Positions 1 through 36,343 of a DNA stretch of 36,343 bases are shown piece after piece. Both the position numbers and the translations under genes were made by a program. The notes beneath the pieces were generated by a model, which was not told the origin of the DNA, did no database searches, and saw only the letters and a program-made list of their open reading frames with translations. Each line of letters opens with the position of its first letter. The stretch's first letter is position 1. Source of the DNA: a virus; IMG/VR virus record IMGVR_UViG_3300032116_000647, positions 1 to 36,343 of that record. One strand, written 5' to 3'.

Positions 1-2
1 AG

Positions 3-1955
3 GAGGCGGCCAAGCTAGCCGAGACGGCACGCCGCACGGAGCAAGAGTGCGTCGCACTCGAGATCCGGACGGTGCTCGCGCAGGCTTCGGCCGCCTCCCC
101 CTCCCACCCCTACTTAGCCGCCAAGGGCATCGAGCCGTGCGGTGCACTCATGCGGCGTGATACCCTGCTCATTCCCAATCAAGACGTGTACGGCAATATC
201 TGGGGCGCCCAGCGCATCAGCCCACGGGGCGGGAAGCTTTGGTTTGCCGGCCAGCGCACGGCTGAGACGTTCTTCCAAGTCGGCGAGCTCACCGGCACCG
301 CCTACCTCTGCGAGGGCTTCGCAACGGCCGTCTCGATTCATAAGGCAACGGGCAGCGTCGCCTTTGCCACCTTCTCGGCTGGAAATTTCAAACGCACTGG
401 TGCCGCCCTGCTGAAGGCCCATCCGGATTTGGAATGGGTCGTGGCGGGTGACGACGACTACAGCACCGCAAACAACCCGGGTGCGCGAGCCGCGGAGGCG
501 ACAGCCAAAGCGTTGGGCGCACCGTGCATCCTGCCCAGGTTTGCCGACCAGGCCAAGCGCGGCACCGACTTCAACGACCTCGCGCTTGCCGAAGGGCTCG
601 AGGCCGTCCAACGCCAACTGCAAGGAGCGCAGCGGCCAATGGCGCCAGTCATCAATATCGCCGAGACACGACGCGAGCGTGACGGTACCGAGATGTCACA
701 GACGGAGTTCTTCCAAGTACTCGTCCAGAAAATGAACCGACACGGCGCCGCGCCGGCCGACTGGCCCACCTTCCCGCGCCGGTTCCATGTCGTGAGTGAC
801 GATGCCGGGCGCAAGGCTGTGCTCGAGGAACTCGCGGGCGAAATCGTCGTCTACCGCGACGAGGACGTGGTCGCCGACGCCATTATCCAATACGCTTGGA
901 ATTCGATTCCGTTCGTCGAGGCCGCGAGCGGCGTCGATTATGAAAAGGCGGTCAAGTGCCGCAACATGTGGCTTGGCCTGACCCCGCCGCTGCCTCGCCG
1001 GCCGGACGCCCTGCTGGAGCGATCGCAGCCGGGGCTCACGTTCAAACGCCTGTCGTTTGACGCGCCGCCTGGCTGGCCGGGAAAACCACCGCCGGTTTTC
1101 GAAGAATTCATTTCGCGTTGCTCGCAGCCACTCGCGTTTTGCGCGTTCATCGGCTCGCTCTTCTATCCCCAAGCCGATCGCCAGCAATACCTCTACCTCT
1201 ATGGCGAAGGCGGCGACGGCAAGGGCGCGCTTATGCGTCTGCTCCGTAACGTATTCGGTGCCGCGGCGGTCCCCCTGTCGCCGCCGACGCCTGGGGATAA
1301 ATTCTGGAACATGCGCATTTACGGAAAACGCCTCGGGCTTTTTTTCGACTGTGCCGACTGGAAATGGTTCGCATCGCCTCAATTCAAGTCACTGACCGGC
1401 AACGACCCGCTTTTCTTCGAGGAAAAAAACCGCTCGGGGTTTTCCGATTTATCCGACTGCAAGATCATCGCGGCGTCCAATTCCAAGCCCGTCATCACCA
1501 GCCAGAAGTCCGATTTACGCCGCCTCATTTTCATCGGCGTGCGCCCCGTCTCGGTCGAAAGCGATCCGACCTACGAAGCGCGGCTCACCGCCGAGGCCGA
1601 GGCGATCATCCGCTCTTGCAAAGAGATCTACCTGCAAGAGTGTCCGACCCACGGACCGATCCCATTTGACCCCGCCGTCGACGTCGCGCTCGAGTCCGAA
1701 GCGGCTTACCTCGACGTGTTCAACGCCCACTTCATTGTAGATCCCGAGGCCGAAATTGGCGGCGAAGATGTCCGTCCGTACCTTGTGAACGCTAACATTA
1801 GAAGTACGCTCGAAGTCAAAAAGCTCAAGGATTGCTGGGGGCGGCAAATTCCTGGGCTCGAAATCAAGCACGGAAAACGTGGCACGCGCTACGTCGGAAT
1901 CAGACCTAAGCACGACTCCGAAAAGATCCGTGAGCGGAAAAAGCCCGGCGAGTGA
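3..1955 (+). CDS. Phage/plasmid helicase-primase (TOPRIM plus SF3/D5-type helicase), 5' end cut by window
   Basis: The frame is open from the first bases, so the true start lies left of the window; the GTG at 72 is only an internal candidate. The N-terminal part looks like a TOPRIM primase: an acidic YLCEGFATAVS segment (about nt 300) and a VVAGDDD segment (about nt 440). The C-terminal half looks like the SF3 ATPase of P4/D5-type primases: Walker A GEGGDGKGA at nt 1203-1229, a Walker B-like GLFFDCADW near nt 1335, and an IAASNSKP sensor followed by RR near nt 1470-1530. The likely role is to unwind and prime the phage origin. A hairpin terminator follows directly. 650 codons are visible; the family usually has more N-terminal sequence. 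The call is firm at family level. Confidence 0.85.
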   Translation, partial: EAAKLAETARRTEQECVALEIRTVLAQASAASPSHPYLAAKGIEPCGALMRRDTLLIPNQDVYGNIWGAQRISPRGGKLWFAGQRTAETFFQVGELTGTAYLCEGFATAVSIHKATGSVAFATFSAGNFKRTGAALLKAHPDLEWVVAGDDDYSTANNPGARAAEATAKALGAPCILPRFADQAKRGTDFNDLALAEGLEAVQRQLQGAQRPMAPVINIAETRRERDGTEMSQTEFFQVLVQKMNRHGAAPADWPTFPRRFHVVSDDAGRKAVLEELAGEIVVYRDEDVVADAIIQYAWNSIPFVEAASGVDYEKAVKCRNMWLGLTPPLPRRPDALLERSQPGLTFKRLSFDAPPGWPGKPPPVFEEFISRCSQPLAFCAFIGSLFYPQADRQQYLYLYGEGGDGKGALMRLLRNVFGAAAVPLSPPTPGDKFWNMRIYGKRLGLFFDCADWKWFASPQFKSLTGNDPLFFEEKNRSGFSDLSDCKIIAASNSKPVITSQKSDLRRLIFIGVRPVSVESDPTYEARLTAEAEAIIRSCKEIYLQECPTHGPIPFDPAVDVALESEAAYLDVFNAHFIVDPEAEIGGEDVRPYLVNANIRSTLEVKKLKDCWGRQIPGLEIKHGKRGTRYVGIRPKHDSEKIRERKKPGE

Positions 1956-2149
1956 CAAGCGTGACGAACGGGTGATCGTCGGCGTGTGTCACCCGTTTTG
2001 CCAATTCTATAAACAGCTTATTCTTTGGTGACAATGGTGACAATCAAGCTAACGAGAGAAACAGTACCCTGTCCTATAGGACAAGTCGTTTTTCAGACCG
2101 ATATAAAACGCCCGTCACGCCCGTCACCTGTCACCGCAGGGGGCGCGCC
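1956..2149. promoter_or_regulatory. Repeat-rich intergenic region: candidate operator or replication origin
   Basis: This 194-bp gap holds no gene. It contains a tandem 9-bp repeat GGTGACAAT (2027-2035, 2036-2044), a second tandem 9-bp repeat CGCCCGTCA (2109-2117, 2118-2126), a perfect 14-bp palindrome TGTCCTATAGGACA (2070-2083), and repeated GTGAC/GTCAC pentamers on both strands (for example 1961, 1988, 2028, 2037, 2114, 2123, 2130). It is AT-rich compared with its surroundings between about 2000 and 2110. Palindrome plus iterated short motifs next to a primase gene fits an operator or an origin; which one cannot be told from sequence alone. Confidence 0.45.
1967..1999 (+). terminator. Hairpin terminator after the primase gene
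   Basis: A perfect 9-bp inverted repeat, AACGGGTGA (1967-1975) and TCACCCGTT (1989-1997), with a 13-nt loop and a short T run (1996-1999). It lies 12 bp after the primase stop. The T run is short, so termination may be partial. The arms also contain GTGA/TCAC cores that recur in the following 190 bp, so it could instead be part of a protein-binding array. Confidence 0.5.
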
Positions 2150-2461
2150 ATGAGTCACGAGCGAACGCTCACGCTTCGCGGCGTCGGCTCAACCGGGGTG
2201 ATGCGGTGTCGCTATGTCGTGAGCGGCGGCAACGAGGCGCGGCACGTCCTGACGCTTCGCGAAGGCCAATGGCCGTGCAGTGTCGTCGAGCAGGACGACG
2301 AGGGCAACGTCGCGATGGTGTTCCATGGCGACTGGGAGCTGCGCGAGCTCTGCGCGTTCTTCGCAAAGCTTGGCCGCCGGCTCGACCCGGATTTCGAAAA
2401 CTGGGCGAGGTCGGACGACGAGCTAGACCGCGAGGCCAGCGCGGCGAGGGAGCTGTCATGA
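2150..2461 (+). CDS. Hypothetical protein, 103 aa
   Basis: I do not recognise this small protein. It starts at ATG 2150 behind a G-rich ribosome site (AGGGGG, 7-8 bp upstream) and overlaps the following nuclease gene by ATGA. The N-terminal half is predicted beta-rich; the C-terminal third is acidic and helical, with a WELRELCAFFAKLGRRLD stretch. There are no membrane segments and no Cys motifs. Its position as first gene of the nuclease/integrase operon, directly behind the repeat-rich region, suggests an early DNA-metabolism accessory role, but that is context only. Confidence 0.7.
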   Translation: MSHERTLTLRGVGSTGVMRCRYVVSGGNEARHVLTLREGQWPCSVVEQDDEGNVAMVFHGDWELRELCAFFAKLGRRLDPDFENWARSDDELDREASAARELS

Positions 2462-2988
2462 GTCGCGCGCATCAAGACCTGCGGCCCGACGACATCACGT
2501 GCGTAATTGATACGCGCGAACAATTGCCGCTGGCCGACCTTGATCTCAAGACCGTGCGCGGCACGCTCCCGTGCGGGGACTATTCCGTGGTCGGCCTCGA
2601 GCACGTGGTCGCCGTGGAACGAAAATCGCTCAGCGATCTGGTTCAATGCGTGGGCCGCGAGCGCGACCGCTTCGAGCGGATGCTGCGGCTCATGCGCTCG
2701 TACGAATGCCGCGTGATCGTCGTGGAAGCCCCGCTCGCAGCCGTCGAGCTCAAGCAGTACCGCGGCGAGGTCACGCCCGAGGCCGTGATCGGGTCGGTCT
2801 ACTCGTGGATTGGGCGAGGCTTCACCGTCGAGTGGGCCGGCGACCGCACGCGCGCCGCCAAGGCTGTCAGCCGCATACTCTTCGCTGCAGCCCGGGAAAG
2901 GCACCGCCAGCTCGCGGGAATGCTCGGGGGGCTATCCCTGGCGCCCCCGCCCACTCCAGCGCGCCAGAAGGGCAAGGAGACAGCCTAA
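2458..2988 (+). CDS. ERCC4-domain nuclease (XPF/Mus81-like)
   Basis: A 176-aa protein with an ERCC4 nuclease signature: an N-terminal VIDTREQLPL, then GDYSVV, then the metal-binding motif VERKSLSDLV (ERKxxxD). Family members cut branched or flapped DNA; stand-alone phage versions are linked to recombination or replication intermediates. The start is ATG 2458, which overlaps the previous stop. The frame is open further upstream, but that extension is Arg-rich shadow of the previous gene. The C-terminus (last about 40 aa) is basic and Pro-rich. It lies in an early operon with overlapping or closely spaced genes on both sides. Substrate is not deducible. Confidence 0.8.
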   Translation: MSRAHQDLRPDDITCVIDTREQLPLADLDLKTVRGTLPCGDYSVVGLEHVVAVERKSLSDLVQCVGRERDRFERMLRLMRSYECRVIVVEAPLAAVELKQYRGEVTPEAVIGSVYSWIGRGFTVEWAGDRTRAAKAVSRILFAAARERHRQLAGMLGGLSLAPPPTPARQKGKETA

Positions 2989-3173
2989 TGGGCATTGTGC
3001 AAAAGGTAGGCGCCCTCCTGCGCCAAGCGTGGTGCATCCACGTCGCCGACTACCGGGAAGTGCTCGAACTCACCCTTGTCGCGGGCGAGCGCGCGGCGCG
3101 CTACCGCTGCATGTACTGCGGCGCAACGCTTTGGCGGTATTCCGAGCGTCCACTTACCAAAACGCGAATTTAA
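2988..3173 (+). CDS. Small protein with a CxxC zinc-ribbon half, 61 aa
   Basis: The start ATG 2988 overlaps the stop of the nuclease gene (TAATG). The 61-aa product carries one Cys pair, CMYCGATLW, typical of half a zinc ribbon, and an earlier single Cys near residue 15. It resembles in style several of the Cys-pair microproteins in the leftward operon (for example the 53-aa gene at 30101-30262). Function unknown. Translational coupling to the nuclease suggests a shared role. Confidence 0.65.
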   Translation: MGIVQKVGALLRQAWCIHVADYREVLELTLVAGERAARYRCMYCGATLWRYSERPLTKTRI

Positions 3174-3196
3174 CGCGATTGCATGGGCTGTCACGA

Positions 3197-3454
3197 ATGA
3201 CTGAGACTGACACGAATCAGCAGGCGCTCTTTGAAAAATACCTGAGCGTGCGGGCGGCATCGGTGCGCCTTGGCGTGACGCAGGGGACGATTCGCAATTG
3301 GGTGAGCGCGGGGCTGTTGGTGCCAGACGGCCGGCTCCGTGGCCAGCTGCGGTTCTTGCCCGAGACGGTCGACGCCATGGTCGAGCCTTACAAGCCGGAT
3401 CGCGCACGGGGTCAGAGACTACGCGGAAAGGCCGTTAGCAACGGAGATGGCTAA
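3197..3454 (+). CDS. Excisionase-like / MerR-type HTH DNA-binding protein, 85 aa
   Basis: The protein contains a winged-helix/HTH segment of the excisionase/MerR type: SVRAASVRLGVTQGTIRNWV (about residues 16-35), then a short wing ending in GQLRFLPE. Such small proteins direct integrase towards excision or act as transcription regulators. The start at ATG 3197 places the HTH near the N-terminus as usual. The frame is open further upstream, but with shadow composition. Its stop overlaps the integrase start (TAATG, 3452-3456), so the pair is translationally coupled, as expected for xis-int. Confidence 0.7.
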   Translation: MTETDTNQQALFEKYLSVRAASVRLGVTQGTIRNWVSAGLLVPDGRLRGQLRFLPETVDAMVEPYKPDRARGQRLRGKAVSNGDG

Positions 3455-4632
3455 TGGCATTTAGAACAGCAGATGGCCGATGGCGGGCGCAGCCTCGCGT
3501 CGGCGGCAAGCGGCTGACCAAGACCTTTCGCACCAAGGCGATGGCCGAGCGGTGGGAGGCCGAGGTCGCCGTACAAAAAGAAAACCCCGGGCTAGTGCTC
3601 AGGGTTAACCAAGGATCAGATTGCGATAGCTTTCAACTTACCACTTTCGGCGCCTTTGCCAAGCGGTGGCTCGAGGAGCACTGCAAGGTCGAGAAGGCGG
3701 CGAGCCAGTACGTCGAGGACGGCAACGCGCTGCGGCGGTACCTCATCCCGCGGTTCGGGACTAGGCCGCTGCACGAGCTGACTGAGAGTGACTTGGAAGA
3801 GCTAAAGCGCGAGCTGCGTGTCAGGCTCAAGGCTAAGACTGTCAACAACGTGCTGGGGCTGGCTAAGAAGGTGGCGAAGACCGCGGTGAAGTGGAAGGTG
3901 CTCAAGGCGAGCCCTTGGGCCACGGTCGAGGCGCTGCGCGTCGGGCGGCCCGCGGTGGCGTACTGGACGCCGGCCGAGCGCGACGGCTTCCTGGCGAAGG
4001 CGTGGGCGGTCGCTCCGGACATGGCGGCCCTCGTCGCGGTCGCGGCTCACACGGGGCTGCGGCGGGGCGAGCTCGCGGGGCTGACCTGGGCGCAGGTAGA
4101 CTTCGGCGCGCGGCTCCTGCGCGTGGACGCGGTCTACTGCTTCAAGGCCCATCGGCGCATCACGCGGACCAAGGGGAGCCTGGACGCCGAGTACGTGCCG
4201 CTGAACGCGGCGGCTCTCTCGGCCCTTCGCCGGCTCGAGCGAGGGGGCAGCACCGCGGTGTTCGACACGCAGCTGGTGAGGCACGCGAACGAGCGGCTTG
4301 CTCGCCTGTGCACAAGGCTGGGGGTAAAGCGGGTGAGGTTCCACGACCTACGCCACACGTTCGGGTCTACCCTGGCGATGGCAGGCGTCGAGCTCTCCCA
4401 GCGCCAACGCCTGATGCGCCACAAGACCGTGGCGATGACTGACCGCTACACGCATCTGTCGCCAGACTTCCTGCGTGCAGCGGTCGAGTCGCTAACGGCT
4501 GGCACCGATTTGGCACCGGCACCGGGGGGCGGTGCTCTAAGCACCCGGTCTAGCAGCAAAACCCTGGAGCCGCAGACCGGATTTGAAGCGGTAAGTGGCC
4601 CGCGAATTCAGCTAGTGCGCACGCCCGCTTAA
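3454..4632 (+). CDS. int: Tyrosine-type site-specific integrase
   Basis: A full-length 392-aa phage integrase. Residues 1-45 form a small beta-rich arm-binding domain (GKRLTKTFRTKAMAERWE). Residues about 62-160 are the SAM-like core-binding domain. The catalytic domain carries HTGLRRGEL (Arg about 204), the beta-hairpin Lys in RTKGS (240), HDLRH (His297, Arg300), RHKT (His323) and DRYTH (Tyr332). The C-terminal tail (about 371-380, EPQTGFEAV) is encoded by a sequence shaped like the 3' end of a tRNA, a usual sign that the attachment core overlaps the gene end. A 20-bp repeat that may be an arm-type site also lies inside the 3' end. Coupled to the excisionase-like gene upstream and followed by a terminator. 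Confidence 0.95.
   Translation: MAFRTADGRWRAQPRVGGKRLTKTFRTKAMAERWEAEVAVQKENPGLVLRVNQGSDCDSFQLTTFGAFAKRWLEEHCKVEKAASQYVEDGNALRRYLIPRFGTRPLHELTESDLEELKRELRVRLKAKTVNNVLGLAKKVAKTAVKWKVLKASPWATVEALRVGRPAVAYWTPAERDGFLAKAWAVAPDMAALVAVAAHTGLRRGELAGLTWAQVDFGARLLRVDAVYCFKAHRRITRTKGSLDAEYVPLNAAALSALRRLERGGSTAVFDTQLVRHANERLARLCTRLGVKRVRFHDLRHTFGSTLAMAGVELSQRQRLMRHKTVAMTDRYTHLSPDFLRAAVESLTAGTDLAPAPGGGALSTRSSSKTLEPQTGFEAVSGPRIQLVRTPA
4500..4519 (+). repeat. 20-bp direct repeat copy 1, candidate integrase arm site
   Basis: TGGCACCGATTTGGCACCGG, identical to 4709-4728. It is itself two TGGCACCG units 11 bp apart, one helical turn. It lies in the integrase 3' end, 45 bp before the tRNA-like core, which fits an arm-type binding site. 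Inference from position and repetition. Confidence 0.55.
4565..4592. other. attP: Candidate attP core: tRNA 3'-end-like sequence inside int
   Basis: Read on the minus strand, 4587 down to 4565 has the order expected for a tRNA 3' end: T-loop TTCAAAT, T-stem CCGGT, 7-nt acceptor strand CTGCGGC, discriminator T, then CCA. Positions 4588-4592 would supply the 5' T-stem with four of five pairs. The rest of a tRNA is absent. Phages that integrate into tRNA genes carry such a 3' fragment as attP. The matched host tRNA would start GCCGCAG; I cannot name it. Flanked by the 20-bp repeats. Confidence 0.5.
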
Positions 4633-4643
4633 CCTAGGGCCCC

Positions 4644-4660
4644 AAGGCCCGCGGCCTTTT
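4644..4660 (+). terminator. Terminator after integrase
   Basis: A perfect 6-bp stem AAGGCC (4644-4649) and GGCCTT (4653-4658) with a 3-nt loop, running into TTTT (4657-4660), 12 bp after the integrase stop. The stem is short but GC-rich. On the minus strand it could also end leftward transcription of the endolysin gene, although no long U run follows there. Confidence 0.45.
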
Positions 4661-4708
4661 CGCTAGTCTCACGCCCTGTCACGGGTAAACGGCCTTTGTC
4701 ACGGTGCG

Positions 4709-4728
4709 TGGCACCGATTTGGCACCGG
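4709..4728 (+). repeat. 20-bp direct repeat copy 2, candidate integrase arm site
   Basis: Exact second copy of the 20-bp repeat at 4500-4519, here in the non-coding gap after int, 117 bp beyond the tRNA-like core. Just before it, CGGTGC (4702-4707) and GCACCG (4711-4716) form a small hairpin overlapping the repeat. The rest of the 4633-4866 gap holds no gene; it also has TGTCACGG twice (4677, 4697). Confidence 0.55.
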
Positions 4729-4866
4729 GCGGGATCGCGCCGAGGAGTGGCCTGACACTCCTGTGGATGGGCACGTTAAGCTGGTAGCGAGTCATCTTCG
4801 CTTTCTTGCGAGACGAAACACTCCGCATGGCCCGGGGCACGATTGCGTGTTCCGGGTCGTTTCGCG

Positions 4867-5325
4867 TCAGGCAGCCCCGTCCGGTACGCTGGTAGTGAGC
4901 ACGTTCTCAAAGAGAGCACGCTCGGCCTTGCGCCGGCGGGCGAGCCCGGGGCTAACCTGGCCGCCAGCGTAGACCCACCGCTCGAACTCTTCGGCAGCAC
5001 CGCGGGCGTCGCCGCGGGTCAGCTTGGCGAGGAGCGTGGAGTGGCGGAAGGCTTCGACGCCGATGTTGAAGGCGAGCGACACGAGCGCGTCGAACTGGTG
5101 CTGGCGCGTGTTCGCGGGCACCCACCGCTTAACTGCGCTCTCGGCATGCCGAAGGTCTTCCCGTAGGCGTTCGTCTGCCGCGTCGGCGGTGATAACCATG
5201 CCGGGCTTAACCCCGCGCGTGGAGCCGTAGCCAATCGTCCACACGCCTGCCGAGCAACGGTAAGCCTCGAGGCGGCAGCCCTCAAACTCTTTGATCAGGT
5301 CTATTCCGCGTTGCGACGTCTGCAT
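4867..5325 (-). CDS. Endolysin, GH24 (T4/P22-type) lysozyme
   Basis: A 152-aa lysozyme that cuts the glycan strands of peptidoglycan at lysis. The N-terminus has the GH24 layout: catalytic Glu15 in KEFEGCRLEAY, then SAGVWTIGYGST with Thr30. The position normally held by the second acidic residue (24) is Cys, a variant known in some phage endolysins of this family. No signal or SAR segment is visible, so release would need a holin. It is the only leftward gene between int and the terminase genes, and is about 24 kb from the holin-like genes at 29188-29901. ATG 5325 gives the standard family N-terminus; its ribosome site is weak. Confidence 0.9.
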   Translation of the reverse strand: MQTSQRGIDLIKEFEGCRLEAYRCSAGVWTIGYGSTRGVKPGMVITADAADERLREDLRHAESAVKRWVPANTRQHQFDALVSLAFNIGVEAFRHSTLLAKLTRGDARGAAEEFERWVYAGGQVSPGLARRRKAERALFENVLTTSVPDGAA

Positions 5326-5342
5326 GGCTACATGCTAGCAGG

Positions 5343-5372
5343 TTGCTCAAATAGCGGGCACCATGGGATAAG
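5343..5372 (+). promoter_or_regulatory. Weak candidate promoter before the packaging operon
   Basis: The 74-bp gap between the divergent endolysin and the first packaging-side gene contains TTGCTC (5343-5348) and GATAAG (5367-5372), spaced 18 bp. Matches to sigma70 boxes are partial. The main support is position: all genes from 5400 to 24336 run rightward from here with few gaps. Confidence 0.25.
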
Positions 5373-5399
5373 AGCGATCTACTCCAATAGGGAAAACCA

Positions 5400-5558
5400 A
5401 TGAGCACTTTCGGCGGCAACATGTCCGACGCGATCAAGCGTCGTATGGACAAGCAGGCGGCAGAGGGTACGGCGCCGAAGGAGAAGACCGAGGCCGACAA
5501 GATGTCGTTCATCGAGAAGGCGAAGGCCAAGCTTGGCCTCGCGAAGGCGGAAGACTGA
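5400..5558 (+). CDS. Small hypothetical protein with SDAIKRRM motif, 52 aa
   Basis: A short Lys/Glu-rich protein starting at ATG 5400. The N-terminus reads MSTFGGNMSDAIKRRMDKQ. A DAIKRRM-type motif recurs in two virion-region proteins (19145-19972 and 19991-20374), and the C-terminus (SFIEKAKAKLGLAKAED) is helical. It ends one base before the TTG of the small terminase gene. A role in packaging or the virion is suggested by position and motif sharing only. Confidence 0.65.
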   Translation: MSTFGGNMSDAIKRRMDKQAAEGTAPKEKTEADKMSFIEKAKAKLGLAKAED

Positions 5559-5559
5559 C

Positions 5560-5958
5560 TTGGCGCGCAACGGGAAAAAGTCCGGCGGTCGCGACTTCAA
5601 GCCGGGCAATCCGGGGGGACCGGGCAAGCCGCCGCTGCCGCCTGAGTTGAAGGAAGCCAAGCGGCTGACGAAGACCGCGTTCGAGGCGATGGCGAACCGC
5701 TTCCTATGGATGACGACGGCCGAGCTGGCCGCGCACCACGACGACCCGGCGACTCCGGCTATCGAGCGGCTCATCATCAGCATCCTGGCGGCCGGGGAAA
5801 CCGAGGGCGACCAGGCGCGCGCCGAGTGGTTCCTGAACCGCCTGCTCGGCAAGGTGACCGACAAGGTCGAGGTGTCGCAGCCGAAGCCGTTCGTCATTCA
5901 GCGGTCTGATGGCTCTGAGACGTTGCTTGGCGCCGCGCCCCCCAAAGACGAGGAGTGA
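5560..5958 (+). CDS. terS: Small terminase subunit-like protein (DUF5681-type)
   Basis: A 132-aa protein beginning with a Gly/Pro/Lys-rich stretch, GRDFKPGNPGGPGKPPLP, typical of DUF5681 phage proteins next to large terminases, followed by a helical body (KEAKRLTKTAFEAM and IISILAAGETEGDQARAEWF). The likely role is recognition of phage DNA for packaging. I chose TTG 5560: it follows the previous stop by one base, has GGCGGAAG about 10 bp upstream, and gives the usual basic N-terminus. A TTG at 5533 would overlap the previous gene. The large subunit is not next to it: three genes intervene. Confidence 0.65.
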   Translation: MARNGKKSGGRDFKPGNPGGPGKPPLPPELKEAKRLTKTAFEAMANRFLWMTTAELAAHHDDPATPAIERLIISILAAGETEGDQARAEWFLNRLLGKVTDKVEVSQPKPFVIQRSDGSETLLGAAPPKDEE

Positions 5959-5962
5959 CGCC

Positions 5963-6091
5963 ATGGGCCTCGGCCCGAGTGTCGTGGAAGTGCTGGTCGA
6001 GCTGACCGCGGTGGTCACCAGGAGCGCGGCGGCGGTGCTCGCGGTGCTGGAGAAGATCGAGGCGAACACGCGGGGCAAGAAGGACAAATGA
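5963..6091 (+). CDS. Small helical protein, 42 aa
   Basis: Starts at ATG 5963, four bases after the small terminase stop, and overlaps the NeuB-like gene by ATGA. The body (VVEVLVELTAVVTRSAAAVL) is hydrophobic enough for an amphipathic or weak membrane helix; the tail (TRGKKDK) is basic. Function unknown. Its overlap suggests it serves translational coupling of the sugar synthase gene. Confidence 0.55.
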   Translation: MGLGPSVVEVLVELTAVVTRSAAAVLAVLEKIEANTRGKKDK

Positions 6092-7146
6092 CGAGACTGT
6101 TCGAGGCAAAGCCGTACATCGTGGCCGAGGTCGGCAGCAATTGGGCGAGCCGCGAGGACGCGGTGGCCAGCATCGGCGCGGCCAAGGCGGCGGGCGCGGA
6201 TTGCGTGAAGTTCCAGGCGTTCGATTGGGAATCGCTCTACGGACCCAACGAAGAAAAGCGGCGGCTAGAAGAGATCGCGGATTTGCCTGGCTGTCCGACG
6301 CGTCCGTTACGCCTGCCCCTAGCCTGGCTCCCAGCCCTCAAGGAAAAGGCGCACGCCTGCGGCATCGACTTCGCGTGCACCGCGTTCAGCCCGGAGCTGG
6401 TCGCCGCGGTAGACCCGTTCGTCCCCTGGCACAAGGTCGCGAGTAGCGATGCGACGTGGCCGCAGCTGCTAGAGGCGGTGGCGGCAACCGGCAAACCCAT
6501 CGTTCTGAGCGTCGGCGCGAAGAGCAGAGGCGACATTGCTGCAACGCTTCAAACACTGGGCGGCCCGGCTAAGGCGCGTACCGTGCTCATGTACTGCGTG
6601 TCGGCTTACCCGGCTCGCACAATCGACCTACGAGTTATGGCAGAACTCAACGTCTACGGCCTCCGCGTCGGATTCTCCGACCATTCAACTGACATCGTTG
6701 GTCACCCTGTGGCGGCAGCTCGACAAGGAGCCGTCGTCATCGAAAAGCACTTCACGGCATTCCCGGAGTTAGACACGCCGGATCGGCCGCACTCGTTGAC
6801 CGCCGATGAGTTCCAGACCATGGTCGAGAACATCCGCGGCACGCGTCGGCATGCGATCGGTCCGACCCCGGAAGAGCGCGACATGCTCCTGAAGTATAAC
6901 CGCCGCCTCCTTGCCACCAGGGACATCGCGGCGGGCGATGTCTTCACCTATGGGCATAACTTCGGCGCGTATCGCTCGCTCGTCGAAGACACGCGCGGTT
7001 TCTCGCCGTTCATGTGGCGGCACGTCGAGGGCGGGATTGCGCTGGCGCCGATCGAACGCGGCGAGGCGATCGGCCCCGGTGACTTCTCGCAGGGCAATGC
7101 GTGCGGCAAGACACCGCGGCATCTGTGGCCGGAGGAATACCGATGA
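6088..7146 (+). CDS. NeuB/PseI/SpsE-family nonulosonic acid synthase
   Basis: A 352-aa protein matching sialic/pseudaminic/legionaminic acid synthases, which condense phosphoenolpyruvate with a 6-carbon amino sugar. Seen: AEVGSNW (Glu14), KFQ (41-43), the metal-ligand motifs GFSDHS (His199) and EKHF (His221), all in a TIM-barrel order, then a C-terminal SAF/antifreeze-like domain from about residue 271 (RRLLATRDIAAGDVFTYG) to about 335. Length and domain order are normal, so it is probably active. Which nonulosonate it makes cannot be told. It is placed between the terminase subunit genes and coupled on both sides by ATGA-type overlaps. The other pathway genes are at 24761-29423 and a Maf-like transferase is at 13610. 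Confidence 0.9.
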   Translation: MTRLFEAKPYIVAEVGSNWASREDAVASIGAAKAAGADCVKFQAFDWESLYGPNEEKRRLEEIADLPGCPTRPLRLPLAWLPALKEKAHACGIDFACTAFSPELVAAVDPFVPWHKVASSDATWPQLLEAVAATGKPIVLSVGAKSRGDIAATLQTLGGPAKARTVLMYCVSAYPARTIDLRVMAELNVYGLRVGFSDHSTDIVGHPVAAARQGAVVIEKHFTAFPELDTPDRPHSLTADEFQTMVENIRGTRRHAIGPTPEERDMLLKYNRRLLATRDIAAGDVFTYGHNFGAYRSLVEDTRGFSPFMWRHVEGGIALAPIERGEAIGPGDFSQGNACGKTPRHLWPEEYR

Positions 7147-7298
7147 CCACCCAACTCACCAACATCGACCACGAGCTCACCGGCCTCCGCGCGAAACTCC
7201 GCTGGGATCACATTGCCGAGTTCACGCGGGAAGCCATCAAGGCGCGGATTGCGGAGCTGGAAGCGAAGCGTAAGCAGGTGATGGAGCAAGGCGCCTGA
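7143..7298 (+). CDS. Small coiled-coil protein, 51 aa
   Basis: Starts at ATG 7143 overlapping the NeuB-like stop. The sequence is helical with heptad-like spacing (HELTGLRAKLRWDHIAEF and KARIAELEAKRKQVMEQ). Its last bases supply a GGAG (7283-7286) spaced 8 bp from the proposed CTG start of the large terminase at 7295, so it may couple the two. Function unknown. Confidence 0.6.
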   Translation: MTTQLTNIDHELTGLRAKLRWDHIAEFTREAIKARIAELEAKRKQVMEQGA

Positions 7299-8611
7299 TC
7301 TTCAAGCCGCACAGTGAGAAGCAAGAGCGCGCGGTCTTCAGCGACCGCCGCATCACGCTTTGCGGCGCAGGCATCCAGTGGGGCAAGTCGCGTGTCGGCG
7401 CGGTGCGCATGAAGATAGCCCTGCACACGCACACGGCAGCCGATGACACCTTCATCATTGCGGCGCCTACGTACAAGATCATGGCGCAGTCGACCCTCCC
7501 AGCCTTCAAGGCCATAATGGCCGACTACTGGGAAGGCAACTTCAACGCGGGCGCCATGGAGTTCCGCATGCCGGGCGGCGGCACGCTGTACTTCCGCACC
7601 GGCACCGACCCCGACAGCGTCGTCGGCATGACGAACGTGCGCCACGTCTGGGGCGACGAGGCCGGCAAGTTCTCGCTGTACTTCTGGGAAAACCTGCAGG
7701 CGCGTGCATCCTTCAAAGAAGCGCCGATCACGCTGACGACCTCGCCCTACTCTCTCAACTGGATCTACAAGGAAATCATTCGCCCGCTGAAGCGGAAGCC
7801 CGACTCGCTGCCCGACGTGCTCTACGTCAAGGCCCGCAGCGACGAGAACCCGTACTTCCCGCGCGCCGAGTACGAGCGCAAGCGCTCGACCATGGACCCG
7901 CGCCGCTTCCAAATGATGTACGGCGGCGAGTTCGACAAGATGGAGGGCCTCGTCTACCAGTGCTTCGACGAGGTCGAGAACGTGGTCGAGCCGTTCGCCC
8001 TGCCGAGCGGTACGCGCGTCGTCGCGGGCGTCGACTGGGGCTACAGCCATCCCTTCGTCATCGTCGTGCGCGCGATCACGCCGGACGGCCACCACTTCCA
8101 AGTCGCCGAGTTCTACAAGACGCAGCTGACGATCGACCGGAAGATCGAGGCGGCGAAGCGCTTGCAAGCCGTCTGGAACATCGAGCGGTTTTACTGCGAC
8201 CCGGCGAACCCGGACGACATTCGCTCATTCAACGAGGCGAAGCTGCCCGCCGAGGGCGCGAACAACTCGCTGCAGGGCATCGAGAAGCACTACGAGCTGA
8301 TCAAGACGCGGCGCTACAAGATGTTCCGCGGGGCGAACCCGCACACGGAAGACGAGTACGAGGCGTATCACTGGCCGGAAGACGATGCCGACATCAACCC
8401 GGATAAGGACGTGAAGGAACCGACGCCCGTCGACCAGGACAACCACGCGATGGACGCAAACCGCTACGCCACGGTCATGACATGGCAGGGCAGCAAGCGC
8501 CACATTGCCCGCGTGCCCGCAGCAGAAGAGCAACGGCAAGAGACGCAGCATGCGCGCATAGAACGGCTCAAGCGCCCGCTGCGCGTGAGCGGCAGCACGG
8601 AGAACTGGTAG
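7295..8611 (+). CDS. terL: Large terminase subunit (ATPase plus nuclease)
   Basis: The DNA-packaging motor. With the frame opened upstream of the first GTG (7403), residues 1-32 supply a Q-motif-like PHSEKQERA and the Walker A GAGIQWGKS. Walker B is VWGDEA. The nuclease half has the RNase H-fold VAGVDWGYSHP and a late VDQDNHAMDA. Starting at 7403 would remove Walker A, so that start is wrong. No ATG, GTG or TTG exists between the in-frame stop at 7271 and Walker A; CTG 7295 overlaps the previous stop and has GGAG 8 bp upstream. From CTG the protein is 438 aa, normal for the family. A frameshift from the preceding gene is an alternative. Confidence 0.85.
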   Translation: MIFKPHSEKQERAVFSDRRITLCGAGIQWGKSRVGAVRMKIALHTHTAADDTFIIAAPTYKIMAQSTLPAFKAIMADYWEGNFNAGAMEFRMPGGGTLYFRTGTDPDSVVGMTNVRHVWGDEAGKFSLYFWENLQARASFKEAPITLTTSPYSLNWIYKEIIRPLKRKPDSLPDVLYVKARSDENPYFPRAEYERKRSTMDPRRFQMMYGGEFDKMEGLVYQCFDEVENVVEPFALPSGTRVVAGVDWGYSHPFVIVVRAITPDGHHFQVAEFYKTQLTIDRKIEAAKRLQAVWNIERFYCDPANPDDIRSFNEAKLPAEGANNSLQGIEKHYELIKTRRYKMFRGANPHTEDEYEAYHWPEDDADINPDKDVKEPTPVDQDNHAMDANRYATVMTWQGSKRHIARVPAAEEQRQETQHARIERLKRPLRVSGSTENW

Positions 8612-8953
8612 ATGCCCCCAATTTACGATTACGAGTGCCAGACCGGCCACCGCTTCGAGGTCATCAAGCCGATGTCCCAGTCGCAGACGAGCGAGGCATG
8701 CCGCGAGTGCGGCGCGCTCGGTCGCAAGCTGCCGACGCGCTTTGCGTTCAGCGGCGCCGGCGACTGGAACAAGATCGAGATGAACCACGGCCTAGGCGTG
8801 GCATGCACTCCCAAGCAAGCCGAGAAGATCGCGAAAAACCGCGGGCTCGTGCCCGTAGGCAACGAGTCGGCCGAGTCGATGCACAAGCATTTCGATGCGG
8901 TGCGCGAGGAGCGCCGTGAACAGCGGTACAATGACGCTGCCAACCTGAAGTAA
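8612..8953 (+). CDS. FmdB-like zinc-ribbon protein
   Basis: A 113-aa protein that starts directly after the large terminase stop. The N-terminus resembles FmdB-type zinc ribbons: PIYDYECQTGHRFEVI, then ACRECGALGRK, giving Cys/His ligands (C9, H13 and the CREC pair). The C-terminal half is helical and charged. FmdB-like proteins are poorly characterised; those in phage packaging operons have no known role. Possibly a small terminase accessory or regulator. Confidence 0.65.
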   Translation: MPPIYDYECQTGHRFEVIKPMSQSQTSEACRECGALGRKLPTRFAFSGAGDWNKIEMNHGLGVACTPKQAEKIAKNRGLVPVGNESAESMHKHFDAVREERREQRYNDAANLK

Positions 8954-8963
8954 GGAGCCCATC

Positions 8964-10829
8964 GTGGCCGAAGCGTCGACCATGCTCGCGGAGCACCAAG
9001 CCCCCGAGAAGGAACCCGGTAAGAGCGCCGAGCAGTACAACCCCAGCCCGGAGGAGCGCAAGCTCATCCAGTTGGTCGACGACGTGCTCGGCAAGAACAA
9101 GAAGCACCGGCGGACCTACGACCACAACTGGCTCGAAGACTACCGGATGTTCCGCGGGCGCCAGTGGAAGGAGCAGCGGCCGTCCTACCGGCATAGCGAG
9201 GTTCTGAACTACATCTTCCGCAGCATCCAGTCGACCGTGCCCATCCAGGTCGACGCGCGACCCCGCTTCGAGTACCTGCCGCAGGAGCCGGGAGACGCCG
9301 AGGTCGCCGAGATCATCAACGAGGTAGCGGAAGCCGACTGGGTCCGCCACAACTGGGGCGAGCAGCTCCTCGAGGTCGTCTACGACTCGAACATCTACGG
9401 CACGGGCCTCAGCGAGATGGAGGGCGAGCCGAACCGGATCAACTACGAATCTCGCGACCCGGTCTACTGCTTCCCGGCGCCCGAGGCGCGCGACACCAAC
9501 CGCGGGTGTCCCACCTTCGTCTACGCGGAACCCAAGGACCTTGGCTGGATCAAGCGGAAGCACCCGGACAAGGCGAAGTTCCTCAAGGCCGATGTCGCCC
9601 AGCTGATCACGAGCGAGCGCTCGCAGAATGACGTGCGTTTCCGCTCGCCGGCCGATCGCAACCAGGTCATGGAAGGGTCTACCCCTACCGACCCGGCCAA
9701 CAAGGACCTAGCCCTCTACAAGGTCCTGTACCTGACGCCCGAGTACTGCGCCGAGGACTTCGACGAGGAAGAGCGTCCGGTCATCGACGAGGCGACCGGC
9801 GAGCCTCGTGTACGGGAAGACGGCAGCCGCGAGGTCGAATACGTCCAGAAGGCCAAGTACCCGAACGGTCGCCGTATCATCACGTGCGCGGGCGTGCTGC
9901 TAGACGACGGGCCGATTCCCTACGATGACGGAGAGATCCCGTTCGACCGCTACGTGAACTACCTGCTCCCGCGCGAATTCTGGGGCATGAGCGAGGTCGA
10001 GCAGCTCAAGGGCCCGCAGCGGATGATCAACAAGATCTATTCCTTCGCGCTCGACGTGCTGACCCTGATGGGCAACCCCATTTGGATGGTGCCGAGCTCG
10101 AGCGGCGTCGACCCGGACAGCCTGACGAACCGACCGGGCCTCAATGTCGAGTACGACGGGGAAAACTCGCCGCAAAGGGTCGAGGGGGTTTCCCTGCAGC
10201 CCTTCGTCCTCCAGATGTTCGACAAGCTTGGCGAGGTTTTCGACAGCATCAGCGGTAGCCAGGACGTTACTCGGGGCGTCCAGCCGACCGGCGTCACGGC
10301 CGCCTCCGCCATCTCCAGCCTGCAGGAAGCGGCACACACCCGCATCCGCCAGAAGGCGCGAAACCTCGACTTCTACCTGCAGGGCGTCGGGCAGAAATAC
10401 CTGTCGCGGCTCTTCCAGTTCATGTCGGCGCCGCAAGTCTACCGGTTGACCGGCAAGGACGGTGCCGCGCGCTACTTCCGCATGCAGGTCGAGCCGACTG
10501 AGGGACAGAACGGCGTGCCCGGCAAAAAGGTGCGCGTTACCCCGTACACCGACGAGGGCAAAGAAGACGTTACCGGCATGCGGGAATACGAGATCCGCGG
10601 GAAGTTCGACGTGCGCGTCGTGACCGGCTCGAGCCTGCCGTTCGCGAAGGCCGAGAAGGAAGGGAAACTCCTCAAGTTCTTCGAGCTCGGCATCATCGAC
10701 GAAGAAGAAGTGCTCAAAGGCTCGGACTATCCCAATTGGGAAGCCGTGCTGCAGCGCATCGAGGAGAAGAAGGCCGCCCAGGCGCAAGCCGAGGCAGCCG
10801 CCGCGCCACCGCCTAAAGGTGCCGCCTGA
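8964..10829 (+). CDS. Portal protein (head-to-tail connector)
   Basis: A 621-aa protein, start GTG 8964 with AAGGAG about 8 bp upstream. Position directly after the large terminase, size, and sequence (an N-terminal DHNWLEDYRMFRGRQW, a central QRMINKIYSFALDVLTLMGN, and a GVTAASAISSLQEAAHTRIR helix) fit podovirus-type portals of about 600-700 aa. It would form the dodecameric ring through which DNA enters and leaves. The C-terminus is Glu/Ala/Pro-rich. The family call is from context and overall pattern rather than a single motif. Confidence 0.75.
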   Translation: MAEASTMLAEHQAPEKEPGKSAEQYNPSPEERKLIQLVDDVLGKNKKHRRTYDHNWLEDYRMFRGRQWKEQRPSYRHSEVLNYIFRSIQSTVPIQVDARPRFEYLPQEPGDAEVAEIINEVAEADWVRHNWGEQLLEVVYDSNIYGTGLSEMEGEPNRINYESRDPVYCFPAPEARDTNRGCPTFVYAEPKDLGWIKRKHPDKAKFLKADVAQLITSERSQNDVRFRSPADRNQVMEGSTPTDPANKDLALYKVLYLTPEYCAEDFDEEERPVIDEATGEPRVREDGSREVEYVQKAKYPNGRRIITCAGVLLDDGPIPYDDGEIPFDRYVNYLLPREFWGMSEVEQLKGPQRMINKIYSFALDVLTLMGNPIWMVPSSSGVDPDSLTNRPGLNVEYDGENSPQRVEGVSLQPFVLQMFDKLGEVFDSISGSQDVTRGVQPTGVTAASAISSLQEAAHTRIRQKARNLDFYLQGVGQKYLSRLFQFMSAPQVYRLTGKDGAARYFRMQVEPTEGQNGVPGKKVRVTPYTDEGKEDVTGMREYEIRGKFDVRVVTGSSLPFAKAEKEGKLLKFFELGIIDEEEVLKGSDYPNWEAVLQRIEEKKAAQAQAEAAAAPPPKGAA

Positions 10830-10841
10830 GTTTCCGAAAAC

Positions 10842-10952
10842 TGGTGAACTCTTGAGCAGCGTCGTATATTACTAGCAGACGCACTTCAAAACTTATCCCG
10901 CGCCTAACTTATCCGGCCTCAACTTATTAGCGTCTGACCCCGGATAAAAACC
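10842..10952 (+). promoter_or_regulatory. Intergenic region with triple ACTTAT element (copy A)
   Basis: In the 123-bp gap after the portal gene, ACTTAT occurs three times, at 10891, 10907 and 10922, spaced 16 and 15 bp. The same triplet with the same spacing is at 24391/24407/24422. A TATATT at 10865-10870 could be a -10 box, with only a poor -35. TTATCCGG (10909-10916) and CCGGATAA (10940-10947) form a perfect 8-bp inverted repeat that ends 5 bp before the GTG at 10953 and could fold in the mRNA leader. Probably a regulatory site; what binds is unknown. Confidence 0.45.
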
Positions 10953-11255
10953 GTGCGCGAAGGTATGCCGCCTGCTCAAGGCGCGGCGCCTGGCAATGCT
11001 CCTGCTCCCGCCGAAGGCGGCGAGCAAGGTGGTGCCGGCGGCCCGCAGGAAATCATCGTCGACATCGACAAGCGCCTTGGCGCGCTCGCCGAAGCTGCCA
11101 GCAACCCTGCAGCGAAGGCCGTGATCGAAGAAATCCGCGACTTCTTCCAGGCCAAGATGGAAGAGCTGCTGAGCGGCGGCGGCCCCGAGCCTGCCGGCGG
11201 CCCGACGACGCCCGAGCAAGGCGGCGCGGCAAACGTGCGTCCGGCGGGGCCGTGA
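10953..11255 (+). CDS. Hypothetical protein of the capsid-assembly region, 100 aa
   Basis: Start GTG 10953 or ATG 10965, preceded by no strong ribosome site. Gly/Pro/Ala-rich ends flank a helical centre (IIVDIDKRLGALAEAASNP and VIEEIRDFFQAKMEELL). It ends three bases before the scaffold-like gene. Such low-complexity proteins between portal and scaffold may be scaffold accessory proteins, but I recognise no family. Confidence 0.6.
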   Translation: MREGMPPAQGAAPGNAPAPAEGGEQGGAGGPQEIIVDIDKRLGALAEAASNPAAKAVIEEIRDFFQAKMEELLSGGGPEPAGGPTTPEQGGAANVRPAGP

Positions 11256-11258
11256 CGC

Positions 11259-12149
11259 ATGGACGATATCGATACCCAAGAGCTACTCGATAGCATCGAG
11301 AAGCCGGCGGAAGATCGGCCGATGGGCGGGGAAACCGCGCCCGAGCCGGAAACCCCCGCTGCTCCTGAGCCGCCGGCTTGGAAGGGCGACGAGTGGGCCT
11401 TCGACTTCAACGGCAAGCGCGTAGTGCCGACGAGCGTCGACCAGCTCCGCGTCTGGGCGAGCCAGGGGCACAACTACTCCCAGCGCGCGGCCGAGCTGAA
11501 CAAGCGCGAAGCGTCCTTCAAGGATCTCGAGGGCAAGTACAAGCCCTACGCCGAGGTCGACGACTACGCGACGAAGAATCCGGAATGGTGGCAGCACGTC
11601 CAGGAGTCCTACGCCAAGCGCGGCCAGGAAGTACCCGACCAGGTCAACCAGCTGCCGCCCGAGCTCCAGGCAGCGCTCAAGCCGTTCCAGGAGAAGCTGT
11701 CGCAAGTCGACGCCTTCCTGCAGCAACAGCAGCAAGCGCGCGAAGCCGAGCAGCAGGAAGCACTACTCAAAGAGCAGACGCGCCAAGACGAGGCGCTTTC
11801 AACGGCCATTGAGGAGATCCGGGCGAAACACCCGAACATCGATCTCAATGCTAGGGACGAGTCTGGCGAGACCCTCGAATACCGCGTGCTGAAGCATGCC
11901 GCCGAGAACGGCATCGGCACCTTCCGCGCGGCCTTTCGAGATTATCTCCACGACCAGCTCGTCGAGTCGGAGAAGGCGAACGCTGAGCGCGCGAAGCTGA
12001 AGGCAGGCGAGCAGGAAAAGCGCCAGGGACTATTGGGCCGCAGCCCAACCCCCAAGAAGGTGCCGGACGACGCGCCAGCCAACGTCCGCGGGAAGTCCTA
12101 CGAGGACATCACCCGCGACATCCATCGCGAACTCGGCATCACCGCATAA
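11259..12149 (+). CDS. Scaffolding-like protein
   Basis: A 296-aa acidic, Gln/Glu-rich protein placed just before the major capsid gene, where scaffolds are encoded. Residues 1-45 are acidic and Pro-rich; the middle (VDAFLQQQQQAREAEQQEAL) is strongly helical or coiled-coil; the C-terminal tail is basic with a predicted short helix (SYEDITRDIHRELGI), the typical coat-binding end of phage scaffolds. No protease motif is visible. The likely role is to guide procapsid assembly and then leave. Confidence 0.7.
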   Translation: MDDIDTQELLDSIEKPAEDRPMGGETAPEPETPAAPEPPAWKGDEWAFDFNGKRVVPTSVDQLRVWASQGHNYSQRAAELNKREASFKDLEGKYKPYAEVDDYATKNPEWWQHVQESYAKRGQEVPDQVNQLPPELQAALKPFQEKLSQVDAFLQQQQQAREAEQQEALLKEQTRQDEALSTAIEEIRAKHPNIDLNARDESGETLEYRVLKHAAENGIGTFRAAFRDYLHDQLVESEKANAERAKLKAGEQEKRQGLLGRSPTPKKVPDDAPANVRGKSYEDITRDIHRELGITA

Positions 12150-12164
12150 AACAAGGAGCCAGCC

Positions 12165-13094
12165 ATGGCTTTGACCTACGATCAGCTTTCCGCGATCACG
12201 AAGAAGCACTACGTCCCGAAGCTCGTCGACAACATCTTCGACAGCGACCCCCTTCTCCAGCGTCTGAAGAAGAAGGACCGCTACCAGAAGATCAGCGGCG
12301 GTACCTCCGTCATGTTCCCGCTGAGCTACGCGCTGACCACGTCGGCCGGCTGGTACTCGGGTGCCGAGACGCTGCAGACGACCGACAACAACCAGATCAC
12401 GGCCGCTGAGTTCGACTGGAAGCAGCTGTACGTGAATATCTCGATCGAGCGCAGCGAAGAACTCAAGAACATGGGCGACGCGCAGGTGATCGACCTCGTG
12501 AAGGCGAAGACCAAGATCGCCGAAGACACGCTCACCGACTACCTCGGCGACGGCATCTACTCGGCGGGCACCAACGCCAAGTCGATCCTGGGCACCCGCG
12601 CCCTGCTCGTCGGCTCGGGCAGCACGGTCGGCGGCATCTCCACCACGGATAACTCCTGGTGGCGCGCGCAGGTCGACTCGACGACCACGACGCTCGGCCT
12701 CCCGGCGATGCAGACCATGTACAACCGTGCGACGATCAACAACAAGTCGCCGACGGTCGGCATGGCGACGCGCACGATCTTCAACGCCTACTGGGCGCTG
12801 CTGCAGCCGCAACAGCGGTTCACCGACAGCGACACGGCCAAGGGCGGCTTCCAGAACCTCATGTTCAACGGCATGCCGATCATCTCCGGCTCCAAGGTGT
12901 CCAGCTCGCAACCGCTCCTCTTCCTCAACGAAGAGACGCTCGCGCTCAAGGTCCACAAGGACGAAGACATGCGCTTCGAGCCGTTCCAGAAGCCGGTCAA
13001 TCAGAACGTCAAGACCGCCAAAATCTACTGGATGGGCGCGATGGGCGTCGACAACCTGCGCATGAACGCGGTGTTCACCGCGCTCACCGCCTAA
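12165..13094 (+). CDS. Major capsid protein (HK97-type fold inferred)
   Basis: A 309-aa protein with a strong ribosome site (AAGGAG) before ATG 12165. It follows the scaffold and precedes a decoration-like protein, the standard place of the coat gene. The sequence starts MALTYDQLSAITKKHYVPKL and has a central stretch rich in Thr/Ser (VDSTTTTLGLPAMQTMYN), then GFQNLMFNGMPIISG and KIYWMGAMGVDNLRMN near the C-terminus, the pattern of HK97-fold coat proteins of about 300 aa found in podoviruses. A surface-exposed candidate substrate for the Maf-like transferase two genes downstream. Confidence 0.8.
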   Translation: MALTYDQLSAITKKHYVPKLVDNIFDSDPLLQRLKKKDRYQKISGGTSVMFPLSYALTTSAGWYSGAETLQTTDNNQITAAEFDWKQLYVNISIERSEELKNMGDAQVIDLVKAKTKIAEDTLTDYLGDGIYSAGTNAKSILGTRALLVGSGSTVGGISTTDNSWWRAQVDSTTTTLGLPAMQTMYNRATINNKSPTVGMATRTIFNAYWALLQPQQRFTDSDTAKGGFQNLMFNGMPIISGSKVSSSQPLLFLNEETLALKVHKDEDMRFEPFQKPVNQNVKTAKIYWMGAMGVDNLRMNAVFTALTA

Positions 13095-13110
13095 TAGGAG
13101 GCACAACGCC

Positions 13111-13602
13111 ATGGCATACGAAGGAATCGCCCCTATCCGTTTCGACAGTGTCTCCAACGTCACGGCGACACGCGGCCCCAAAGACCCGGAAGTCGGCTCC
13201 CGCTGCACCGATGGCGGCATCGACTACGTGTACGTCTACAACGGTGGCACGGACGCTCAAATCTCGGTCGGTCGCGGCGCCGTGCTGCAAAGCAGCGCGT
13301 CTGGCTACACGGTCACGGTTTCGTCGGTCACCTCGGCCGACTTCGTCATCGGTGTCTGCCGCAACGCGACGCTGACGACCGGCACTTACGGCTGGCTCGT
13401 CGCGAAGGGCATCACCAAGGTTCAGATGAAGGCTGGCGCCAGCGCGACCGTCGCGCAACGTGGCCTCATCGAGATCGCGGCCGATGGTTTCTTCGCACCG
13501 GTCTCTCTGACGACGGCGAACCTCGCGCCGGCTTGCGGTGTCGCACTCGAAGCGATCACCTCGGGCACCAGCGGCTCGGCCTTCGTCTCTTGCTACGGGT
13601 GA
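13111..13602 (+). CDS. Capsid decoration / head-stabilising protein (DUF2190-like)
   Basis: A 163-aa beta-rich protein behind AGGAGG. Repeated Gly/Thr/Val strands (GRGAVLQSSASGYTVTVSS and GVCRNATLTTGTYGWLVAKG) resemble DUF2190-type decoration proteins, which trimerise on the outside of the capsid. It directly follows the coat gene. The Ser/Thr-rich surface strands make it a plausible glycosylation target; that is speculation from the neighbouring DUF115 gene, which starts 7 bp after this stop. Confidence 0.65.
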   Translation: MAYEGIAPIRFDSVSNVTATRGPKDPEVGSRCTDGGIDYVYVYNGGTDAQISVGRGAVLQSSASGYTVTVSSVTSADFVIGVCRNATLTTGTYGWLVAKGITKVQMKAGASATVAQRGLIEIAADGFFAPVSLTTANLAPACGVALEAITSGTSGSAFVSCYG

Positions 13603-13609
13603 AGCAACT

Positions 13610-14626
13610 TTGACAGTAGCAACGAGGGAAATCCGGCTCGAATTTCAGCCCTACTTCGACTTGCCCCCGCAGAGGCAAGGCGGCCTCTACGGGCAGGCTT
13701 GCAGCAACGACGCCGTCACGGTTCAATCGTGGCGGCCGACGTGGCTCAAGAACGTCAAGGCGAATAAGGCGAAATTCGGGTCGTTCGCGGAGCACGGTGT
13801 CGGCAAGCTGTTCGGCGCCCACCGGTATAGCCCGGTGATCGTCGTCGGCTCTGGCCCGTCGCTGAAGCACAACGCGCCAGGGCTTCACGCCCGAGCCGGC
13901 ATCCCCGTTGTCTCCTGTCTGCATAACTTCCACTACTTGGAAGACCTCGGCGCGCCAGCTGACTACTACGTCACGCTGGACGCCGGCCCGGTCACGGTCG
14001 AGGAGGTTTCGGAAGGCGGGTCGAAGTCAGCCGACGAGTATTGGGCGCTCACCAAAGAGCGCACTCTCATCGCCTACATCGGCACCGACCCGGAGCTACT
14101 CGCCCGCTGGCAGGGGAAGGTCTATTTCTTCAACTGCCCGCTCCCCGACGAGCGGCTGATGAATGAACTCGAAGAGATCGAGCGCTTCCGCACGTTCCTT
14201 TCGACCGGCGGCAACGTGCTCGGCGCGGCCACGTACTTCTCCAAGGGTATCCTGGGAGCCTCGGCGCTCGTCTTCTTGGGCGCCGACTTCTCCTTCAGCT
14301 ACACCGAGAAGTTCCACGGCTGGGACAGCAAGTACGACGCCGACATCGGCCAGTGCATCCGCCTGACTGACGTATTTGGCAACAAGGTGAAGACCTGGCA
14401 GAGCTACGCCAACTTCAAGGCGTGGTTCGACTGGCTCGCGGAGCACGTGCCGGGCGTCTACATCAACGCATCCGAGGGGGGCTGTTTCGGCAGCTACCCC
14501 GAGGGGAACATCAGGAGCGTGCGTCAGATGACGCTAGCGTCAGCGCTGCGCATGTTCCAGATGAGCGACGAAGTCCGCGAGCAGTGCGAAAACCCGGCGA
14601 CCGAGCAACGCAAAATCCTTTTCTAG
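13610..14626 (+). CDS. DUF115 / Maf-like (motility accessory factor) glycosyltransferase-type protein
   Basis: A 338-aa protein with the features of DUF115/MptE-like proteins: a Rossmann-type IVVGSGPSLK (about 77-86), DYYVTLDAG (118-126), STGGNVLGAA, LGADFSF, and a C-terminal NASEGG. Cellular Maf proteins transfer pseudaminic or legionaminic acid from the CMP-sugar to Ser/Thr of flagellin. Some archaeal DUF115 members are instead pterin pyrophosphokinases, so the fold alone does not prove transfer. The phage also encodes a nonulosonate synthase and CMP-sugar synthetase, which favours transfer. The start is TTG 13610 in a GGTGAAG context; no ATG is available near. It sits inside the capsid gene block, so virion proteins are the likely substrates. 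Confidence 0.75.
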   Translation: MTVATREIRLEFQPYFDLPPQRQGGLYGQACSNDAVTVQSWRPTWLKNVKANKAKFGSFAEHGVGKLFGAHRYSPVIVVGSGPSLKHNAPGLHARAGIPVVSCLHNFHYLEDLGAPADYYVTLDAGPVTVEEVSEGGSKSADEYWALTKERTLIAYIGTDPELLARWQGKVYFFNCPLPDERLMNELEEIERFRTFLSTGGNVLGAATYFSKGILGASALVFLGADFSFSYTEKFHGWDSKYDADIGQCIRLTDVFGNKVKTWQSYANFKAWFDWLAEHVPGVYINASEGGCFGSYPEGNIRSVRQMTLASALRMFQMSDEVREQCENPATEQRKILF

Positions 14627-14638
14627 GAGGGCTAGGCG

Positions 14639-14905
14639 ATGGCCTGGACCGTGACCAAGACGCCGACCGTGTTCGGCAACAAGCGCGCAGTGATCATGAA
14701 GTGCGTCGCGGATGCCGCTACGCAGAACATCGAGACGGGCCTCTCGACGATCGAAGCCTTCTCGGTCGGCTACTCGTCGATGGCGTCGGCAGCTCCGAAG
14801 CTGTTTCCGAACTCGGGGCTCGCGGGCACGGCCATCGCCGGAACGCTTGGCGCTACCGGCTTCACGACGGGCGACGAGCTCTACATCACGGTGTACGGCC
14901 GCTAG
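14639..14905 (+). CDS. Small virion-module protein, 88 aa
   Basis: Behind AGGAGG, 12 bp after the Maf-like gene. Beta-rich with Thr/Ser/Gly (VDAATQNI-type strands, SSMASAAPKLFPNSGLAGTA, GFTTGDELYITVYG). No family recognised. Its place between capsid and head-completion genes and its composition suggest a structural or head-fibre protein. Confidence 0.6.
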   Translation: MAWTVTKTPTVFGNKRAVIMKCVADAATQNIETGLSTIEAFSVGYSSMASAAPKLFPNSGLAGTAIAGTLGATGFTTGDELYITVYGR

Positions 14906-14914
14906 GAGTAGCCC

Positions 14915-15259
14915 ATGGGACCGATCCGCGTCTTTGTCGGAACTATAGCGTCCGGCGCCAGCTCGTGTGAAATCGACACCGGTGGCGATGCGTTCACCAA
15001 GGTATTCGTGCAGCTGCCGACCATGTCGACGGCAGTCGTGTTCGATGTCTACGGCTCGCACGACGGCTCGGCTTACGCCCAGGTCTTCGAGCGCGTGAAC
15101 ACGGCGCCCGTTCAGTATCAAAGCCTCATCGTAGCGGCGGGCGTCGGGACGAACGGCGGCATTGCGCCGCTCGCGGTCACCAGTCGCTACGTACAGCTCC
15201 GAGGCTCCGCAGTCGTCTCCGGCGGCGTCGCCGTCAAACTTATCACTTGGAATACCTGA
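14915..15259 (+). CDS. Beta-rich virion-module protein, 114 aa
   Basis: Starts at ATG 14915 behind GGAG. The sequence alternates short hydrophobic strands (KVFVQLPTMSTAVVFDVYGS and SRYVQLRGSAVVSGGVAVKL), suggesting a single beta-sandwich such as a head or tail accessory. Not recognised. The next gene follows 7 bp later. Confidence 0.6.
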   Translation: MGPIRVFVGTIASGASSCEIDTGGDAFTKVFVQLPTMSTAVVFDVYGSHDGSAYAQVFERVNTAPVQYQSLIVAAGVGTNGGIAPLAVTSRYVQLRGSAVVSGGVAVKLITWNT

Positions 15260-15266
15260 GGTACCC

Positions 15267-15725
15267 ATGGCCCGCGCGCGCGTTTACAACGACAACGTTC
15301 ATCCTCACCGGGAGCTGTTCAAGGGTACGCAGATCGAGATCCATGCCGGCGGCTACGTCGACATGGACTTCGAGGACGCGCTTCTCTTTGAAGGGCAGTT
15401 CTTCCCGATGATCAAGAACGCGGGGGGCCAGCAGTGCCCGACCTCCTACAAGCGGTTGCGCGTCGTGGCGCTCGACAAGGTAACGCCCGCCGAGGTGCCA
15501 CTTGTCTGCCACGCGACCGGCCAGAAGGTCGCGACGACCGAGGAGCTCGCCGCGCTCAACCGCGAGCACGAGCACCTGCTGCACGACGACGCCAAGGAGC
15601 AGGTCAAAGAGATGCGCGAGAAGGATGAGGAGATCGAGGCGCTCAAGGCGAAGCTGGCGGCGCTCGAGGTTCCGAAGAATAAGGGCGGCCGTCCACGCAA
15701 GAACCCGGAGGCTGCTTCCGCATGA
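15267..15725 (+). CDS. Hypothetical protein with coiled coil and AT-hook-like tail, 152 aa
   Basis: I chose ATG 15267; the frame is open upstream but overlaps the previous gene. Residues 1-90 are a small globular part, about 90-135 a charged coiled coil (HDDAKEQVKEMREKDEEIEA and LKAKLAALE), and the tail is basic, NKGGRPRKNP, resembling an AT-hook (GRPRK) for minor-groove DNA binding. It overlaps the next gene by ATGA. A virion protein that touches packaged DNA is possible; function is unknown. Confidence 0.65.
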   Translation: MARARVYNDNVHPHRELFKGTQIEIHAGGYVDMDFEDALLFEGQFFPMIKNAGGQQCPTSYKRLRVVALDKVTPAEVPLVCHATGQKVATTEELAALNREHEHLLHDDAKEQVKEMREKDEEIEALKAKLAALEVPKNKGGRPRKNPEAASA

Positions 15726-16201
15726 GTGGTGTCACCCGGGTCTACGGCGACGACGAGGCGGGCGCCAAGCTGGTCGGCCGCTGGCGTTACACGCTTACCG
15801 GCCCGGACGGCGCGATCAAGGACGAGCGCGTCGGCACCAACGTCGTCTGCACGAACGGCAAGGAGTTCCTGGCCAGCTTCCTGTACAGCGCAGCCGTCGC
15901 CGCATCGACGTTCACCTGCCGCTACGTCGCGATCGGCACGGATGCCACCGCCGAGGCCGCGGCTAACACGGCGCTCGGCACCGAGCTCGCCCGCGTATCT
16001 GGCGTCGTCTCCTACGTGAGCGGCGCTATCTATAGGGTTACGGGAACTTTCGCCGCGGGCACCGGTACCGGCGCCATCGCCGAGTACGGCGTGTTCAGCT
16101 CGTCGACCGGCGGCACCATGCTGAACCGCGATACCGAGGCGGTGATCAACAAGGGCGCAAGCGACACCCTGACGGCTACCTGCGAGTTGACCATCTCGTG
16201 A
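15722..16201 (+). CDS. Hypothetical structural protein, 159 aa
   Basis: Starts at ATG 15722, overlapping the previous stop. The body is Thr/Ala/Gly-rich with beta-strand pattern (TFTCRYVAIGTDATAEAAAN and GAIYRVTGTFAAGTGTGAI) as seen in phage tail or head-appendage proteins whose C-terminal part describes values per residue of a jelly-roll. No family name can be given. Context: head-tail module. Confidence 0.6.
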   Translation: MSGVTRVYGDDEAGAKLVGRWRYTLTGPDGAIKDERVGTNVVCTNGKEFLASFLYSAAVAASTFTCRYVAIGTDATAEAAANTALGTELARVSGVVSYVSGAIYRVTGTFAAGTGTGAIAEYGVFSSSTGGTMLNRDTEAVINKGASDTLTATCELTIS

Positions 16202-16208
16202 GGGGACC

Positions 16209-16598
16209 GTGGCTGACTTCTCCATCACCATTGCGAACAGCGTAAACACCTTCGGGCCAGCCCCTTCCGACAAGTGGGCGGCCTACGAGTGGAACGCGTT
16301 CACGTGGGGCGAAGGCACGGCTGACCTCGCGACCGACACGCACAAAGTGCTCGGTGAGTCGGTCGCGTTATCCGACACGATCACGGCCGAGGCCGCCTTC
16401 GTCATCAGCATCAGCAACGCGCTGGCGCCGACCGGCGACATGGGCGCCGAGTATCTGACAGACGCCGCGGGCTACGCCTACGTTTTCCCCGACCGCGTGA
16501 CCGACGCCGAAGACCGGGCGATACCCACGTGGACGGCGTCGAGCGGTCCGGCAAGCGGCTGGTCGTCCGCAACCGCCGGCTCAACCAACTGGAGCTAG
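16209..16598 (+). CDS. Hypothetical structural protein, 129 aa
   Basis: GTG start at 16209 with GAGGGG just upstream. The sequence has ITIANSVNTFG and WNAFTWGEGTADL, with repeated short motifs seen in phage appendage proteins, and a Ser/Thr/Trp-rich end (TASSGPASGWSSATAGSTNW). It precedes the adaptor gene by 4 bp. Not recognised; structural by context. Confidence 0.55.
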   Translation: MADFSITIANSVNTFGPAPSDKWAAYEWNAFTWGEGTADLATDTHKVLGESVALSDTITAEAAFVISISNALAPTGDMGAEYLTDAAGYAYVFPDRVTDAEDRAIPTWTASSGPASGWSSATAGSTNWS

Positions 16599-16602
16599 CC
16601 CC

Positions 16603-17244
16603 TTGGAACTTTCCAGCCTCATGGACTACGCGCGGCAGCAGTACAACGCTGTCGGCGACCCGCTTTTCCCGGACGCGCTGGTCCGTAACTGGATCTACGA
16701 CGCCGAGATGGAGCTCGCACGCGAGGCAAAATGCTGCCGCGCGACCTACTCGACGACCAGTGTCGCGAGCCAGCAGGAATACGCCTTCCCGACCCTCGGC
16801 ATTTCGATCAAGCGGGTAACCTACGACGGCGTGCGCGTCATGCCGAAGTCGCTCGACGAGGTGCAAAACCTTACGGCGACTCCGGCCGCAGCGACCGGGA
16901 CGCCATACATCTACGCAATCTGGGACGAAACGGTCATCTTCGGCCCGATCCCAGTCTCAAGCGGCCTGACGATCAAGGTCTATGCCTTCGTCCAGCCGTC
17001 CGAGAAGACCTCGAACAGCGCGACGCTCGACACGCCGAGCCGCTACCACCTCGACTTAGCCGAGTACGTGCTCTACCGCATGTGCGTCACCGACAAAAAC
17101 TACCAGGGTGCAGTGATGCACAAGGAAAACTGGGACAAAAAAGTCCGCGACGCCAAGAAATACGAGCGCCGCATGATGACGGGCGACGGCTTCAGCTTCG
17201 TGCGCGACGAAGAGCGCGAATTCGACCAGCTGGTGATCGGATGA
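16603..17244 (+). CDS. Head-to-tail adaptor / tail accessory protein (P22 gp4 / gp6-like)
   Basis: A 213-aa protein, start TTG 16603 with GGAG 9 bp upstream (ATG 16621 is an alternative). It has the helical N-terminus of phage adaptor proteins (LMDYARQQYNAVGDPLFPD, LVRNWIYDAEMELARE), a beta middle with PYIYAIWDETVIFGPIP, and a helical end (RYHLDLAEYVLYRMC). Such proteins bind under the portal ring and seal the packaged head. It overlaps the next gene by ATGA. Confidence 0.7.
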   Translation: MELSSLMDYARQQYNAVGDPLFPDALVRNWIYDAEMELAREAKCCRATYSTTSVASQQEYAFPTLGISIKRVTYDGVRVMPKSLDEVQNLTATPAAATGTPYIYAIWDETVIFGPIPVSSGLTIKVYAFVQPSEKTSNSATLDTPSRYHLDLAEYVLYRMCVTDKNYQGAVMHKENWDKKVRDAKKYERRMMTGDGFSFVRDEEREFDQLVIG

Positions 17245-19145
17245 CCGCGAAGTACGACGTGACATACCCGCCCAGGGGCCGCGTGGCGCTCGATGGCGGG
17301 CTGAACACGAAGTATGAGCGCTCGCTGATCCCAGACAACGAGTCGCCGTCGTGTCTCAACGTCGTTTTTACGAATGGCGCGGTCGAAACGCGCGCCGGTA
17401 GCACCAAGCTGAACACGGCAGCGGTCGGTTCCTTCGCTTTCGACGGCGTCTACACGCGCCGCGACTCGTCCGGCAGCGAAACCATGGTTGTCTTCGCTGG
17501 CGGCACCGCTTGGGGCCTTGCCGGCACGTCCTTCTCGACGATCGCCAGCGCTCAAAGCGTATTCACGGCCGGCTCTCGCGTCGGTACCGCCCAGTACGAA
17601 AACCACATGTTCATCGGTAACGGCGGCGTTACCCCGTACAAGTACAACGGGACCGCGTTCACGCGGCACGGCGTGCCGGTGCCCTCGCTGAGCGGCTTTT
17701 CGGGGGTTGTCTCGGCTACCGGCGGCACCTTCGCGGCGGCCACCTACCTCTACAAGGTGAGCTACGTCAACGCGCAGTCGGCCGAGGGCGACGTGAGCAG
17801 CGCGTCGACCGGGCTCGCGGTCGGCCTCAACGGCTCGGTCGAGATCACCGGCATTCCGGTGGCACCGACCAGCCACGGCGTCAGCGCGCGGCGACTCTAC
17901 CGAGCCTCGGGCACGGCCGGTTCCTACGAGCGCATCGCGACGATCAGCGACAATACGACGACGACTTTCTCAGACACCAATTTCCCTGCTGGCGCAGCTG
18001 CGCCAACTGACAACGGCGAGCCGCCGAAGTACAGCGTGTGCGTCTACCACGACAACCGACTGTTCATGGACGACGTCCAAAACCCCGGGTTTATTTGGTA
18101 CACGGAGCTCTTCGAGCCCTACACGGTCAAGGCGACCAACTTCATCCGCGTGGGCGATGCGACCGGCGACATCTGCAAGGGCCTCGATGTCTACGACAAC
18201 GGCATCGTGGTACGCGGCGCGCGCGACACCTACCTGAACTACATGCCGTCGACCGATCCGACCGAATGGCGGGTCATCCGCGTGCGCAACGAGTTCGGCA
18301 GCCGGTCGCCGTTCGGCGCGTTTCTCTACGACAACAAGCTGATGTACCCGGTCGTCGCGAACACCAAGTTCGCCGGGTTTGCCGCGCTCAGCGGGTCGAG
18401 CATAGATCCAGAAGCGACCGTGCTCGACCTCGCGACCGCTGGCAGCGACCGCAAGAGCGACCGGATCGAGCCTGACATGTTCCAGGTGGCTGAGGCCGCT
18501 CTCGGTCAGATCAGCGCGCTGGTCTTCAAGGGCAAGGCGTATATCTCGGTTCCTTACGGCTCGGGCGTCACGGCGAACAATCGCGTGTACGTCTTCGATT
18601 TCTCGCGGTCGAATCTCGCCAAGCGCCAAGACGCCGCGTGGTCGCCTCTCGACGGCATCAACGCTGCGCAGTTCACCGTCTACGACGGAAAGCTGTACTA
18701 CGGCAGTAGCTCGGCTACCGGATTCGTCTACCAGCTGGAAGCTGGCGTCTACACCGACGACGGCAGCGCGATTGACTGCTACTTCTGGACGAAAGAGTTC
18801 AGCGGCGTACCGGGAGACGAAAACTCCGAAAAGGACTTCCGTTACGTCAAGCTGCTCGTCGAGAAAACCGGCGCATTCATGATGAATGTGACGGCGCGTA
18901 CCGACTCTGATCTTGGCGAAGGGGTTGCCCAACAGGTCGACCTAGACCCCGGATCAACGCTTTGGGACGACTTCATCTGGGGAAACGCCAGCTGGGGTGG
19001 CGGCACGCAGCAGGAAGAAGTGCGCATCCCGCTGGCGCTGCGCGGCAAGCGCATCCAGCTCAAGTTCAGCAATCAGAACACGGCCGGCTACCGCTTCAAG
19101 GTGCACGGCATGAATTTCAACTACAACGTGAAGGGGAAACGCTGA
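17241..19145 (+). CDS. Tail hub / DNA-stabilisation protein (P22 gp10-like position), 634 aa
   Basis: A large beta-rich protein starting at ATG 17241 (the long open frame upstream is shadow of the adaptor gene). Early motif VALDGGLNTKYERSLIPDNE with SCLNVVFTNGAVETRAGSTK is typical of phage stabilisation or tail-hub proteins that follow the adaptor in podoviruses. Fibronectin-like segments follow (TYLYKVSYVNAQSAEGDVSS), then propeller-type repeats. It would close the portal channel or anchor fibres. The exact P22 gp10 equivalence is inferred from order. Confidence 0.65.
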   Translation: MTAKYDVTYPPRGRVALDGGLNTKYERSLIPDNESPSCLNVVFTNGAVETRAGSTKLNTAAVGSFAFDGVYTRRDSSGSETMVVFAGGTAWGLAGTSFSTIASAQSVFTAGSRVGTAQYENHMFIGNGGVTPYKYNGTAFTRHGVPVPSLSGFSGVVSATGGTFAAATYLYKVSYVNAQSAEGDVSSASTGLAVGLNGSVEITGIPVAPTSHGVSARRLYRASGTAGSYERIATISDNTTTTFSDTNFPAGAAAPTDNGEPPKYSVCVYHDNRLFMDDVQNPGFIWYTELFEPYTVKATNFIRVGDATGDICKGLDVYDNGIVVRGARDTYLNYMPSTDPTEWRVIRVRNEFGSRSPFGAFLYDNKLMYPVVANTKFAGFAALSGSSIDPEATVLDLATAGSDRKSDRIEPDMFQVAEAALGQISALVFKGKAYISVPYGSGVTANNRVYVFDFSRSNLAKRQDAAWSPLDGINAAQFTVYDGKLYYGSSSATGFVYQLEAGVYTDDGSAIDCYFWTKEFSGVPGDENSEKDFRYVKLLVEKTGAFMMNVTARTDSDLGEGVAQQVDLDPGSTLWDDFIWGNASWGGGTQQEEVRIPLALRGKRIQLKFSNQNTAGYRFKVHGMNFNYNVKGKR

Positions 19146-19972
19146 TGGCAGCGGCTGCACCGGCGCCCGTCAACCAGTTCGACGTTGCCCGCAAGCGCGC
19201 GGCGCAGCAAGAGTCGGCAAACTCCCAGCAGGCTGGCGACGCGATCAAGCGGCGTATGGCGAGCATGGGCGGCGGGCCATCCGGCGCCATGGTCAAGCTG
19301 GAGGGGCAGGCGCGCGACGAGTCGGCCAAGCGGCTGGCGACGGCCAATGAAGGCATCGACGTAGCCGAGTCGGCGGAGAACCGCCGCATCGCCGAGATCA
19401 AGGAAGGTCGCGACTTCCAGCGTGGCGAGCGCGAGGCGAGCCAAGAGTTCTCGCGTGGCGAGCGCATGGGCAGCCAGGACTTCGCCGCGTTGCAAGCAGA
19501 AGCGCAGCGCAAGTACCAGACCGGCGAGCGCCTGAGCTCCCAGGAGTTCGCGGCGCTCGAGGCTGGCAAGGGCCGGGACTTCGCCCGCGAAGAGCGGCTC
19601 GGCAGCCAGGAGTTTGCCGCTGGCGAGTCGAAGCTTGGCCGCGACCTGCAGGCCGACCAGTTCGGCCAGACCATGCGTTTCAATGAAAAGCGCGCGTACA
19701 TGGACGACACGTTCAAGAGCGCCAGCATCAACATGCAGAAAGAGCAGTTCGAGAAGAACTTCCACTTCGGCGTTGATCAGTTTCGCCACCAACAGTTCGT
19801 CGACAAGAAAAACCTCGACCTCGCGGCGAAAATCCAGTCCTACAACGAGAACATGGAAGACCCGGGTATGCTCGGTATGGGCGGAATGCTCGGTACCGGT
19901 CTTGGCGGGCGCGGCGGCTTGCTTGGCACCGGCATCGGCCGCAAGAAGGGCAAGAAGTGGAAGGTCTGGTAA
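19145..19972 (+). CDS. Internal virion / ejection-type protein with GER-SQEFA repeats, 275 aa
   Basis: Starts at ATG 19145 overlapping the previous stop (TGATG). The N-terminus has GDAIKRRMASMGG, a motif shared with the genes at 5400 and 19991. Residues about 95-165 hold four copies of a GER..SQEFA unit (GEREASQEFS, GERMGSQDFA, GERLSSQEFA, EERLGSQEFA) in a charged helical region. The C-terminus is Gly-rich and then basic (GRKKGKKWKVW). Long helical, charged proteins between hub and fibre genes are usually ejected with the DNA. No enzymatic motif seen. Confidence 0.65.
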   Translation: MAAAAPAPVNQFDVARKRAAQQESANSQQAGDAIKRRMASMGGGPSGAMVKLEGQARDESAKRLATANEGIDVAESAENRRIAEIKEGRDFQRGEREASQEFSRGERMGSQDFAALQAEAQRKYQTGERLSSQEFAALEAGKGRDFAREERLGSQEFAAGESKLGRDLQADQFGQTMRFNEKRAYMDDTFKSASINMQKEQFEKNFHFGVDQFRHQQFVDKKNLDLAAKIQSYNENMEDPGMLGMGGMLGTGLGGRGGLLGTGIGRKKGKKWKVW

Positions 19973-19990
19973 CAACCGGGGAGCATCATC

Positions 19991-20374
19991 ATGTCTAACG
20001 TTGTCATGCCGCAGCAGCGGCAAAAAGAGAATCAGTCCGGCAAGCTGCTCGCCCTCGGTGGCGCGGCACTCGGCGCAGTCAACCCGGCCATGCTCGGTGC
20101 TTCCGACGCGCTCATGGGCGCAGGCGCAGGCGCAGGCCTGGGCAGCACCGCGAGTTCGCTCCTGAGCGGCCAGCAGAAGCAACGCGCCGAGGTACCGACC
20201 GTCCAAACCTCGGCGATCCAACGCCGCATGGACACGCTGCAGGCGTCCAACGACAACGTGCGCGCGCTCCGCGACGCCGAGTCGTCCCTCATGACGCTGC
20301 CGCCCGCCCAGCAGGCGCAGTACGCCCCTACGATCAAGAAGGCCCGCAGCCTCGCTGAGCAGGAGATTGCCTGA
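19991..20374 (+). CDS. Internal virion-type protein, 127 aa
   Basis: Behind GGGGAG. An Ala/Gly/Leu-rich hydrophobic part (LLALGGAALGAVNPAMLG and GAGAGAGLGSTASSLL) could insert in a membrane, followed by TSAIQRRMDTLQAS, related to the DAIKRRM motif of two other proteins in this window, and a helical end. It overlaps the next gene by TGATG. Possibly a small ejected pore-forming protein; inference from composition and place. Confidence 0.6.
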   Translation: MSNVVMPQQRQKENQSGKLLALGGAALGAVNPAMLGASDALMGAGAGAGLGSTASSLLSGQQKQRAEVPTVQTSAIQRRMDTLQASNDNVRALRDAESSLMTLPPAQQAQYAPTIKKARSLAEQEIA

Positions 20375-21477
20375 TGCCTGGCGTCATCGTCCCGCAGATG
20401 CGCGAGAAGAAGGACCCGCTCGAGGCACTCGCGCGAGGTCTGCAAATCGCCACGCAGGTCTACGGGCTGAAGCAGGCGAGCGACAAAGCGGATGCCGACG
20501 AAGCCGATCGCCTGGAAAAGCAGGGCGAGAAGATGGCGCAGGTCAAGACGCGGCAAGAGCAAGAGCGCGGCGTGCTTACGCCCATGCAGCGCGCGGCCAT
20601 GGCCAAAGACTTCGAGGAGGTCGCCAGTGGGACACCGGGCGCGATTCCGGCTTTCGTGCGCGATGCGCAGACGGGCAAGGAGACGCCGCTGTTCCTCAAG
20701 GTGAGGGGCAAGGAAGTGAAGCCCGACAAAAAGACGACGCTCACCTCGGCCGACACCATGCGCGGCGGCAAGAAGGGCAAGCTAACCAAGTACTCGGACG
20801 GGTCCGAGGACTTCATCGAGGCACCGCCAGACGCAGCTCCCGCCGACAAGTCGCCGCAGAACGGGCAGGACTTGCGCAAGGAGTACAACTCTCATCCGGT
20901 CACCAAACGCACGCAGTCGATCGTCGCGGCCTACAAGAACCTCGAAAAGGCGGCGACGAAGACCGATGGCACGGGCGCGACCGATATCAAGATGGTCTAT
21001 GCGTTCATGAAGATGCAGGACCCCGACTCAGCGGTTCGCGAAGGCGAATACGCAACTGCCGAGAACACCGGCGGCCTCGATGACAAGATCATCAATACGT
21101 ACAACAAGCTGCTCAAGGGGGAGCGGCTTACCCCTGAGCAGCGCCAAGCTTTCCTCGTTGAAGCCGAGGACACGCTTGAGGGGCAGCTGGAGCTGCAGGA
21201 GCAGCAGGACGCTCGCTACGCCGACGTGGCGAAGCAGTTCCAGGTAGACCCGCGGTACGTGATCGACCCGTCTTTCGGCTCGGCCAAAACGAGTCTTGCA
21301 GGCAATCGCTCAACGCGAAAGAAGCCACAGGCAGCAGGCGAAGCTTTCGCGAAACCGGGTGTCGCGCCGCCTGATGTCGCGCTCGACGACATCGACGCCG
21401 AGCTGCGCCGTCGCGGAGCACTTCCCGATGTCGCCGACCGCCCGCAAGACACCGGCCGCCGCACCGGGGGACGTTGA
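20374..21477 (+). CDS. Internal virion protein, 367 aa
   Basis: A charged, helical protein (ALARGLQIATQVYGLKQASD, then DADEADRLEKQGEKMAQV). The central part (LRKEYNSHPVTKRTQSIVAA, KMVYAFMKMQDPDSAVREGE) resembles a segment common in phage internal or ejection proteins. The C-terminal 70 residues are low complexity. No catalytic motif. Position between two similar proteins and before the tail fibre supports an ejectosome component. Confidence 0.65.
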   Translation: MPGVIVPQMREKKDPLEALARGLQIATQVYGLKQASDKADADEADRLEKQGEKMAQVKTRQEQERGVLTPMQRAAMAKDFEEVASGTPGAIPAFVRDAQTGKETPLFLKVRGKEVKPDKKTTLTSADTMRGGKKGKLTKYSDGSEDFIEAPPDAAPADKSPQNGQDLRKEYNSHPVTKRTQSIVAAYKNLEKAATKTDGTGATDIKMVYAFMKMQDPDSAVREGEYATAENTGGLDDKIINTYNKLLKGERLTPEQRQAFLVEAEDTLEGQLELQEQQDARYADVAKQFQVDPRYVIDPSFGSAKTSLAGNRSTRKKPQAAGEAFAKPGVAPPDVALDDIDAELRRRGALPDVADRPQDTGRRTGGR

Positions 21478-21480
21478 GTA

Positions 21481-23247
21481 ATGGCCGACCTGTCCAAGAT
21501 GTCGACCGAAGAGCTGCTCAAGATGCGAGAGCAGGTGGCTACGCCATCTTCTCCGGCGCGTGAGTCGCCACCGCTCGATATCAAGTCGATGTCGACCGAG
21601 CAGCTCTTGCGCGTGCGCGAAGCCGTGGCTGAGCGCGAGCGGCCCAAGCGGTCGATCGGCTCGTCGGTCATGGCAGGTGCTGCGCAAGGCGCGCTCCTTG
21701 GCTTCCCCGACGAAATCGAAGCTGGCGCTGGCGCACTCTTTGACTACGTACAGGCGAAGACCGGCCAGCGCGGTGACATCAGTCTGCGCGACGCCTACGA
21801 AACCCGCCTGAGGCACTCGCGGACCAACTACGACGAGGCCAAGGCGGACAACCCCAAGGCGTTCATCGGCGGCGCGATCGGGGGAGGTCTTGCGACCTCG
21901 TTGCTGAGTCCGGTCGGCCTGGCCAAGGGCGCGACGACTGCCCAGAACATCGGCAAGGCAGCGGGCCTCGGCGCGATCTCGGGCGCAGGCACCAGCGAGG
22001 CGGTGAGCTACGCCAACCCCGAAGGCGCCAAGGAGTTCGGCAAAGACGTGGTGAAGGGCGCCGTGATCGGCGGCGTGCTCCAAGGCGCCGTGTCGGTCGC
22101 CGGCAAAGCGCTCTCCGCGCTAAAGCCCGATAACCTGAAGCAGCTGGCAGCCACCAAGGCGCTCAAGGCCAGCGGCTACATGGGCAAAGACCTGAAGAAC
22201 ATGAGCGAGGGCGCAAAGCTGGCGGCCGGCAGCGAGCTGCTCGAGAAAGGCGTGGTGACTGCCGGCGTATCCCTCGACGACGTGGCGCAACGCGCTGCCG
22301 CGCAGAAGGACGCCGCAGGCCAAGAGATCGGCAAGGCACTCGGCGCGGTCGATGACCTGGTCAACCAGGCCAAAACGATGATCGACGACGGTCTCATCGG
22401 CGGGCAGATGCCGCCGCAGGGCAAAGAAGCGCTCAAGAGCTACGTGGACAAGCAGTTCCAGTTCAACATGTCGAAGATCGGCCAGACGATCGAGAAGACG
22501 TTGATCAAGCCGAACGACAAGAATCCGCTGCTCAAGGGCGAGCTCAACAAGCTGCGCGCCATCGCCGACGACTTCAAGGCAGCTGGTGGCCTCACGATGC
22601 GCGAAGGCAACGTGATCAAGGGCACGCAGGGCAAGATTACCAACTTCAACAGCGACACGGTGCCGCAGGGGTTCAAGAAGGAGCTCTACTCCATCATCCG
22701 CGAGCACCTCGACGACGTAGTCGCCAAAACAGGCAATCTCGAGGCTGCCGTCGCGCAAGGCAGCGGTAAGGCACTTGGCGCAGGCGGAAGCGCCGCGACG
22801 ACCGCGCGCAATCAAGCGGTCAGCGAAGCGTACCAAGGCGCCAAGAAGACCTATGGCGTCATGAAAGAGGCCCAAGAGATCGCGGCTTCTCGCCTAGGCC
22901 AGACCCAAGGAAACCGCGAGATCAGCCTGACCGACACAATCGCTGGCGCTGCGGGTCTGGCGAGCGGTGGCCCCCAGAACGCCATCCTACTCGGCGGCAT
23001 GAACAAGCTGGCGCGGCAGTACGGCGACTCTTTCCTGGCGGCCGGCGCCAAGCGTGTCGCCGAGATCATCGAGAAGGCTCCCGAACGCCTCGGCAAGTTC
23101 GGCTTGCTGCTCGAGGACGCCGCCAGCAAGGGAGCCCCAGCGCTCAATGCCACGCACGTTAGCCTGATGAAGGACCCGGATTACCGGCGCATCCTCGACA
23201 ACTTCGAACGTACTCGCGCCATCTCGCGGCGCCTTGGAGGGAAGTAA
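21481..23247 (+). CDS. Large internal virion / DNA ejection protein, 588 aa
   Basis: The N-terminus carries a duplicated short unit, KMSTEELLKMREQVA and SMSTEQLLRVREAVA, seen in phage internal proteins. Residues about 60-210 are Gly/Ala-rich with several hydrophobic stretches (AFIGGAIGGGLATSLLSPVG, AAGLGAISGAGTSEAVSY), a typical membrane-inserting portion of ejection proteins. The remainder is helical. It is the largest of four consecutive internal-type proteins. It would form part of the channel through the cell envelope. No transglycosylase motif seen. Confidence 0.65.
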   Translation: MADLSKMSTEELLKMREQVATPSSPARESPPLDIKSMSTEQLLRVREAVAERERPKRSIGSSVMAGAAQGALLGFPDEIEAGAGALFDYVQAKTGQRGDISLRDAYETRLRHSRTNYDEAKADNPKAFIGGAIGGGLATSLLSPVGLAKGATTAQNIGKAAGLGAISGAGTSEAVSYANPEGAKEFGKDVVKGAVIGGVLQGAVSVAGKALSALKPDNLKQLAATKALKASGYMGKDLKNMSEGAKLAAGSELLEKGVVTAGVSLDDVAQRAAAQKDAAGQEIGKALGAVDDLVNQAKTMIDDGLIGGQMPPQGKEALKSYVDKQFQFNMSKIGQTIEKTLIKPNDKNPLLKGELNKLRAIADDFKAAGGLTMREGNVIKGTQGKITNFNSDTVPQGFKKELYSIIREHLDDVVAKTGNLEAAVAQGSGKALGAGGSAATTARNQAVSEAYQGAKKTYGVMKEAQEIAASRLGQTQGNREISLTDTIAGAAGLASGGPQNAILLGGMNKLARQYGDSFLAAGAKRVAEIIEKAPERLGKFGLLLEDAASKGAPALNATHVSLMKDPDYRRILDNFERTRAISRRLGGK

Positions 23248-23250
23248 CCA

Positions 23251-24336
23251 ATGCCCGCGCCCAGCGTAACCTACACGCTCACCAACGGGACCACGGCTGA
23301 TGCCAGCCAGGTCATGCAGAACTTCAACGACCTGATCAACGGGATGAGCGACGGCACGAAAGACCTGTCGATCAACGCGCTGACCTTGGCCGGGGCACTA
23401 ACGGCCAACGGCCACGTGAACATCGGCAACGCTTCGGCCGATGACTTGATTGTCAACGCATCACTGGCGTCAAACCTCGTGCCAAAGACGACCAATACGT
23501 ACAACCTAGGCTCGGCCGACGTCGGGGTGGCTGGCGTCTACTTCGGCACGGCTGACACCGACACGGCGCGGATCGTCTCGGCGGCCCTTGCGGCCGACCG
23601 CACGTACACGCTGCCCGACGCTGGTGCCGCAGCCGACTTCGTCATGACGGCGGGAGCGACGGCGATCACTGGGCTCAAGACTTTCCAGGGCGGTCTCTCG
23701 TCAGCGGAATACGTCGGCACCGTACCCGAGGTCGGCGGGTCATCCCCATGGCAGCTCACGGTCGCTCACAAGCGCGTTCAGGTCGTTAATGATGGTGGCG
23801 ATGTCAACCTGCCTACAACGAGCGTGAAGGCTGGAGAGTCGTGGACAATCGAGAACCGTTCGTCGTCGGATCTCGACATCAACGGGAGCGACGGCTCGCT
23901 CATCGTGACGATCCGCACAGGTTACGCAGTAGTTGTCGCACTACAGGACACTCCAACGGCAAATTCCCACTGGCGGCTAACGACTGCGGAAGATACCGGA
24001 TCCTTTACTGGCACGCTTACCGGCTGTACGACAAGCCCGACCGGGACCAGCTACTGGTCCCGCTCCGGAAAGGGCGTCACCATTTTCATCCCTGAGATCG
24101 TCGGCACGTCAAACGCGACATCGGCCACGATTACGGGGCTACCTGCCTCGCTGTTCCCGGCGCGTATCCAGTACGTGGCGTCCTACACATTTGATAACGG
24201 CACGGCGACTTGGGAAAAGTGGACGGTGAACACCGCCGGCACGATCACGCTCTTCAAAAGCTTGTCGTCCACCGGCTTCACGGCCAGCGGCACGAAAGGG
24301 ATTAAAGAGGCCACCGTCAGCTTCATGGTGGGCTGA
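23251..24336 (+). CDS. Tail fibre / receptor-binding protein
   Basis: A 361-aa protein with a tail-fibre N-terminus (PSVTYTLTNGTTADASQVMQ, NFNDLINGMSDGTKDLSINA) and repeated fibre strands (GALTANGHVNIGNASADDLI, TNTYNLGSADVGVAGVYFG), then a beta-rich distal part ending in GIKEATVSFMVG. Such N-termini attach to the tail; the C-terminal part likely binds the receptor. There is no pectate-lyase or peptidase motif. It is the last gene before the sugar genes, so its receptor could be a surface glycan; that is speculation. Confidence 0.75.
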   Translation: MPAPSVTYTLTNGTTADASQVMQNFNDLINGMSDGTKDLSINALTLAGALTANGHVNIGNASADDLIVNASLASNLVPKTTNTYNLGSADVGVAGVYFGTADTDTARIVSAALAADRTYTLPDAGAAADFVMTAGATAITGLKTFQGGLSSAEYVGTVPEVGGSSPWQLTVAHKRVQVVNDGGDVNLPTTSVKAGESWTIENRSSSDLDINGSDGSLIVTIRTGYAVVVALQDTPTANSHWRLTTAEDTGSFTGTLTGCTTSPTGTSYWSRSGKGVTIFIPEIVGTSNATSATITGLPASLFPARIQYVASYTFDNGTATWEKWTVNTAGTITLFKSLSSTGFTASGTKGIKEATVSFMVG

Positions 24337-24348
24337 CAGCAAAAGGGC

Positions 24349-24427
24349 TTGCCCAAGAAACGGGCAGATCTTATGCTCGGTATTAGCCAAACTTATCACG
24401 GGTACAATTTATCTCGCTTTCACTTAT
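24349..24427 (+). promoter_or_regulatory. Candidate promoter plus triple ACTTAT element (copy B) before the sugar operon
   Basis: TTGCCC (24349-24354) and TATGCT (24372-24377) are spaced by exactly 17 bp, a reasonable sigma70-type pair. Just downstream, ACTTAT/ATTTAT/ACTTAT lie at 24391, 24407 and 24422, the same 16- and 15-bp spacing as copy A at 10891-10927. The repeats would be in the 5' part of the transcript. This would allow the sugar/lysis genes to be expressed apart from the virion operon. Confidence 0.45.
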
Positions 24428-24764
24428 AGCTGCGCTAGCCGCGGCATTCATTGCGTTTTGTGTCGCCTGCTACCTCGGACTGGCGCTCAAAGGAGCCCGC
24501 CGGGCTGGCCGTGAGGCGCTCATTCGGCTCTCGGCCGAGCAGGGGCAGCACGAGGTCAGCAAGCACGCGCTGCGTGACGCGGGAGCCGAACTCGCGACGC
24601 TGCGCGACAAGCTGGCGACGGCGGCGGCCGAGGCTAGCAAGCGCACGCCGAGCATCGAGTGCGCCGAGATGCTACGCGACCTGGCGGCGAACGGCGCGCT
24701 TCTTCACGTCTCGCGCATCGACGCCAACGACGTGTTCATGATGTCACCGAGGACCGCGCGATGA
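24411..24764 (+). CDS. Small membrane-anchored coiled-coil protein without a canonical start codon
   Basis: A clear coding frame ends at TGA 24762-24764, overlapping the SDR start by ATGA. It encodes one hydrophobic N-terminal segment (LIAALAAAFIAFCVACYLGL) followed by basic residues and a charged helix (HALRDAGAELATLRDKLATA). The frame opens after TAG 24384, yet contains no ATG, GTG or TTG before the membrane segment; ATC 24411, ATA 24426 or ATT 24450 are the only near-cognate options, and no good ribosome site is seen. The topology resembles inner-membrane spanin-like proteins. It may start at a rare codon, or be a decayed or misread gene. Confidence 0.45.
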   Translation: MSLSLIAALAAAFIAFCVACYLGLALKGARRAGREALIRLSAEQGQHEVSKHALRDAGAELATLRDKLATAAAEASKRTPSIECAEMLRDLAANGALLHVSRIDANDVFMMSPRTAR

Positions 24765-25660
24765 GCTACGTGGTGATCGGCGGCACCGGCACGCTTGGCA
24801 GCGAGATCATGCGGCAGCTGTTGCAGCGCGATCCCGGCACCAAGATCACCTGCTACAGCCGCGACGAGATGAAGCAGTACCAGGCGCGGGCCGAGTTCCC
24901 GAGCGTGCGCTTTGTGATCGGCGACATCCGCGACCGAGCCGCGGTCAAGAACGTGGTGCGCGGCGCGCATACCGTCTTCCATTTCGCGGCGCTGAAGCAC
25001 ATCGACACCTGCGAGGCGAACCCGGTCGAGGCGATCAAGACGAACCTGCAAGGCTCGCTCAATATCGCCGATGCCGCGGCTGCTGCCCAGGTGCCCTATG
25101 TCGTCTACTCGAACACCGACAAGGCCGTCCTGCCGATCACGACGTATGGCTACACGAAAGCGCTCGCGCAGAACGTGCTGCTGGAGATGAACAAGGGCAC
25201 GCGCACGAAATTCTCGGTGTTCAACTGGGGCAACGTGCTGGCAAGCCGCGGCAGCGTGATCCAGTGTTTCGTGCGCTCGCTGCTCGACAGCGGCCAGGTG
25301 AACATCACCGACTTGCGCATGACGCGCTTCTGGCTGCGCATTGAAGACGCCGCGACGCTGGTGCTCGAACGCTACAAGACCGCGCCGAATGACCGCGCCG
25401 TGATCCCGCCGTGCAAGGGGGCGTATGTCACCGACGTAGCCCAAGCTTGCGCCCGGCTCCTCGGCATCAAGAAGTTCCGTACCAACGTGACGGGCTTGCG
25501 CGGCACCGAGAAGCTGTACGAGGTGCTCGAGAGCACGCACGGCGGCTGCCTCAGGAGCGACACATGCGCGCAGTACACGGCCGACGAGCTCGACTCACTC
25601 TTGCGCGACATAGTCACGAGGCTTGCACAAGAGCACAAGGCAGGGAGGGCATCGGCATGA
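24761..25660 (+). CDS. SDR-family nucleotide-sugar 4,6-dehydratase (PseB/FlaA1/CapD-like)
   Basis: A 299-aa extended SDR enzyme. It has the NAD(P)-binding GGTGTLGSE at residues 8-16, an acidic GDIRD (54-58), FHFAALKHIDTCEANPVEAI (73-92, the PseB/CapD signature), the catalytic SNTDK (117-121) and YGYTK (129-133). In PseB-like enzymes the TDK/YxxxK set converts UDP-GlcNAc to a 4-keto-6-deoxy sugar, the first step of pseudaminic-type sugars. ATG 24761 is chosen because it begins just before the Rossmann motif and overlaps the previous gene. It leads a chain of overlapping sugar genes. The substrate is inferred. Confidence 0.85.
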   Translation: MSYVVIGGTGTLGSEIMRQLLQRDPGTKITCYSRDEMKQYQARAEFPSVRFVIGDIRDRAAVKNVVRGAHTVFHFAALKHIDTCEANPVEAIKTNLQGSLNIADAAAAAQVPYVVYSNTDKAVLPITTYGYTKALAQNVLLEMNKGTRTKFSVFNWGNVLASRGSVIQCFVRSLLDSGQVNITDLRMTRFWLRIEDAATLVLERYKTAPNDRAVIPPCKGAYVTDVAQACARLLGIKKFRTNVTGLRGTEKLYEVLESTHGGCLRSDTCAQYTADELDSLLRDIVTRLAQEHKAGRASA

Positions 25661-26280
25661 TCGTCGGGATTGTCGGGCACCTTGGGAACATGGGCCGCCG
25701 CTACGCGAAAATCTGCGAGTACCTCGGCCATCAAGTCATAGGCCACGACCCGCGGGAAAACCCGCTGGGCGACGTGCGCACGCTATCCTTCACCGCCGAC
25801 GCCATCATCATCGCGAGCCCGACGCCTTACCACGTCGATCACATCCGCGCGTTCAAGGACTACAGCCTGCCGATCCTCTGCGAGAAGCCGGTTACCAAGG
25901 ATCTCGACGCGCTCGAGGAGCTGCTGGCCGACCTCAAGGCAGCGGGCACACGCCTGAAGGTCGTCAACCAGTACGCGGAACTCTCCTTCCCCAAGGACGG
26001 CACCGGCCTGACCTCCTACGACTACTTCAAGAGCGGCGGCGACGGCCTAGCCTGGGATTGCATCAGCCTCGTGACCTTGGCCAACGGCCCGGTCGAGCTG
26101 CGGAACGACTCGCCCGTCTGGAAGGCGCAGATCAACGGGCACCCTCTCGTCGCGAGCGACATGGACGGCGCCTACATCCGCATGGTTGACCGCTGGCTGC
26201 GTGACCCATCGACGACCGACTACGACGCCATCTATCGAGCCCACAAGAAGGTAGCCGACCTTTGCCAACCAAAGTCCTAA
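25657..26280 (+). CDS. Gfo/Idh/MocA-type NAD(P)-dependent sugar oxidoreductase, short form
   Basis: A 207-aa protein starting at ATG 25657, overlapping the SDR stop. N-terminal Rossmann motif GIVGHLGNMGRRY, DAIIIASPTPYHVDH, and the family hallmark LCEKPVTKD. Typical family members have about 320-350 aa; here the C-terminal alpha/beta substrate domain is reduced, so it may be a minimal or specialised enzyme. In surface-sugar operons these proteins oxidise or reduce a sugar intermediate. It overlaps the next gene by 19 bp. Confidence 0.75.
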   Translation: MIVGIVGHLGNMGRRYAKICEYLGHQVIGHDPRENPLGDVRTLSFTADAIIIASPTPYHVDHIRAFKDYSLPILCEKPVTKDLDALEELLADLKAAGTRLKVVNQYAELSFPKDGTGLTSYDYFKSGGDGLAWDCISLVTLANGPVELRNDSPVWKAQINGHPLVASDMDGAYIRMVDRWLRDPSTTDYDAIYRAHKKVADLCQPKS

Positions 26281-26978
26281 TAGCGATACAGGCGCGCAGC
26301 GGGTCTACCCGGCTGCCGCGCAAAGCCTTCGAGCTGATCGGCGAGCGGCGCATGCTAGACCATGTGGTCGACGCTTGCCGCGAGGCCGCGCGCTACCTGA
26401 TGTCGCGGCCGACGCCGAATGCTCCCGAGGTCAGCGTGGCGCTGCTCGTGCCGACCGCTGATCCCATCGCCAAGGAGTTCGCGCGTGGCGTGGGCGTCGT
26501 CGAAGGCCCGGAGCAAGACGTGCTCAGCCGGTACTACGCGGCGCTCGAGCGCTACTCGCCCGACTTCGTCGTGCGCATCACCGGCGATTGCCCGCTAATC
26601 CCCGACTTCCTGATCGCCAAGCACATCACGACAGCGATCAAGGGGCGGTACGACTACGTGTCAAACGTGGACGAAGAGACGCGCACGGCGATCGACGGGC
26701 ACGACTGCGAGGTCATGAGCAGCCGCATGCTTGGCTGGCTGCATGGCGCCGCGGAGACAGCCCCCGACCGCGAGCACGTGACCCTCATGGCTCGTCGCGA
26801 GCCACCCGACTGGGCGCGCATGGGCTGCGTGCTGAACTACCACGACCAAAGCCACGTCAAGCTGAGCGTCGACACGGCAGACGACTTAGCGCGCGTGCGC
26901 GACGAGTACAGTCGGCGCGATCTCAAGCTATTCAAGGCCGAGCGCAAGTTCGGCAGGCAAGCGGTGCACCGCCTATGA
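26262..26978 (+). CDS. SpsF/PseF/NeuA-like CMP-sugar synthetase (cytidylyltransferase)
   Basis: A 238-aa nucleotidyltransferase. The N-terminal AIQARSGSTRLPRKAF is the SpsF/NeuA nucleotide-binding motif, followed by VVEGPEQDVLSRYYAA and VVRITGDCPLIPD with the metal-binding Asp. Such enzymes load a nonulosonic acid with CMP for transfer. The start is TTG 26262 (AGAAGG about 10 bp upstream), overlapping the previous gene by 19 bp. Length and motifs are complete. With the NeuB-like gene it provides the two defining steps of CMP-nonulosonate synthesis; the exact sugar is unknown. Confidence 0.85.
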   Translation: MPTKVLIAIQARSGSTRLPRKAFELIGERRMLDHVVDACREAARYLMSRPTPNAPEVSVALLVPTADPIAKEFARGVGVVEGPEQDVLSRYYAALERYSPDFVVRITGDCPLIPDFLIAKHITTAIKGRYDYVSNVDEETRTAIDGHDCEVMSSRMLGWLHGAAETAPDREHVTLMARREPPDWARMGCVLNYHDQSHVKLSVDTADDLARVRDEYSRRDLKLFKAERKFGRQAVHRL

Positions 26979-28201
26979 GCGACCATTTCGCGCTGCACAG
27001 GCGCGCCCAAGACTGCATCGCACAGGCTGCGCTGACGAACAGCAAGCGTCCGAGCTGCCACGTGCAAGGCGTCTACCCGACGCATGTCGCCCGCGGCCAC
27101 GGCGGCCACCTGTGGGACCACGCCGGCCGCAAGTATCTCGACTTCATCTGCGGGCTGGGCACCAACATCCTCGGCTACGGCGACGCGCGCGTAAACGCCG
27201 CGATCGCCGCGCAGCTCCCGCACGGCGCATCCCTGTCCTTCTCTACCCACCACGAGCTGGAGACGGCGGAGAAGGTCAAGGAGCTAGTGCCGTTCGTCGA
27301 TGCGGTGAAGTTCCTGAAGTCCGGCAGCGAGGCGTGCTCGGCCGCCATCCGCATCGCGCGCGCAGCGACCGGACGACACTACGTGCTGAGCGACGCCTAT
27401 CACGGCTGGCACGACGAGTTCGTCAGCTTGACGCCGCCGGCCTACGGCGTGCCGAACGACGACGACGGCTTTACTCGAGCGATCGAGCCGTTTCACAAGC
27501 TCGACCAGATCGACAGCACGGTCGCGGCCGTGATCGTCGAGCCGGTCGTGACCGACGCGAGCGACGCGCGGCGTGCTTATCTCCAAGAATTGCGGAAAGT
27601 GTGCACAAAGCACGGCACTCTGCTCATTTTCGACGAGGTCATCACCGGGTTCCGATGGCCGCGTTTCACCGTGGCGACCAACTGGTCGATCACGCCGGAC
27701 CTCATCTGCCTCGGCAAGGCGATTGCCAATGGCATGCCGCTGGCTGTCGTCGGCGGCAAGTACGCGGTTATGAATTGTCCCGACGAATACTTCGTTAGTT
27801 CGACCTACGCTGGCGAGACGCTATCCCTGGTCGCCGCCAAGACGACCATGACGCTACTCCAGACCAAGTACGACCTGGCGAACCTGTGGGAGCACGGCGC
27901 GCAGTTCCTCGACGGCTTCAACGCCATCTGGCCGGAAGCCGTGCGCATCGAGGGGTACCCGTCGCGCGGCGCGTTCAAGGGCGACCTGCGCGCTCGAGCC
28001 ATGTTCTTCCAGGAGGCTTGCCTAGCAGGTCTGCTTTTTGGTCCCAGTTTTTTCCTGTCCTTCGCGCACCTCGGCGAGATGCACGGCGTGCTCGACACGT
28101 GCAGAGACATCCTGGGTCGTGTAAAACGCGGCGAAGTAAGGATGAAAGGGGAGCTTCCGAGCAGCCCCTTTGCGGAGCGAGTGAGGGCAAAAAGCGCATG
28201 A
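26975..28201 (+). CDS. Class III PLP-dependent aminotransferase (glutamate-1-semialdehyde aminomutase-like)
   Basis: A 408-aa fold-type I enzyme. PLP-binding SGSEA (116-120), YHGWHDE (142-148), LLIFDEVITGFR (217-228, Asp220), the Schiff-base Lys248 in LGKAIANG, and STYAGETLS (276-284). The closest family is the GSA-aminomutase-like group of class III, members of which occur in surface-sugar clusters beside SpsF and NeuB proteins. It would place the amino group on the keto sugar, in the role of the DegT-type PseC in the classic pathway. Heme synthesis is unlikely in this context. Overlaps neighbours by 4 bp on both sides. Confidence 0.85.
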   Translation: MSDHFALHRRAQDCIAQAALTNSKRPSCHVQGVYPTHVARGHGGHLWDHAGRKYLDFICGLGTNILGYGDARVNAAIAAQLPHGASLSFSTHHELETAEKVKELVPFVDAVKFLKSGSEACSAAIRIARAATGRHYVLSDAYHGWHDEFVSLTPPAYGVPNDDDGFTRAIEPFHKLDQIDSTVAAVIVEPVVTDASDARRAYLQELRKVCTKHGTLLIFDEVITGFRWPRFTVATNWSITPDLICLGKAIANGMPLAVVGGKYAVMNCPDEYFVSSTYAGETLSLVAAKTTMTLLQTKYDLANLWEHGAQFLDGFNAIWPEAVRIEGYPSRGAFKGDLRARAMFFQEACLAGLLFGPSFFLSFAHLGEMHGVLDTCRDILGRVKRGEVRMKGELPSSPFAERVRAKSA

Positions 28202-28674
28202 AACGTTGTTATTTGTGTAAGAAAGACAAGCCGCGAAGCGACTTTCACAAGTGCGCTGGACGCACTGATGGCCTGCAAACGAAGTGCAAACCTTGCCAGA
28301 TCGAGTACCAGCGTCAGCGCCGGAAGACCGCAGAAGGCAAAGCGTACGATAGCAAGCGCCGGGTCATGTACAGCCAGACGGAGCGTGGTCGCGAAGTCAT
28401 GAAAGAGGCAGCGAGACGTTTTCGCTCGCGCCCGGAAGGGGCCGCGAAGAGCAGGACGTGGTGCCAGCGATACGCTAGAGAAAACAGAGAGAAGATCCGC
28501 GCCCACAAGCGGGTGAGCAAAGCGGTTGCCGCAGGCAAGATCCAGCGCTTGCCATGCGAGGTCTGCGGCACAACTCCGACTGATGCCCATCACCACGACT
28601 ATTCCAAGCCGCTTGACGTGCGTTGGCTTTGCAGATTTCACCACGGCGAAGAGCATAGGAAGGCGCGCGCATGA
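28198..28674 (+). CDS. HNH-type zinc-finger endonuclease
   Basis: A 158-aa basic protein. N-terminal zinc motif CYLCKKDKPRSDFHKC, then CKPC; C-terminal HNH-like module CEVCG, DAHHHDYSKPLDVRWLC and RFHHGEEH, a common phage HNH variant (His-Tyr/Asn-His with CxxC ligands). Between them is an Arg/Lys-rich helical linker. Likely a free-standing homing-type or DNA-nicking endonuclease. It overlaps the aminotransferase and GNAT genes by 4 bp each, which splits the sugar operon without breaking translation coupling. Confidence 0.8.
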   Translation: MKRCYLCKKDKPRSDFHKCAGRTDGLQTKCKPCQIEYQRQRRKTAEGKAYDSKRRVMYSQTERGREVMKEAARRFRSRPEGAAKSRTWCQRYARENREKIRAHKRVSKAVAAGKIQRLPCEVCGTTPTDAHHHDYSKPLDVRWLCRFHHGEEHRKARA

Positions 28675-29423
28675 AGATCCCGGTGAGCCTTGAACTTCGC
28701 GCCTTCGACTCGACCGACGCCGTCCGCGTCCGCGAGTGGCGGAACCACTACAGCATCTGGCGGTACTGCCGCCAAAACGATTTGATCTCCGATGTTGCGC
28801 AAACCGCTTGGTATGAGCGACAGTCTAAAGATCCCAGCATCAAAATGTACGGGCTATGGCTGAAGGTGGCGGCGGGGGCCGAGCTAGTCGGCGTGGCCGG
28901 GCTCACGTCCATTGATTGGTTCAATCGTCGGGCCGAGTTCTCGTTGTACCTAAATCCCGAAAAGCACCGACAGGGGCTAGGGAGCAGCGGGCTCAGGATG
29001 CTCCTTGCGCACGCGTTCGACAACCTCGCGCTTGAACAGGTATGGGGCGAGACGCTCGAGGGAAACCCCGCCATGGCGATCTTTCAAGCCATCGGCTTCA
29101 AGCAGGACGGCACCCGGCGCGCCTTCTATTGGAAAGACGGCCGCTTCTGGGACGCCCACCTCATCAGCATCACCCGCGAGGAATGGCATGGACATCGTAC
29201 AAGGGCTGCTACTCCTGATCACGCTGGCGACGCTGGTAACGACGCTGGCGCTTTGGAAGCAGCGGGTGACCCCGCTCGTCGACAAGGTGGCAAGCGAGGC
29301 CGTAGACCACGAGGAGTCGCCGCACTCGTCGCTGGAGCCGACCACGCGGCCGATGCGGGTAGCCGTCCTGGACGACGAGACGGCAGCGAGGCGCGAGAGG
29401 CAGGCCAGGGAGAAGGCGCCTAA
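28671..29423 (+). CDS. GNAT-family N-acetyltransferase (PseH-like), with long out-of-frame 3' overlap
   Basis: Residues 1-173 are a complete GNAT: an N-terminal LRAFDSTDAVRVREWRNHYS, a beta core with EFSLYL, acetyl-CoA-binding HRQGLGSSGLRML, and NPAMAIFQAIGF. This is the pattern of PseH/RimJ-type acetyltransferases acting on amino sugars such as the UDP-4-amino intermediate of pseudaminic synthesis. The frame continues to residue 250, but the last about 77 aa are Ala/Gly/Arg-rich and overlap, in another frame, the membrane-protein gene at 29188. That tail looks like shadow sequence, so the enzyme may simply lack a nearby stop. Overlaps the HNH gene by 4 bp. Confidence 0.75.
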   Translation: MKIPVSLELRAFDSTDAVRVREWRNHYSIWRYCRQNDLISDVAQTAWYERQSKDPSIKMYGLWLKVAAGAELVGVAGLTSIDWFNRRAEFSLYLNPEKHRQGLGSSGLRMLLAHAFDNLALEQVWGETLEGNPAMAIFQAIGFKQDGTRRAFYWKDGRFWDAHLISITREEWHGHRTRAATPDHAGDAGNDAGALEAAGDPARRQGGKRGRRPRGVAALVAGADHAADAGSRPGRRDGSEAREAGQGEGA

Positions 29424-29442
29424 CCCGGAGCTCGCGCAGTGA
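29188..29442 (+). CDS. Small membrane protein, 84 aa, probable lysis-cassette member
   Basis: Starts at ATG 29188 inside the GNAT gene, in another frame, with GAGG upstream. One N-terminal hydrophobic segment (IVQGLLLLITLATLVTTLAL) followed by KQR and a charged soluble part, an N-in inner-membrane topology. It could be a spanin-type or signal-anchor protein. It overlaps the next gene by GTGA. Confidence 0.65.
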   Translation: MDIVQGLLLLITLATLVTTLALWKQRVTPLVDKVASEAVDHEESPHSSLEPTTRPMRVAVLDDETAARRERQAREKAPNPELAQ

Positions 29443-29702
29443 ATCCGTTGCTTGAAAAAGCCGTCTGGGCGCTAGGCGGCGGGTTCGTCTCGCTGGTCGT
29501 CGCGCATTTCGCCGTGGGCAAGGACGTGGCGTACATCCGCGGCCAGCTCGCCGCGATCATCACGCAGCTGCACATCGTCCAGCGCCTAAAAGACCGGCTC
29601 ACAACGTCCGATCAGGTACTCACGAAGGCCCGCACCGACCTAGACCACGCCTTCGACAAGATCCGCCACCTAGAGCGTGCAAGGGAGAACGGTCATGGAT
29701 GA
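29439..29702 (+). CDS. Small membrane-anchored coiled-coil protein, 87 aa
   Basis: GTG 29439 overlaps the previous stop. An N-terminal hydrophobic stretch (VWALGGGFVSLVVAHFAVG) precedes a long helix with heptad pattern (DVAYIRGQLAAIITQLHIVQ, DLDHAFDKIRHLERA). The form resembles i-spanin or phage holin-accessory proteins. It ends by overlapping the holin-like gene by 8 bp. Function inferred only from topology and neighbours. Confidence 0.6.
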   Translation: MNPLLEKAVWALGGGFVSLVVAHFAVGKDVAYIRGQLAAIITQLHIVQRLKDRLTTSDQVLTKARTDLDHAFDKIRHLERARENGHG

Positions 29703-29901
29703 CAGCAATAAGCCTTGGTACCAGTCAAAGACCTTTTGGGCGTCGATCGTCACCGCGGTACTCCCGGTGATCCCGGGCGTCGCCCCGGTGATCGCGCTCT
29801 ACCCCGAGGCGTACAGCGCCATTCTCGGCGCGGTGTTCGGCGCGCTGCGGATCACGACGACGGCGCCGTTGACTCTGCGCAAGCCGAAGGTGCTGCCCTA
29901 G
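29695..29901 (+). CDS. Holin-like protein, 68 aa
   Basis: Starts at ATG 29695. Two hydrophobic segments (FWASIVTAVLPVIPGVAPVI and AYSAILGAVFGALRITTT) joined by a short turn, with a basic tail (RKPKVLP), the size and topology of class II holins, which open the inner membrane to the endolysin. The endolysin lies far away at 4867-5325 on the other strand. The stop TAG (29899-29901) shares CTAG with the stop of the opposing gene. Confidence 0.65.
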   Translation: MDDSNKPWYQSKTFWASIVTAVLPVIPGVAPVIALYPEAYSAILGAVFGALRITTTAPLTLRKPKVLP

Positions 29902-30095
29902 GGCGCAACCGCATCGAACCGCCTGAGCGCTTCGCGTAGCGCCTCGACCTCTGGGGCATCGCCCACCGGCACGCCGCCAGCGATCGTCCATTTGCGCTGG
30001 CTCGCATCAACGGCATCTAGGGCCGCGCGTACCGCGTTTGCTAAATCCACCGCGGCCTTGGCCTTGGCTTTGGCTTCGTCCATGGACATGGGCAT
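29898..30095 (-). CDS. Hypothetical Ala-rich helical protein, 65 aa
   Basis: Last gene of the leftward array. The start ATG 30095 has AGGTG just upstream; an open frame further right overlaps the next gene and is shadow. The body is helical (KAKAKAAVDLANAVRAALDA and EVEALREALRRFDAV). Its stop lies tail-to-tail with the holin-like gene. Unrecognised. Confidence 0.6.
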   Translation of the reverse strand: MPMSMDEAKAKAKAAVDLANAVRAALDAVDASQRKWTIAGGVPVGDAPEVEALREALRRFDAVAP

Positions 30096-30100
30096 ATCAC

Positions 30101-30262
30101 CTATTGCCCCAGCTCCGCCAGCTTCCTCGCCTCGTGGCACTTGAGGCACCAGTGCTCGACTAGCAGCGTGGGCGACGGCCTGAGCACAGTCGTCATGCTC
30201 CAGACGAGTACGCCGCACCCGCGGCATTGCACGTAGGCCCGGGCCCTCTCGACGACACTCAC
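30101..30262 (-). CDS. Zinc-ribbon microprotein, 53 aa
   Basis: GTG start at 30262 behind a strong AGGAGG. The sequence has two Cys pairs, CRGCG and CLKCH, about 30 residues apart, a complete small zinc ribbon. It is Val/Leu-rich between the pairs. Similar in type to the CxxC protein at 2988-3173. Unknown function; perhaps a transcription or nuclease accessory. Confidence 0.65.
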   Translation of the reverse strand: MSVVERARAYVQCRGCGVLVWSMTTVLRPSPTLLVEHWCLKCHEARKLAELGQ

Positions 30263-30272
30263 GGTTTACCTC

Positions 30273-30569
30273 CTAGAAAGGTGGGTCTTTGAGCAGTGGC
30301 TCTAGCACTTCGCGGACTTCTTCCCGCGTGGGATTTAGCCCCCTCCCCACCGCCTTGTCGTAGGCGTCAAGCGCGTCCCGAATGTCCACCTCACGGCGTT
30401 CCCATTGGATCACGTCGGGGTCGGGGACGAATCGCCTAGCCTGGTGAATCACGCGGCGCGCAGCCTCCAGCTCGTCGACCGCAGCGCGGAGCAGCGTTGC
30501 AAAAGGATCGTCGAAGCCGTTCATCAGGTTGGCGACACGGCGCATCTCGTCCAGATCAGCCTTCGCCAT
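30273..30569 (-). CDS. Hypothetical protein, 98 aa
   Basis: Helical, charged protein (KADLDEMRRVANLMNGFDDP, EVDIRDALDAYDKAVGRG). The start ATG 30569 overlaps the previous gene's end by 14 bp. It has no Cys motifs or membrane segments. Unrecognised early-region protein. Confidence 0.6.
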   Translation of the reverse strand: MAKADLDEMRRVANLMNGFDDPFATLLRAAVDELEAARRVIHQARRFVPDPDVIQWERREVDIRDALDAYDKAVGRGLNPTREEVREVLEPLLKDPPF

Positions 30570-31065
30570 CTTTGCCCCCCTCCCGTGAAGTCTCTGAGAC
30601 TGAACCCGGCAGCGAATCGCCAGATGAGCTGTCGAGGTGCGCGCGGAGCGCTAGCTCAGCAGCCGAAAGTTTCGCCTTGGCATCCGGCGACAGTCGCCAG
30701 CCGCCGTCGTGTGCCGCGTAAACGTGGGCTTCGAGCATGCCAGCGGCCAGCCGGCGCAGCTCGCCTAGCTGAGCCTCGGTCTTCAAGAACTCCTCGAAGT
30801 TCTCCTTGGTCCGACGCTCGATGTCTTCTGCACGCCGCTTCCAGACGTCGCGCAATCTCTGAGCCTCGTCACGCTCGGTCTTCTTCTCGTCCAGTAGGCG
30901 CGACAGCACGGTGACCGCATGGGCGGAGATGGCCTCGGCGTGGCGGAGGTCTTTGGCCTTCGCCTTCCACGCGGCTGGCCAGTTGAATCGCAGAACGACC
31001 ATGTTCCGTTTGCAATTAGCTGTGTTGACGCAAATGCATTGCGGCCATGTGCATGGATCAGCCAT
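30556..31065 (-). CDS. Hypothetical Cys-start coiled-coil protein, 169 aa
   Basis: I chose ATG 31065, with a GGTGGGG site upstream; longer starts have Arg/Ser shadow composition. A short N-terminal Cys cluster (DPCTWPQCICVNTANCK, ligands C4, C8, C10, C16) may bind metal. The centre is a long coiled coil (LLDEKKTERDEAQRLRDVWK, RAEDIERRTKENFEEFLK). The C-terminus is acidic and Ser-rich. Unrecognised. Confidence 0.6.
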   Translation of the reverse strand: MADPCTWPQCICVNTANCKRNMVVLRFNWPAAWKAKAKDLRHAEAISAHAVTVLSRLLDEKKTERDEAQRLRDVWKRRAEDIERRTKENFEEFLKTEAQLGELRRLAAGMLEAHVYAAHDGGWRLSPDAKAKLSAAELALRAHLDSSSGDSLPGSVSETSREGGKDGEG

Positions 31066-31444
31066 TTGCCCCCACCTTCGCCGCCAGGGCTGCGGCTTTC
31101 GAGCGAGCACATTGCCGCGTGAGCAGCTTGTACCAAGCCCATCGGCGCAACCCGAACCACGTTGTCTTTGCCCACCACGTCCAGAGAATGAACCACGCGA
31201 GTTTGCGCGCTTCGGGAGCTTTGTAGAAGCAGTGCCAATGGTCCATGGTGCCAAGCCACAGCTCAAAACCATCGTTCCCGATGCGCGCTAGCTGCGACTC
31301 GTCGAGCATTACGCGAAGCTCGTGGCCCGGCGGATGCGTGTAGGGGTAGTCGTAATGTCCCAGCCAGTTGTACAGGCGCGTCTCTAGGTCGGGGCGTCTG
31401 CGTCTACCAGGTGTCGCCAGCGCCTTGTCGATGTCGCCGCTCAT
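31058..31444 (-). CDS. Trp-rich protein with amphipathic/membrane-associated segment, 128 aa
   Basis: The C-terminal half contains ARKLAWFILWTWWAKTTWFG and RRWAWYKLLT, an unusual Trp-dense stretch that may lie at a membrane surface. The N-terminal half is soluble (LYNWLGHYDYPYTHPPGHEL). It overlaps neighbours by 4-8 bp. No family recognised; a host-takeover role is a guess. Confidence 0.6.
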   Translation of the reverse strand: MSGDIDKALATPGRRRRPDLETRLYNWLGHYDYPYTHPPGHELRVMLDESQLARIGNDGFELWLGTMDHWHCFYKAPEARKLAWFILWTWWAKTTWFGLRRWAWYKLLTRQCARSKAAALAAKVGANG

Positions 31445-31776
31445 GGGCTACCTCCGCTTTTCAACTCAGCCTGCAGCGCGCGGATCTTGGCGCGGAGCGT
31501 GGTTTTTCGTTTTCGTTCAGCGGCAACCTTTCCTGCCATAGCATCGAGTGGCCACGCGGGAAGATCGTCGAGCCGGAGGCCAAGCAACCGCGCCGCCTGT
31601 AGTGCGTCGTGGAGCAGAATGCGCTGCGCCCCGCGCTCAATGTTGGCAATCGAAGCGCGATTCATTGAGAGCACATCTGCTAGTTCTTGCTGTGTTTGGC
31701 CCTTTCGTTTCCGGGCTTCGGCTAGTAGGCGACCGAAGGTCTGATAGCACGGCTCTACTTCGGTGCTCTCACCCAT
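31441..31776 (-). CDS. XRE/Cro-CI-type HTH regulator, 111 aa
   Basis: Helix-turn-helix of the XRE family: FGRLLAEARKRKGQTQQELA, then VLSMNRASIANIERGAQRI. The C-terminal part is helical, Lys/Arg-rich and lacks a LexA-type peptidase domain. A candidate repressor or antirepressor for the lysis-lysogeny switch, although it lies mid-operon rather than at a divergent promoter. The start ATG 31776 overlaps the small membrane gene (ATGGGTGA); longer starts would read through that gene. Confidence 0.8.
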   Translation of the reverse strand: MGESTEVEPCYQTFGRLLAEARKRKGQTQQELADVLSMNRASIANIERGAQRILLHDALQAARLLGLRLDDLPAWPLDAMAGKVAAERKRKTTLRAKIRALQAELKSGGSP

Positions 31777-31915
31777 TGCCGCCCCCGCCCTTCTCGCCGC
31801 GCCGCGCACACTTGCGGCAGTAGCCTTCGCGCCAGCCAAAGATGTAGACGAGAAGCAACGTCACCGCGACGGTGATACCCGCAACGCCGACCGTCCAGCT
31901 TCCGATGTGAATCAT
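31769..31915 (-). CDS. Single-pass membrane microprotein with CxxC tail, 48 aa
   Basis: ATG 31915 overlaps the previous stop. An N-terminal hydrophobic helix (VGVAGITVAVTLLLVYIFGW) is followed by REGYCRKCARRGEKGG, one Cys pair in a basic tail. Too short to be called by most gene finders; the overlaps on both sides support it. Unknown function. Confidence 0.6.
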   Translation of the reverse strand: MIHIGSWTVGVAGITVAVTLLLVYIFGWREGYCRKCARRGEKGGGGNG

Positions 31916-32181
31916 TCGCCCCCCTTCTCGCCGCGCTCGGCGGCCGGCGGATTGAGCAGCTTACGAAGCCCCTCCCGCACACGGCTGATGTCCCCCTGCG
32001 CCATGATCTCCAGCTTGCGCCCGCTTTCCATGACGTGGGTGATCCGCTTCCCCTGGATGTAGTCCCAAAGAGGCCCGAGCACTTCGCGAAATTCTGACAG
32101 CCAGCGATCCGCTTCGCTGACCCTGTGGGCCATGTCCTGGAGACGCTGCACGCGCTCTTTGTCGTCCTTGCCGATGATCAT
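31912..32181 (-). CDS. Hypothetical protein, 89 aa
   Basis: Helical charged protein (DKERVQRLQDMAHRVSEADR, ISRVREGLRKLLNPP). Four-base overlaps on both sides indicate one transcript with translation coupling. Unrecognised. Confidence 0.6.
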   Translation of the reverse strand: MIIGKDDKERVQRLQDMAHRVSEADRWLSEFREVLGPLWDYIQGKRITHVMESGRKLEIMAQGDISRVREGLRKLLNPPAAERGEKGGE

Positions 32182-32480
32182 GTCGTCTCCTTTGCGGGCT
32201 CAGACCCCTTCCCAGCGGCAAGCGCCGCGCGGGCTACGGCCGTGTCCTCGGTGTAGTCGATCATGGGCACAGTTTCGGCCCTAGTCCTGTTGGCGTTCGG
32301 TGAGCGCGCGTAGTACTCCAGCGCTTCGCGGTATGTACCCACCAGCGCGGCGAGGCGGTCGCGCTGCAACTTCGCCTCTAGGTACTGCCCCTCGTAGATG
32401 GCAGCTTCGGAGCGAGCCGCGTCACGCTCGACAATCAATGCTGCAACGCGAGCCTGGAGGGCCATAACGTCCGGCTTCAC
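32178..32480 (-). CDS. Hypothetical coiled-coil protein, 100 aa
   Basis: GTG start at 32480 with GGAGGTGAGG upstream. Residues 5-50 are a coiled coil (MALQARVAALIVERDAARSE); a conserved-looking ALEYYARSPN segment follows, known from small phage early proteins that have no assigned role. Four-base overlaps with both neighbours. Confidence 0.6.
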   Translation of the reverse strand: MKPDVMALQARVAALIVERDAARSEAAIYEGQYLEAKLQRDRLAALVGTYREALEYYARSPNANRTRAETVPMIDYTEDTAVARAALAAGKGSEPAKETT

Positions 32481-32680
32481 GCCTCACCTCCGGCTCTCTT
32501 CTCCCACTCCACCGCACGCAATTCGCTGGAGATGCCCATGACGTAAGCGCCGAAGACCAGAAGTAGCAGCGGCGTTTCTGGGGAGTGCTTCCATGCTGCC
32601 GCAGCGAATTCGGTGCCGAAGTATGCGAGGCAGAACAGGTACATGTAAATCATTCCGTATCGCGTGATATGTCGCCTCAT
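32477..32680 (-). CDS. Small membrane protein with two hydrophobic segments, 67 aa
   Basis: Two hydrophobic segments (MIYMYLFCLAYFGTEFAAAA and TPLLLLVFGAYVMGISS) with a charged end (RAVEWEKRAGGEA). It overlaps neighbours by 4 bp. Topology is like small phage membrane proteins (holin or superinfection exclusion), but it is in the early array. Unrecognised. Confidence 0.6.
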   Translation of the reverse strand: MRRHITRYGMIYMYLFCLAYFGTEFAAAAWKHSPETPLLLLVFGAYVMGISSELRAVEWEKRAGGEA

Positions 32681-32925
32681 GGCCCCTTGCCTCCCGCCCG
32701 CCGCGCGGCCTGGGCGTCGGGCTTAGCGCGCCGATTCCACGCGGCACGCGCATCAAACTTGCTCGCCTTGTAAGGGCCCTCGGTGCCGCACTCTTCGCAG
32801 TGAACCCAGTAATGGTTGGTTCCCAAGAGGCACAACCACTGGCTGGTCCCGCAGAAAGGACACGGCTTCAGCATTGTTGGCGCCTTCTTTGCCGGTTTCC
32901 CGGCCTTGGCTTTGCTGCTAGCCAT
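32677..32925 (-). CDS. Lar-family (restriction alleviation-like) zinc protein, 82 aa
   Basis: A Lys/Ala-rich start then LKPCPFCGTSQWLCLLG, VHCEECGTEGPYKA and DARAAWNRRA, the Lar pattern (CPFCG...CxxCG...A..WN.R). The Rac prophage Lar protein reduces type I restriction by promoting modification; most phage homologues are untested. ATG 32925 is chosen over an upstream frame of Arg/Cys shadow composition. It overlaps its neighbours. Confidence 0.7.
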   Translation of the reverse strand: MASSKAKAGKPAKKAPTMLKPCPFCGTSQWLCLLGTNHYWVHCEECGTEGPYKASKFDARAAWNRRAKPDAQAARRAGGKGP

Positions 32926-33148
32926 CGACGCCTCGTGCCAGCATCCCGTTAATCCGCGCGCACCGCCGCGTGATCTCCTCGCCCTGGAACACGAGGCTTT
33001 CGTCGTCCAGCGGGTCGATCGACAGGAACAGCCGCGCCTCATCGGCCAGCTTCAGCGCCTCGGCTTGCAGGCGCGAGATGAACGCCAGGCGCGACGGGGT
33101 TAACGGCGGGCGCAGGCGCCGCGGGGCAGACAGCTCGGTGGTACTCAT
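32918..33148 (-). CDS. Hypothetical protein, 76 aa
   Basis: Start ATG 33148 with GAAGGA about 11 bp upstream; a GTG at 33190 is possible but falls in the repeat tract. Basic N-terminus (APRRLRPPLTPSRLAF) and helical body (ISRLQAEALKLADEARLFLS). First gene after the 390-bp pentamer-repeat tract. Unrecognised. Confidence 0.55.
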   Translation of the reverse strand: MSTTELSAPRRLRPPLTPSRLAFISRLQAEALKLADEARLFLSIDPLDDESLVFQGEEITRRCARINGMLARGVDG

Positions 33149-33180
33149 TGTTGCTGGGTTTCCTTCACTGTTTGTTTGTG

Positions 33181-33537
33181 ACCTCGCCACGCCCTGCGTT
33201 ACCTAGCCCTGCCCTTCCGGGCCGTCCGTACCAGGCCGCTCAGCGCCTAACCTCGCGACACATCACCGTGCGATACCCAAGCACTCCGCGCCAGGCCCAA
33301 CCCGACCCAGCCCAACCATGCCGCTCCAGTGCATCCAAGCCCTGCCCAACCCCGCGCTACCCAACCTGTGGCAACCAAGCCAAACCATCCACGCCTCGCG
33401 TTGCCTTGCGCTGCCGTAGGCCTCCGCGCCATCCGTTCCTAACCACGCTGCGCCTTGCCGTACCTCGCGGCACGAATTCGCGCCTTGCCTTGCCTTCCAA
33501 ACCTTGCCCAAGCTTGCCCAACCGAGCGTTACCCGAC
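33181..33537. repeat. Degenerate pentanucleotide-periodic tract, non-coding
   Basis: The gap 33149-33537 between two leftward genes has no credible gene. On the plus strand CC dinucleotides recur about every 5 nt through almost the whole stretch (runs such as TTGCC TTGCC TTCCA, and GCCCA ACCCG ACCCA), with the phase drifting; on the minus strand this is a GG-every-5 pattern such as GGCAA GGCAA. Several open frames cross it on both strands, with Arg/Gly/Trp/Leu-rich low-complexity products; they follow from the repeat and are not genes. There is no exact long unit, so it is an old or constrained repeat rather than a recent expansion. Confidence 0.65.
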
Positions 33538-34146
33538 TCAGCCACGCGCATGCCGCTTCGTATCGAGGGCGACAGGCTCCTCGATTTTGAGCACTTCCCA
33601 TTTCGCCACGATGAATTTGCCGAACGGCCCACCCTTCTCCACGCGGTAGTCGCCAATTCCCGCGCGCTTGCCGGCGTCGGCCAGGATGCCGTGGACCTGA
33701 TCCAACGGCAGGATGTCCTCGTCAATTTCCACGTCGAATTCGAGCGCCCACGACTCCAGCCGCGCACGGTGCCGCATGATGCGGGCGCGCTGTACAACGG
33801 CTGGGCGCGAATCAATCTCGATGTCGGCGAGCGTGTAGCCCTCGGCGAAATAGAGCTTTTCCGAGGTCAGCGTGATCGCGCCCGAGCTCACCGACTTCAC
33901 ACTCTTGCGCGAGCCCGCGATCTTGTAGTCGCTGGCGATCGACCGGATACACCCGCTAACCCACGACCACGGTACCCACAGCTTGCCGTCCGGGTCGGCG
34001 TATGCCGTCTTCTCGGCCTGCTCGCGCGGCGTGCCGTAGTCCTTCTTGCCGTGCTTCTTCACGGTCACAGGGATTTCGTCCTGCTCCTTGAATCGGTTGA
34101 TCAGAATGGGCGACACGCCGTCAAGGCGCACCGATACGGTCTTCAT
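33538..34146 (-). CDS. Conserved phage-type protein, possible RAMP/Cas7-like fold, 202 aa
   Basis: Start ATG 34146 behind GGAGGG. N-terminus MKTVSVRLDGVSPILINRF, middle WVPWSWVSGCIRSIASDYK, and near the end GIGDYRVEKGGPFGKFIV. A beta-strand start, a catch-all PLI-type motif and a late Gly-rich GGPFGKF loop recall ferredoxin-like RAMP/Cas7-group proteins, which bind single-stranded nucleic acid. No CRISPR or cas genes are present, so if the fold is right its role is different, perhaps ssDNA handling. The fold link is a weak inference; the gene itself is clear. Confidence 0.7.
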   Translation of the reverse strand: MKTVSVRLDGVSPILINRFKEQDEIPVTVKKHGKKDYGTPREQAEKTAYADPDGKLWVPWSWVSGCIRSIASDYKIAGSRKSVKSVSSGAITLTSEKLYFAEGYTLADIEIDSRPAVVQRARIMRHRARLESWALEFDVEIDEDILPLDQVHGILADAGKRAGIGDYRVEKGGPFGKFIVAKWEVLKIEEPVALDTKRHARG

Positions 34147-34342
34147 TGCTTCCCTCCAGTTTGCGTTGCGTATCAATGAAGCTGTTGAGGTCAGCGCGCT
34201 GCGCCGTCGTCAACATGCGATATTCCGTTTCGGTGACACAGACGCTTAAGCATCTGGAGCACAAGGCCAGCGGCGCCACCGGCCCGTCCTCGCGGCGAAG
34301 GGTGAGGGTGGCGGGCAGCCCGCACATGCAGCACAGGCTCAC
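34121..34342 (-). CDS. Zinc-ribbon protein, 73 aa
   Basis: GTG 34342 overlaps the previous stop (AAGTGA). Two Cys pairs, CCMCGLPA and CSRCLSVC, about 25 residues apart, then a helical end (TTAQRADLNSFIDTQRKL). The frame is open upstream with Arg/Gly shadow composition. It overlaps the next gene by 26 bp. Unknown function. Confidence 0.6.
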   Translation of the reverse strand: MSLCCMCGLPATLTLRREDGPVAPLALCSRCLSVCVTETEYRMLTTAQRADLNSFIDTQRKLEGSNEDRIGAP

Positions 34343-34722
34343 TTGAGCACCCACTGCCCGCCGACCGTCTCGACGAGCAAGCCGCGCTCCCGCAGCCACG
34401 CAATCGCCCGCGCATCCGTCTGCGCCTGCTCGAGCGCCCGCCGCTCGGCCAACTCGCTCTCTCTCAGAGCCTCCACCGCCGCGGCTAACACCATGGCCGG
34501 CGTCCTCTGCTCCACGCCGTCGTCGTCCACGATCGTGCCGACCGGCCGGCTGTCCCATAGCGACTGGCCGAGCACGCGCACGCGCACGAGTGAGCCGTTG
34601 GGATGCGGGATGCCGCGGGCGTAGAGCCATGGCCAGGCGGCCACGGCTTCTAGGCGGTCGCGCCGCTCGCTGCTCGCTAGCGTCTCGCAGCCGGTTAGGC
34701 GGTCGAAGGCGTGATCACGCAT
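34339..34722 (-). CDS. Hypothetical protein, 127 aa
   Basis: Start ATG 34722 with GGAGAG upstream and an 8-bp overlap with the preceding gene. Features: HPNGSLVRVRVLGQSLWDSR (beta), then a helix (MVLAAAVEALRESELAERRA) and a winged-type end (AWLRERGLLVETVGGQWVLK). Unrecognised. Confidence 0.6.
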   Translation of the reverse strand: MRDHAFDRLTGCETLASSERRDRLEAVAAWPWLYARGIPHPNGSLVRVRVLGQSLWDSRPVGTIVDDDGVEQRTPAMVLAAAVEALRESELAERRALEQAQTDARAIAWLRERGLLVETVGGQWVLK

Positions 34723-34963
34723 CGGCTCTCTCCGCCCTTGCACGTGCCTCGGCGCTCAGCTGACAGACCTCGTTCCAATCCATGTAGCCGTACTCTTCGG
34801 CGACGATGTCGAGCAGCGGCATGAACTTGATGCCGGGCTGTCCTTTCTTCTTCCGACGCCGCCACGCCTCGGCCTTCACGCCCTCGTGTAGCGCGAGGAA
34901 TGCCGCTTCACGCTGAGCGGGGGGCAGCGCGGCAATCTCGCTTGGGCGCGGTATGAGGTTCAA
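34715..34963 (-). CDS. Hypothetical protein, 82 aa
   Basis: Helical, basic in the middle (EAWRRRKKKGQPGIKFMPLL), then EEYGYMDWNEVCQLSAEARA. Four-base overlap with the gene to its right and 8-base overlap with that to its left. Unrecognised. Confidence 0.6.
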   Translation of the reverse strand: MNLIPRPSEIAALPPAQREAAFLALHEGVKAEAWRRRKKKGQPGIKFMPLLDIVAEEYGYMDWNEVCQLSAEARARAERADA

Positions 34964-35193
34964 GGCGCGATCTCCTTGCCCGCCAGCGCAGACAGCAAGT
35001 CGTCGGCCGCAGCGATAGCGTCGTAGATACGGATACCCCGCGGCCTGTCACCGTTCGCTACGTAACCCTGCAAGACAAGCGCCGCGAACAGCTCGCGCTT
35101 GGTCAGCCCGGTGCCGGGGCGCGGGTGGTAGCTCTCGCGCTCGTGGTACTCGAGGTGCTCGGTCAGGTAGCTGGGGAAGACGTTGTCGCTCAC
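34960..35193 (-). CDS. Hypothetical protein, 77 aa
   Basis: N-terminus rich in aromatic and charged residues (FPSYLTEHLEYHERESYHP), then GLTKRELFAALVLQGYVANG and a helical AIAAADDLLSALAG, a pattern known in small phage and prophage proteins of unknown role. Overlaps both neighbours by 4 bp. Confidence 0.65.
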   Translation of the reverse strand: MSDNVFPSYLTEHLEYHERESYHPRPGTGLTKRELFAALVLQGYVANGDRPRGIRIYDAIAAADDLLSALAGKEIAP

Positions 35194-35480
35194 TTGCCCG
35201 CCCTCTCATCCGCCATCGCCTCGGCGGCTTCCTGCCGAACGCGGTCTAGATAGACCTCGAAGACCTCGCGCAACATGTCCATCTCGCCCTCATTCGGCGG
35301 CCGATCCCACTGCTTGGCGCAGTGGGCTTCGATGTTCGCCAAGATGGCTGGCATCCTAGCCGCCAATTCCTCAGCGCGGATCTCGCCAACGCCATCGACC
35401 TCGAGCACTTCTTGGCCTTCGCGGCTGGTCGTCACGTACACGTACCAGGGGCAGTCGTCGGAGTAGCGTAGGTATGCCAT
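35190..35480 (-). CDS. Hypothetical protein, 96 aa
   Basis: Acidic protein with a beta N-terminal part (CPWYVYVTTSREGQEVLEVD) and helical remainder (EMDMLREVFEVYLDRVRQEA). No zinc or membrane motif. It starts 3 bp after the preceding stop. Unrecognised. Confidence 0.6.
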   Translation of the reverse strand: MAYLRYSDDCPWYVYVTTSREGQEVLEVDGVGEIRAEELAARMPAILANIEAHCAKQWDRPPNEGEMDMLREVFEVYLDRVRQEAAEAMADERAGK

Positions 35481-35483
35481 CGG

Positions 35484-35750
35484 TTAGTCGTCCCTCCGCG
35501 CGTCCGCCTCATCCTGCAACGTCTCCGCGATGTGCAGGCGCAGCTCGTCGTCTAGCTCGCCCATCTTGGCGTCACCGACGTATTCCGTGATGTCCTCGCC
35601 GACATGCCCGATGCCAGTCGCGTACACCGCGATCACGCCCTCGCCCTCGGTGCCGACCACGCGGATCTGGCAGTTGAGGCAGTGCGCGTACTCCATGCAG
35701 CTCTCGAATTCGTACTGGCGCTCGCGCGGGAAGGGGATGACGCTCACCAT
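35484..35750 (-). CDS. Hypothetical protein, 88 aa
   Basis: Contains a Cys-rich stretch (ESCMEYAHCLNCQIRVVG) and a beta segment (GVIAVYATGIGHVGEDITEY), with an acidic helical end. Overlaps the gene to its right by 7 bp. Unrecognised; metal binding is possible. Confidence 0.6.
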   Translation of the reverse strand: MVSVIPFPRERQYEFESCMEYAHCLNCQIRVVGTEGEGVIAVYATGIGHVGEDITEYVGDAKMGELDDELRLHIAETLQDEADARRDD

Positions 35751-36103
35751 TTACCAATCCCCGGGTTGGCCCAGCGGGTAAGCGAAGCCTGGCTCTCCAT
35801 CTCCCCGCCGTCGTCTGGGTGCTCCGCACCGGTCGAGTCGCCCAGCGGCAACGCGTGGCACTGCGCGCACAGCGACAGCTGCGCCTTGCGCTCCGCGTGC
35901 AGCTTCTTGAACAGGCCGCCGCAGTGGTCGCACGCGAACGCGGGACCCTGCGCCTCGTGGATCTTCTCGACCTCTTCCATCAGGTCGTCGAAGGCCAGGG
36001 CAAACTCGGGGTTGGTCAGCTTGGTCGGCTGCGGCTCAATCCCGTGCTTGCGAAGGATGGCGCACAGGTCGTCGTGGAATAGGTCGGTCTTGGTCGTGGC
36101 CAT
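35744..36103 (-). CDS. Zinc-ribbon protein, first gene of the leftward array, 119 aa
   Basis: ATG 36103 is chosen; a longer frame would read into the tRNA. Helical N-terminal part (KTDLFHDDLCAILRKHGIEP, FDDLMEEVEKIHEAQG), then two Cys pairs, CDHCGG and CAQCHA, about 22 residues apart. It follows the tRNA by 34 bp. Likely the promoter-proximal early gene, but I see no clear promoter in the 34-bp gap. Confidence 0.65.
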   Translation of the reverse strand: MATTKTDLFHDDLCAILRKHGIEPQPTKLTNPEFALAFDDLMEEVEKIHEAQGPAFACDHCGGLFKKLHAERKAQLSLCAQCHALPLGDSTGAEHPDDGGEMESQASLTRWANPGIGKW

Positions 36104-36137
36104 GGGGTACCTCAGGTTGTGTGCGAGGCTTTGGGGG

Positions 36138-36208
36138 CACGTTGGGGTGGAATCGAACCACCATCTGCGGATTTGGAAACCGCTGCTTGACCTTCCAGCT
36201 ACCAACGC
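36138..36208 (-). tRNA. Probable tRNA-Trp (anticodon CCA)
   Basis: On the minus strand from 36208: acceptor GCGTTGG, TA, D arm GCTG...AAGC with GG in the loop, anticodon stem GCGGT/TCCGC (one T-T mismatch at the loop end), loop TTCCAAA giving anticodon CCA, variable AGAT, T arm GGTGG-TTCGATT-CCACC, acceptor CCAACGT, discriminator G at 36138. G73 and CCA fit tRNA-Trp. First acceptor pair is G-T; the 3' CCA is not encoded (CCC follows). Probably a phage-borne tRNA. Confidence 0.75.
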
Positions 36209-36343
36209 TCTGGACATACTATCTCTACGGCTATGGGCCGCAGGTACTTGAGGACGACCTAAACAGATAGTAGTTTAGGGCGCTTGCGGGTGACTAAAAA
36301 GGGATCGAACTATTGTCGGCCGTCGCCACGTGCCGCTGGGGAG
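36209..36343. other. Right-end non-coding stretch with a hairpin
   Basis: No gene seen in these 135 bases. CCTAAAC (36258-36264) and GTTTAGG (36273-36279) make a perfect 7-bp hairpin whose 8-nt loop AGATAGTA (36265-36272) is exactly complementary to TACTATCT at 36217-36224. On the minus strand this lies in the leader of the tRNA and early operon. A tRNA-like TTCGATCCC occurs at the far right, but no fold supports a second tRNA. Confidence 0.4.

Follow-up and report, generated by a model that had tools for sequence, protein, structure and literature searches.

Seven genes carried by a 36,343-base virus record from IMG/VR (the window, meaning the whole stretch of DNA analysed) probably constitute one system, by which a phage would make its own CMP-activated sugar of the nonulosonic type and have it put on a virion protein by a single-domain DUF115/Maf-like glycosyltransferase. 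A more specific version is proposed tentatively, namely a core capsid-glycosylation system in which a non-canonical CMP-nonulosonic route and a one-domain Maf enzyme coat the decoration protein of every virion. Gene families, conservation, linkage and folds were computed. An earlier sequence-only reading of the window had named the seven proteins, and their positions and strands were confirmed by ORF calls and Pfam matches (Table 1).

Genome layout

The NeuB-family synthase is placed between a TerS-like ORF and the large terminase subunit (TerL), and the DUF115 gene follows the major capsid protein (MCP) with one small gene in between. The remaining five genes form a cassette in the order SDR-Gfo/Idh-SpsF-aminotransferase-GNAT, downstream of a tail-fibre-like gene. 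That the neighbours of NeuB and DUF115 are packaging and capsid genes, as suggested earlier, was borne out by the identification of TerL, portal and MCP by profile. The tail-fibre-like ORF itself gave zero matches in profile searches; in relatives it is found again 5' of the cassette. An HNH-type endonuclease ORF, overlooked before, sits between aminotransferase and GNAT, and is probably an insertion in the cassette that stands outside the sugar pathway. A scan for promoters and terminators had no informative outcome.

Table 1. Features of the window discussed in the text
Feature	Position	Strand	Evidence or remark
NeuB-family keto-sugar synthase	6088..7146	+	Pfam PF03102, E 5e-53
Terminase large subunit (TerL)	7403..8611	+	phrog_2, E 2e-40; context
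Portal protein	8964..10829	+	phrog_156, E 6e-49; context
Major capsid protein (MCP), candidate acceptor	12165..13094	+	phrog_9953, E 9e-61
Capsid decoration (cement)-like protein, candidate acceptor	13111..13602	+	AlphaFold2 model, pLDDT 80
Single-domain DUF115/Maf-like glycosyltransferase, 338 aa	13610..14626	+	PF01973, E 3e-15
Probable tail-fibre/appendage protein	23251..24336	+	function inferred; context, just 5' of sugar cassette
PseB/CapD-type UDP-sugar 4,6-dehydratase (SDR)	24761..25660	+	Polysacc_synt_2 PF02719, E 2e-67
Short Gfo/Idh-type oxidoreductase, 207 aa	25657..26280	+	GFO_IDH_MocA PF01408, E 3e-9
SpsF-type CMP-sugar synthetase	26262..26978	+	CTP_transf_3 PF02348, E 9e-19
Class III PLP aminotransferase	26975..28201	+	Aminotran_3 PF00202, E 2e-47
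HNH-like endonuclease ORF	28195..28674	+	phrog_2340 endonuclease, E 7e-30
PseH-like GNAT acetyltransferase	28671..29423	+	PF13302, E 1e-16

The transferase and its candidate acceptors

The search of the PDB with the single DUF115 sequence gave no match, and a DUF115 profile matched the Magnetospirillum Maf structure 5mu5 weakly, so that a comparison of folds was needed. The AlphaFold2 model, built from 18 phage sequences, reached a mean pLDDT of 90.7, and its top PDB match was again 5mu5 (E 2e-9, 307 columns, TM 0.52 on the query), followed by the Methanocaldococcus pterin kinase (HPPK) 8sd5 with E 2e-4 over ≈ 217 columns; human sialyltransferase ST8SiaIII was also among the matches (E 9e-4). 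The comparison with Maf structures that had been proposed as a check therefore puts Maf ahead of the pterin kinase as the nearer fold. Maf enzymes consist of an N-terminal Rossmann-like, a central and a C-terminal helical domain (PMC11339370); the window protein contains the central DUF115/Maf_flag10 domain with the Maf fold and lacks the three-domain architecture, with 338 aa versus 632 residues in 5mu5. Pfam PF01973, named MptE-like, also takes in the archaeal pterin kinase. Since MptE-like proteins of related fold occur in other uncultured phages as well, DUF115 in phages is not new by itself; what stands out is that it is coupled here with a sugar cassette and a capsid locus. A role of DUF115 in DNA glycosylation found no support in the fold matches.

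The MCP scored 254 bits against NF033394 (capsid_maj_Podo), the cut-off being 80. The top Foldseek matches of the small protein encoded between MCP and DUF115 are phage and virus capsid proteins, from HFTV1, the phi29 head-fibre base, Pam3 and the capsid-stabilising protein of TW1 to BB1, T1, Sf11 and XM1, with modest E-values (best 4e-4). This gene is conserved in relatives, and the gap between MCP and DUF115 has a median of 511 bases (115 loci). With the genes ordered in this way, MCP first, then decoration protein, then transferase, the acceptor is most likely a protein of the outer capsid, in our model either the decoration protein encoded directly 5' of DUF115 or the MCP.

The sugar genes

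NeuB has the barrel domain characteristic of the NeuB/PseI/SpsE family, including its metal-binding His residues and the KFQ, HK, SDH and EKH motifs, and these motifs, together with D232 and R296, are invariant in an alignment of 15 phage sequences. The closest solved structures are the Pse synthase 8h2c and SpsE 1vli. The C-terminal SAF (antifreeze-like) domain scored 19.9 bits in the window protein, with a cut-off of 21, and the SAF region is truncated in the shortened NeuB of two relatives (L005 and L028). With respect to NeuB or PseI specificity, the NCBIfam equivalog cut-offs were missed (161 vs 400 and 146 vs 340 bits). Additional ORFs around NeuB in relatives encode DNA methylases, ParB-like, lectin-like or unknown proteins, with no sugar genes among them.

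The cassette proteins can be assigned to families in a similar manner. The SDR is closest to the UDP-GlcNAc C6-dehydratase 2gn4 (E 2e-48) and retains the catalytic TDKA...YGxTK motif of this enzyme; it matched TIGR03589 (PseB) with E 5e-62 and 210 bits, below the cut-off of 408. The family profile of the Gfo/Idh protein matches Gfo/Idh structures, and its EKP motif is invariant in 12 sequences, while the SpsF profile matches the cytidylyltransferase 6oew (E 2e-28) and KdsB structures. The PLP lysine of the aminotransferase (Lys248, GKA motif) is invariant in the alignment, and the best NCBIfam match of the GNAT is PseH (TIGR03585, E 2e-18), at 66.8 bits, below the cut-off of 93.1.

No window protein reached an NCBIfam equivalog cut-off for a specific sugar, and the product is thus best called nonulosonic-type. 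A PseC-type DegT aminotransferase (PF01041) was found in none of 16 phage records, PseG hydrolase in none of 16 with TIGR03590 and none of 10 with PF04101, and the hydrolysing 2-epimerase NeuC/LegG (PF02350) in none of 10, which means that the route has either a gap or a new step. Of the sequence-only reading, synthesis of a CMP-keto-sugar by the phage together with a Maf-like transferase is supported by families, context and relatives, whereas the canonical Pse/Leg enzyme set is not there: DegT, PseG and NeuC were not found in these records, and the set has two additional members, the class III aminotransferase and the short Gfo/Idh protein. Given this enzyme set, the label pseudaminic/legionaminic and the mass of ≈ 316 Da (Pse5Ac7Ac) once suggested for the modification are guesses. 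The class III aminotransferase may stand in for PseC or, together with Gfo/Idh, aminate another carbon, and the hydrolysis step may be provided by the host or by an unrecognised enzyme. GH109 enzymes accomplish hydrolysis by a redox mechanism, and by analogy the Gfo/Idh protein might, speculatively, perform the absent hydrolysis in this way.

The scheme proposed next is inferred as to its timing, the order of reactions, which sugar is made, which donor is used, which protein accepts it and how the phage benefits. The phage enzymes would synthesize the sugar, probably late in infection. The SDR would dehydrate a UDP-HexNAc, amination and acetylation would be the work of the class III aminotransferase and the GNAT, and Gfo/Idh would take part in some redox step. 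NeuB would join the resulting hexose to phosphoenolpyruvate, SpsF would activate the product with CMP, and DUF115 would transfer the sugar to Ser/Thr of the decoration protein or the MCP, giving a sugar-coated virion.

Conservation among relatives

Relatives were recruited from IMG/VR by pattern and tblastn, and 19 further records were fetched and searched with family profiles; core counts refer to the 17 contigs of more than 33 kb, the window included. DUF115 is present in all 17 and NeuB (confirmed with the Pfam model) in 16; the same number have SpsF, the aminotransferase and the GNAT, and most have SDR and Gfo/Idh. DUF115 of the window shares 50-66% identity with 17 relatives; the protein carries a GxGPSL motif, and its residues His105 and His236 are invariant. 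The arrangement repeats that of the window, with NeuB between TerS-like ORF and TerL, DUF115 one gene after MCP, and the five-gene order 3' of the tail-fibre-like gene mostly kept. Deviations are few: the cassette is interrupted by the contig end in G029, Gfo/Idh was not detected by profile search in G040, the SDR is relocated near TerS/NeuB in G003 and G043, and G014, a partial contig, has a GNAT close to NeuB. Terminal repeats of 123-127 bases were seen in four contigs (G013, G028, G034 and G039), which are probably complete circular assemblies and contain all seven genes each.

The picture is similar at the level of loci. A scan with the NeuB profile kept 80 loci, 34 of which had the family MCP and 2.5 kb of downstream sequence available, and DUF115 was found in all 34; of the 17 loci recruited through DUF115 that had TerL and 3.5 kb upstream, 15 contained NeuB. 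Within the stretches fetched around 80 aminotransferase-recruited loci, SpsF was counted 79 times, SDR 67, Gfo/Idh 65 and NeuB 38 times. These counts are not independent events, because some loci come from near-identical phages; still, the whole set recurs syntenically in many other contigs, and is therefore more than a chance assembly. The search for co-occurrence of NeuB, SpsF and DUF115 that had been suggested as a check thus found the pathway genes in related phages (16/17 contigs; 34/34 loci).

An exception is the relative G027, which retains DUF115 but lacks NeuB, SpsF, SDR, Gfo/Idh and GNAT; its aminotransferase relative is shortened, with the lysine motif GKAIANG changed to GAANACG. 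This looks like a secondary loss of donor synthesis with retention of the transferase, which perhaps uses a CMP-sugar of the host. In another relative (L228) the order SDR-NeuB-Gfo/Idh-SpsF-aminotransferase is contiguous directly before TerL, with DUF115 behind MCP, so that the description of the pathway as dispersed, offered by the sequence-only reading, applies to the branch of the window and not to L228. Several large contigs (L257 and similar) carry a fused SpsF-aminotransferase ORF beside Gfo/Idh, SDR, DegT and NeuB, in what looks like a bacterial version of the cluster, and this association speaks for a common pathway. Small phages of a second type (L239, L241 and L248) have NeuB-SDR-aminotransferase-GNAT and SpsF together with formyltransferase-like and deacetylase-like genes, and are devoid of the family DUF115.

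Over 20 genomes the median pairwise identity is 0.52 for DUF115, 0.54 for MCP and 0.33-0.47 for the pathway proteins. The identities of the latter track those of MCP (r 0.53-0.76, Mantel p 0.001), and correlate with each other (r 0.87 for both NeuB-aminotransferase and SpsF-aminotransferase). In the pairs tested, dN/dS amounted to 0.04-0.10 for DUF115 and 0.07-0.33 for NeuB. DUF115 is under strong purifying selection and conserved to the same degree as MCP, and the sugar and transferase genes are long-standing, selected members of these genomes.

Alternative explanations

The sugar could instead be destined for flagellin, capsule or LPS of the host, where it would block other phages or alter the lysogen. 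An integrase-like and a repressor-like HTH ORF are present in the window, and the phage may thus be temperate; Maf is a flagellin enzyme; prophage-encoded EpaA/EpaB have been proven to convert Pse to 8ePse in the capsule of A. baumannii (PMC12053666), and capsule NulO is also a substrate of phage O-acetyltransferases (PMC6586298). This explanation is nevertheless considered unlikely: NeuB and DUF115 are fixed inside the packaging and head block at more than 100 loci, unlike optional cargo, and the phage sugar genes are near-universal, whereas epaAB is sporadic among prophages (PMC12053666). Furthermore, the ORFs scanned included none recognisable as a polysaccharide transferase, and no sigma-70-like promoter was seen before the cassette, which is weak evidence. 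If a virion protein is the target, the decorated part might be the tail fibre or appendage in place of the capsid, because the cassette follows the tail-fibre-like gene, and does so in most long relatives. This is rather improbable, as the transferase adjoins MCP and decoration protein (115 loci), away from the fibre.

Two further readings would break the link between transferase and sugar genes, and both are very improbable. DUF115 might be a nucleotide enzyme, such as a pterin pyrophosphokinase, with no tie to the sugar genes, in keeping with the Pfam name and with HPPK as the second fold match; the Maf match, however, is better by five orders of magnitude and longer, and DUF115 accompanies NeuB in every one of the 34 loci. 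Alternatively, cassette and NeuB might be auxiliary metabolic genes, acquired separately and functionally independent of DUF115, given that the genes occupy three sites, that the SDR changes position in two relatives, and that G027 has DUF115 without the pathway. Near-universal co-occurrence, the correlation of identities with MCP and among the proteins, and the contiguous synthesis genes of L228 argue against this.

Relation to known systems

Phage virions are commonly regarded as bare protein; within the literature searched, the glycosylated mycobacteriophages are an exception. In Che8 and Rita, phage-encoded glycosyltransferases are reported to put glycan on capsid proteins (Freeman 2023, cited in PMC11256854 and PMC12619734); a nonulosonic pathway or Maf-like enzyme is not mentioned in the citing papers, whereas the present phage family has both gene types. 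The earlier statement that no such phage system has been described agrees with the literature searched, in which coverage of subscription papers and preprints is poor: it yielded glycosylated mycobacteriophage virions, prophage enzymes altering nonulosonic acids of the host, and Maf-flagellin systems, but no NeuB-SpsF-Maf set encoded by a phage.

Maf enzymes move NulO to Ser/Thr of proteins, and one of them takes varied donors (PMC11339370). The flagellin systems of Campylobacter, Aeromonas, Clostridium and Magnetospirillum share with the phage set the PF01973 central domain, with 5mu5 as the best fold, and the partners NeuB, CMP-synthetase, a PseB-like dehydratase and GNAT; in these systems a protein that self-assembles receives the sugar on Ser/Thr in the cytoplasm (PMC11339370, PMC4065374), which resembles what is proposed here. 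Unlike them, the phage DUF115 has no flanking domains, lies beside a capsid gene and not a flagellin gene, and is accompanied by neither DegT nor PseG. EpaA/EpaB and the NulO O-acetyltransferases of A. baumannii are likewise phage-encoded and act on nonulosonic acids, and EpaA has CTP_transf_3, but they are sporadic, modify a capsule sugar made by the host, and are described without NeuB or a Maf-like enzyme (PMC12053666, PMC6586298). The legionaminic pathway (sps) of B. subtilis provides counterparts in SpsE (NeuB), SpsF, SpsD (acetyltransferase) and SpsM (dehydratase), but additionally needs SpsC and SpsG, targets the spore crust and has no Maf (PMC7439481). The L257-type bacterial-like clusters have the same unusual combination of Gfo/Idh, SpsF and class III aminotransferase as the phage cassette, and differ in the SpsF/aminotransferase fusion, a longer Gfo/Idh protein and the presence of DegT.

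A tblastn search of 50,697 named phage records left NeuB, DUF115 and SpsF unmatched and gave remote matches only for the aminotransferase. GTDB genomes yielded no prophage of the family, the sole match being 42 residues in a Clostridia MAG, for which reason no host is assigned. The phage group is widespread, uncultivated and small-genomed, with the sugar and transferase genes as part of its core: genomes of only 34-40 kb devote seven genes to making a sugar and attaching it, and the transferase is retained with the same fidelity as the capsid protein. If the proposal is correct, the members of a common phage group would as a rule wear a sialic-like coat of negative charge, which would affect adsorption, grazing and immune recognition, and the one-domain Maf-type enzyme would be a possible tool for protein glycosylation, alongside a new nonulosonic route.

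Divergence and gene remnants

At the NeuB site, two relatives of the window that are otherwise very similar, L016 and L029, are strongly divergent, with a dS of 0.66 as against 0.03 at the DUF115 gene, which suggests that alleles have been exchanged at this site. DNA methylase genes lie close to TerL/NeuB in some relatives. The genome G027 (contig L110), which retains DUF115 and lacks the sugar pathway, carries a decaying relative of the aminotransferase devoid of the PLP lysine.

Coordinates of features in the window and in other virus contigs
Feature	Position	Remark
Integrase-like ORF	3454-4632	window
HNH-like endonuclease ORF	28195-28674	window, between aminotransferase and GNAT
GNAT C-terminal tail	29180-29423	window, past the domain, Ala/Arg-rich
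Repressor-like HTH ORF	31441-31839	window
tRNA-Trp	36136-36208	window
Aminotransferase relative	L110:8640-9590	G027
DNA methylase	L115:3886-4848	relative
DNA methylase	L118:1200-2372	relative
DNA methylase	L031:9076-10008	relative
Larger nonulosonic-type cluster	L006:6916-17837	102-kb virus contig; MerR-SDR, DegT, SDR, NeuB, weak 2-epimerase-like ORF, formyltransferase, SpsF, GNAT, class III aminotransferase

Other features of the window and further gene sets

Because an integrase-like ORF, a repressor-like HTH ORF and tRNA-Trp are present, the window phage may be temperate. A relative of the HNH-like endonuclease ORF is located after TerL in L012. The GNAT tail, which may overlap the frame of another gene, is likewise long in L033, L038 and L042. 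A different small-phage type (L239, L241 and L248), without the family's DUF115, carries NeuB-SDR-aminotransferase-GNAT together with formyltransferase-like, PIG-L deacetylase-like and SpsF genes.

Follow-up and report, generated by a model that had tools for sequence, protein, structure and literature searches.

A pentamer-periodic tract beside a Vipr homologue in an uncultivated phage: a probable array of vrRNA guides

Results

A periodic tract within a leftward gene series

We analysed a stretch of 36,343 nt (the window), positions 1 to 36,343 of IMG/VR virus record IMGVR_UViG_3300032116_000647, which carries a P22-like portal, a terminase and an integrase; relatives of the portal were too remote, and scattered over too many hosts, to point to a host. 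Within a leftward series of genes lies a 365-bp tract (33179-33543), whose start overlaps the upstream gene's stop codon and whose end is ~30 bp short of the ATG of the next gene, at 33148. On the minus strand, the one predicted to be transcribed, the tract was parsed into seven segments totalling 68 GGYNN units:

33541..34146, minus strand: predicted vipr gene, ~202-aa protein of RAMP/Cas7 fold with the C-terminal glycine-rich loop DYRVEKGGPFGKF
33179..33543, minus strand: candidate vrRNA array, 68 GGYNN units, 7 segments
33495..33543, minus strand: candidate guide segment V1, ~9 units + GGAA (parse); uncertain at the 5' end, where it overlaps the stop codon of vipr
33431..33494, minus strand: candidate guide segment V2, 12 units + GGAT (parse)
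33387..33430, minus strand: candidate guide segment V3, 8 units + GGAT (parse)
33333..33386, minus strand: candidate guide segment V4, 10 units + GGAT (parse)
33283..33332, minus strand: candidate guide segment V5, 9 units + GGAGT (parse); 5-nt end, the single exception to the 4-nt reset
33224..33282, minus strand: candidate guide segment V6, 11 units + GGAC (parse)
33179..33223, minus strand: candidate guide segment V7, 9 units without a GGA end (parse); continues into the leader of the gene that follows

Searching the window for promoters and terminators gave match counts equal to chance, with no credible case among them. An Rfam scan returned nothing except a tRNA; a tRNA-Trp gene (36136-36208) stands at the end of the record and may be an attachment site or a phage tRNA. 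Two genes downstream of the array, a Lar-like restriction-alleviation zinc-ribbon protein is encoded at 32677-32928 (PF14354, E 6.9e-12). Elsewhere, Pfam matches to NeuB, an MptE-like protein, a Polysacc_synt_2 dehydratase, a GFO/IDH oxidoreductase, a class III aminotransferase and a GNAT acetyltransferase (genes at 6088-7146, 13538-14626, 24659-25660, 25411-26280, 26588-28201 and 28671-29423) look like a nonulosonic-acid (sialic/pseudaminic/legionaminic-type) sugar set, which would be unusual for a 36-kb phage contig.

Rhythm and composition of the tract

The original prediction, made from the letters of the DNA, had described CC (GG on the minus strand) recurring about every 5 nt over some 70 units with drifting phase and no exact repeat. 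The autocorrelation that it proposed bore this out, with a peak at lag 5 and its multiples at the tract only. Among 71 plus-strand CC dinucleotides, 40 pairs were separated by 5 nt; lags of 10, 15, 20 and 25 gave 36, 32, 32 and 30 pairs, and lags of 7, 8, 12 and 13 gave 1-3. The lag-5 score was 32.75, more than four times that of the best of 2000 dinucleotide-preserving shuffles (mean 0.1, maximum 7.25), and never exceeded 3.1 elsewhere in the window. A chain search of both strands of the whole window found GGYNN runs confined to the tract.

In the 68 parsed units, the three GGY positions carried 1.0, 1.5 and 0.6 bits of information, values that are biased upwards by the parsing; the NN positions, for which the values are unbiased, carried 0.08 and 0.02 bits and were thus close to random. 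No near-exact repeats were detected within the tract. Stops were present in five of its six reading frames, which makes a coding role look unlikely. Some 15 of the 68 units, about one in five, lack an initial GG. The commonest departures from GGY were CGC and CGT (9/68 units), as was also the case in two related records, L002 and L004 (see below), so that a C may be tolerated in the first position.

Grid resets at four-nucleotide GGAN units

The segments V1-V7 comprise 9, 12, 8, 10, 9, 11 and 9 units according to the parse, and the usual terminal unit is a 4-nt GGAN at which the pentamer grid is reset. The phase of the tract does therefore shift, as originally described, yet it is rule-bound rather than drifting. 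The Fourier peak of the tract was at 4.9, not 5.0, as expected if a 4-nt step occurs about once in 50 nt. With resets placed at the segment ends, 55 of the 72 GG fell on the grid; the best fixed grid captured 21, and random placement of five resets, repeated 20,000 times, captured no more than 49.

Pooling the window with the three related records L002-L004, a grid step of -1 was found at 29 of 45 GGA units versus 5 of 262 GGY units (Fisher P 3e-24); the window alone gave 5 of 10 versus 0 of 41 (P 1e-4). End-to-end spacings within the arrays (44, 49, 54, 59, 64, 69, 79 nt etc.) equalled 4 modulo 5 with few exceptions; these sites were picked by eye, and the Fisher test is therefore the firmer figure. 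After GGA the pentamer grid goes on, shifted by -1 and without a 3' tail. From these patterns we infer that the GGAN unit, in which a purine replaces the pyrimidine of the repeats, marks the 3' end of a guide and that the next guide starts in a new register.

The adjoining protein is a homologue of SUSP1 Vipr

The original prediction had placed a putative nucleic-acid-binding protein beside the tract (33538-34146). Sequence comparison and structure modelling identify this neighbour (33541-34146) as a Vipr homologue with a predicted RAMP (Cas7/Csm3) fold. Its sequence matched PDB entry 36pp, 'SUSP1 Vipr protein', with E 1.7e-5 by phmmer and E 3.2e-8 by a three-sequence profile, as well as phrog_4652 (function not assigned; E 6.5e-18); it matched no family in Pfam, NCBIfam or PADLOC. 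A tblastn search retrieved 104 phage records, mostly Felixounavirus-like, together with Pseudomonas phage LESphi2; the Felixounavirus and LESphi2 homologues were 23-24% identical across 89% of the length. Profile comparison with the LESphi2 protein (E 2.5e-14) included the glycine-rich loop DYRPEKGGAFGRF, and the C-terminal loop DYR-EKGG-FG(K/R)F is common to both proteins.

An AlphaFold model of the protein was of medium confidence (pLDDT 71, pTM 0.69). The best 50 PDB fold matches obtained with Foldseek and VIA were all CRISPR effector structures, led by Csm3/Cas7-type subunits (best Z 9.9). The fold library ends in April 2026, so that the absence of 36pp among the matches listed is uninformative.

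Relatives carry vipr together with periodic tracts

IMG/VR yielded three relatives (L002-L004), with identities of 72, 66 and 58%. Each of them has tracts with GG at a period of 5, restricted to the vipr strand and beginning at, or shortly after, the stop codon of vipr. L002 has three tracts lying between other genes, and in L004 a lone additional guide, 14 units long, lies 1.2 kb downstream of vipr. In L003, vipr and its array lie between two terminator-like hairpins and are read in the expected direction, such hairpin matches being near the chance number. More distantly, vipr is accompanied by tracts of 10-15 units in LESphi2 (L022; three tracts) and in the Felixounavirus VpaE1 (L023; five tracts). 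The expectation that relatives would show the same periodicity without sequence identity thus proved correct in L002-L004, L022 and L023: the tract sequences differ, with no identity seen beyond the motif. The ORF after the first array of L002 (4960-5385) extends into the second tract, where the guides may at the same time be coding.

Except for Vipr and, in L004, an integrase, no convincing gene was shared with the neighbourhoods of the relatives. Phage records contained no close DNA relative of the window, IMG/VR no relative of the primase, and genome_contigs no Vipr relative by the method used.

Search for targets

Exact 8-unit NNx probes of V2, V4, V5, V6 and V7 (V1 and V3 were left out) matched 12, 21, 39, 5 and 7 stretches of IMG/VR, respectively. 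None of these matches extended past the probe; as the flanking units do not match, they were counted as chance. In the four Vipr-bearing phage records, the probes tried yielded no convincing natural target. When the window and L002-L004 were compared for guides aimed at their own or at each other's sequences, allowing mismatches and skips of 0-3, a 1-nt skip performed no better than the other rules. Perfect skip-3 matches were arrays matching themselves. A guide of L004 partially matched window position 25891 (20/28, codon-aligned), a score equalled by 5 of 300 shuffles, which fails given the number of guides. V6 matched the L002 record at 14/16, which dropped to 16/22 on extension. Host prophages are the likeliest targets.

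Discussion

VIPR, described in a preprint (April/June 2026), combines a RAMP protein named Vipr with vrRNAs made up of 9-16 YNNGG units; their NN pairs recognise DNA while skipping one base, and the targets are mostly competing phages (PMC13142463). Phages are thought to use it to switch off the genes of rival phages (PMC13142463). Since the GGY/NN grid and the Vipr homologue match this system, we favour reading the tract as an array of some seven vrRNA guides belonging to a VIPR system that the phage encodes, with the adjoining upstream gene encoding its Vipr protein (probability about 0.92). What we observed, at the locus and in its relatives, is the GGY/NN grid with variable NN, the RAMP fold, the homology to SUSP1 Vipr, the linkage of such tracts to Vipr, and the GGAN resets.

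A remnant array, in which the VIPR system is real and its guides have decayed and work no longer, would account for the 15 units that are not GG-initial, for V5 lacking a 4-nt reset and V7 an end, and for the targets not found in the IMG/VR scans. The vipr gene, however, is intact and strongly conserved, and the longer arrays of the relatives depart from the motif likewise, for example by CGC units, which makes decay unlikely. The original prediction had also offered a G-rich RNA structure, and GG every 5 nt does suit a loose two-quartet G-quadruplex motif; such a structure, or a folded RNA, might regulate the operon. The folding energy of the tract as RNA, in a model that leaves quadruplexes aside, equalled that of dinucleotide shuffles (z 0.12), and a structural role leaves unexplained the pyrimidine at position 3, the GGA-linked resets and the association with a RAMP protein in phages that are unrelated. 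We consider it very improbable.

Least credible is a DNA site serving as recombination or replication substrate of the neighbouring protein. The tract does adjoin a nucleic-acid-binding protein, but the fold of that protein is that of RNA-guided CRISPR subunits, and the related SUSP1 Vipr binds RNAs of just this GGY/NN pentamer design (PMC13142463); the recombination substrate suggested originally thus found no support. The third early suggestion, a site at which a protein stepping every 5 nt would load, was nearly right: a RAMP-fold Vipr adjoins the tract and its published relative binds pentamer RNA, although the tract itself is better taken as a guide-RNA array.

Within VIPR, the closest comparison is with type II, known from Escherichia phage SUSP1 and a Pseudomonas fulva prophage (PMC13142463) and here probably represented by VpaE1 and LESphi2. 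The window shares with it a RAMP-fold Vipr with a glycine-rich loop, adjacent GGY/NN tracts with hypervariable NN and carriage by a phage. It differs in the gene that follows vipr directly in L022 and L023, to which the window has no match. The accessory gene vap is typical of VIPR, though not stated to be universal (PMC13142463); none was recognised in the window by comparison with the genes neighbouring vipr in the relatives. The guides differ as well. Those of L022 and L023 mostly end in GGG followed by a tail several tens of nt long (conserved among themselves in L023), whereas those of the window end in GGAN, are chained without spacers and lack an invariable structured 3' tail after the repeats; V3, with 8 units in the parse, would be below the published range. 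Some VIPR types are described in the text of the preprint as having staggered arrays of overlapping vrRNAs (PMC13142463); these resemble the window in packing several guides closely into one array, and as far as that description goes they may be the same thing. With the Cas7/Csm3 backbone of class 1 CRISPR-Cas, the protein shares its fold (Z up to 9.9) and, presumably, the placing of one subunit per short RNA step. The step is 5 nt here as against 6, the guide of published VIPR is non-contiguous, and neither CRISPR repeats in the window nor cas families among the window proteins scanned were recognised.

By analogy with the published system, the array would be transcribed leftward together with vipr, and Vipr subunits would line up along the RNA, each on one pentamer. 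Within a segment, the NN pairs would then read double-stranded DNA as NNx NNx with a 1-nt skip, and the bound complex would repress transcription of a rival mobile element; the inter-phage role of the window array would likewise follow from what is published on VIPR. Our own addition is that GGAN would close each guide and set a new register for the next, several guides being packed without spacers or tails. As GGAN ends the guides here and GGG mostly opens the tails in L022 and L023, a purine at the third place may be a general mark for the end of a guide. A tail-less VIPR subtype, with guides joined end to end and 4-nt GGAN as their sole punctuation, and with the register shift itself setting the boundary of the RNP, is a tentative extension to which we give somewhat less than even odds.

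Taken together, the locus appears to be a further member of the recently described VIPR, its array perhaps a tail-less variant. VIPR is only months old, is a proposed ancestor of CRISPR and has a non-contiguous guide code. The four uncultivated phages would add a further Vipr clade, with an intact Vipr and compact arrays, and a readable punctuation rule would make guide boundaries predictable from sequence. A system this minimal, with one protein and neither vap nor tail seen, may be well suited to asking how the RNP senses the end of its guide.
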